Shown: one piece after another, positions 1-64,000 of the stretch | Numbering within the stretch: position 1 is the first letter of the stretch | Layout: every line of letters begins with the position of its first letter | Assembly: GCA_009869945.1 (NCBI GenBank) | Contig: WIXG01000114.1 | Span: 142,382-206,381 of the forward strand | DNA: 64,000 nucleotides | Direction: 5' to 3' | From: Mesaphorura yosii | Taxonomy: Eukaryota > Arthropoda > Collembola > Poduromorpha > Tullbergiidae | Program-made: the position numbers and the translations under genes | The notes under the pieces: model-generated | Told to the model about the DNA's origin: nothing | Database searches by the model: none | The model's input: only the letters and a program-made list of their open reading frames with translations

Positions 1-203
1 TGGTGCTGCTGTTTCTATTGGAAGTATTTGGGTCAAGTACCTCCTCACGCATGCAGAATCACACCAGCTTGACAGATTACGTGAAATCGGGGATTAAACG
101 AATTGCGAACACGAACACGGCAGCGGCAGCGCAGCACAGTGGAATTTGGGCAGAGTGTTGGAAATGCGGGCATCAAATGATTAATCGAAGCCTGCTCACT
201 TAC

Positions 204-302
204 CTTGAGAATTATTAATGGTTGATTAAAATCCTTTCCTCCGTGAATGCGAAATCCCCAAGATGAGCCTGTATTGGGTCTTGTCAGTCGGATCGAAGTC
301 AT
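204..302 (-). CDS. PDZ-domain protein, first coding exon (partial; Zasp/PDLIM/Enigma type)
   Basis: The minus-strand ATG at 302-300 opens a 33-codon exon ending at 204, followed by a consensus donor (gtaagt). It reads MTSIRLTRP, then WGFRIHGGKDFNQPLIILK. This is the start of a PDZ domain: the carboxylate-binding loop (GFRIHGG) and the KDFNQPL strand are typical of the N-terminal PDZ of PDLIM/ALP-Enigma and insect Zasp proteins, which anchor alpha-actinin at muscle Z-discs and integrin sites. The rest of the gene lies beyond the left edge, so LIM domains or other parts cannot be checked. It is transcribed away from the tolloid gene, about 5 kb off. Family assignment rests on one exon; another single-PDZ protein is possible. 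Confidence 0.75.
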
Positions 303-3300
303 GCTCTTTTAATCACACTTACTCGCTAACCACTCCCCTGAATATCAACTAGAAAGATAAGCCTAGATAATGGCGCTGTAAGACAGGCAAAGTGCAATCT
401 CCAGCACCGCGTACGTTACAGCGTCAGCGACAAGACAACGTTCGTATTTACAAGACACCGACACGACACGAACGCAGAGCCTCGAGAATTTAGAAGTGGC
501 AACGGTTGGAAATTCTCTAAGCTCATTCTCAAAGACAAAACTGACGAATCCTAAAATTCGGATTCTAGAAAACTTTTTTATTTCTGGTTCGCGTCTACAA
601 AGAAGCATTCATTCACATGCAAAGAAGCCTCCTACCCTCTGCAAAGAAGCTGCTGCTCGCGTCTCCATGCTCCTGTTCTTCTTGGTAATGCCTATTTTTA
701 AACATTGGTTTTAAATTTCGCCAATTCGCCAACAAACTTGACTTTGCAAAATGTGTTTTCAAGGGGTGTGTTGTGTTCGGTATTAGTCAACCAGGAAAAT
801 AACACTTTCTTTGCTCGGACTATGTTCCAACACACCAGCGACCAGCCCAACCCAGCGCCAGCTTAGCGTAGTAGATCCGAGACTCCGACTCCAAGCTCGT
901 TATCAGAATGGCACATCATGCATGCTTGCATATGTGTGCTAGTGGACTTGTCAGACTCACAGCGGCTTCCAACTAACATACCTCGGGTATTTGAAGTTGA
1001 ATTTCGAATTTCGCTATGTGAGTAAGAATAAAGTTCGGTTCAGTTCAGCGATGCAAAGCAAACATTTTTCGGTGACGACGTAATCCATGCTCGCTCATTT
1101 AGCCTCAAAGCATTCGCATTCGAGTGTTATTTTAATTCTGCTCTAAATTGTTTTGATTTCAATTTCAAAAGCATCCGGCATGCAAATGAAGAGGCTCCAA
1201 CTCAATGACGTACCACACGAAAGAACATCTTAATAAGCCAGGGACTAGGCACTAATGTGTGCTTTCTTTCGGCAATGCGCCTTTGAAAATGAAAGGAACA
1301 TTCTTTCAAGCCGTAGTTCATGGTGTCTGAACCTTTTGAGACTTCTAATTAGATTGAAGCCCTTCTCTGTCTAATAGAACTTGATTGCTTTCGTGTTAAA
1401 TTAATTATTAAAACGAATTTAATAACAATTTGACAACCTTGAGCTGAATTTTGTTTGCCCTATGAAGCTGTGACGTAGATGTTGAAGACGGTTAGCAGTT
1501 AGCGGCTTAGCACGGCCTCGAGGTGAAGTTCGCTGTTCTCGGAACTGAAACCCTGAAGTGATGTAATCGAATGAGAAACAAACCGAGGGCTTGTCACTTG
1601 GGCTTTCAGTTGTGTTTTCGTTTGAAGATCATTAATTTACGTCAAAAAGATCATTATGACGTGAATATGCATGTAAAGACTGGAATGCTTAAAGCCTGAT
1701 GCCCAATGCCTTGACAAAAGAAAAGAGCCGACGCCGCAATTCACACAATAAAATGTGCCATGCATGCTATACGGAATAATACCTCATTCATGTCCTTAAA
1801 CCTTTGCCTATTGAAGGACAAAGGATATTATTTGAGCCAGTTGCTTTGTGCCTTGCATAATGCATTGTCATTACAGGCGCTGAGCTGCAATCGAGCTAAA
1901 TCCTTTAATTATATTAGAACAGCCTCAAATCTATGGAGATATTCAAAAGAAAGCAATTTGACGATTTTCTTAAGCTGTATTTAAAAACAGACGAACATCG
2001 CGCTGAAGACTGAAGACGACGCTTTGCTGCTGTGATGCTGCACTGTTTAAATCTGCGCTCATGGCTCATGTCTTTTTGGAACAAAACCAGGATATGGATT
2101 ATGAATCGTAGACTCTCTGTAATTACTCGCAGTCCGTGCAGTTAAGTTGCTCTATTTAGATTACTACTTCTGCTTCTCCTCCGCTTTGCTTGCTAGGAAA
2201 AGGAAGTTTGGATGTGCACTGCTTGAAAGATTTGTCGTCTCCGTCCCTTACTTAATTCTGCTCGGCTGCGTTGACACGAAACGCGACCAACAGTTTCCTT
2301 ATCCACAGCCAGTAAGCACGCATGAGAATTTCACACTTGAAAGACCGAAGCTAATGAATCTTTCATAAAATATTTTATTTCATAAATCTTTCGTTCGGGT
2401 GCGCCAAACAACGTCATACGCTAACGATCGAATCAAATCTCGTCGTGCCTTGCCTGCCATGATCTTTTGGCTGTTGGCTCTAATTCAATGCTCACGGACG
2501 CGTCGTCGTCACATTGTCGTGAACTTGGTCTCTTTCGAATTCGGAGTTCGATCTGTTTTACTGGATCACGTTCCTTTCCTCGTCTTATACCTGTGAAAAT
2601 CGTACAGGAAAGTTCGTAATTGGCTTCGTCGTCTCGTCGCTGGTGTCTGCCACATCGTTTGTGATGCTGATCGGTGATCCTAATGCTGAATTCATGTCAT
2701 GTATAAAATGTCTGGCTTGTCAGACACAGCCATGGACAGGAAGGTGAAAAAGATTATATTCATCTATAAAGTATTTAGAGATAGAGCTCTTGAAGCACAG
2801 CATCACAGCACATCATAACAGCAAGCAAGTTCCGTTCAAAAAGTCGGGACAGATTCTTTGCAGGAAAATTAGAAATAAAAAACACGACTACGACTTCGAC
2901 GAAAGACGAAAGAGAGATCGAAAAGCTTTCTGTGAGGAATATGAGACGTGGCATGTTAGTCCTGACAGAGCCAAAGAGCTCAGGGCTTTACTCGTTCTCA
3001 CCATCCATGTTCCTTGTTCGCACTGCCGCTCTCCATTCTCCGGTTTCCTTTCCATCTGTGAAACTGAAAACAGTTTAGTCCTGGTTGCTTTAATGGTTTA
3101 CTATTTTTCTCCTTTACTTTGAACAGATTAGATCGAAGTCTTTACAGCATCCATCCACAAGCGCTACGTACACGACACTCAGCTAGCCTTGTATTGCGTG
3201 AGACCAAAGACAAAGATAAAAAATTGATCATCCTCTTCTTGTAAGTTTTACCACGAAGCGCAAACATTCACGTCGACCTTTTCCTCTCTCCACCTACAAC

Positions 3301-5420
3301 ACGGATAGCACTATTGAATTGGATTGCATGCAATGCATTCATGACATCTGCACTGCCACGGACAGATCAATAGCTTCATTACTGGTGATAAGAAAATTGC
3401 GAGTTTGATCGCAATCATACCGTCGCTACAGCGTAGCCAGCTTGAATAACAAAAACTATACTGGACCATACCATGAAAACAAAAATATTGGTTATGTAAT
3501 ACTAGAGTAAATCTCGTAATCGTATAAATCTTAATCTACTGGTTTCAAGATTGCGTGGTTTGGTTTGATGGAAGTATGAACATAAATAGTGTCAGGATGT
3601 TAAAGTTCATTGAAAGTCAAACAACGTTTAATTCCTGATTCGTTGTTTGTGCACAGGAATCAAGGCTTGTAAATATCTTCTTTGTAAGTATCGCGATTAA
3701 TATTCACGAAATAAGAACATTTTCTGCTCCTGACGCTTTGGTTAGACTATTTGTGATAAATATCTGGTTTTGAGCCGAAAACAAGTCCTAAATAAGTCAA
3801 TCACTTTCGGATGCATTCGTACTTGGTCATTGAGCTCGTGCAATCAGTGCCTGCTTACTGAGCACGATGCTTCGGTTCACAGTAATTGAATAAGGCCGTC
3901 GGTCATAACTAATGGGCCCCCTCTTATCTGGGCGCAAACACAACCACACATCCACATTTGTGTTGGTCAGCTCCAAAAACTTTTTTGATCAAAATTCCAT
4001 TACAGTAGTCACAGCCGCGACCGACTGCACAATCTCTAATCATTCCGTTGCACACACAAACTCAAGTGACCAAGTGTGCAGCGTAATGATGACACACAAC
4101 TCCAAACAAGAGTGAAAACTTTCCGGTGGAGTCCACTCAATAAAAGTTAAGTTGAATCCATGCATGCCCTGAAAATGGGCAAACTTTTGTCTGCTCTCGA
4201 TTACATTGTTCCAGGAAGTGGAAGTTCCTTTCCCACCACGCCTGCTTGCCTGGCCGGACAAATCTTTGGAGTCTTTCAATGTGAATGGTTGCGTACAAAT
4301 TAGTACGAGGCTATATCTTCTTCAGCATCATTATAGTCGTAGTCGTATAAGTGGTCATGGATAACTTTGTGCAGCACTCAAGGAGAAATTCTAAACTACG
4401 AAGAATCTCAATTGGTCAGCCACTTCTAATTGAATTCTCATTCAATTGCAGCGTATTTGGAGTACGAGGCCTGAATGAAGACATAATTTCTGATGGCCAC
4501 TGTAATATTCAAGTTACTTAAGTTTAGGTTTGACACACTCGTCAAGTTGATAATGAATTTGAGACCACGAGCAAGGCGACCCTTACAATATTCTCGTCCT
4601 CGTGATATATGAAGACACTTTCCAATGAATAATTTATGTATATTGTACGCATTCTTTCCCGAGAAGCTCTCTAAGCACCAAGAACTAAGTCGAACTCAAA
4701 GTACGTGTACTCCAGTTTTAATAAGGATAATAAACGCAAACGCAGGACGAAACACATGAGACCTCTCGACTTTTAAGCCTCATTATTATTAATCCCCATT
4801 TAAAAATATACTCGTACTACTTATTTGAGCTGTTATATGGAAGAGGACTGGGTGCATGTGTCCAGTGGTTATTCTCTGTATGCACTCACTCGTGCCTTGT
4901 ATAAAAAGATGATGTCAAGTCACAAGGAGCTGGCCGCCTGTCTATGCCAGGGTGTGTTAGTGTGTTGGTACCGACTTTATACTTTGCTAATAATAATTGT
5001 TACAAGTATTGCGGACAGAACAAAGTGAACACGATCTCGGCCGTCTAAATTATTCAAGTATGTGACATTGTACGCACATCACAGTCACAGTCCTAGACAG
5101 ACAGTCGTGCACATTCTTCCGAGGAGCTGAAACAGATGAGAATCGACCAACGTGAAAAAGTGCCATGAGTCTGAAACAGACTAATCAATCCAGGCAAGAG
5201 ACATATTTCAAGACCTGAGAATGGACGTGGAAATGTGAACGTGGATGTGTTTTTTGCCGTGAACTTTGTCATTCGAGCGTTTCAGGATCTCAGTTATCGG
5301 TTCATTGATTGAGATTGAGATGTGAATCAGCATATTCCACGTCTTTCCAGAAGTTCTTTCATATTTATTAGCCGTAGTTGAGTGCTCGTCCTGTCGCTCT
5401 ACGCCGAGCACGCATTTATT
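303..5420. other. Non-coding stretch between the PDZ gene and tolloid
   Basis: I see no conserved coding exon here on either strand. Open frames are all short (110 codons at most, 2790-3122 plus) and have no recognisable domain. The interval should hold the promoters and 5' untranslated exons of the two divergent genes, the PDZ gene to the left and tolloid to the right, but I could not place a start site. Confidence 0.6.
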
Positions 5421-8400
5421 ATGAATTCATTAACGCATTTAGTTTTGTACGTAATTGTATTACTTAATAACATTTTATCTCAGCATCACAGTTCGCTTTT
5501 GTTAGTCGCATCGCATTCTAGAAAGTTTAGTTCTCGGGAACTGCTCACCACGAACTTCCAGAGCATCAGTTCGACTGACGATGATCTGGACATTTGCAAA
5601 GCATTCCTACAGGGTAAGTCTCGGAAACGACGCCAATGGAACTGTTATACCTTTCACATATTAGAATCTGTTTTTTGAATGAAGGTAGTGACGGTGACAT
5701 TGCACTTGGGCAAACAGTGCAGCTCCCAAATAGGAACTTCGGTGGCCATGAAACCAGGACTGAGGGAAGGTCATCCAGGACAGAGGAAAGGCCGCGGACT
5801 GTCAGCCAGAGTCCAATTGGGTTGGTGAATGTAAATTTCTTTTGTTTTTGAACCGACCTCACCCTAAAATCCATAACGCTAGCCTGTTCCCTTTACTCAT
5901 ACATTCTCGATCCTCGTATGCTTGCGTTTAAAGTATAATTTATGATTCTTTTGCCAGTCGAATGAAAAATTATCTAGAAACAATAGCAACATCACCAGCG
6001 CTAGTCACAACCACAGACAAAGCAGCAGCAGCAGCAGGAACGTAGCGAGCATGAGAAGATGGAATAAATCCGTCTCTGTACTTGAGTTGCCACAAGACGA
6101 ATCACTGACGAAACAACAAGTTGTTGCCTCTCAACCAGCTCGTACTCGTGATGGAGTTGGAAGCAGCACGACAGGAGGACGAAGGCGAAGAAAGCGTGCT
6201 GCAACAGCAAGACGCGAGCGCATTTGGGATTTTGGAGTAATTCCGTATTCGGTAAGTCTTTTTGCCAACTGGGACTGGAGTATCACTCTTTGATGCATGA
6301 CGGAGAAATGAAAAGAAACATGGCTCGGTGAATTTTTCGCAAACTGCAACAATATAGACAAAGTAGGGCTTCTTGTTCGTGGATGGTGTGCCACGTCGGA
6401 TAACGGCAAGAATCTGTTTTCCAGCTTCAGTTTCAATATTCCCATCGAATTCTTGGGAATTAAATTGAATAGATTCTAAAGTGTTCTTCATTTTGGCCAA
6501 TAAAGTATATGCCGATATTTTCTCACGAGCGGCTTCATTATCCATCTTTTGTTTCTTTCTCAGTTCGATTTGCCTAGGATTAGTATCAGGGACACAATTA
6601 TAGGATTATAGTAAGTACTAAGCATGATCATAGAATACATGAATATGGCAACTAATAACTTACTCTGCTTCGCTCCTTCGTTTCATACATGCTCGCTTAT
6701 GCGATTTCATAGCATCTGGGGAAGCGTGTTTAAATTCACAGCCTTCGCCGTCACATTCCAGCAATTCGCCAGTTTCTTGTCTTGCAGCTGGAGATTTCGC
6801 AACCCAATTTTTTCGAGACTGATCTACCTTTTTCCTGCTTGTTGGATCATCTTCTCTTCGTATTAATCTCGAGTGGGCATTTTTTGTCACCTGATGTTCT
6901 GCTTTCTTTCTTCTGCATGTTCCCTGCATTGCATTCTTGCTTTGGCTAACGATGGATAAACTCTTGAGCAAATTTTGCCCCTTAATTCATCGCCGACTTG
7001 TTCCAAAAATTGGTCGTTCTTACTTTCCCCAAGGGCTTTCCTGTTACCTTCCATTTAAAAGAGAAACAATAGTTGAAAAGGACAAAGAAACCTAGCCCAC
7101 GAGTATGGAATTGATGCTAAAATAATTAAATTAATTAATCGGTTTAATTAACAGGCTAATTTTATTTTGCGACCAGCAAAAACTGAAGGAAAACGAAAGC
7201 AAACAAAACGAAAGCCACAAAATGAAGAAAAAGAAAGCATACAAACGCATTTCAAAGCACATTTTTATTACTTTGATCAAGTTATTGAACAATTGCCACT
7301 AAATAAGATGCATATTGTTTTATTTTTGTTTTGCAGATTGATGGGAATTTTAGTGGAAGCCATAAAACTCTTTTCAAGCAGGTTTGTCAAGCTGCAAGCT
7401 CTCTCGTTTGCCTCCAACTTTAACCCAGGCAGCCATCGTTGAGCTGCGCTGCGCCGCGCACTGTTTCAGGCACGATCCAATTTAAAGCCTGAGTCTAAGC
7501 AGGCAAGACAGGCCAGGCTCTAGGCACATGTGCCATGTAATAATTTTCACACATCATTAAAAATTCGAACGCTCTTTCACTCATTTATTATTTACGGCTA
7601 AAAAACTAAAGTGAATGTGAGATGAAAGATTGAATAAAGTAAAGTAGGACCTAAAAGAGCCATGGCAAGAGCAATACCACCGTCATAATGTCTGCTTGGC
7701 TCTTGTTCTTGCCAATACGGAATGACAGTGCTCTCGTAATAATAATAATCCGTTACACATAATGCCTGAGGAATAAAGAAAAATAGTCAAACGTTGAACA
7801 CAGCAATGCACTTCCAGCATCGAGCCTTTATGCCTTTATGACATGGTCCCTGTCTTTCCCCTTTGTGCCATGTGTTAAATCATGTGGCTAAGAGAATAGC
7901 TAAGCTCATACTTTTTTAAACAGACGGTAAGGAAAATGTAATAATAATGCTGGAATAAGTCGGCGCTCCACGCGAGAAATTCCTGGTGAAAGTCACTGCG
8001 GCATTGTTTCTCGTTCCACATTCTAAATGCAATGCTAAGCCACGCAAAATAATGCGAGGCGAGGAATTCCATTAAATAATAAAATGCATTATGTTGGCTC
8101 GTTTTTGCAGGCCATGCGTCATTGGGAGAATAATACGTGCGTTAAGTTTGTGGAGAAAACGGAAGAACATCCGAATTACATTGTTTTCACCGAGAAAGCG
8201 TGCGGATGCTGCAGCTTTGTGGGCAAACGAGGCAATGGACCACAGGTGAATAATTACTCTAAACCACGTCATGTTATGCCAGCATGTTTCACTTGACACC
8301 GTGGGCTCACTCTTTGTAGGCAATTTCCATCGGAAAAAACTGCGACAAGTTTGGCATTGTTGTCCATGAACTCGGTCATGCTGTGGGCTTTTGGCATGAA

Positions 8401-11400
8401 CACACGCGGCCCGATCGAGACGACCACGTCGTAATCATACGAGAGAACATCATGACAGGGCAGGAGTACAATTTTAATAAACTGACACCCGACGAAGTTC
8501 ACAGTTTGGGCGAAACTTATGACTTTGACTCAATCATGCATTATGCTCGAAACACGTTCTCAAGGGTAATGGTCATTAACGCACAAACCACAAACTCTAC
8601 GGTAGGCCTAAGTTTTAATGGTGATCTCATTGAATGCAGAGTACGTTCCTGGACACAATTCTACCACGAGAGGATCCAAACTCGCGTCATCGTCCTGAAA
8701 TTGGTCAGCGTATTCGGCTCAGCAGTGGCGATATTGCTCAGGCCAACAAGCTCTACAAGTGTCCAAGTGAGTACGTGCATGCAAACTGGCGGCGACCACA
8801 AAAACGCAGTAATACCACACGATGCGACCTTAACCTCTGAATTTTCAATGTCAGCTTGCGGTAGGACGCTGCAAGACCCGAGTGGATATTTGGGTTCACC
8901 GTACCACCGCACGGGCAACAACACCGTGAAAGTGACTGACGAAGACGGCGAGCGGTGCGAATGGCGAATCGTGGCGACACATGGCGAGACGTAAGTCTAA
9001 CTGATTAATTAAGCGTTTTATAATAATTAACTTTGAAAGGTTGAACAAGGCTTTGATCATTGAACAAATAATTTGCAACTTCACAATAACAATAACTGAC
9101 AAACAATGGAGTTTAATTATTGCAAAACCCGAACCCAAATAATATTAAAAACACGAATATTATTGTTTGTTTCAACAAATAAACAAACAATTCATCACAA
9201 GTAATAAATTGCATCCATTTTATTCCTAGCATCATTCTCAATGTCACCGACTTGGACCTTCCGTACTCCGATGGGTGCAAGTATGACTACCTGGAAATAC
9301 GGGATGGGTATTGGCACAAGAGTCCACTGCTCGGTAATTCCACATTAACAATAGGAAAGTAAACTTGACAGTGAATTGCATTAAATCCGTGTGTCTTCTA
9401 CTTTTGCAGGACGTTTTTGTGGTCCTAACATAAAGTTTGAATCGCCAATTATTTCAACGGGTGCACGTATGCTCTTGACCTACGCTACAACTAAGAATCC
9501 AAGTACATACCGTGGATTCGCTGCTAATTACGAAGGTTTGACTGTTGACACCGTTTTATTGTATATGTTCATCATTCATCAGTGATTGATGTTACAGCTG
9601 TTTGTGGAGGCGACCTCGTGGAAGAATCCGGACACTTGGAGTCACCTAACTTTCCTGATGAATACATCGCATCGAAAGAGTGCATCTGGAGAATCACAGT
9701 ACCCGTTGGGTACCAGGTAAAAAGGAGGAGACCATTCGTTTAAACTTTCTTAAACAGCATTATTACAGTGCGAATTTGGTCCTAGGTTGCGCTCACATTC
9801 CACTCTTTCGAGATTGAAAACCATGAGAATTGCGTTTACGACTTTCTTGAAGTACGTGACGGATTAAGCCAGAATTCAAGTTTAGTCGGAACATATTGCG
9901 GTTATTACCCACCTGGGCCTTTGACCTCCAGCTCAAATCAACTGTGGGTCAGGTTCGTATCAGACGGTAGCGTGCAAAAAGCTGGCTTCTCCGCTTCGTT
10001 TCTGAAAGGTATGAACATGGAGTACGGACTAGCAGCCGGTATAGCCTTTGGAGCAACCTCTAAACTATTATTCATATTTGCATTATTGCAGAATTGGACG
10101 AATGTGCAAAGGGCCTCGACGATTGCGAGCACACATGTAAAAATACCATCGGTACGTTCTCACACTGCCTGCATCTGTGTCACTAATTACACCTGTTGGC
10201 GGTACACTAATAGTTAATGATAATGACTTTTCAGGATCGTACAACTGTGGTTGCAAGTTTGGCTTCGAGCTTCACTCAAACGGAAAGGAATGTGAAGATG
10301 CATGTGGTGGCATAATCGAGGACGTAAACGGAACCCTGACGAGTCCTTCGTTTCCAAATCTGTACCCATCGAACAAGTATGTAATATTGTACTACAATGA
10401 ATAATAACAGGTAATAATCGTATTGGTAAGAGAGTAGGAGGAAAACTTATCCGGTAAGCAATTAACAGGTTCAAAATGACCAAGTTATCACCCGCGTCCG
10501 TTCAGACCGTCTCGTCCCAGCCCCTTGTAATTGTATGAACATTTTAATGCACTTTATTTATATTTATTTATATTTCCATTTTAGGCACTGTGCTTGGGAA
10601 ATTGTTGCTCCACCGGTAGGTTTTAATTGTTAAACCGGTAGGTTTTAATTGTATTAATTGTTAAAAATTGTTTTTTTAAATTTCTAGCAAACAAGAATCA
10701 CAATTAATTTCACACACTTTGATTTGGAAGGGAACAATGTGAGTGCATTCAGCCACACTCGAGCATTATGTTAGCGTTTCCTTCATGAATACACGAGCAG
10801 TGACAAATTTTGAAATGGGACGGGAAAATCCATTTGCTTTTCTATTACTCGAATGTTGGAAAGTCGAGAGGAGAGAGCGGGTGAAAGTGATTGTGTTGAC
10901 TGTTTACTTTGCTGCATTGGGTAAAGTGAATGTAAATAGCAAAGTACTTTATCTTTTATTTATATTTTGTAATAGCAAGAATGCGACTATGATAGTGTGG
11001 AAATTTATTCTGTAATGTCACCGGGAAATGTGGACAAGAAACCTGGCCAAGATGAGTTAAAACGGCATGGAAGCTTCTGTGGAAGTAAGTACGAGTAGAT
11101 AATGTACTCAACAATTTTCTGCGGTTGTGTTGCAGCTTGAGTTTTTTATCCAATCTCAACAAGAGTGGAAGTAACCGCGTTGAATATCGTACATTTTCTA
11201 ATGTAATATTTATGCAGGTAAGCCGCCGCCGATGATTACTTCCGAGGGAAACTCGATCCGCGTCGTGTTTACTTCAGATAATTCTGTTCAGAAATCCGGA
11301 TTTGCACTTGTATTTTTCACGGGTAAGGCTCGAGTATATTTACATTGAGATTTAAGTCGCAAAATTGTGATTTGTTGAGTTTCTATACGTGGTTTCTCCA

Positions 11401-14400
11401 TTCTATTTGTGCAGATAAAGATGAGTGTGCAGTTAACAATGGTGGATGTGCGCAGTTGTGCAGAAACACGATCGGTTCTTATCAGTGCGCTTGTCAAAAT
11501 GGATTCACTCTGCATGAAGACGGTAAAGACTGCAAAGAAGGTGGCTGCAAGTTTGAAGTGAGAACCAAATTGATGTTGCAGTTGAGGAATATGCTTAGTG
11601 ACCCATGAAATTTAAATAAGCAATGTGGAACCGCAGATCAACACACCGCCAAATGGCGAAATCACGAGTCCAAACTTCCCTGAGCCTTATCCTGGGAAGA
11701 AGGAATGCGTTTGGCTCCTAAATACTGTTAATGGGCATCGAGTCAAAGTGGTGTTCGATGAGTTTGAAGTCGAGCCACAGCAAGACTGCAGCTACGACAG
11801 TGTCGTGGTAAGTTTCAACTTTTCCCATGAATTTGTCAAGAGTATTCAGAATCCTGAACGTGAACTGAACGTGTAACAGGCATTCGACGGCGCCTCTTCT
11901 GACTCGCCGATATTAGGGAAATTTTGCGGTAGCAAACTACCGCATCCATTAGTAGCGAGCACGAACAACATGATGATACTCTTTAAGTCGGACGCAAGTG
12001 TTCACCGAAGAGGATTTCATGGGAAATACACAACAGGTAGGCATTACTTTTTAATTGGAGTCTATTGTGTCAAGGATTTACTCGGGAAATACGCATTAAC
12101 CACAGGGGAGATGTAATTTGTGTTCTGAAAGAAAAACAAAGGAATTATAATTGGGCGACGTACATTAGCAAACTGCGTATGGCATTTGGCAACCTGTAAA
12201 ATTTTAAGTACCTTTGGCGTCGTAAAATATAGAAAGCACGGCTCTCTCTGTCTCTCGTGCTCTCATTTTCTTTGCGTCTTAATTTAGCATTTGTACTTTG
12301 CTACTTGTTCACCTCCACTTTGATTCTTCGCTGTACTTCGCCTTATCTTAAAGCAAGGCAACACTACAGACGTCAGGACACTCACACGTGGAGAGAAAGT
12401 TCCAGGAATCATCATTTCAATTACGTTGTTAAGTGTAGCAACCTTCTAAGAAAGGATTTAACAAAGTAAAATCCTCTTGGTTCTTAGAATTATTTCACTT
12501 GCAGGCTTTCCTTAATCATTTTAAATTACATGTGAAGATTCACAAACTTTTACTTCTTTATGTCTTGAGTTTTGATCTTTAACTTCCATTATTCATAATA
12601 CGTATGTATAGTTATGATCCCTTCCAGCAATCAGCAACATGAGCATCAAGGTTTTATGCCCGCATGGCACGACCCACGCTTTATTCTTGTACTCGTATTT
12701 CGTATTACACGTTGCTGTAGTCGATGAATTAAATTCTACAAATGGCGGAAAGGGTCTGTCAGGAATTTAAGGAATGCGTGGAAGTATGCACATATTTTGA
12801 GAAATATTTTATTCCGTGTTGAGTTGGAAAAAGGAGAGCTTTTTTTCTTGGTGCTGTAGATGCTGATGAAGCTTTTAATTTAGTTTATTTGCTTGACTGG
12901 TTTTTTATTATTGCACAACATTTTCTTTCCTCTCACCAGCCTCGTATTTTTGCCCTGCGCACGAAAGCTCGCGTTCGAACACGAATGATAAACACATAAT
13001 AAGCTTCCTAGGACGGCTCAGAGACCCCGTTTTAGGCTTGTATTGCAAAACTACAAGTCGTTTCCCAAAGCTTTCCCTCTCGGCGCTGCTCTCTCGAAGT
13101 CGACCGAGTGCGAGAGATACACATTTAGAAATTTTAAAGTTTGCTCTGCGCACAACGGACTCAACGGAGGCATTATTACGTAACGCATTACGTCTCCGTG
13201 ACATGGGAGGCTAAAGACTTATGCGAAATACTCGATTTTCGCTTTCATCTCGTTTCATTTCATTTCGCCAATCTTCTCAACTGCCGCTCCCGTGCTGTGC
13301 GACTTTCTCTGCGTACACTTTCTTTCAACTTTCTTTCGCTCGCTTGCTCTCAAGACAAAAGACTTTTACTGCACACTGTGCACTTTACTTTGGAGAATCC
13401 GCACCACGCAAAACGCATCATGATGAGAAACTTGTATGTATTCATGAGACCTCGTTCGCTCATGATCCGTGAACGCATGTTTGAGGGAGCAGGGCTCACA
13501 GGCTTCGGAGGAAAGTCGCATTCTTATTTGATCGACTAGCGTTTAAAATGTCTTTCCAATTCCAACATGAGTACGAGCAGGCAGCTGGTCCTCGTTTTGG
13601 TTTTTGATTCGTGCAAGATAAGGAAATGCAATGAGACCTGGAACGAACCAATGTGAAACGCGACGTCGTGTCGCAGCCTGGTTTTCCGTTGCGCCAAATT
13701 TTATCCGTGCATGCATGCGTGAGCCGAAATGTAAACTTTCATAAGAAGATGAAGTTGGTATTAAATGGTTTGATCTGTTGTTTTCTTTAATAGTTTGCGG
13801 TGGTTTACTTTTCGCGACCGAGAAAGAAAACTATTTGTATTCTCACGCTGGCTTCGCCGATGTGACCTACTCAGACAGCGAAGACTGTGAATGGGTTATT
13901 GAAGGCGACGAGGAGGGACCCATCGAACTAACCTTCATCACGTTTGAAATTGAGGACGAAAATGATTGTGCCTTTGACTTCGTTGAGGTATTTTCCTTTC
14001 TTCCTGCTTTTTCCGTCCTGTGGCGATGAGTGCTTATAATTTCGATTATTATGGGTTCAGTTTGACTGAGGCTTGACTTGCAGTTGAACCGAAGTTTGGG
14101 AAACTTTCAAGTTATTAATATTTCTACTCAGTGTTTTGCTTTTTCGTACTCGTTATTATGAGTTGGCAGCATAATGACAATGAGTGTCTGCCTGTCAGGC
14201 CAGTTACTGGCAAGTCAATTTTGTTGAAGGGTTAAAAGAAGCTGGTATTGGAACAATACAATACAGGAGCGTAGACACAGGCGGGAGACAAAGCATATAC
14301 AATGAGAAAAGGCAGAAGCCAGTGAAAGTCTTTCGGGAGACAATAATATAATTTTGACAGTCCAAGTTAATTAAGCAAAATGTTAATGATTTTTCGAATT

Positions 14401-15107
14401 GGATATCGTAGCAGAGTCTTTCAAAGTCGCAGACAATTGAAAACTATTTCACTATGCGCACTGTACGCATGTACACGTAGGAGTGATTAAGGTCGAGACA
14501 CAGCGAGTATCATGAAACCAAGTCTAGAGACAAAAGCCCATTATGTGTTCCTAATGAAAATAAGGCCTTCTCCTTTCATCCAAATAAATTACATTTGATT
14601 GTTTTCCTTCGACATTTCTACGCTACTTGTCGGGCGCTTGCAAATGCGATTTTGAAATTTATAGATCTACAGCGGGGAGGACACGACATCAAGCTCGTCA
14701 TTAGGAAAATTTTGTGGAAATCGTCTTCCTCCTCCCGTCAGATCCGAAGAGGGGTCGATAGTTATAAAATTTAAATCAGACGACACCATCGCGAGCAAAG
14801 GTTTCTCTGCCGCATACAAATACATTGTGAACAGCGCCGAGAACGGAATTGATGGTGGCGGAACTGGCAGAGCACAAGTAAAAGGTAAGTCATGCGAAAT
14901 GAATAAAAATTATGTGTACCAGGGTGAGAAGAGACTTTGGACAGTTCCCAAAAGAGAGGAGTGCGATGTCTGCAATGCAGTTAGTTAATTACATTCTGGA
15001 TCAGAGCACTGCGCTTGGCAAAGTCTGCCTTTTCTCCAGTGCCGGGTGGTCACGGTGTAGTAATTACAGTCTTCTTTTCAGAAAAATTAAGATCATCGGT
15101 ATACTGA
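5421..15107 (+). CDS. tld: Tolloid/BMP1-like secreted astacin metalloprotease, complete (24 coding exons)
   Basis: Zinc protease that frees BMPs by cutting chordin/Sog and, in the BMP1 family, trims procollagens outside the cell. Coding exons: 5421-5613, 5685-5824, 5958-6251, 7337-7381, 8111-8245, 8320-8565, 8640-8766, 8855-8990, 9230-9333, 9410-9535, 9598-9716, 9786-10008, 10092-10151, 10235-10376, 10585-10615, 10688-10738, 10976-11084, 11218-11322, 11415-11557, 11637-11807, 11880-12036, 13794-13987, 14665-14884, 15082-15107. All phases agree; 1,098 aa. Residues 1-20 ([20 protein letters not shown]) form a signal peptide, which chose the ATG. The propeptide ends at a furin site, RRKR (188-191). 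The astacin domain has CGCC at 255-258, [11 protein letters not shown] at 285-295 (three zinc His and the catalytic Glu) and the Met-turn SIMHY at 340-344. CUB1 starts near 395, CUB2 near 517, EGF1 near 632, CUB3 near 670, EGF2 near 797, CUB4 near 841, CUB5 near 954. A tolloid versus tolkin paralogue choice cannot be made here. Exon 24 adds only seven codons and stop, and is the least certain. Confidence 0.95.
6258..7054 (-). pseudogene. Nested antisense unit A: zinc-finger-like gene fragment in tolloid intron 3
   Basis: Lies inside tolloid intron 3 (6252-7336), on the opposite strand. An ATG at 7054-7052 opens a 55-codon frame ([20 protein letters not shown]...) that stops at 6887. A second frame, one base off, runs from above 6971 to 6664 and ends in [19 protein letters not shown], a Cys/His pair pattern like a C2H2 finger. 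A donor after 6664 (gtaagt) joins in phase to an exon starting at 6573 (acceptor atcctag), which contains [31 protein letters not shown] and PYFVYIVAV. Similarity to units B and C runs out at 6258, six bases from the tolloid exon 3 boundary. The frame change between 6890 and 6971 is either a missed tiny intron or a frameshift. Function unknown; not recognised. It appears to be the 5' half of a family member. Confidence 0.6.
10613..10652 (+). repeat. Tandem direct repeat duplicating the donor site of tolloid exon 15
   Basis: The 18-base unit ccggtaggttttaattgt occurs at 10613-10630 and again at 10635-10652, a 22-base tandem period. The first copy holds the donor of tolloid exon 15 (ccg|gtaggt, after 10615). 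The second offers an identical donor after 10637. Use of the second would add 22 bases and bring in a TAA (10631-10633), so it should be non-productive. Confidence 0.85.
12037..13793 (+). other. Large tolloid intron 21 (no nested gene seen)
   Basis: A 1.76 kb intron between the last CUB4 exon and the first CUB5 exon. It has acceptable ends (gtaggc ... tttaatag). Open frames inside it, the longest 132 codons at 13141-13539 plus, have no recognisable domain. Unlike tolloid intron 3, it carries no trace of the nested family. Confidence 0.6.
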
Positions 15108-15513
15108 GGAAGTTAACGCAACTGCAACGCAAGCACCGCACCGCTGAAGAGTCGACGTGCCACCTTCTGGTCACCTCCGTACTGGCCCGTATTTCGATTT
15201 ACGTGCCAAAACATTTGATTAAAAATCCAATACTGTACTTTTGCATTAGCCCAAGCCAATTCTCCTTTTATAATTTCGATGTACGCATTTAAATATAAGT
15301 TTTATTGCGAGCGGTTAATTACTTGTAATATTCCTTCATATTTGTACGAAATGTGACATTTACTTCTTCGATCCTTAATTAATTACTGCCCCTGTAATTA
15401 TGACACGGATTCAATTATTTGACAAGTAGCATAACTTCACGTTCACGCTCAAGCACTTTCATTTTAATTTGCGACGCGAGGCAGTAGGGATATGTATATG
15501 CATGTACGAAATT

Positions 15514-15519
15514 AATAAA
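15514..15519 (+). terminator. Probable poly(A) signal of the tolloid gene
   Basis: AATAAA about 400 bases past the tolloid stop codon, the first canonical hexamer noticed downstream. No cleavage site can be confirmed from sequence alone. Confidence 0.45.
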
Positions 15520-18500
15520 ACATAATGACGAAATCGTGTTCATATACGAATGAACAGAAATCTAATTAAAACTTCGATTCGGTTTCCAGGCGTGAGTTGC
15601 AAGAGAGCTTTCTTCCTGTGGGAGAATTGATTCGTAACCGAGTTTCATGTGTTTCAGCTTCAGGATTGCACACGGAGGAGGCTGGTTTTTGCTATGCTGT
15701 AATCGAATTGAAAAATAGAAGCACATCAAGTGTTCTATTTTCGATCTAATTATCGAACCAGTGAAAATAGAGACGAACGAAGGGAGCACACAAACGAATG
15801 ATGCCCCAATTCTGCGCACGGTCCATGCTTGGGTTTTTGCAATTTGCACTCTCGCCGATGTGAGCCCATTTGAATTGCACGAGTTTTAGTGCACAGCTTA
15901 TTTCACATGTTGATTGATAGACATACCACCGACAAAATATGCATCTCGACGTACACGAGCTTACCTTTCTTGCTGTCTTACAGTAAGAGGCGTTCACAGT
16001 CTACTGCGACAGCAGGTGAAAAGGATAATAACCTTTAGTCAGTGCAGCCAAGCCCCAAAATCTCTCGCACGAGCCGATCGTCGCTTGCCAAGATTGCACG
16101 GAGGAAATGAGCAGATAAAAGCGTACAGCGGAGGAGAATGGAGAAAGGAAATGAATAAAAATTCGTGGAGAAAAGATGGTCTTTGATTTTTCTCTTTGTC
16201 CGTCCGCACCGCGCCTCGTAACTCTCATCATGTTCTCGTCTTATATTAAGCACATTAGTCAGGAACAAGACACTCGCTCTCGAACTCTTCAGTGGGCAAG
16301 ACGGCGAGAGGAACACGTAAATGTGCAGCGCAGCATTGCAGGCCGGAGAAAGAAAAAGTGGAGCAGGCATGGAGATTGGAGATGATGATGCTCTTCATCT
16401 TGTCTGTTGGTCGGTCTGCTGGCGCTGGCACGGCGTGGCTGTTCTCGGCTGGTCGGGTCGGGTGCGAGTGCATAAATATCATGCGAGTTTATCATGGAGG
16501 CATACCAAGTGAAAGCAGTCAATACCCATCTCACATCTCGCTACTCGCTCGTGCTGCCGTCCTCTTCAACTTCAACCCACTGCAAATTCAGTTGGGTCGT
16601 TCCGTATCCTCACTTATGAGTTTATCTCACATCTCGCACAGTGCAAAATCGTACCTTTTCGCTATCTCCGCGCGAGGAGCAGGAAAAATGCTGCTTCATT
16701 TTCCAGGAACAGGAAGAGTGGCCAAGATTGAAGAGGGCAAGACAAGGAGAGGAAGCGAGAGAAAGAGACGACGATATAAGAATAATACGACGAAATAATA
16801 AAAGAAACGCACCTCGTTCTCGTTTTCCCCATACTCTGGCGACGGTACAAAGGATGAACAAGTAGAAAACGGAAAATGTGATTTATGTAATTTAGAGAGG
16901 CAGAACACAAGCGGAGGGAGAAAGTACGAATGGTATGGAAAAGAAATGGGAAAGAAGCGCGGCGCGGCCGGAGAAAATCAATACATCCGTGGGCCCAGTG
17001 GTACATTTCACTTGAATGACTCAGGCGGCAGCGGAACAGCGCGGCGGCGGACAGACGCCGAGTTTTTACTGCCCAGAGTTAAGTTTAAATGGACAATCCA
17101 AAATGGTTCATGTAAAATTTGTCCCAAGAAACGAGAACGAGGTTGTTAGCCCAGCTCAGCGGCGCAGAGACGCCAGACGCAGGCACATCACAGCGGGGAG
17201 GAGACAAATAATACCAAATGACACAGAACAGTGTAACGGTCAATAAAAATGTAAACTTTCTCTCACTCGCCTCTTCTCCCTCGACGATATCGTGTATGCA
17301 GCTGGAAACTGGCTGGACTGAACTCGCTGTCGTTGCTGCTGCTGCTGACTTGCTGGCATTGTCCATTGTCCATCGTCCATCCATCCTTCATCCTCACAAA
17401 TCTTGTTTGTATTGCTACATGTGCTTAGAACTGCTGCTCAGCGGTGGGCAGAATAACATCCATGTCCCATGTTAAAGAGATTCTGAATTTTTGATGACAC
17501 TTCCCATTTGTATCTATGCAGTGTTGGCTTATCCTAAGTTGTGGTCAGCTCATGGCAGCTCCACCGAGCCATGCCATATCCATAGCCCGTGCGACTGGAT
17601 GCGACTACGAGAGACTTAGGAACGGGAATAAAACTAGAATGGATGCATTAAGAGAACAAATACGGGATACAGGCCCCAAGACAGTATTGTATTTGCGGCG
17701 CGGCATAAAATTGTTTCATTTCATCCAGCAGTGTCCAGCCGCCGCGCCTTGCATTGTGTCCATTGCCAGTATTGCAACGCCTTTGTACTTTGTGACCACA
17801 CAAAGACGAAAGACGAGTAAAGAGATCGGCATGAGTGCCAGGAGAGAGGAGAAAGCACAAGTGTAAAATGAAACTTAAGTACGAGCACGCGGGGCGGCTG
17901 AGCCTGAGCCGTGACCATATTACAATTCGCATTCAATGGCACAAAGAAGACCCTTTCACTATTGTGCTCTTTGTGTTCTGTCGTCCACACGCACACGGCG
18001 TGGCACGGCACGCCTTAGACTTGGACTCATCTGTCCACCGAATTCGCCTCTTCTTATCAGTTTCTAAGCGGGCATTTAATCAACGTACATAAATAGACTC
18101 CAAAGCTTAGCTTAGCTGAGCGCTTCTCAGAAACCAAGATTCAGCACAACAGCAAAATGCGTAAGAAGAATTGAATCAAATCATTCGTCGAATCCCATAG
18201 GGAATTCCTTATTTTGGGATTGGTCTTGTTAGAATTACACAGAAATACGTATGTAGAACAACCGCAATGCTCGCATTTACATTGTCTGAACTACATATAT
18301 AAGGATGGTGATGTTCTCGGTTGATTGTTACTTTCAGGCTCCCCGTTTAGGCAAATGGGATGGTAAAAGCAAAAGCATCTTTGCTGGAAGAATTGGGTTG
18401 ATCTCCGTTTCGAGCAAACACAAAATAAATTAAGCCCGGTGATTCTCGGAAGTGAAAGCAAGAGCTGTGCGCCGAGCCAGTCAATAATAACTGCGATTAC

Positions 18501-19113
18501 GAATTGAGCAGGCTAATAAGCCAAGCACGGCAATGGCAAAGAACCCTTTCGAAACTGTAGTTTAAAGTGATGGAACAGCCATTCTGAACTTGGCATTTCG
18601 CTCGAGTTTCCCTGTGTTTGTTCGTTGTGCGACTATGCGAATAATTCACCAGTGCTAGTGCGCAGATGATTAATATAAATGTGGTACAAAGCGAGCACTA
18701 AATCTTAATTGTCTTTTCCTTTCTCGTTCGCAACCACATTCGCATTTGATTGTTAGTGCTGGGCACGTGTGAGGTAAGAATAAGGAGCTTCATTTTAGCA
18801 TTGCTGCTATGTGCTGCATTGCTATTATAATATTCAATTTAATTCCTTCTCACAAAAGCACAAAAATAATAAAATTCAATTCCAAATTGACATGCCTTGT
18901 TGATAATTTATTCAGGCCATGCGAATCCGACTGTGAGTGCGCATGTGAGGACGAGGACATAAGCGTGTAATCTCAAGCCGGGCTATACAACAAAATACGT
19001 ACACGTACAAGGACGAGACAAGACAAAAGCACTAAACAGAAGACAGAGAGAAATTGTCGTTTTCGATTACGAGCAATTTCTCCCAAAACTCCAATTTTAT
19101 ACCTGCTGGCAGA

Positions 19114-19132
19114 CAATGCAATGCAATGCAAT
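19114..19132. repeat. (CAATG)n short tandem repeat
   Basis: Nearly four copies of CAATG (equivalent to TGCAA). The same pentamer in shorter runs recurs elsewhere, for example near 35258 and 37362, so it seems to be a common microsatellite of this genome. Confidence 0.8.
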
Positions 19133-22100
19133 ACCAACGTAGCATCTACGTATGGGCTTTCACCCGAATGCGAATAATGCGAGTGAATGTGGGCTTCGGT
19201 TTTATTATTGGAGCAAGAGATTTATGTAAATAAAATAAATTACAGTTGAATTCATCAGAATATGTGCGCACGTGCAAAAAGCGTAAGGAGAAAGAAATTC
19301 TCCATCCCACTTTTGTAAAAAGTAAGTTCAGGGGTTAGCATTTGTTAATAGACGCTAAATGCGATCTTCTCTAATGTCCCAAATAGCATGCCGCAAGTCC
19401 GAGTTCAAGGTGGGTCACCTGCCATGCACGGCAGTAGAACCTGCAGTTGCGCTCGTCATCTGAACGCCTTGAGACCAAAATTCGATTTAATTCGAGGTTT
19501 TGACGATCAAATAACTTAATTCTTACGGTCGGTTCGTCAATTGGTGAATTGGCCTTCATTTATCGGGAACGACAAACCGAAGCTATTCGATTTAGATAAT
19601 CACTGGGGCTTCGGAGGAGTGGTGAGACGGGGCGCATGCCAATAGCAGTGGGACTTTCTCGTTCTGTGTCCATGTCTACGCTCTGCCGTAGTGCCGTACC
19701 ATTACTATTTCCATCTCAGTTTCAACTCAGCTGTTCTGTTCACCAGTTCCAAAGCATAGGAGCAGTAAATGTGTAACTGCAACCTAGCAGTCGACTGCTC
19801 AATAGCAACAATATTGCACAAAAGGCAAGGCAAGCACAAGATCTTGATTCTCAGTCGGTTCTTTTGTGTTTCGTGCTTGCGTGTATCCTCTGCAGCAAAT
19901 TGCAGTGGTTACATTCGATCAAACCACCAACAAGAACAGCAACATCAGCAACGGCAAGTGTTTGGCGCAGCGCAGTCAAAGCAAAGCTCCCGCATTTGGT
20001 GGCCAGCGTATGACTTACCTTTTGGCAAATAGCTTCCTCGCTTCGTTGCATTGAGAGAGAACCTAGACCAGCACTAATTTAAATTGCTGTGGCGTCCTTG
20101 TAAGCAGCACACGAACGTAGCGTAGAAAAGTAGGATCGTGCACAATTTAAAGTGTGATCTACGCAATTTCCAGCATCAATTTTTTACATTGCATCCACCA
20201 ACACGAAGTCAGTCAGACCAACTCTTTATCACCTCCGTCATCATCGGCCGTGATTCTGCGTCTGTTGGCTGCTTGTGCCATGTTTATGTGTCTAGTGTTA
20301 ATGGTTAATCAGTGCGAGTGCTAGTCAACTGCTACAGTGCAGAAATTCTACGGAAAGTACCTTAAATAGGAAACACTTTAAAACACAAGAGCTTACTATT
20401 ACTATTACTCATTATACTCCGCCTGCCTGTTATAGTCGTTCACATGTCGTAATCGTAGGCATTCGTCTTTCAGTTTCAGTTGTTAACTCGTGGCTATTGT
20501 GTTATAATGTTGTAACGTAGAATAATGTGCTAGCGCTAACTGAAACCGGTTTATGATTAATATTCATCAGAAGTAGAACCTCATTGCTAATGCCAGTGTA
20601 GCAACTGTTTAGAGTTTAGACCGCGACCGTGGTCCAGCAGCGGTGTTTGTCACAGCAATCAAAGCAAATGCCTTTACAAGCGAATATCATTATCACCTAT
20701 CGCGGTTGTGGTTTCAGTACGATTGATTGGTAAACAGTTTTTGACCGACATTATCCACGTTGTATCGACAAATGAAGTATTGACAAAGTGCGTGAGTGCA
20801 GCTAATCACAAGTGGATTGTTCGACGTGTCATTCTTTTTTAGCGATCTGGAGCCCAGGCTGATTTTGAGAATTTGGCTGGAATTAAAGCTGCGGCGTTTT
20901 TAGTAAAGCAACATTTATTTGTCGCCGTGATCGACAATTAGTAATCATTGTTTGGCTGTTGTGTGGCAAGTGCTTATCCGGAAACTCCGAATACGAAGGT
21001 AAATTTTGAATTTGGTCTCTTGTCTAATTGCTTGCTTTTAAAAAGGATCATTAAAGACCAAGATAATGCTTTAGTTGTAATTAATCACATAGCGGACGTT
21101 TTTGAGACTGAAAGTCAGGCATTATTATTTGGAACTGGGCACTAGAACACAGTTCGAGCCTTGAATTCTTCAATTTGACCAAGTCTAGCGTCTCCCGCAT
21201 TAATCTTGTGTTGTTTGTTGACACAATTTGAGATAGGCAGACATCACAGACACATTTGTACGATTTTGTACGTAGTATGTACGCCTTCAAGCCTTCAGCG
21301 GGTCTTGCAAATTGTTTTTATCGACAAACGAGCCACAGACAGGACGCATCTACCTACATGCATTATCACATGATTAAAAATTCTTTTAATGTTCGTTCGT
21401 GTGTTAACACAGCGCTAGCGCTCTTGCCTAGTGCCAATTGCTTACCATTAGCATCAGGCAGGAGTAGAGACAGAAATTTATTCAAGTGCCTTTCATTATA
21501 TTTTATTTCTTTAGTTTTTGTTGACGTAGTTTGGGTTCTGACACAAAACAGAAATAGCACAAAGCAAGTTTTTGCCTGTGCCTGTACTGGTGGTGCGACG
21601 ACGCACGAGTATGAGAGAATTGCCACTGCCATTGCTTTTAGACCAACAAACAGTAAACACGGGGAATGTATCAATTTTCTGCTGCAGCTCGTCTCGTCTT
21701 GGCTATTAATGCCATTTATTTAAAATATCTTGTTCTTGTCATCATCGCTCTGCGCGCTCACGAATCGTTTGTGAGCGACCAGAAAAACCTTTTTGTGAGA
21801 AACGTGTGCATTTCGGAGTTGGAGTTGAGTCCAACTCGCGCTCGGTTCCATATCCATGTCTTCTAAATGTCCACGTCCATGTCTTGTCTACGGCCTGATG
21901 AGACATTTAAAGGCGTAGTTTCGAGTAGTGTAGAAATTATTATTATTACAATTCGTCAATCTTCGTGCGCCTACTTTGCGAAGCACGACTTGGCATCGGA
22001 TCATGAAAATATTATTATTTTCCACAGTATTATTAGCAAAGCAGCTGGTGCCGATGCCTGCCTTCCTTGTTCAGTGCACTTGTTCGCCCGAGCTAGTGTA

Positions 22101-24646
22101 AAGTAAATCTACAAAAATCAACTAAATTCTGAGCCTAAGCGAGCTTTCAAGAGATTTTTGCAGCAAGACAGGAAGAGAGCTCAACTCGGTTTTGATAGCG
22201 TAATGCGTACATGAGTTGGACAAGATGTCACTCCGCAATAAATATTTTATCAGCTCAAGGGAAAAGCACGCTTGGCCTGACTTTTGAGCTTATGCTCAAC
22301 ATTTTTGGTTGTAATAAAATATTCGCTGCACTGAGATCAAGCGTCGACCTGTTCCGCTGCCCATGCATGTTATATTCCATCTCTTTGGATTGCATTAAGA
22401 TAAAGTTAATTTCATTTCATTACGGTTCATGCTGCGCCATGATATTATCGAAGTCAAAGCCTCATCCGCGTCCATTCGTTCGTTCGTGAGCATAAGGTCA
22501 ATTTGTCAGTCCTTAAATCAATATTACGTACAGCATAATGATATAATGTGTCTGCATGTGGTCGAGGACAAGCATGAACTCAATTTTTGAGAGATAAGCC
22601 ATTGGGTTATCTTTTTTGCTGGTACGTGGTACCAAGTGTCGTGTATCTAGAATGTCCAATTTTGCTATTCATGGAGCACATCACATCTTCACATCATTTG
22701 AAAACCTGTCAACTGCCATTCCGTGCTGCGTTGGAAACTACAAAATGGATTACGGCCTAATTGATATCGAGTAAATTGCTAATTCGTATTCGCTTCGCAT
22801 TGTAAATTAAACCGACCCTTCCAGCACCCGTTCTCGTATAAGGTGAGTCATGGCTTTCGCATGAGCTTGCTGCGGACCCATGCAGAAGACGCCGAGTGTG
22901 ATTCCATTTTAACTCAATTACATCTTCGTCTTCTTCGCTTTAAGCCCTTTTCCCTTTCTACTTCTGTTGATGTCTTCCAGCAATAAACAAGAGTAAAATA
23001 ACAACCAGGTTAAAGTCTACGTCTACATTTTTCAGGCTCAAGTCCACTAAGCGAATGAATGGACGAAAACTTTTGCCACTGCTGTAACTGTAACGCTGAC
23101 GCTGAGTTTATTCTTTCAATTATGAAGAGCGGTGCAAAGATTCGTGATACACCAATGCACAATTCGGCACGAGGACAGCACGAGCGTGAGGTGTAGCATT
23201 AATAATTGAAAGTAAAACAAGTGCGAGTTGGCGAGTGCAGATTTCATTTTAAAGTGAAAACAGAGAGCAGAGGAAAAGGCAGAGGGCAGGCCAGCAAGAG
23301 CAAGAAAAACACAGAGCAACGAAAAGAGTAGCCCGAAGGAATCTTTTATTTTCTTTTGTGAACTTTGTAACTTGAAATGTTTACAATTCCGAATTGTTGC
23401 CGAGAGTTCCTTTCTCTTCTCGATTTCTTTTCCCCATGTACGACCCATTGTACTGGGTCAAAAATGCTCCATCTTGGTACTTGATACGCTTGAAAGGCTC
23501 CCAGAAGTGGACAACACAAAAATGTGCGGCCTGGCTCACTTCAAACGTCCAATTTTATAATTAGAATGTTGAAATAGTTTATTTTCAGGACATTTTATAA
23601 CTTTTAATAAGCGTTACATAGAGAAAATCAATTTTGTAGCAAGTGGCTGCTTTTTTGCTTATTTTGTGCAAAATTGAACTTGTCTCGGTTGCTTGCTTGC
23701 ACTGTGCCCTTATAACGAAGCTCATGAGATTATGCACGGAGACAGCGTCAGCGTAATGTGCGAGCAAGTTGGTGTTATAAGAAAGTTTCCATTTTCTCTC
23801 AATTTCCTTTTGTGCCAACAAACGAAGAATTTCTGCATGCAAATATCTTAATAGTATACACAGTGATTCGCTTCTCCAGTAGTTAACTTAAGCCGTGTTG
23901 AACTGAGCACAGCAGCGCTCTAAACTTGTTCTCTATTTATATGTACAGGATCAGGCGGAGAGCTGTGGAGAATTCGATCGACATTTGCGCAGTGATAAAA
24001 CCCGGGCATCTCTGCTGGCTTCTACTGCCGAGCCAAACCAAGTCAGACCAGGCTAAGCTGAGGCTCCAACTGGCTCTCTCCACCATCGTCGTGTCCGTAC
24101 CCGAAATCGTGCTCTTCGCCTTCGTTGCTTGAGTCTGGGTCTAGAGTTGTGTAAAGTGTACTCGCCAACTGTACACGAGCAAGCGGACAAGTAAATATAT
24201 TATACATGAAATAACGTACACTTAGAATTTTGCTCTAGTTTTCTCGTGCTAGTGCGCCAGTGTCTGCCTCCTCGGTCTTTTCTCGGGTGAACAACACTGC
24301 TGAATTCTTTTCTGCGCTATGGACTGACATCGGCCAGTGCTCGCGGTGCTGCTGCTCAAGTTTCAGTACAGCCAGCGCAGAGGAGAGTCAAATACCAGTC
24401 GCAGACAGTAGAGTAGTGCGGTGCTTGGAGAAGAATACACGGAAAGAGTGGAAAAAGTTGGAATCGAATACATTGCATTGTAGTACCATTACCCGGACGT
24501 CCATCTTGACTCTCCTGCTCTCCGAACCTGCTCCGTCTCCTCCTGAATTTGAATTCTATGTTCTCGAGTGAGTGCAGCAGTGTGAGTGACTTTCTGGTGC
24601 AGACTTTTTCCTGAGAGACAGTTCAGTTCTCCAGCTCATCTTCTCC

Positions 24647-27600
24647 ATGGCGGTTAACGCGTCCACCCGTTTCTCCGACAATTACGAGGTAATACTTATG
24701 TATTATTATTGATTATTGCCAGAGCAATTACTCATCTGGGTGGAATGGATAGGGCAGTTTTATCCGGGGACTTTCCTGAGAAGAAATTGGAATATGGGAC
24801 GATTTGTTAATAATGCCCGAACTTCCATGTAAACCTTGTTTTTTTAAAGTGATTGTGCCTTCAACCACTTGTCAGGATTAACAGTGAAAACAATCATTTC
24901 AATTAACAAACAAACCGTCCCGTATGTGCCATATCCCCCAACCCAGATGAGAACTTTGTAATTGCCCTGGTTATTACTAATTATTATTATACGAGGTATT
25001 AATATTATATTTTGCCGGCAATTGCAGCTCAAGGAGGAACTCGGCAAGTGAGTGCACCCAAATCTTAATACGATATGAGTCTGTCAATCTAAAAATATCT
25101 CAATTCCATGCATATAAAGAGAAAACGAGTATCTTCCGTCGTCCTTCGCTGCGTTGCAGTGCGTGAGTCATAAAATGCAAGTGTGAAAAGTGAAAGTCCG
25201 CATTTGCGACTCGCACAAGGTGTCATGCAGGCTAATAATAAGTTGGGTAGCCTTTCGGACACATCGGCAGTGCAAATACTCACGTCAAGTAGAGTGTAAG
25301 GTGTAATAATAGCGATAGCAAGCGTAGTGTGCAGTTCGCGGTTCGCATTTCGCATTCTCAAAGACCAGCAGCGAAGGTAACGCTGGACAGACGGCAGCAA
25401 TGCGACAATTGATTTAACAGGTTTTCTCTCCGCTGCTGCTGTTTCGAATTCTCTTCCCAGACGAAGCGTGAACTCGTATTTTATATTCCTGCCTATTATC
25501 ACTGCGATTGGATGTAGAAATAAAATGATGCCATTATGAACTTGGATTATTGGACCGTATTCAAGAAGTGCGGAGCCCAAAATACGTGGCACCAGCACAA
25601 GTGGAATACTGCAGAGTCCTTTGTCTGCTCTGCTCTGCAGCGAGATGCAAGTAAATATTATCCTCATCGCCAGCCAGCGTACAGTGGAGTCGTCCAAGAC
25701 GTAGGAATCTGTGTCGCAAAAAAGTTTAAGTGTCTCAATCGCCATCGTCATTCGCCAAGCCTCGTCGTCTCGTCGCAGTCCAATGTTTACGTGAAATTCG
25801 CAAAAATGTGTTAATGGTCGACGTAATTTATTGTTGGCTTGTGTTTATATTTTCTAAATTGGCCCGAACAAGTAGGCAAAAACATTTCGCGTACATCACA
25901 GGGCAAAGATACACGATTCACTTTATCAACCCACAGAAATTGAAAATGAACTCGTCGTTGTTTCAGCCAGTCTATAAATATAGACGCAGCAAAATGCAGC
26001 CAGCCAGGAAGACACGAACGAGCTCAGATGGATCACGCTGGAATTTGTCATCTGGGCGTGTTTTATGCAAAACATTAAATAAATGCGGACGAAGCGACGA
26101 AGGACGATACTCGACTTTCTCTTTCTATGTGAAAATGACGCTGCTTAATGCGTTCTGTTCGTGACCAACTTATTCACTAGTTAAGAGCAAATGGCAATGC
26201 CGAAATTAGCCCGAACCCAATTAATTCTTACCAAGCGTGCTGTTTTGTCGTTTACAATTTGACTACTGTTTTGTTATAAATCACTTCAGGGGCGCTTTCA
26301 GTATCGTCCGCCGTTGTGTCCAAAAGTCGACCGGGCTGGAATTTGCAGCTAAAATCATCAACACTAAAAAATTATCTACACGAGGTAAGCCAGGCGCTTT
26401 CGCCACATTTTCTTTCTACTCTTGCGTGAGACTTCACAATATTTCTTGTGGAATTGTAGCCACTTTGGCATTTTGCTTGAGAATACACTGCTTTTACTTA
26501 GATTATTGCATTGTGTAATTGATTGCGCTGCTAATCAGGTCATGAGCTCTGCGATTTCCGTCTCGAACGTGGTTCCGCACGTTCTGCTCTACGGAGTTGA
26601 TATTAATTACGTTTTAAATTAATACGGCATGTTCTGTTGTTCTGTATTGTGTATTTTGAGACACGCATACTAATGGGCAACGAACAGAAAGTTAGAGTCA
26701 GAGCTCAGTGATGTTGGATAGAGCACAGCATGAAAGTGGAACAACAGCGGGAGAAAGCAATACGGCGAATCAGTCTACTTTCTCTGGATGGAATACATTA
26801 GGCTTATTCCGCGAGCAAGGCCTACAAGCCCATGCCCGTGCCATGCCCATGCTCCCGAGCTGGTTAGCAAAGCGAGGAAACCTGTTGAAGAACAAAGTCG
26901 TTCAGAGTCAGTCACTATTTTCGTCGTTTAAGTGTGTGTTCGCTGATGCTGCGGCAGCCAACACCAGGACGAGTATGCTTTGCTGTATTTGGATCGATGG
27001 GCCTTCCGGACGCAACTCCACAGCACAGCATGCCAGCAGAAGGCACGGCGGGCACAGCAGACAGCCAGCCATGGAACCAGGCTATTCCATCCATGGAGAT
27101 TGTATCGATCCAGCGGAATGCGGTTTGGGGGTGGCTCGTAGAAGCAGCAAAGTGGGAATAGAACGGGAAAATGCCGTGCCATAGCGTAGAGTCTATACGA
27201 GTGTTTCTTGTCATACTTTCCTCGTAAGCTGCTGCTGCTTCTGCTCAATGTTTCTGTCCAACTTAACTTAGAACTTGTATTGAACACTCCACGTATTTAG
27301 ATTCGCTGCTCTGCTCCAAAGTTTTGAGCTGTTTCTTGCCATGTCTACTTTCTCCTCACTTTTCTCTTTCTCCTCGTTCCAATTCCTCTCCGACGCTAAA
27401 AATCCAATTCAAACTTTCTGTTTGCTCATGCTTTTACTTTTTCATAATCTAAAATTGTCCTGAAGCTGGTGTTTGGTGTCCTAAATCCTGGAACTATGCA
27501 ATCACGCCTGTTTTTACATCCGATCGAGAGTGAAACTCAACTTTGAAATTCGACGCTAGCGAAATCAAATATTCAGATTCGAATAAAAGTTAATTCATAT

Positions 27601-30600
27601 GGAATGTGGCTGACGTTCGTTCGATAGCAGAATGAAGCGTCTCTCGGGCGTTGCGGATCGCCGAGTTTTAACGAACAACTGATCGATTCCAAGTGGTGTT
27701 TGTTTACGACGTCGATTTCTAATTATAATTATTGAGCTGGCTGGATGACTGGTGTCAAATTCGAAAACAAGGAAAGTATCACCGCCCATAAAACATTCAG
27801 AGGCTTGCAAGCTTACAGACGTCCTAATATTTTACGTGCATTTGCGGCACTAAAAGCTTTCGTAACTTTCTCGTGAAACGTGCAACGTGTAAAAGCAAAA
27901 CGTGGCGTGATGTTCAAAGCAGCAAGTAGTAGCTCGTAGGTGATGACAAGAATTGGAACTGATATTTCAATTTACTTCCTTTCTCTTCCCATTACGACCA
28001 GATTCCCCAGATTTTATTTTTCCACTCCAGCATCCTGTGCCAGCACCTTTTCCTTATTTTGCATTGTCCTGATTCGCCTTCGTTTCTATTTATGAATGCG
28101 TCTGCAGGTCTGCACTTTGCTTTCATCTGAGCCGTGCCGTGTCGAGAATATTGAATTTTATTCCGTGACGATAAACAGCGAAGAGATGAAGTTGATGATG
28201 ATGCTGACGCTCTGCCAAGCCCACACGCTTCATTGCATTGCCGCAATAACATTCACATCCACAACTAACATACCTCCATTTTTTCCTTTTTAATAGATTT
28301 CCAAAAGTTGGAGAGAGAAGCCAGAATTTGCAGAAAACTTCAGCATCCTAATATAGGTGGGTGTTGCGCGCTCGCGCTGGCGATGCTGGCAATCTCGATT
28401 CAATCTCTTCATCAGATACCCTTGGTAAACTCGTCCGCGTCAGAAAAGTTTCCGAGACTTTCTTTATATATTTTTATTACATCATTAGTGCTGACTTTCT
28501 TCGTGAAATATTATTTTCAATTTATCGTCTGTTTTCCTCTCACTTTATAATAATAACGACGCGTTCTAAATTTTCATACTCTGCAATAACTCGAAATGAA
28601 GTGAGCGAGACGTTATTATCATGTTATGCGCAGATCGCGCACGGCCGCCATTATCTGGTGGTCATGGACATGGCTGCTGCCATTTCCAGTTATCATTGCT
28701 ATTATTATTATTTGGACTGCAGTCTATTTTTTGTCTATTCAAGAATACAGCGAAAAAGTAATGCAATAACGTCGCATTAGCCAAACTCAGCCAGTACAAA
28801 AATTCCTCATATTTTTCTTGGTGAACGCTCTCGTCTGCACTTCGTATTCACTAATTTTAAAATATTCTCTCGTTTTGCTCCCCAGTGCGACTACACGACA
28901 GTATTCAAGAAGAAAACTTCCACTACCTCGTCTTTGATCTGTAAGTCCCACTGTTTAATCAGCTTGGCGTAGTTCGTGTCGGCCTCCTCTGCTTTTTATC
29001 TGCAGTGCACCCTTGACTTTCTCTTTTTGAAATAATTCTATGCGCAAAATAAATAATGAACTACGGAAGTTGTGCTCCGTGAAACGAGCCCGCGCCAGCG
29101 CTGTAAATTTATTCAAAAGGCCTTGCCTTATTTCCATTCGTACCTCTTTTATGGCCCGTTTTTTGGCAGAAGTCTCCAGGCCGAATTGGGCCTCGTGCTC
29201 ATGTTTATTGTACGGCTTTCGCGTACTAATTACTTACAGATGTACTCTAAGTGTGCCCTAATTTTTCTCGCGCAGTGTGACCGGAGGCGAGTTGTTTGAA
29301 GATATCGTCGCACGAGAGTTTTACTCAGAAGCCGACGCTTCGCACTGCATTCAGCAGATTCTCGAGAGTGTAAATCATTGTCACACGAATGGTACGTATG
29401 CGTATTGGCTAACGAATATCAGAGTTTGTTTCTAATTCCACGTTCTTATTTACAGGTGTTGTACATAGGGATCTTAAGGTAAGTGCAATTATGATATGAG
29501 TTTGGCTCTGGTGTCTAGAAGAGGAAAGAAGAGTCGAGAGAAAGCATCGCCAATATTATTAGTGCTTCAGTTGGTGTGCGAATAATAAGAGATTTCCATT
29601 AAAGTAATGAATTTTCTCATGCCTGCTTTTGTCTACGACGGCGATCAAGTGAAAGTCAGTCCCATCTCCGTCTCGCATTGTCGCATTCGTCCGTGCGTAT
29701 CTTTTCCCGTGTCCGCACTGCACCTTTCCATTGCGAGAGAACAACGCAATCGCAATCTTTATGTACATGTGGACGGTGTTAGTTTGACAAGTCGTGGGCC
29801 GACTCTCCTCTTCTTTTCCTCAATAGATTAAGCGCCTAATGTACTATATGGCAGATTAATTATATGAAGTTGATGATGATGCCTGTCTCGCTTGTTTTGA
29901 TTTTAGCCAGAGAATCTACTCCTGGCTAGTAAAGCCAAAGGTGAGTAATTTATTGAACAGTTATAAGTTAAAACAAGTTAATGGTAAATGTATGTACGTT
30001 GGGTTACAAATGATCATTTTATTAACTTTTTATTAAGGTGCTGCTGTCAAGTTGGCTGACTTTGGACTTGGTGAGTAAAGTAGAGTAATTCGCTGACTCA
30101 GGCTCGCTGTGCACGGAGAAAATGTAAATATGCACTGTTAAATTTGTGTTTTTACAGCTATTGAGGTTCAAGGGGATCAACAAGCTTGGTTTGGTAAGAC
30201 AGTGCTTTTGATTGTAATCGGCTGTGCGTATTGCGATTTTCAATATTCAATCATTGCTCTGTTTCGTTTCGTTCCAGGTTTCGCTGGTACGCCAGGTTAC
30301 CTGAGTCCAGAGGTACGTGCATTTTGACATACGTACATAAAAGTCAATTCTATAATCGAGGACAACTGCTATTATATTTGCTTTCTTTCTCTTTCTTCTC
30401 TTTCTCTTCTCGTATTACACACGTGTAGGTCTTGAAAAAAGAACCATATGGCAAGCCTGTGGATATATGGGCGTGTGGTGAGTAATGTTTCACTTTGTCT
30501 TTGGCATGCTTTGACCAAGCGACCAAACTCCCCATCACATATCATACACCTACTAAACGTAATACGCTAGCAAGTGAAAACGTTAGCAATTAACGTGCAA

Positions 30601-33600
30601 CGTGCACAGGACGATCAAAGGCCCTAAAACGGTGCCGTGCCTTGTCGAGTCGACGTGACCGCGCAACTCACTTTCACCCTACCTCGTAACTCAACTAATA
30701 TTCTAACCAAAATAATGTTTTAATTAACTTCCATGATGTGTTCGCTCATTATTCGCATGGTTAGCGCCATCGTATTGCAGACTTTCATTTTTCGCATTTC
30801 GTGTAGACAAACACACTCCGGCTTGGCTGTGGTTTTAATAACAAATATTTCGTAATGATTAATAATGTACGCATACACAAAAATAACAGCGGCACGGCAT
30901 GGCCCGGCCTGGTCACGGCAGCCTATTAACCAGAAAACAAACAGAAAGCGAGGAATAATAATGATGTTGTAACTCATTTCATTGGAGAACAAAGGCTACA
31001 TTTTTCTGCTATCTACCACACCCATTCCTGTTTCATGCCGTAGTGTATGCTAGGCTCTAGTTTTTCGGCACTGACAAGTACTGGTGCGGCCAAGCCAGGC
31101 AGAGTTTGATATCATCATCATCGTAGCATTGTGTACGTAAGCTCCAGGCCAAAATCTAGTCTTGGCATGGCAGGGCTGCGACTGAGACTGTGACTGGGTT
31201 AACTAGACTCCAGACTCTACTTTATTTACACTTACATAAAATGAAACAATGCGGCATGGGAAATTCTTAGAATATTTGCCAAACTCGGCCCAGGAAGTCC
31301 CATCCTAAGCCATGAGCATTTTAATAATACCAGAGCTCTACTTTCATTTTATGGCACGAGAGAATACACGCCACAGCCACACGCGGCACGCGGCTTTACA
31401 ATTACATTACCCTGGATTATGGGTCATTATGGTCCTGCTGCTCCGCTCTGCGCCGCGTATAGCGAGTGAAAAGTTGAATTATCTGAATGGTCCTGTATTA
31501 ATCCTTTTTATTATTACAGGAGTAATATTGTACATTTTGTTGGTTGGCTACCCACCTTTTTGGGTAAGTGTGCTGCCTTACTTCTTACGTCTAGGTCTAG
31601 CAGCAAAGTTTTAGTCTGTCAAATTCTTAATTAGTTTGCCAGTTCTGACACTTGAAACAGCTTCAGAATGAATTCAGAGCTTTCCTTTCATTTTAAATAA
31701 AGCATGGCTATTAAATGTATTTAATATTCTATTTATTGAATTACAGGATGAAGACCAACACAGATTGTATGCTCAGATTAAATCGGGTGCTTATGATGTA
31801 AGTTCCTCCTCTTTGTATTTGCATTTGTTATTTGCTCCGGACCGACAAAGCGCTCTGTATTGTGCGTAGGCGTAGAATAATAATCGTGATATTCTATTAC
31901 GCACTTTTTACTCTCGCGTGTAAAAGATAAAAGCACAAAGCAGTGAGAACGAAGAGACAAGAATTGTTATGTTCTTAAATTTGCGATTATGACGTCTGCC
32001 TTTTTGCCCTGCCTGCAAAGTTTACGATCATTACGCGCTATTTTTTCTTTGTTTTGCAGTATCCATCTCCGGAGGTAAGTACAATTTGCATTATCATTTT
32101 GCAGTATCCTGAGGTGAGTACGATGTCTTTTATTAAAAGAGACCAACGACTTAAATTAAGAACGCAAGGTGAGGTTTAGGAACCCGAAAGAGGAATTAAC
32201 AAATTGAAATACCTGAATATGGTTCGATCAACTGAGTTAGTTATTGTTACGCGCTACGAATTTGCCCAGGGGTCCCTCCTTAGTAGCAGATACTTGATTT
32301 TTGACAGGAATGACCTTTTTCTGTGACTTGAGACTTGAATGAATAACTTTTGGTTTTTCGACTAAATGAAGCTTTGGGTAAAAAGGAAGATTTCCAGCGT
32401 TGTGTGATAATTCGCATCCAGGACGGCAAAATAATTGCAAGTTGTGTTTTGCTGATGCAGCTGCGAAATCTTCTATGGTCATTCCATGGAGTTGGGCCGC
32501 ATGTTCTTCAATCTTTTCATTGACCAATTTAAATGAAATTCGTTTCTGTTCTTCGGATGAAGTCCGAGTTTCCAAGTAAGACATGAAAATCTGCAATAAC
32601 AATTATCAGAGTTAATGCATTTTGAAAATCTTCATTCACTCTTATAACCTACTAAGTTAATAACCTGAAACCAGCATTCTGTGAGTTCTTGCCTTGCCTT
32701 ATTCATTGTGTCATCTGGTTGATCAAAGACGATCTCGTGAACCAATACTGGGATTAGTCCATGCTTCCGACAAAATTTGCTAACGTTTGAATTTTCATCT
32801 GCATGATAACAATGCGGTCCTGATGACTTATTCTTGCCAGTGTATACAGGAACGACATAATCCGTATCCCATTTGGTATCCAGGAACTCCCATGTGTTCG
32901 CAACAGCGTTTTCAGGCAGCATCATAAAAAAATATAGAACTCTCTTCAGGTCATTCTTCTTGTAGCGTGATTCACTTGTTAGAATCTTGGAATCTTTCTC
33001 GCATTCTTGTCTTAAAATTGGTAATGGTCCATCAGTTTGAGAATTGAATTTAACTCCAACTAGAGCATTTTTTCTTGTTTTTTAATGTTCGAGTTTTCAC
33101 TCGTGAAAACCAGAGACTTTTCTTTCACAAAGACTTCTTGTTGTGTACAACAGAGTATTAAAATTTACAAACTGCGCGGAAAAAAGACGGAGGTTGACCG
33201 ACACATTTCGTACTGTTCACAATTTATTAATTGTCTTTATTCAACAGTGGGATACGGTGACTCCTGAGGCTAAAAACCTCATCAACCTTATGCTTACGTA
33301 AGCAAAAATAAATTCTCCTTTGGTAATAAAAATCGTAGGTAGTTAACATTAATGAATACTAGCATAGGGGTCAGGCTAGAGCCTCCTCTAGAATACCATT
33401 TCTTAAAATATTAACTTCATATGCTGATTGCAGAGTTAATCCAAATAAACGAATCACTGCCACGGATGCATTGAAACATCCATGGATTTGCGTAAGTTTC
33501 TACACGAAATTAATTGAAACTACGTGCGTGTATTTGAATAAGAGCATGAACGTGTGCTTGACTTGTCTGCATTGCAGTGGTTCAAGTCCAAGTACACGAG

Positions 33601-36600
33601 TACACGTGCAATGATGCTCTTTCCTGGCAATCTGTACAATGCTTTCTTTTTCTCTTTTACAGCAACGTGAACGCGTGGCTAGTCTTGTTCACAGGCAGGA
33701 GACAGTAGACTGTCTCAAGAAGTTTAATGCGAGACGGAAACTGAAAGGGGCCATTCTAACAACCATGTTGGCGACCAGAAATTTTTCAAGTACGAACGAG
33801 TTTTTGTTCATATCACCATATCTTACAGAATTTGCGCGAGCGAGAGCTTCTTGTTTTCTCAGCCGATCCGATACGAAGCCCGAAGGCGTACTCACGCGAC
33901 CCCGCATTTTTTCTTTTCTCCTTCGCAGGTCGTAGTATCGTAACCAAGAAGGGAGATGGAAGTCAAGTGAAAGAATCCACAGACTCATCAACGACCATTG
34001 AAGACGATGATGTGAAAGGTAACGCAAAAGTTGTTTTCATACTTTTTCTTACTCCATGAGACCGGAACGTATAACAAAAGGCCTTTACAAAAGCCAAAGC
34101 CAACTTTGATAATTTATCTCGGGTATAATTCTGCTTCTAGTCTTCGTATCTTTCTTTCGTAGTGTAGCAATTCGTAGTCGGTAGTGGTAGTGGAATAGTC
34201 ATTAGTTAGTGTGGTAGACGTTTCTTTTCGTAGCAATTTACGTAAGCAGTCGTCGTCGTCACCGTGTGCGTATTTTTATCCTTTGCGTTGGTAGAGTTCC
34301 TGTAATAACAATTATTAATACTTGCCATTGGCAAAGCTCAACCGAGCAGCGAAACCGATACCCGTTCCGGGGTTGGTTGTTCTGTGACGGAGAAAGATAA
34401 GAGAGATCAATATCTGACATTTCTCTCTTCAAGTACAGTACAATGGGTTGGGGATTTAACACACTTAACAGATCCGGTGTTCTTTTTCTGTATTCATCTT
34501 CTGCTGCATGTGAGGTGGTGTTCTCTCTTGTTTTTTGCCTATTTTGAGTTACAGTCGCTGGGTGTGTTTGTCATTGTTCTCGGTATTGTGCTGGGCATTA
34601 ACAAATCTACTCTGATTCGACTATTTCAAGTACATCACGACCACGCACTCGTGGTGCGCGTGGTGCTGGTCAAGTGTCAACTTATTAAATAGTTTTGGCG
34701 TTACAAGATATAATACTCACTATTTTGAATTGATGACCGTGTGTGTTGTTGGTTGGTTATTATTGTCACTGTAGAAGAACAAACATCGTCCTCACGTCAA
34801 GGCAAGGGAGGTGTCGATAGAACTTGTACCGTCATTCTTAAAGAACCCGAAGGTAATTGTACTTAAAGAATGCAATCTTAGAAGAGACAGCCGTAAAGAA
34901 ATGCACACTTTTGAACCCGCCTTATTTGGTTACTTTTGTTCATTCTTTCGTCACACATGCAAAGATATTATTACCTTACACCTTCTTTTGTTACCGTCCC
35001 TTCGTCTCCTCCACCTCCTAGTCCAACGTCCAACTTTCTTCTCTTCTCACTAATTAGACAGTGTGAATCAAGCCAGTACGTGTGACACCGTAATCGTAAT
35101 ACGATCTGTATGTTTGTTCCTCTCCGTGTCGGTCGAGTTGAGTCCAACTACTTCAACCACTCCGTGTGAGTCAAATACATAAAGCCGTGTGACCGTGTCG
35201 TGCCAAAGTAGAATGTAGAAAGTAAAGCTAACTAACAATAGTTACGTTACATTTGCATTGCATTGCACTAAGGATCTTTCACTCTCGAGAAAGATCCCGC
35301 AATTAAAAGGACAATCAGGACTGATCCTTTATTCAGTAACAAAGCCATTTTAGTGCGTGAAGCTTGCCTATCCGGTCTACGCCTTTGGTAGTTTTGAATT
35401 TCATTTTGACTAACACTGTGTTTGCTGTTTGGTCTTTCCTTCTTCGTACCTGAATCTATTCACCATTCAGATATATTTTTGACTATTCTGGTTTGAAACT
35501 GATCTTTTTGAAGACTAAATTGGGATACAACGCAGTTCGATCTCTTTTTTTTGCTGTGAGTCTTGCCTTTTGTAACCGTAACTGTAACTAATAACAAACA
35601 AACTTTCATCGTGGCTGTGATCACGAAGCACTTTCTTGTAACCTTACTTTTGTATTTCTAATCCCATCTTCTGATACACCGAGTCTTGATAATTACCACC
35701 ATTTTACCGAGTATAAATACGAGCTGACTAATGCGCAGGAAATTCTTCCACTCCATACGCGACTCCGCAGTCATCGCCAGTTTTTTCTGTAACCGCTCCA
35801 AGCATAGTAGCCGTAGCCGAAAGTTTCAAGCCAATTGCCAATACAAATGCTCAACAAGGTTAGCCTTTTAAACGTGCGTGCCGTTTCTGTTCTGTTTTCT
35901 CCTACTTTTCAATTTGACATATGCCATTTCTGTTGTGTTCTCCATTCGGTTCCATATTTCAATCCTTCTTTAAATTCATTCCGTTATTTTGAGGTTTCTT
36001 TTCTATTATTGCATGCTGCTCTGACTCCGAAAACGCTCGTAGAATTGCCAGATCGTGCGCTGGTTGTTGAGGCTGAGACTGACGATGAGCTTGACGTTGT
36101 TGTTGATGGGAACCGGGCGGCCGCGGCCGGAATGACCAGAATAAGACTCTCGGGTCATGCTGCTGAGTGTGCTGAGTGTTGTTGCAGTAGCCACACGTGT
36201 ACCTCGTTCTAGTTCCCCAGTAGCATAGAGCATAGCGAATAGCGTCAGTGTACAAGGGCCGTGGTGTAGTGAGCAGTGCTCATGATATGAATGAATATCG
36301 TACGAGTTAATAAAGGCATGACAAGTTGTAATAATCATTAAAGGGAAAATTTAATTCAGGCAGAACATGAATGACTGAATTTCAAACGAAGGCCTAATAG
36401 GCTTGAAACGACAGCGTTTTCTTCTGTCTGACAATTGGAAAATTGCTTTAGAACACAGCAAGCGTACAAACCGACAGCACGCTCGCTACGGACTGCAGAC
36501 ATGTCGCAGTCGCGACTTTAGCGCTCTTGGCTTTTGCCATTGCCATTAGTACTGTATGTCAATTTAATTATGATTAACAAAGGAATATAAAATTCCCCGG

Positions 36601-39600
36601 AGAATGTCTGAGCCTTGCCTTGCCTTGCCTTGCTGAACCAGTGAACAAAGCGCACTCGACTTGTACGTACTCGTCTTCTTTGAGTATTTCTGTTCTATTA
36701 CTAATGCCGGACTGACTGTGCTCTGAACTCCGCATCTATATGTATGACGGGTATGGTTGGTACCCATTTTCTGGAATTTCTGGTGCACTGCACGGAACGG
36801 CAAGCGTTCCAATTCAGTACCCGTACCCTGCCTGTATGATTGTGCCAGTGAGTGAGTGACAGACCTGACTTGTTCTTTGTTGGTCATTGAATGCGAGATT
36901 CTCTCATTTTGTCTGCACTTTCTTCTATGCCACTGCCACTTGATCTTAAAGTCACACCTCACGTTTTCTCCTGTCATTTTCACACTTTTGTTTGTACACG
37001 TTTGTGCTGCCATTCAGCGCTGCGTGAGTGTGCCCATACTCCTCGAGCTGTTGATTGTTCATGATGCCAAGAATTGTCAAATTTATGCAATTTTTCTCTT
37101 TTCTCTGTTTTTTATGTTTTTGTATCCATTCTTATTCCAAATCTTCTCTCTCGCTTGAACTTCCGTCAAATCTTGCACACTGTCGCTCGCAAAACCGATC
37201 GAATCGAATCCATACTCGAACGATAAAAGAAATCCGCCACTCATCCTGTGGAAACGCTTACATGCAATGTAGTAGCGGAGTGAGTGGTGGCGGAGCGCTT
37301 GTCGGTTCAGGTAAACAACACACATTAATCTTACCGTACTAATCAATTGTATTGAGCCTCACATGCAATGCAATCCGACTCACTTGATCTAGTCAGCGAA
37401 AGCTAGCGTAGTGCTGCAGTGCAGAAGTGATTTTCGTAGCTTTTCTCGTTTTGCATTTTGCCAGTTTCGTGGGGTACATTTTCATTTCTTGCAACTCCTC
37501 TTTATGCATAATCCGCGTAATGTAATGTAATGGTAGAGTAGACTCACTTTGATCTCTTGGCAAGTAGAATGCGATTGAATTTATAAGTCAGCTCTTCTTC
37601 GTGCATTGATTCTTATTTTTGCAATGATAGTTCTTTTTCTCTTGAGAGAGCACCATCGAGTGACACTTTCTTTCCCGCAAGTAACGAACGAATAGACGTA
37701 GCAGAAATGTCGCAATTAATTACGGATTACGTCGGCGACCAAGCAGACCCGGCCACCAATTATCCCTCCTATTAATCTACTCTGAATTCTTTCGTCTAGC
37801 TCGGAAAGCTGAGATAATCAAAATGACAGAACAAATTCTTGAAGCGATCTCCCTCGGAGATTACGACGCGTACACGTAAGTGGACAATAACACTCATTAT
37901 CCATCCAATTTATAACGCTGCGGCCATTAACTGGAAGTACCAGTCGGTGGTCGTCTTGAGATGGGTCTTGCGATGGAGTTTCTTACTAATTTTTGTTCTT
38001 TTCCCGCGACCCGTCGCTCCCGCAGGAAACTGGCGGATCCTCACATGACATCGTTCGAACCAGAAAGTCTAGGAAACCTCGTTGCGGGTATTGAGTTTCA
38101 CAAATTTTGGTTTGATTATGATAATGGAGGTACTTCAACTAATAGATTAAAGTCCTCTTTCCTCTTTATTTGTACGCTTTCCCTCACTTTTAGGTGGAAA
38201 GTCAAAGTTGAACACGACTCTTCTGAACCCACACGTTCACGTAAGTTTACTGGCTTGGTTTTGGAACAAGGGACAACGCAACAACACAGTAACCTGAGTA
38301 AATGACTAACCAACTATCAAAGATGTATTTGAGTGGTAAGACTAAACGCTAAGCAAGAATTTTTCACCGAGGAATTAATTCTCATCCATGTGCGAATCTT
38401 CATGTTCTTCGAGCTCGAATTTTAGAGGTCTGATGTCTTCTGTGCGGCAATGAAACAATCCAAAGTAAGGTCTTTTCTTTGTGTTGTGATTTCTTGAGCA
38501 GTTCTCCTCCACGCACATCAATTCATGATTTTGTACAGCTAACACACACGCATCATGTTTATCATCTTCCGTTAACAATGTTTGTACGTTGGAAACTTCC
38601 TCCATCCTCCTATTCAAACAAATCCATTGCGCCTTTCGTTGTGACTTCATCACTGTTGCACGGTATTTACCCGCCAGCTGTAATCAAAGTAATGTAAGTT
38701 AGTTGATTAATTAAAGTGAATAATAGTGAAAAACACTTACAGTCCAGAAGGCTTCCGCTCGTGAGAGTTCCAGATCAGAATTTTACAATTCTCGATTAAC
38801 TTCAAATGCTACTTTTCCGCTTGAAACTGCTTCCACTAGAACACTCGATTGCCTAGTCTTATGATCTTCCGCAATGTCATGAGCCTTGTCGCCCCCAATG
38901 ATCGTTCTTCTCCCGACATAGTATAAGATGGTACAGCCTGGATTTCCTACATTATTTCGGATGTATTGCAGCAACCCAAGTTCCTTAGCTGACGGGTCAA
39001 CCACAACGACGAAGTACAACTCCCATCTTGTTTTAGTACGAGCAACTTCATACTGGTTGCTCAATGTCTTCAAAAGTTGCAGCTCGAGTTCTGACTTAAT
39101 CCTTTCCGACTCATTTGAGTGTTGAGAATCACGTTGTTCATTCACAGGAATTGTGTCTGCATTAGCATCAAGTAGGAATGAAACTCGCTGTCTGCATTGA
39201 CTAAAAATTGAACAAATGATTACTTTAGTTGGAGTGATATGAAGGTGGAAGTTCGATTACAGTTGCTTTCACGTGTTTTTAACTGTGCTTCAGTGAAGAA
39301 GGTGGTCTTACATAAAGGGCACTGGAATCTTGGAAAGCCTCCTGACGCTGCCGCTTGCGTTTCTTCCATTTGACGTTCATTTTCCCTTTTAGCCTTACTC
39401 TTGTTCTTCATATTATTGTACTTAGTTGGATTGTTCTTCATTGCTCTGCCAGCCCTGGCATTGGCGGCTTCACGCAAGTTTCTGTAACACTTGACGCAAT
39501 GACCTCGAATGGCACATCTAGCTTTCTCCTTGGTCTTGAATGACTTCAATTCGACGACATACTGGCAATTGTTGCACTTGAACTTGTGTGACATTGTCTC

Positions 39601-40246
39601 CATGTAATGGATTCCAGCCTTAGGTCCCTTATGACACTGCCAAACAAATAAGAAGTCAACTCTTTCATTTAAAATGATTCTAATTCTAAGACAGTAGTAT
39701 CACTAGGCTCACCTTATCAAACGGATCCATTTTCACTCAGGATTCACTCCTAATCAAGGCCTTAGACCTGTCGTCTCTGGCTCCGTCTTAGGAGATGTAC
39801 AAGGCCTTGCTCCTAACAATTGATGGCCGGTCAATTAATGGCTCAGTTAACTTTAGTCTTAGTTTAAATAGTAAAATACTTTACTTGGTTTTGTTGCTCA
39901 GTAATGACAGGTTGTTGCTTTGTCTTGTTCCGAAATGCGAGATTTCTGAAAAATTAAAATGAGCAGCGAAATGATTTGATTGAATTTGATTTCAAAGTTG
40001 TTGGGAGATGACGCAGCCTGCATTGCCTACGTCCGTCTCACTCAGTTCAATGATAAGTAAGTCCCCATACAAGTCAATAATTGGCTAATTCGGTCATCAA
40101 GCAATGCATTTTCGTTTATGTTCAGACAAACCGGTCAGCCGAGAACAAGTCAAGCGGAAGAGTCGCGTGTGTGGCATCGTAGGGACGGGAAATGGCAAAA
40201 TGTCCATCTGCATCGCTCCGCCGCGGGTGCTCCAAAGTGGCCATAA
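24647..40246 (+). CDS. CaMKII: Calcium/calmodulin-dependent protein kinase II (CaMKII), complete
   Basis: Ser/Thr kinase activated by Ca2+/calmodulin, forming 12-14-subunit holoenzymes. Exons: 24647-24688, 25028-25047, 26290-26384, 28297-28356, 28886-28940, 29276-29391, 29456-29478, 29907-29940, 30038-30070, 30158-30193, 30278-30312, 30429-30477, 31520-31563, 31747-31797, 32060-32074, 33248-33297, 33434-33491, 33663-33789, 33929-34018, 34775-34852, [35781-35858 optional], 37230-37310, 37800-37875, 38026-38129, 38194-38240, 39998-40056, 40126-40246. Phases agree; 532 aa (558 with the optional exon). The start is [14 protein letters not shown] with a good ATG context. Key residues keep vertebrate alpha numbering: Lys42, HRDLK with Asp135, DFG at 156-158, HRQET with autonomy site Thr286, calmodulin-binding helix to Thr305/Thr306. 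The association (hub) domain begins near 398 ([12 protein letters not shown]) and ends [11 protein letters not shown]. The hub segment FDYDNGGGKSK is unusual. Two introns carry antisense nested units. Confidence 0.96.
25089..25751 (-). other. Unassigned 220-codon antisense open frame in CaMKII intron 2
   Basis: The longest unexplained open frame of the window apart from shadows of real genes. It lies entirely within CaMKII intron 2 (25048-26289), antisense. The predicted peptide has mixed composition with no motif I recognise, no clear signal peptide and no similarity to the nested units. A frame this long can arise by chance in 64 kb of such composition, so coding status is doubtful. Confidence 0.15.
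32051..32119 (+). repeat. Tandemly duplicated CaMKII microexon with its splice sites
   Basis: Copy 1 is ttttgcag|tatccatctccggag|gtaagtac, a 15-base exon at 32060-32074 coding YPSPE, the conserved CaMKII residues. Copy 2, about 45 bases on, is ttttgcag|tatcctgag|gtgagtac, a 9-base exon at 32105-32113 coding YPE in the same phase. Only 30 bases separate them, too few for a normal intron, so if both work they should be mutually exclusive. Copy 2 would remove two residues before [10 protein letters not shown] in the kinase C-lobe. It may instead be a decayed copy. Confidence 0.75.
32237..33081 (-). pseudogene. Nested antisense unit B: 3' part of the same unknown family, in a CaMKII intron
   Basis: Lies in the CaMKII intron between the YPSPE microexon and the exon at 33248, on the minus strand. 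A frame open from just below an upstream TAA (33084-33082) runs to 32665 without a clear ATG at its head. It contains [12 protein letters not shown], then [22 protein letters not shown], and ends ELTECWFQ. A donor (gttatt, weak) follows. The next exon begins at 32590 after ttattgcag with [15 protein letters not shown], holds [18 protein letters not shown] and ends at a stop at 32239-32237. The phase-0 intron after WFQ matches the intron in unit C after FWT. The N-terminal zinc-finger-like part of units A and C is missing, and the CaMKII exon at 33248 leaves no room for it. So this is a 5'-truncated copy or a start I cannot find. Function unknown. Confidence 0.6.
35781..35858 (+). CDS. CaMKII: Optional CaMKII linker exon (tentative)
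   Basis: A 78-base phase-1/phase-1 candidate exon between the linker exons at 34775 and 37230. It follows cgccag, with a second AG ten bases upstream, and precedes caacaag|gttagc. It reads [20 protein letters not shown] then NTNAQQ. This Ser/Ala/Pro composition suits the variable linker between kinase and hub, which is alternatively spliced in all CaMKII genes known to me. Being symmetric, it can be skipped without changing the frame. No conserved counterpart is recognised, so it may not be real. Confidence 0.4.
36612..36633. repeat. (GCCTT)n short tandem repeat in a CaMKII intron
   Basis: Four perfect copies of GCCTT followed by GC. A simple microsatellite in the long linker intron of CaMKII, with no evident function. 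Confidence 0.85.
38375..39730 (-). pseudogene. Nested antisense unit C: fullest member of the unknown family, with an in-frame stop
   Basis: Fills most of the CaMKII intron 38241-39997, on the minus strand. Exon 1 is 39730-39713 (MDPFDK, donor gtgagc). Exon 2 starts at 39636 after tttggcag with [15 protein letters not shown], then [28 protein letters not shown] and [17 protein letters not shown]: paired CxxC groups typical of zinc-binding folds. Exon 3 (about 39200-38741) holds [33 protein letters not shown] and [13 protein letters not shown] at 38785-38783 interrupts the frame, which then continues as [14 protein letters not shown] to a donor (gtaagt). Exon 4 (38677-38375, acceptor gattacag) reads [20 protein letters not shown] and later [16 protein letters not shown], ending in a stop. 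No splice pair clearly keeps frame between exons 2 and 3. Either a decayed gene or one needing readthrough. Function unknown. Confidence 0.65.
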
Positions 40247-43200
40247 TCACTCCGTTATGGCTTAGGGTTAATTACAACTATTATCCTAATTTAAGCGTGA
40301 AAGGATTTAAAATATTTTAAAGCCCTCATCACCACCAATCATCCCGTACGTCATCCACATTTCTTTATTCAACTTGCTACACACAATTCTCTACCCGAAA
40401 CCTTCACCACAAAGTCAACCAAAGAATTCACCGTGAGCTCTCTTTCTGACACCTGTCACTTCAACCTCACATGCAAAAAGCAAAATGTCTATCCCTTTCA
40501 AGCTACGTAAGCCATCAATTAAATGAGTGACTGTTGTGATGATGAATTATTAAGAGTTATGTCATTGTTATGTACTGTAGCCATTGTGTAAGTCATTTTT
40601 CCTAAATACTAAGATTTAAGCAATGTTAACCCTGATTCAAGTCTAAGCTAAGTAAGTAAGCCACAACAACAACCAAGGATGACTGACACGTAAATTCTAA
40701 CCTTAACCAATCATCATCAAAAATGAGCGACAAAAAGGTGTTGAGCAGCTTTTTTGGTCAGCTATCGTTAAGTACTGATATGTCATGCATTTCTAGTGTG
40801 CAATGCGTCTATCGGCGGCACAATTTGAAATTGTGCGTGCGTGCGTTCGGCAAGGGAAATGACAAAATGAGAAATGATTTGTGATTTTCTGTTTTAAATA
40901 TTGTGCTACTTAATGTTGTTGTTTGTGATGTGTTTACGTCTATGTAAATCTCGAATTCGGAAAATGTCGCAATGTTAAGACAAAGTCATAAATGGGGAAT
41001 CGGAAATGCCAAAGAGAACAAAAGCAACTTGAACAACGTGTGTCTTGCAATCTGTCACAAATCTTGATTGATATTATGGCGTTTTACGGCCACGTCAGCT
41101 AATTAAGTACTGCAGCTTATTGAAAGCAAGTCCCAAGCATAAAGTGAAGGCGAAGGCAAAAGTAAATCGAGGATAAGTAAAACTCAAAAATTACAAAACT
41201 GTACTGTTTTCATATTCGTAATTCTACTAATGGTAAAAGACTCCCATTAAAATTGCATACAACCAGTGCGTTCTACGCGTAACTCTTTGTATCCTTCTCT
41301 ACCTTTCTCTCTCCACGATACACGATGAAACTCTATTATTCAGATGCCTTCAAAATCAGTCTCTAATTACTTACGTAATTACTTCGATTATCGTAATCAC
41401 TCTCTTTATTACAACAACTGCATCTTTTATGCATTGATTAGGAACACTTGCATTGCATTTTGCACACAAAAATGTTTACCTGCCATTCGGTTTTTAGTTT
41501 AGGCCTTCCTCGTTCGTTGTTTAGACTTCCGGTCGTCTGTTCTGAGTTGTGACCATTTTATTACCTTGTGAATAGGTTCGTTTCGTGAACATTGTTGTGT
41601 GAAGCCTTCCTTTTGTAATCAACTACAAACAATTATTCAAGACGAAGAGAAGAATTGCTAACTTCAAATACAAAACAAAAATTCAAAAAAAGTTGATAAT
41701 TCTTTACATAGATTTATTATTACGTATTAATTAGTTAATTACGAATTATTATCCTAAACATACACTAAGCGAAAGTCAAATGATAAAAAATTTACAAAAC
41801 TCATTGTTATATTATATTATGTTCCGGTAGTTTTTAGAGTGATAATTAAACTATACTACAACCATTCATGGCGAATTATAACTAACATGATCATCATGAT
41901 ATTAAAACTTAAATATTCAGAAAAATCGCTCGCACCCGCAAAAGTTATTGACTCCATCCACAAGCCACATTTGAATCCTGCCAACTGTGCAAAAATTGTA
42001 TCAATGATTAAATGATCTTCGAATTAATACGTGGTTGACATGATTTACAGTTTAGTGTTTGTGTTATTTGCCCATTTTATCTGACTTGAATTAAGGCCGT
42101 TTGCCGAAGGAAGAAAGAAATAAGGAAACAGAACAGGCTGATGAGCACCTTCGTCAAATTTTCTTGTCTTGTTAGCAGCAAATTTCGTTTTACATGGTCA
42201 CGGTCCTTACAAATTACAATTGCGCCTGTGCCCTCGTACTTCCTACTCAAGGCGAGATAAATTCTCAATTAACGATGTTTGCATCCCGAAACGGACAGCA
42301 ACAATAGCACTTAGCCGCATAAAATATTTTTATTTGCGTTAAACGCGACGAGAAAGGATTTTGTGCAAAATATCTGCTTTTGTGGCGGAGTTCGCAAGTC
42401 AGTCGACAATATGCAAGGAATTTACTCCTCTTCCTAATGAAATATTTTCGCACTTTATTATGTCTTGGCTGAAGCAGGTGAGAATCGCATTCAAGTCAAG
42501 ATCATAGTCGTCGAACGTCGTACGAACAGAACCAGTTGGACAAGTGAACTTAGTTCAGGTGAAGCATCGTCGTCGTGAGGAACTCACAACGCAGGCTTGT
42601 GATTGTCTCAGTCTGTTTCGCCGTGGTATAGTAAATACGTAGTAATCAAGATAATAACATAAGAACTTCATCTCGTCTTCTCCTTTCATGTTCGTGCCAT
42701 CCTGAAAATTACACGGATGGATCGCGTGAGCGAGACTGACGGAACAGTGAGCGATTTGTGTCAATACCCGAAGAGGAGATGACATAGTGCACCAGACCTA
42801 GAAGATTTATCCCGCAAATACGATCAATTCGGCTTAGGTTGTGTAAAAGTGCTGAAATTACAAAATTCGGCTGCAAATTGAATCCAATCTTGGTGCTCGA
42901 AATTAACTTCTGTGGAAATCCAATCACTTCAACTTCTTTATCAGGTTAGACACAAGCCGCTGGAGTTCAACATCACATGCAAGCGAGTGTAAAAATACGT
43001 CAAAGCCCGTGTCCGTGACTGCTAGGAGCAGCGTACAAGTGCTTCTCTCGTAATTTCATTGAGAAGGTAAAACATTTCATTTTTAATTTTCAAGCAGTTA
43101 AAAGATCAAAGACGAAGGAAATTGGAAGAGGCTTGAGGTCAGACTTCAAAAAATTTCAAGCATGAGGAATCAGGGCTCTAAAGTTTGTGAAGCTTTCTCC

Positions 43201-45925
43201 GAACCGAAAGAGGATTTTCTCGAAAGCCGAGATCCGTTTGATCGTGCTCCAGTTTCTGAGCCGAGCACAACGTAAACAAGATCAATCTTCGCTGTGCTGT
43301 CTTGAGTTGATTTAGCGTCTCTTTCTTCCCAGCAGCCGTGGGCTTTGAAACAGTATAAATTGTTCTTTGATTCTGTGTAAGCATAATTACTGGTGCCGCC
43401 TCTGCCCCACAGCCTGAAGATGTTTACAGAATTTATTGAGTGAAAAGTCTTGAAAATCAGACGCAACTACGGGTAAACTCTAAAATCCTGCACTGGAACA
43501 ACCAATTTTCGGTAAACATTTCCAAATGCAGGCACAGGAACTGAGCCGGAGCTTTATGTATGACGCGTTTGAAGTATGCAATCAAATTCCGCGTCTTGAA
43601 TATGTGACACAATGACTTGCTGCTGCTACTTGCGGGAGTATTCACCACGTAAAGTATTGCCATTGCCATTATGTAAAACTCCTGCTGGCATTCAATTGCA
43701 TTTTGCATAATAATGTCGAGGATGTTACTGATACTGATTTTTCAAAATAAACCTGTGCCTTCAAAACTTGTTTTTGCATGTGATTTGCGATTGCGATGCG
43801 AGTGATGCGAGTAGCATCATCGCTCGTCGTTCACCGAGATTCTTTCTTTTGTGTCTTTTTCCTATATTTCGAGTAAAAAACTACTACCCCGTTATTACTT
43901 GCCATACATTCACTTAAAGGTCACGGTCCGTTATACGCGCACTGTGCACTGCACCCATGTTCTTTTCTCCCTGGCCTTCTCGCTAGCGTTGATCAGACAC
44001 AATAAATTATTGCACAATTAATACATAGCCGTAACTCAGCCGTGCGGTAAGGTAACGCAAAGATGATGCAAATAATTTACATTTCCTTATGATAATCGCC
44101 ATTCGCTTCTGCCTGCCTGCCAGGTTACTCTGTCAAGTTTATTTAATTGGGTCATCCTGCCGGCCTGAATCTCCGCATGCAGGTAGACAGGCATGCTCGT
44201 TACTAATCGTAACTCGCGAGTCCAATCACGCAATGCAATGGGAATGACAATGATGCACTTGTTCATTTCTCGAACATGAGCAGCAATGAGCTTGAATTGC
44301 CTTGGTTCAATAACAATAGCTTCCTTCCTAGATCCCAACTGCTGCCGGCTGCCGAAGCCGCAAGAGAAACAATAATTGCATCGTTTTCTCTTGTAAACGC
44401 AAACTGCAACAATTACAACTCATCATGCATCTGGTTAATCGCAACTTGGTCTTCGTTGCTTTTTTATTGCGTTTGTCCTATATTGCTGCTGCAACTGTTC
44501 TGCTCAGCACGCATGCAATTCTCCAACTTGACTGGCGTGCCGGGCGCGATGCAAAATGCAAAACGCAACAAAAGTAATCCACAGCAATCATAATATTTAT
44601 TACCTTTAATAAGTTTACGATTTGTCCGACTTTTTGACTTTTCTCATTTCGAGTTTCGACTGGTCTTTGTTACAATTTTCCTCTGATCTCATTCGCTATT
44701 CGCTTTGCCCAGCGCAGCGTGGTGTTTTGCATGTGGCGATGTGGCGTGGCATGCCTTTTGATGGCTTGGCATGATGAAGATTAATAAGGCAATAAAGTAA
44801 TAATCGCACATTTCGAACAGTGCGCTGCAGCAGAAGATGAAACAGTTTCGCAGATTTTTTGCTCACTCTTGTCCTCATTGTGGCAGCCAACGAATTAGGC
44901 TTAAATCTTTCGTTTTCATTTCGGCTAAACATGCAAGGCGAACATGGTCAAAAGAAGATTTGAGGTGTGAATTGAGAAGTCTCTCGCGATTTATGCCTTT
45001 TGCCCGTGCATTTTGGTAATGAAAATGAAAAATCTCCGCAGTAGACCGAGGAAAGTTAATAATTGCCGTATTTTGTTGTTGACTGTGGTGAGTCGTTTTG
45101 GTTTCTTTAAATGCCTCAATTTCTGCTGTCGCGGCCAAATATGTAGATTTCTGGCACAAATATTTTATTGGCCGTGCATATTAAAATGCTTTCGTTTAAT
45201 CATTCTTAAGCTTCGGCAGTATTTTCTGGTATTCCGTACACAAAAGAGAGCAGAGAAATCATAAATTTCCGTATTTCGTACTACAAAATGCAAGGCAAAA
45301 GTGCAGTGTCCTCAACTGAACAACTGTAGTTATGGCATTAAAAAAACGTGCAGTGACTGTGACAATAAATGGGAATGCACCTTGCAATATGCACAATGCA
45401 ATTACAGACTCGGCTCGAGGCCGGCTCGTACAACGACAAAAACTGTGACTGTTCTTTTCCTTTGTGTTGAGTCAACTTAAGGAAGATGACGACTAAAAGT
45501 CAAATTAATGTGGCCTAAATCCAAATGCAATACAAAACGCAGTACACAAAATCCTTTTTCCTTCAACTGCTCTGCTTTTGTTTTCAATTGGTTTTTAGAA
45601 GCGAACTCTGATGAGACCAAATGAAATGAAACGTAAATGAGTCCATTTTTGTAATTTTAATGACTTGGTCCATTGTTATTACGAGTGGTCTTGATCTTGT
45701 TCTTTGCTATCTGAAGAGAATAGAATGCGGCGTCACTTTCTACGTAGTAACTAAATCAGTTTTGTGAGTTCCGGTTGAATTACGTGTGAAGATGATTCAT
45801 ACCACGGCCGGCTAGTGTTGATTGTATTGTAATTGCTCATGGGCATGGGTGATGATCGAAGACAGGTTTTAAATTACTAATTGACTTGTATTTGTATTTG
45901 TAATGTATTTGAATTTATTTTGCAG
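40247..45925. other. Non-coding stretch: CaMKII 3' region and upstream region of the mucin-like gene
   Basis: No conserved coding exon seen on either strand; all open frames are about 105 codons or shorter and unremarkable. The left part should be the CaMKII 3' untranslated region. The right end (45908-45925, tttattttgcag) is an acceptor for the exon that holds the start of the next gene, so that gene has at least one upstream non-coding exon somewhere here. Confidence 0.55.
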
Positions 45926-45970
45926 TGCTTGAATTGATTTCACATCGGACCTTCGTGAAGGTTGCTCAAA

Positions 45971-48900
45971 ATGTCGACGATTACGTTAAAACTAGTTGAG
46001 CTCCTGCTCTTCATTTTGGCAGTGCTTGCGTCATGCACGGACGCAACCTCGTCAAGCAGCAACAGCAGCAGTAGTGCTGCCAGTACACACAATTTAGGTG
46101 GAAGTAGTTCATTTAAAGAAACGGATGTTGTGACTGCCATTCACCAGTTCTACACTGGGCCCATGAACATATCTCGGCCGCCAATGCACAATTCCACGAC
46201 TCCATTTCAACCGTCCTCGGTCATTCACGGCTTCAAACCCGTGTACAACACAGATGCTCAATTCGTCTCGCTGACCACTGAAGTTCCACCACAGCCGCCA
46301 CCTAGGAGAAAGCCAGGCTTCAGTCTGTTCAAGAGGAAGAAGAAGAGACCGGATCCGAACATGAAGAAACCGATCTCGGTCAAAGAGCAGCAGCAGCAGA
46401 AACAAGAACAGCAACAGAACGACCAACAAAAGTCTCCAAGTCAGAAGCAGCAGCAGGGTAAAACCAATTCTGACGAAGTACAGTCTTCCGCTTCGGCAGA
46501 GCACTCGTTCAGGCATCCACCCCTTTCGCAGTTGCCTCCAGCACCGCTGCATCCTATGCCGGCACCACCAAGCGCCTTCAGTCGATTGACTTCGTTCTTC
46601 ATGGGTAGACCGGCGCATCAAAATCACATTTCACCGCCGTGGCGTCATCCACCGCCTCACCATTTCCAGCACCGACAACCTCACTTGGCTCACCCACATC
46701 AGACACAGCAAGATGGGGCTCAACAACAGCAACAACCTCAACAAACGGGCAGCCTGGCCCAGCCATCAGTCAACCACCAGCAAAGTGCTTCATCTCCATT
46801 TAATGGTCATCCTCCTCGCCATCCACCTCATCACGGGCCTCATTCGAACAATTACCAGTTCCAGCAACAACCGCAACCGCACCAGCCTCCCCAACAGGGT
46901 CCACAGCTGACGTCTGATTCCACTGCGCAGGGTCAGCCAGCTGCGAACGGACAAGCACCGGCCAATGGAAATCAAAATGTGCAACAACAGACGTTCGGTC
47001 GTCCCCCGTTTCAACCTCGTCCACCTCAGAACAACTATAACAGGATTCACAGAATCAATCTGAACCACTACCTGCAGAGAATTTCCAATATGTTCAGCCG
47101 CTCTCCGCAGATCCCAGGCTTCCGACCTTATGTTCAACCTCCGCAACCAAAGTTCACGTATTACTATCCACTCACATCGTACTCTTCGTCCTCTTCGTCT
47201 TCGTCTACGTCAAGCAAGCCAACTGCCATTCCACCCGCAACGCAGACGCAGGCACGAAGAAGGAAGTTGAAGGTTAAGAAGCCGGGAGTGGAAAGACGAC
47301 AGGACCAGCAGCAGCAGTTGCAATTTCTCACCGGTATGAGACCGAAACTGTTAATTTAATTTTGAACGTATTAGTGCGATCTGGTGATTACGATTTGCTC
47401 ATTTACTTGACTTTAATTCAGGTCGGCCACGGGCGACGAAGGCTGAAAGCAAGCCCGAGACAATGGAGATCAATCTTCGCACGGGAATTCGCACGGAGTC
47501 CAGAAGCATGCTGAATAAGAGACTGTTCAACAGCCTCGAGCCGGTTTTCATTCGGATGAAGCGTGAAGCGGGCCCATCACTGTCGCATGCTGGAGGCTAC
47601 AGAATGCCCGGGATCTTTGGCATGGACGGAGGAAAGCCCTTCTATTTGGACAAAGTTAGTTTCTCTCATTCAGTGCACTTACGATAAGTAAAATTGCTAA
47701 AGCTGAATTAATACAGGACCCACACACTGGTGATATCACATTCACGCCGAATGCGAACTCGAACGCTCAAGAGAAGAAACTGATTCTGGCCAGCAATGAA
47801 GTCGAAACGAACGGGACTGACGACAGTGCCTCCAAGAAGAAGAAGCCAATGCCAATCATTATCCACTCGTACTCAAGCACAAAAATGCAGGGACAGCGCA
47901 GGCCGCTGAATTCCAAGCTGAACACAAAGAAGCCGACTTACTTTTATGGAAACAGGAGCACCACGCTCGCTCCTCCAAGGCTGCCAAGCTTTTATCCAAA
48001 AATTCCGTCGCTTACAGAGTTCAAGATTAGCATGGGCATCAAAAGCAGCAGCACGACGACAACCACCACCGAAGAACCAACGACTACAACGACGACGACG
48101 ACGACGACTGAAGCCACGACTACAACAAAGGCTCCAGCTACGACAGAGGCTCCCATTCGAATCACGTCAACCTACCCGCCAGGCTACGATCCGTACCTGC
48201 CTTTCGAATTACTGCAACTGCAGACAAGAAGACCGGAACCAGAAATAATCGACGAGCCCGTGTCTTCAATTGACATTATTCCAAGGGCTCCAGCGAATAA
48301 AACATCCTCCGTCGAAGTGGTTGGAGAAATTAATCTGTCCACTTCAATGAACAAGAAGCCGAAGCAAAATCAAACGGAGAGCATCAAGGGAGAAGTTTTG
48401 ATCGTGCCCAACGAGCTGAACGTTTTGCCACCGCGTCCAGAATACATCGCGCCTCGCAATGAATCAAACAATGTGTTCGGGTCAGCGACAAATGACACGG
48501 ACAGCGTGGAGTCAGCCACTGAAGCGGACGGAGAATACTACGACTATGACAATGTAAACGACCAGGAGCATCCGCCAATGCCGCAATTCCCACCGTTCTA
48601 CCCTCCGTACAACCCCGGAACGAATCCAAACAGCTTCAACTCGTTCGGCCAGCAGCCATGGAATTATTTTCCGCCTGGACAAAACCAAGGCTCACAATAC
48701 CCTCCCTGGGGTGCTCCGTACCCGAACGGAGGACAGGGCCAATTCCCTCATCATCAGTACCCACCTTTGCCACCGCAGCCACAGCCTGGCGCAAATTCCC
48801 AATACCCATTCCAACCGCCTCCGCATCTGGCAGGGAATGTGAACCCTTCGTTTGGAGCACCGAACCACCTGCCCAACATGCCACCACCTCAACCGCAAGG

Positions 48901-51900
48901 TCCAAGTTTTCAGCACCCAGCTAGCATAAAGCAGAGCTCTCCGCATCAAGAAGTGAGCGCCACCACGACTACAAGTTTACCCACACCGAAACCAACGCTC
49001 AAAGTGGAGGAGACAACAACGGCAGCACCAACAACAGTAACGACTGTGAAGAGCACAGATGCTGCACCTTCCAGCACGGTCGCTCTTCCATCAGAAGTGC
49101 CATCATCAGCTGTGCCTGTTTCACCAACACCGGACGATAGCTACTTGGAAATTATCCTGGACCCGAATGACCCTGATGACACTGACCTTGTTTCGGAGGA
49201 GTCAATTCAGGTAATGTCAGTGGAGAGACCCAGCGGACCTGGATTTAATCCCGCCCAGCTTCCACCACTGCCACAAAGACCCGGCGGCCAGTTAATCCCC
49301 CAGCAGCAGCCTCCACCTCATCACTTCAGACCAGGTCCGCCAAATTTCAGGCCCCATTATGGACCTCCGCCACCTCACAATTACAACCCGAGTCGTCCAC
49401 CTCCAGTTGGTGGCAAGTATGGGCCACCTCCTCCCCCGCCACCATTTGGACATCCGGCCCACAGAAACAATTTCCCATTCCGGCCGCCGCCACCAGTCAA
49501 TGAAATGATCAAGGGTACGGCGCAACCAGCAGCAGATACACCTGTGCCCACCAGTGCAGCTGCAGTAACTTCCACGTTTGTTCCACCACGAAGTGTCCCT
49601 GTTGAAGAGTCAGTTCCTATGCCAGAAGAACCGAAGAAGCCTCTCGTAACAGTGAAAATGGAAGAGAAGGCAGTGGAGCCAAGCGTCGTTGTCGAAATGG
49701 AGCCGCCTGTGCCCGAAGAAGTGTCGGAAGAAAAGTCAAGTCCGTCGGCAGAAACGATCCCAACGACCTTGGTCGCATCGTCGCCTACAACGGCGCTACC
49801 CACCACCACAACGACTACAACTACAACACCCGCGCCAACCACGACCACGACAACTACAACAACTGCGCCAACGACCACTACGACTACGACAACAACACCG
49901 ACTCCTGCTCCAAGCAGTCGGAAGCCTATTCGACGAAAGTCTACAACACCCAGCACAACTACGACGACCACAACAACCACGACCACTACGACTACAACGG
50001 AGCCACCAACCACCACCACCACCACGACGGAGCCAAACTCACCCGACGTAATGGAGTATGAAGCGTATTACGAAGACTACCCGGAGGAGCCAGTCATGTA
50101 CAATCCTTACTCGAATGCAAACGGCCAGTATTATGACCCGCAGCCAGTTCCACTGCCGTCCAGCAAGCAGGATGAACTCCTGATCCCACACTTGGAGCAG
50201 ATTCTCCTTGGAACAAAAGCAAACGACGAGTACGACCAGACTGCAAGCTCGGAAGAGACTCCAGCTGTAACATTGACCACGGCCAAGCCCGTCAAAGCAA
50301 TCTCGACAACTGTGACCACGCAGAAATCCACGACCAAAGCGCAGCCGTCAACAACGGTCAAGACTGAATTCAGGCCGAGTCAAGTGGACAACTTTTTCAT
50401 TTCGGGAGAACTCATTCTGGACGATCCGGATCTTGAACTGATTGAAATCCCAACAGATAAGACAATTGAGGCTGTGAAGAAGAATAAGAAACCACTGCCG
50501 AACATTTTGCCACAGTTCAGACCAAACGCCGAGGTTGCCTCGAATGAAAGACTGCCACTTTTCGGAGAAATTGACAAGAAGGTCGACGGAGACGTGTCTG
50601 AACTATCAAAGATCCCGGAAGGCCCAGTCGAAATCCCGCAGCAGTCGATCGAGGAGTACGAAGATGAATTGGAGCTTGAACCTGTGAACTTGAATACAAA
50701 GACGGAGCAGAAGAAGAATGAGAATGAGGGCGCACAAAATCAAGAGATAACTGGAATGTATCCTCCACCACCGCCTCCTCCCGTGCAGCAAAGACCGTCC
50801 TTCTTTGGTTCTTTGTTTGGGAAACGACCACAACCACATCCACACCAGCAGCAGGTAATGATGGGCTTTGGCAATGAAACAAGACCATGGGGACAATACG
50901 GCCCTCCTCCACACAACCACCCAGGAAAGTATGTTCCCGGCCCTTATCCTCCACCACCACAGCAGCAGCAACAAAATCAAAACCATGGACCAGCACCTGT
51001 GCAGTCAAATCAGCAAGAGCCGTCAGCTGCTCCGGGACAGAATAATGGACCTCAACAATTTCCTCATCCAAGCCTCCCGACCCCATTAATCGCTGATCCA
51101 CTCAAATATAACCTTCAGCACCAACATCCACCTGGCCCAGGAAATCACCCGAAACATCCCTACCCGCAGCAGCATCCATCACAAGGCCAAAACGTGAAAC
51201 AGCAAGAAATGCCACCACCACCATCAGCGTTGCCTCCAAATGTTCACCATCCTCACCAACAACAAGGGCTGAACATTCCACAGAATAACAATCATCAGGG
51301 CCCACCACCACCACCGCACTACGGTCAGTTCCCGCACCCAATGCATGGACAGCAATTCCAAAACAATGCTAAGCCGGGTCAACCGTACCCAAGCCAGCCG
51401 GCGCCTCACGGACCACCACCACCAGGCCATCCTCATCCGGCCGGTCCGTTTATGCAAGGGCAACCAATAGGCATTCCTTACCCACATGGAGGAGCCTATC
51501 CACCACCACCTGGCTTCTTCAGTAGGCAACCACCACCACCACCAGGCATGCACATGCCTCCGCCACCCGCAGGACATGTTCCATTCAATAACAATCCTAA
51601 CTTGCCCCAAGGCCAACCGGCAATGCAACAAGGCCCAGCAGGACTGATTCCTCAACCAGCCACGACGTCTCTACCCGCGTCATCCTCAGCACCTCAGCAG
51701 CCAAATCCAATACAAAATGCCAAGGATCAGTCCGCAAAATCACCCCTCGAAAGTGCGTCATCCTCGGAAGAAGTCATTTACGTGACTCAGGAGGAATTGG
51801 AGAGGCTAAAAGCGAACGGCCAAGCCGACGAATTTGTTGAGTATTCGGATGAAATTGAGGAGCCCGCAGTTTCTGATTTGGGTGGGAAAAACAGCCTTCC

Positions 51901-52649
51901 AGAAGCAAGATCAGGGAGTCATCCATCGAACGAAGTGTCCGAAGAGGATGAACAGCAGGCATCCTCCACGACTAATCAGGCAGTGCCCTCATCGCCTGTG
52001 ACACCAACACAGCCACCTCCTCCGGCGCCGACTCAGCCTCCGCCACCACCGCCAAAGCAACATCCGCTCCTACAACCCACAGCTATTCCAGCGTTTCAGC
52101 CAATCCCATCGTCCTTCTCGCCTCAACTGCACATGATGCAGCAGCCGCATCAGCTTCAGCCTCACATGCTGCCCAATCAAGTGCAAGGGTATCAGCCGCT
52201 GCCGTCTCAATATCCTCAGCCGTATCAACACCACCATCAGGACCTTCACCTCCAACCAAAAATCAAGCCATCTCAGCCGCTAGACTACGATGACCTCATC
52301 ACAGGCCCTCCACTCGATGTAACCTCTGCGAATCAGAGGAGCGTGAGTGCCAACGAGCCAAGGGACATAATAGTCAAGTCAAGTTTCAGTCACGACGGCG
52401 GAGCGTCATCACAAAGCTCAAAAGCAGGTACAAGTACAACTTCAAAGTCAAGGCCATAGGAGCCGGATTCAAAAACTGAATGCTCACGTACGCATAATTT
52501 CATTTTCAGAGAAATCAGTAAGCGGCTGGAAAGGAGCGATAGAGAAAGTGCCGTTGGACGACGGTATCAAGTTTGTGCTACCCGGCGGAGGAGCGAAGGC
52601 GACGGGCAGCATACAGTGGGGAGGGTTCCAGCCCATGCCCCAAGAATAG
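45971..52649 (+). CDS. Giant secreted Pro/Gln/Thr-rich mucin-like protein, not recognised
   Basis: Four coding exons, 45971-47333, 47422-47654, 47717-52427 and 52510-52649, join in phase to 2,148 codons. I start at the ATG 45971 (context caaaATG), which gives a signal peptide, MSTITLKLVELLLFILAVLASC; the exon begins at 45926 after tttgcag. Residues about 140-440 are Gln/Pro/His-rich. A furin-type RMKR lies at 499-502, followed by a short ordinary stretch (PGIFGMDGGKPFYLDKD). Threonine-rich, probably O-glycosylated blocks sit near 645-670 and 1225-1305. Acidic and Tyr-rich parts (EYDYDN, YEAYYEDYPEEP) alternate with polyproline-His runs to the C terminus, which ends WGGFQPMPQE. No Cys-rich chitin-binding domain was seen. 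Low complexity and a secretion signal suggest extracellular matrix, cuticle, mucus or silk-like material, but that is inference. The 4.7 kb exon 3 is one uninterrupted frame. Confidence 0.85.
48053..48129 (+). repeat. Threonine-codon (ACN) repeat block 1
   Basis: Runs of ACG/ACA/ACC/ACT coding near-pure threonine with a few Glu and Pro, residues about 645-670 of the mucin-like protein. Codons are mixed, so this is more than a plain microsatellite: threonine seems kept while codons vary. Confidence 0.85.
49795..50038 (+). repeat. Threonine-codon (ACN) repeat block 2
   Basis: Three to five runs of 8-15 threonine codons separated by PAP, AP and EPP spacers, broken once by a basic segment (SSRKPIRRKST). 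It corresponds to residues about 1225-1305 of the mucin-like protein, a likely mucin-type O-glycosylation region. The antisense strand is also open here (Val/Gly-rich), which is a by-product of the repeat. Confidence 0.85.
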
Positions 52650-54110
52650 GACGACGAGTTAGTTAGTAGTTAATTGTTGGATACTGGGGTTGTACAATAT
52701 TTGTAATTAATATCGATCTTCAAGTTCATCGATCATCGAGCCGGGTTTTGCTAACACGACACTAATTTGTACCATTCTTAAATTATTTAGTTCAAGATTT
52801 ATAATTTGTTGTCGTTATTCGCCAGTCGCTAATTTATTGCTACCTGAATATTACTTACTAATAAGCATTAACAGCAGCGAAAAGCGACACGATTGACAGA
52901 CATTTAATTTATTACGTACAATGTACGCATGACCTTTTCCAGTCGTTAATGGCATGACTGAAGTATTACACGTTTTCTATCATTTTTATCGTTGTTTTGC
53001 GCTGTTTGCTGTTTGTTGTGTCCTGCACGGCGAGACCAAATGTTAAAAAAGTTTTATTTTTTGTTATGTTCATATTACATTTTTGTAATGCATGTTAAAC
53101 ATCGTGAGTAAACTTGGAAAGTGGAAAATGTGCCGGTGCTTGTATGCAATACGATTGATTTTCATTTTTACAATTTCGCCGAGACAGCGACCACGACCCA
53201 CACCCTTTGCTAGAAATCTCCTGTTCCATTCCATGTACTCTGTCGGCCTTCACGAGTTGGATATGATATATTGGACTGGCCCACTTTCACCATTCACCTG
53301 AGTCATGGCAAAATCAAAATTGTTTAATCAATTTGGTTATGTCAAGATTTTGTCTTCTCTTGCGTTCGCAGTTTGCATGCGGCATGCCATATGCACCTTC
53401 GTTCGTCTTTCGCAACTGCGAAGCAAATAAAATAAATGTCCGTCCAACCAACTATCAAAACGAACGCAAATGGAATAAATTATTCCATAACTTCCATAAC
53501 GCAACGCGCCGCAGCAAAGCACGTCGAGAGTGCGTGCTTGCACATAATGCAATGGAATATTGATTGAAGATTAAAGTATTTGCTGACTAGATGACGACAG
53601 GGAACAAACAACCGTTCATTCTCACCTATTCTTTTCGGCATTTGTGGCATCGAACCTTCATCGAATCTGCTCCTACCGTCGGTTTTTTACTCCTACTTAA
53701 ATGTTCCGCTGCTGCTTTTTGGTTTTGTTGTTGGCTGTCTTGTGTGGAAATCGTTCAAATCCTCCAGTCATTAAAGTCTGCAGCTGCCCCAAATTCTGAG
53801 CTCTGGGCATCAAACAGTCGAAGAAATGCTGATTTCATGCATGCGGTTTGCTTTGATAGTTGCAGGAGAAGTTACAGATTACACAGCTATTAAGCTATTA
53901 CAGAAATTCCACGTGCTGAGCCAATCTGTCCGCCATTTTAAGTGATTGAATGTTAAAACTTCGACTTGCTTTCCTTGGGAAATCGACTGAATCAAATGCC
54001 AAGTTTTATTGAATAGCTCGTACTCACGAATAATTAAATACAAATTAATGTAGTTTAGTTCAATTAAATTTAACATTAAATTGGAAAATGTGATAGTAGC
54101 ATAACTGTGT
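52650..54110. other. Convergent 3' regions of the mucin-like and PP2A genes
   Basis: The two genes point toward each other, so this 1.46 kb should be their 3' untranslated regions plus any spacer. No coding exon is seen. A minus-strand AATAAA (TTTATT on the plus strand at 54005-54010) suits PP2A; plus-strand AATAAA hexamers near 53424-53480 could serve the mucin-like gene. Confidence 0.55.
54005..54010 (-). terminator. Probable poly(A) signal of the PP2A gene
   Basis: AATAAA on the minus strand, about 100 bases past the PP2A stop codon. Position and orientation fit; not otherwise confirmed. Confidence 0.45.
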
Positions 54111-56432
<2,322 letters not shown>

Positions 56433-59400
56433 TCTTTCTGAACTGCTGATTCAACTGTCAAGTGACAATGGGGTAGTATTATCTATCTGACTTGACCCTT
56501 ACAAAATCCTGTGTTAGTGAACTTATGAAATTACAAATTAACACTTGTTCAGTTCAGTTAAGTAGCTTAGGAGAGTAGAATAGAAGGAGGGCGATAGTCA
56601 AAAAGTTGGGCTGGCAATTTAGTAACGTCACAAAACCTATCAAAAGTATTGTAGCGTGAATTTAGCACAGGATTCTGCGTATAAAACGACTGTCGATCAA
56701 CGAGCTCCACGCTATGGTTTTAATTTTAAAAATTGTAATTTTAAAATTGGATTTCCTTTTGTAGAAATGGCGTCTACTACTTAATAACTGCTTTTATTGC
56801 AGCACACAGCCGAATAGGACAGCTTCGATGGGCTTGTGCACTGACTCTTGCGGCTGCTGGCTAGCTGGCTTGTGTGTTTCCCGAAAGAGAGACAGAACAC
56901 GAAAGAACTTCAAGTGAGGTACGGGTAAGAGAGACCAAGAGAGCTGGGATCGGCGAATGCATACTTTTGCGCGTACTACGTGAATACCGTATACCAGTTT
57001 AAAAAGTGATCAACATATCCACCTCCTCAAGAGGCAGTACATTGTACCGACTGGCACTGACTGACTGCAGCTCTTCACATACAAGCGAGTGATAAAGGCT
57101 TGGCTTGATTCCGGCTACAGAGTCTCACGAAGAAAACGTCGCCTGCGCTGCGATGGAGCTTGTGCCGCCGCCGCCACCGCCGAGTTAAGACAGTCGCCAT
57201 AATTGATACTTCTTCGAAGGTGAGTCGTGAGTGTACTTAACGTTGGTCAAAGGTCATGATGTTACTGGCATTGCAGTGGATTTAGCGTGATACTTTAGCG
57301 GTGTGAGGATCCGTTGCGTTGTGCCAGTCTCCCTGTATCACATTACGTAGGAAATTCTTCCTGCTTTGCAAGCAGTAGCCGGCTCATGCACTAGATGTCT
57401 GCATGCATCTCAGTTTGTATCGTGTATTGAATTGTAACACTGCGTTCGGTCAACTGAGACGAGATTATTGGAAATTAAGTGCTCATTTAACGCTCAGTGG
57501 TGAAGAGGAATTCGTCCCAATAATGAATGCGCAGGGCTTCTTGGCAAGTAATGTACTGCTACTTGCATTCGCAAAATTAATGCAGTACAAAGACACATGA
57601 ATGTTCTCGTGCCGCATGCCGTTTAGAATGTTGCCAATTCTTCCACCAATGTCAAATTACTCAATTAGGTCTCGTGTATGCGATAGGATCGAGAGAGTAG
57701 GCTGTTCGATCAGCCAAGAGAAAGTTGGAAATTATGTCTAATCAGGAACTAGAAGGACAAAGGATAAAAGAACTTACGAAAGCCGAAGACATGTATTCAG
57801 ACGAGAGCACGATGCAATGCATGGCATTGTTTTACAGATTCTGCAATCTGCAAGTTTACTACACAATTTCCCAATTTTCTTGCACGTAATTGCGTAAGTA
57901 TTCGCTTCTGGGACTTCTGGTGTAGACGTTTGACGGATTGTCATTTACCGTGTCGTGCTCGGTTTCGACAGAATATCCAGCGCAAAGTACACTGACCGTC
58001 ATTCCAAATCCATTCGCGAAAATCTCATCTGCGAATACCATGAATAATGTGGAAATCCTAAGCGACGCGACAATCGATGCGTGACCAACATTCATCCAGT
58101 CCAAGGCAGTTTCAGGGACAAGTAGCAAAACAGCAAATTTTGTCACAAAATGCGTACAATCATCGATTGGCCAGAAAACCGGGGTTATCGATAAAGCGAA
58201 GTATTTTGCAATCACGTACGCACGTGCATTTTGCATCGAAGCAAAGCAGCAGATGGACATTAGAAAAGTTTAAAAAGTGCGCATCTAAGATGAACTTTTA
58301 ACACGACAACAATCTTCAATCTTGACCGCTGACTTTACGCAGGAAATAAGAGGAAACCGTTAGCTGGTTTAATACTGTGTTCATGTTCCGATGGTCTGAG
58401 TCATCTCGGCAGTGCAGCTTGTAGTCTTCGTTTCGTGGGAAAGCTGAGCCAAAAACCGAAATCAAGATGATGTTGAATTTTTTGGCGGTCGTGTCAAAAA
58501 CAGTTTTTCAGTGGTACGAACCGAATTTCAAATGCTGTGTTATGTAATACGTTAGTTGTAGTTAATGGCTGGATAGCCATTGCTTTGTTTTTAGTGTAAC
58601 GCATTAAACCTTATTACCATTTCGTGCAGTGAGACTTGCATAACGCAGTGCAGTGCATTTGTTGCAAATCATACTGGAGAAACCTCTGCAAACTCACGTT
58701 TGTAATGCATTTTGCACGCATGCATTTAGGAAATCGTAATAAGGCAATAGTATGAGTAATGAATTGAGGATCAACAGAGATCAAGTATCTAGCATTTAAA
58801 GGGCAATCTTGCCAAATGGCATGGCTGCCAGTTCATTAAACTCGATTGAAGAGTTGTCCAGTTTTTAACACGCAAGGACAACCGCAAAATGGATGAAGTT
58901 TAATCGAGATGGACTTGATCATTCTCACTGTACCCGATTCATTGGAATTGGAGGGAAGCACCACCTTCCTTTCGCTTCGCTACAAGCAGCCGGCAATGGC
59001 AATGAAATGTGTTTTTTGTTTCGCTTCTAAAAGACTGGTTTAACTGGTTTGATTGATTTCTAGTCTTCTCGTCGAGTCCAGGTTTACGTACACGTACCTG
59101 GGAGCCTGCAAGCTTCGTGCACTTGATTACATGAGTGACATTGCACTTTAAGATTTTAAAGGGTATTCATACAGAATCCAATCGAACTTTTACACTGCCC
59201 GTGTTCGTGTTAAGAGTGGCGAGTATGCAAGATGTGATAGCGGTTGAAATTAGCAGGTATGAGACCGGTGGGCTCATACATAAGATGCAGACGTGTGTAA
59301 CGAAGACCAACAAATGGACAATAATGAGAAACTGTGTAAACTGTTGTAGTCAGTAACGAAATGAGACTGCATCAGTACTGGCATTGTAAGCAGTGAAAGA

Positions 59401-59525
59401 TCCAAGGCGAAGAACCAAGAACAGCATGTAAAAGAAGAGGCTTCACACGTTCGCGTTACATTATCCGCCGTAGTGTACCAAACTGATTCACAATGACTTG
59501 ACTGTTAGATAACGCTATTATAACA
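56433..59525. other. Divergent promoter and 5' region between PP2A and the mitochondrial carrier
   Basis: The two genes are head to head. The PP2A promoter should lie just above 56432. A likely first, non-coding exon of the carrier ends at 57219 (cgaag|gtgagt). Further right, an unassigned minus-strand frame of 133 codons (57859-58260) has no recognisable motif. No conserved exon is seen before 59526. Confidence 0.5.
57153..57188 (+). promoter_or_regulatory. Polyproline upstream ORF in a probable 5' UTR exon
   Basis: An 11-codon frame, ATG to TAA, reads MELVPPPPPPS. It sits 31 bases before a good donor (gtgagt at 57220) in a stretch that looks like a 5' untranslated exon of the plus-strand carrier gene. 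Six consecutive prolines slow ribosomes and need eIF5A in all eukaryotes studied, so translation of this peptide could tune the downstream start. That the exon belongs to the carrier transcript is inference. Confidence 0.35.
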
Positions 59526-62500
59526 ATGGTCTTATGTGATAGCAGCATCGGCAATGGTACGAGTAAGAAGACGAGCGCTGAAGATGCATCATTAAAATTG
59601 TTGACCATTCAAGATGAAGAGAGCAGTAACTTTTCACGTCTGACGGTGGTAGCAGCTGCTCACGAAGCGGCTTCGACCATAATCCACAGCCATAGTGACA
59701 ATTATCAGAACAGAGGAGCCGGAATTGAAGAGACCGTCGTGGCCGTTCGGAAAGTGCAGGATTTCGACTTTGACAACACCGACCATCGTGCGACTATAAA
59801 TAGCCGCAGCCTGTCAAGTTCCTCATCACCATCAACGATTGCGACAGGTTAGTCGTGTCATAAGCTCATAATTCATACCTTTGAACGTAAATAGAAGTTA
59901 ACAGAAGCGCAACGCAACGACCAGCGGTCATTAGAATTGTAAATTACAAATACCTCGAATGCACGGCAGCAACAATAACGGACCTCGGAAGTTTGAAATA
60001 AGCATGCACACAGATGAACTCTTTTCAGCAACGCAACAACTGTCTTGAGCAATACGTGTTTATCTGACCGGATCACAGAAGTCGAGTCTAAAGCACATAG
60101 CATGTGGGGCAGGCCGGAGATGCGGTACCGCAACACGCAATTCACTATATGCATTAAGTAATTAAGCCCAGCGGAATTTTTCTTAGTGATTTTGATTTTA
60201 TTTGGGGCACAGTCCTTTGAACTCTTCGAATTCGTAAATACGAGTACGAGAATTGAATTGGCAAGTCTTTTGACGTGAGACCACCGATAGACAACAAGGC
60301 AGCAGTGCTCGTGAGACAGCTTAGCGTAGTATGATAGCACTTATCTTGTAGGACAGGCACTGCTAATGTGCATTATTATGATAGACTTGGCATTTGAACT
60401 TCAGACTCTCAACTTTGATCAGCTCGTCTCTTGCCTCATTTCATTTATATTTTATGGCGTGTACCACGTATTAATACAGAGTTAGTGTGTTGGTGACTGA
60501 TAATTAGGTCCAGTCCACTCGTGGTACGTCGTACGTGTGAGAATTTATATTTTCATGAGAAACTGTGCGCGAAGCTCATTTCCATCTTATTCACCGTGTC
60601 AGTGTCAGTTTGTTTTGTGTCGTAAACGATGAAGCCTCTAAGTTTGATTGTCTTGTTTGGATTCTTAAACAGTTTCATCGAGCCCGACGACCGCAGCACG
60701 AGAAGCCTCGTCGTCACTGCATCAGCCTCAACCAGTGGCTCCACAGACGCAGACCATCAAGATGAGTGACCATCGTACGATCGAGTTTGTGATGAAGTCC
60801 TTACTTTCTGGTGGTATGTGAAAGTTTTTTTCCGTCCAATAAATAGGATATGCCCTGCCATGCAGTGACGTGCTGTACGTCCGCGTACACATAGAAATTT
60901 TCGTTTGTACTTCATTCATTCTTGTTGCATGGGGCTCAGGATGAGTTATTCCTAATTTGCATAAGAATAACTGAATAACCCTAATTCACACTCGTACTTT
61001 GCAGTGTGGTTTCTTGCTTCTTTCACAAATGGGCTTTTAAAGTTTTCAAAGTGAGATGTAAGCTGATTAGGATGGCATGATGGCGGGCACCGCACCACAA
61101 GTTTATCGATTGTTATGATAATTGTCAGCCCACTTCCTTTTCCCTCACAACTTCGGACAATGCGTTGCGTGTTGCGTCTTTCTTCTGAAGAAATTCATAC
61201 TTCCCTTATCCTCTTTGTGGTGACGGAATTTTAGAATTGCAAAATTTGAGACATTTTGTAATTTACTCTTACAAGAGATGAACCATACGAATGAGACACG
61301 CTAGCGTCATTTATGAAATCGCAAGATCGTCTTATTGTGCATTACGTACTCCAGAGTTCCTGTATTGATTAAAAGAACTTAAAAGAAACTTTGCATTCCA
61401 ATCATAGGATTCCGATCGTTAATGTCACAGACATGACACGGCGCGGGTTCGAAGGTTATATGTTTGAGTGATGAAATTATTCACAATGCATGGCACTCTG
61501 TGGTGAAGGTTAAGGTTCGAATTCTTGATATTCCTTGTCATTTATTTGACACGATGGCCTTGATAAATGTATGGTAAGCTAGAAATTGTTTATTTTGTGT
61601 GCGGTGAAGGTAGGACCGAAGACTTTTGTGAGATATTGGGGTTTCCAAAAAGTGTTGACAATGGATTGATTCCCAGCATTGTCCCGTCTGATTATTACGC
61701 ACTATTCCGCATTTACCATTACGAATGGCGAATTTAGTGTCGTGTCATGCTTGAACGTCATATTAGTCTGGAGGGTAGGAATCTCCATTGTTGCGTAGAA
61801 GCTTCTCATACTGCACTGAAGACACTGATTTAAAGCATCAGACTGTGAAAGATGTCCCAGAACTGAACAGATGTTGTGTGCCGAATTCAAGTGCAACTGA
61901 TGTTCTTAATGGCGATTCGGTTATTTACATTTTATTATGACATAATCCTTTCAATGTCATCTTTTATTCCCTTCTTGGTTCGTACTTTTACACTTCATTC
62001 GACATTGGGGATTAACGTCTAATTATAGATTTACGGGTTTGGTAGTTAAGAGCAAAAGCGGTGAGCTAAAGCAGTCAATCTTGGCTAGTAGAGGCAAGTA
62101 GCGCACGACGAGTAAATATTCCGTCACATCATAATTGGTACAACAAATGTGCTGATGATGTATGATGTTTGATAGCTTTGTCGTCTAGTACAATGTCAAT
62201 ATTTCACTAATTTGTCTTGCTCCTTCTTTCAATCACAGGAGTTGCTGGAATGTGCGCAAAAACAGCCGTCGCACCACTGGACCGAATCAAAATCCTACTA
62301 CAAGCACATTCAAGCCATTACAAACACTTGGGCGTCTTTAGCGGTCTCAAAGGAATTGTCGAGAAGGAAAAATTCCTAGCATTATATAAAGGTACTGATT
62401 ACGCATGCTTTTTAATGGCCTTCAATGTAATCACACAAATTGAATTCACAGGAAATGGAGCTCAAATGGTCAGAATATTCCCTTATGCAGCTACGCAGTT

Positions 62501-63791
62501 TACTTCGTACGAAGCGTACAAAAAGCTATTTGGAGAAAAATCTCGGGTGGGTAACTTTTTCGCTGGATCGGCGGCTGGAGTCACGGCAGTTGCTCTGACA
62601 TATCCTCTGGACACCATTAGGGCGAGATTAGCTTTTCAGGTAAAACAAAACACGGAAATCTACTTCCATCAGGCCACCCACTCATGCGATGTTTAATCAT
62701 TCTACAGGTGTCTGGAGAACATGTTTATAATGGTATTTATTCGTGCGCAATTAGTATTTTTAAGCACGAAGGTGGAGTGCGGGCACTTTATCGAGGATTC
62801 ACTCCGACAGGTAAATTTAATCACGTTCATGTATGTCCTGAATGCTCATTTCAGTTTTGACCTTCTTACGCCTTTACAGTTTGCGGAATGGTTCCTTACG
62901 CTGGTCTGAGTTTCTACTGTTTCGAATCCTTCAAGTATGTTTGTATGAAGTACTTTCCTGTAGTCAGCTGTAACGCCAATTCAAGAAACACAGGAGGACT
63001 AGAGCTATTAATTCACTTTAAACTATTATGCGGAGGTATCGCTGGTGCTGTTGCACAGTCAGTTAGCTATCCGTTAGATGTAACAAGGCGGAGGATGCAG
63101 CTTGCAATGATGAACGAGTCTACACGAAAATTCGGGTAAAATTTTGTTTACATCAAGCTTTAAGTGCTGTACAGATATTGTACCATTATTTTTGGGGTGT
63201 CAATTTTTCGATCTTGAGAATAATTCTTATGCAAGAGTACCCTTATGGAAAAACACTCTTTCTCATGAAGAATGTGTCGTAAAATGTTTTTTTTTCTGCA
63301 AAAAAGAATCATTTTCATGGTCGAAAAAATGTTAACCTTTATTTTTGGTGGCTGGTATTTGCAAGAAGGTGATGGTTGCTAACTTACTTTTAAATTCCAT
63401 TTTAATATGCTACTGATGTTTCTGCTCTGGGAACTTTGAAATGGGTATTTGCAATTTCCTCCTTACTGGCGATGGCGCTTTTACGACGGTGGTGTGTTCC
63501 ATTCTGTACCAAACGTTCGGTGTATAAAATTTGTAGAAGGTATTAAATTATTATGGAGGTTTATTACGGTGCACATTGTACTAATGAGAATTTTTATGTA
63601 TTTGCAGCATGGGCATGTTCCAAACACTTCGACTGATTTACAGTGAGAACGGAGTCTGGCGTGGTTTATATCGTGGAATGAGCATCAACTACCTGAGAGC
63701 TATCCCGATGGTGGCCGTTTCATTTACAACGTACGAACTAGTGAAGCAGCTGCTGAATATGGATACGGGGTTAGCAATTAAAACAGGATAA
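59526..63791 (+). CDS. SLC25A16: Mitochondrial carrier, SLC25A16 (Graves disease carrier) type, 7 coding exons
   Basis: Inner-membrane solute carrier, linked in yeast and animals to mitochondrial coenzyme A supply. Exons: 59526-59847, 60673-60813, 62239-62391, 62452-62639, 62708-62810, 62880-63135, 63608-63791. Phases agree; 448 aa. Three carrier repeats each have the signature: PLDRIK, PLDTIR, PLDVTR. HSSHYKHLGVF and LYRGMSINYLRAIP match vertebrate SLC25A16 closely, better than SLC25A42. The core begins in exon 2 (FVMKSLLSGG|VAGMCAKT). Exon 1 and the start of exon 2 would add about 137 Ser/Thr-rich residues before the ATG at 60762. From that ATG the protein is 311 aa, close to the usual size (human 332). 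I report the long form because exon 1 to exon 2 splices in frame (gcgacag|gttagt to ttaaacag|tttcatc), but the short form may be the main one. Confidence 0.88.
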
Positions 63792-63889
63792 CATTCGAAG
63801 CGAAAGAATTACATACCACTTATTATATTTCTCACCGCGAATGTACTTTAATCCTCATCAAAGAAAATGTACTGCATTTCTCCTCAAAA

Positions 63890-63895
63890 AATAAA
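63890..63895 (+). terminator. Probable poly(A) signal of the mitochondrial carrier gene
   Basis: AATAAA about 100 bases past the carrier stop codon. The 105 bases after it to the window end show nothing else. Confidence 0.6.
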
Positions 63896-64000
63896 TTTTG
63901 TCTCCCCATAAAGTCCACTTTTCTCATTAAAAAGCTATATTTAGCCACTGACATGACTCACTGGACGAAAGTACAGCGAGTAGAGCAAAAAGGCGCAGCG

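Follow-up and report, generated by a model that had tools for sequence, protein, structure and literature searches.

How new spliceosomal introns originate is a long-standing question. Homing endonucleases have a life cycle of single-site, dispersed and eventually dying copies, and the GIY-YIG enzymes among them, whether in group I introns or free-standing (I-TevI, Seg), are known for intron residence and conserved host genes. In mirusviruses, conserved genes have been described with GT-AG spliceosomal introns that contain a GIY-YIG gene (shintrons); homing was proposed, and according to the authors no earlier case had been observed (PMC12768974). Introners, which are described as having evolved from nonautonomous elements and are detected by sequence similarity, generate introns and spread from gene to gene; in some families repeats and duplications are lacking (PMC9860276). 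Metazoan Penelope-like elements have a GIY-YIG domain, retain introns and can disperse intron-bearing genes (PMC3846280). The nuclear genome of Ustilago maydis contains a decaying GIY-YIG homing endonuclease from a single accidental mitochondrial transfer (PMC7593156). Among the matches listed for the open-licence literature, judged by titles and abstract openings, none was recognised as reporting a homing endonuclease in a spliceosomal intron of an animal or any other cellular genome.

In this study, we analysed a window of 64,000 nucleotides from the collembolan Mesaphorura yosii (contig C114, positions 142382-206381) together with the 93.0 Mb genome (1127 contigs). A dispersed gene family with a common architecture lies antisense to the recognised host genes, resides in introns wherever the borders were resolved, and ends near the splice sites. 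Our tentative reading is that these are autonomous mobile spliceosomal introns in an animal, in which an antisense GIY-YIG homing-type gene may have founded many introns in one species. The likeness to I-TevI and Seg lies in the fold (BFVD matches), intron residence and conserved hosts, whereas the introns here are spliceosomal rather than self-splicing and the gene has zinc fingers and is antisense. As in shintrons, a GIY-YIG gene (here GIY-YIG-like) sits in a GT-AG intron of a conserved gene; shintrons, however, are viral and target few virion genes, whereas the present units occupy dozens of different hosts in an animal nuclear genome, with a gene that is antisense, itself split by introns and attached to zinc fingers (PMC12768974). 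The words "antisense" and "orientation" are absent from the main text of the shintron paper (PMC12768974). In contrast to introners (PMC9860276), the units contain a gene, and their ends have lost any clear similarity; the high nucleotide similarity, ends included, that marks introners was not found, unit C DNA being 67-71% identical to other copies in coding parts only. Penelope-like elements (PMC3846280) share the fold class but not the sequence family, and the seven unit exons of the window gave no reverse-transcriptase match. The U. maydis gene resembles the units in being nuclear, decaying and of GIY-YIG type, but no intron-borne family is found there (PMC7593156).

The three minus-strand blocks of the original prediction are present in the window, within introns of plus-strand genes (Table 1). 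As had been claimed, they fill most of the intron: units A, B and C account for 73%, 72% and 77% of their host introns, respectively. Three features had escaped the original prediction: the in-frame TAA in the core exon of unit C, the end of unit A at the host donor right after VGKK, and the lack of a recognisable zinc-finger exon in unit B. The end of the tolloid intron was set at 7336 because a micro-exon can be read by eye at 7337-7381. The name CaMKII comes from a reading of the exons; Pfam matched one of five CaMKII ORFs, weakly (Pkinase, E 0.0069). Two adjacent plus-strand micro-exons of this gene, YPSPE (32060-32074) and YPE (32105-32113), each have their own splice signals and are possibly alternative. 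Elsewhere in the window, low-complexity sequence rich in Pro, Thr and Gln forms a 1599-aa open frame at 47660-52459 (+), apparently a single exon of very large size.

Table 1 Host introns and nested units in the window.
Feature	Position	Strand	Remarks
CaMKII association-domain host intron	38241..39997	+	1757 bases, GT..AG; read as the whole mobile unit C
Unit C exon 1	39713..39730	-	MDPFDK, then GTGAGC; ATG 267 bases from host acceptor
Unit C exon 2, zinc finger (CxxC...HxxC, then C2H2-like)	39268..39636	-	3' border approximate
Unit C core exon, GIY-YIG-like fold	38741..39200	-	Followed by GTAAGTG; interrupted by in-frame TAA (38785-38783), decayed
Unit C tail exon, Cys/His motif	38375..38677	-	Ends in stop codon
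CaMKII kinase-region host intron with unit B	32075..33247	+	Between YPSPE exon and WDTVTPEAK exon
Unit B core exon	32665..33081	-	Open, B clade; 5' border from upstream stop only
Unit B tail exon	32237..32590	-	B clade
Tolloid host intron with unit A	6252..7336	+	Astacin (Pfam) host
Unit A (zinc-finger-like exon, FNSQ..DG, YF, VGKK)	6258..7054	-	Probable 3'-truncated member

Genome searches with pooled queries (unit C, unit B and further members) gave at least 53 distinct places on 47 contigs (E ≤ 1e-3; unit A excluded), a lower bound by the search tool's own statement. The unit C core exon returned 35 match rows (E ≤ 1) and unit B 16; two more members added places or confirmed known ones, and a divergent member revealed a third clade (C112, C16, C43:150986, C165, C70 and C44) with weak matches to members of both other clades. 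E-values between copies reach 5.6e-37, and zinc finger, core and tail are all present in 34 of 48 copies. The dispersed, amplified family foreseen from three copies is thus borne out, with its introns mostly kept, and the further genome copies proposed as a test were found in number for units B and C. Chance likeness of unrelated low-complexity ORFs, for which only unit A, near noise by itself, could speak, is refuted for B and C by the genome-wide family, its strong E-values and the recurrence of the three parts; its probability overall is negligible. Architecture varies among copies. In L005 and L002, the zinc-finger and tail exons are present and the core is largely missing, L005 lying inside the exactly resolved innexin intron. 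L081 and L082, whose hosts have kinase and Mob1 domains, have in common a zinc-finger exon unlike that of the others (CKYE.CGKTF..L.QARDHARKHDP), which shows that copies differ in their DNA-binding part.

Profile comparison places the homology of units B and C far beyond chance. The profile-profile alignment, suggested in advance as a check, is significant over the YF...FW stretch (P 1.2e-6, probability 90.8), the last intron is common to both, and the tail HMMs of the two clades match each other's members, cross-matches that are partly built in by HMM iteration. Unit A is probably a 3'-truncated member, with weak statistics. Its core scored against three family profiles at levels equalled by 5, 9 and 10 of 3000 shuffles, and ranked third of 1341 window ORFs (E 0.12); its zinc-finger exon was equalled by 4 of 2000 shuffles with the C-clade finger profile and by 892 of 2000 with that of the B clade. 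A genome search with its 116-aa core returned unit A alone. The claim of three homologous copies therefore stands for B and C and is near noise for A.

The copies encode one or more zinc fingers, a core and a Cys/His tail. The AlphaFold2 model of the core has the order beta-beta-(alpha)-alpha-beta-alpha, as in the GIY-YIG superfamily, and a GIY-YIG signal was obtained from VIA-align and BFVD structure comparison. Foldseek of the core against the PDB gave no match below E 0.87, the structure prediction for unit B was poor and the fold search with its model empty, and a profile search against PDB sequences gave nothing credible. Pfam returned nothing credible for the seven window exons and 21 family members, PF01541 being unmatched in the seven exons and in the 15 + 6 members of the alignments (A1 and A2, built from stop-free segments of 15 and 6 copies, respectively). 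The Y of LYF/TYF, which at least 70% of the 15 C-clade rows contain, corresponds to the GIY tyrosine, and the Y and G of YVG, the YIG counterpart, are invariant in the alignments of both clades (unit A has PVG). The catalytic residues of GIY-YIG enzymes are the Arg of an R-x3-H helix and a Glu of the last helix. In the family, the His is nearly invariant and the Glu widely kept, while at the position expected for Arg the C clade has Ile and the B clade Pro/Val/Thr; no canonical catalytic arginine was seen. The model suggests that the core looks like a variant of the GIY-YIG nuclease fold, that is, a putative nuclease. The earlier remark of knowing no family with this set of features is accordingly right as regards Pfam and needs qualification as regards fold. 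Two scans of viral contigs for relatives found none.

Flanks were read at 46 loci outside the window, including C112 (L051) of the third clade and leaving out its other places (C16, C43:150986, C165, C70 and C44). Sixty opposite-strand flank ORFs were compared with Pfam and 44 matched (E ≤ 0.01; a weak TPR match in L033 was not counted). A Pfam-recognised host exon lies on the strand opposite to the unit in 36 of the 46 loci (L002, L003, L005, L008, L009, L010, L012, L013, L017, L019, L020, L021, L023, L025, L027, L029, L030, L032, L034, L035, L036, L040, L041, L043-L049, L051, L075, L077, L078, L081 and L082). The curated cut-off is reached at 30 of these, the others being L027, L030, L048, L075, L077 and L078. 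Seven further loci (L011, L015, L016, L018, L028, L039 and L042) have hosts recognised by eye, also on the opposite strand; for two of these loci the assignment is based on low-complexity sequence. At L022 and L024, none of the flank ORFs read gave a host that can be named. The recognised hosts are conserved and nearly all different, with two innexin and two RGS-type genes. Since these ORFs were picked after inspection, an unselected strand control was run, in which each locus contributed its three longest flank ORFs from either strand (138 ORFs for each strand, Pfam E ≤ 1e-5). The unit's strand gave 0 Pfam families from 138 ORFs, one of which (L008) is part of a unit, and the opposite strand gave 59, of which 25 are among the matches listed and several are overlapping models. 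The antisense rule, for which three copies had been thought too few, agrees with every Pfam-recognised host and with this control. An ordinary host gene family, such as a DNA-repair or genome-defence nuclease spread by segmental duplication and nested by chance, could explain the few contigs with two or three copies (a pair on C406 is ~6.7 kb apart) and the long open frames and purifying selection of some copies, but 53 places on 47 contigs in unrelated hosts and a single orientation make it very improbable and already hard to hold.

Exact borders were obtained for 14 host introns, and all 14 have GT..AG ends by sequence reading. They belong to CaMKII (two introns), tolloid, EF2, G-beta-5, groucho, CASK, PTP, myosin IX, an Ig protein, a STE20 kinase, an integrin, a Toll-like protein and an innexin; the names are our readings, most of them backed by Pfam domains. 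The presence of innexins, Toll and tolloid points to a protostome. The myosin IX intron interrupts the P-loop (GES|GSGKTE). None exceeds 1850 bases: nine introns with all three unit parts measure 1437-1850 bases, and five lacking a part 1085-1437. In each, an endonuclease-type gene appears to lie inside a predicted spliceosomal intron. In five introns, the distance between the host acceptor and the unit's start codon, identified by pattern, is 219-297 bases, and in a sixth, decayed one it is 104. At the other end, 7 of 12 introns have the unit's AATAAA starting 5-22 bases away from the host donor, against 3.2% in background stretches (P 2e-8); in units A and B, outside these 12, none was seen by eye near the donor. 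Judged by these distances, the moving unit seems to begin and end at the host splice sites. The whole host intron is thus probably a mobile spliceosomal unit that encloses a small antisense gene of several exons, which brings its own poly(A) signal.

The chief rival agrees on the nested gene and differs on the maker of the intron: nuclease-like selfish genes, perhaps directed towards the 5' splice site, would have entered short introns that were already there, and only antisense copies would survive, because in sense copies splice and poly(A) signals would enter the host transcript. Selection generally acts against insertions in sense orientation, and several ordinary introns appear short by eye. 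We nevertheless consider this reading less likely, since an AATAAA 5-22 bases from the donor, as in 7 of the 12 introns, leaves almost no space for an old intron, the paralogues found for innexin, CASK and myosin IX lack the intron, and the 46 loci include no clearly intergenic or sense copy, one flank only being established for most. Selection against sense copies, as first suggested, would by itself leave unexplained both the position of the AATAAA and the introns absent from paralogues.

For the latter, joined host peptides were searched against the genome, which compares paralogues and is weaker evidence than absence from orthologues. The innexin junction is uninterrupted in 15 of 15 other places covering it, the nearest 68% identical; three of these contain a stop, one of them with E of only 2.5e-4. 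A different innexin intron, near residues 70-75, is common to four paralogues, so shared introns are detectable by this search. CASK (6 of 6 other kinase places) and myosin IX (4 of 4) are likewise uninterrupted elsewhere. In STE20, eight places are uninterrupted and the match of the closest paralogue stops four residues beyond the site; in PTP, 11 places are uninterrupted and eight more matches begin between residues 18 and 40. A first impression of clean gain in these two hosts was dropped, as matches start or end near the site, and some paralogues may hold introns there, as insertion into existing introns would allow. The comparison supports intron gain in three of five hosts (innexin, CASK and myosin IX), where all paralogues found lack the intron, and is mixed for PTP and STE20.

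The 14 introns have no clear terminal repeats or target duplications, and the copies are old. Inverted words at the intron ends reach at most 6 bases, and direct repeats are 6 bases in innexin, 5 in myosin and 3-4 elsewhere; end similarity is slightly above that of shuffles, which ignore splice signals. The comparison of ends for which the original prediction had called thus revealed nothing clear, and a plain cut-and-paste DNA transposon was not favoured. Most copies are decaying now, after past purifying selection. The closest pair among 21 aligned rows is 60% identical over 91 codons, and third codon positions have about twice as many differences as second positions in the closest pairs (overall 0.64 versus 0.39), so that most copies decayed only after their lineages had evolved as functional proteins. 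Long open frames persist in some copies.

Of two B-clade copies with intron loss, one lacks both internal introns and the other just the last (by eye), suggesting that cDNA was involved at times; the argument that the units were copied as DNA because introns are kept is therefore unsafe. Spread through an RNA intermediate that reaches from the promoter region as far as the poly(A) site, is sometimes part-spliced and is mobilised in trans, for example by the machinery of Penelope-like elements or LINEs, would suit these losses and unit ends that resemble a transcription unit; Penelope elements combine GIY-YIG, intron retention and dispersal of intron-bearing genes (PMC3846280). It is improbable, as the seven unit exons of the window have no reverse-transcriptase match, no poly(T) is seen by eye at 12 host donors, target duplications are not clear, and random orientation would be expected.

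We propose the following cycle for the mobile introns. The zinc fingers would locate a conserved exonic site in an allele without the intron, the GIY-YIG core would cut it, and repair would copy the intron across, which amounts to homing. Rare off-target repair would create a new intron in another gene, and survival only of the orientation that gives the host GT..AG ends would explain the antisense placement. Each copy would decay after fixation; with one site per lineage, dispersed, old copies would be expected, and no near-identical pair was seen. By analogy, the pattern would fit a homing-endonuclease life cycle carried by spliceosomal introns. Introners have been described as derived from nonautonomous elements, and shintrons have been described from viruses; here a cellular, animal nuclease-type gene appears coupled to a whole intron. 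If true, intron gain receives a candidate engine with testable cut sites, and a series of living and dying copies represents a natural homing-type selfish element in animal nuclei.

Two further stretches were noticed beside units. In L021, a long open exon-like stretch before the unit (602-967, +) contains NKRMADFFPVK, reminiscent of a PCNA-binding motif. About 0.8 kb from the unit in the Toll-like gene, L012:2999-3346 (+) encodes NVLYMLRCNICK...CTQSIHKRMSRH, a pattern which we take to resemble a Penelope-type GIY-YIG domain.
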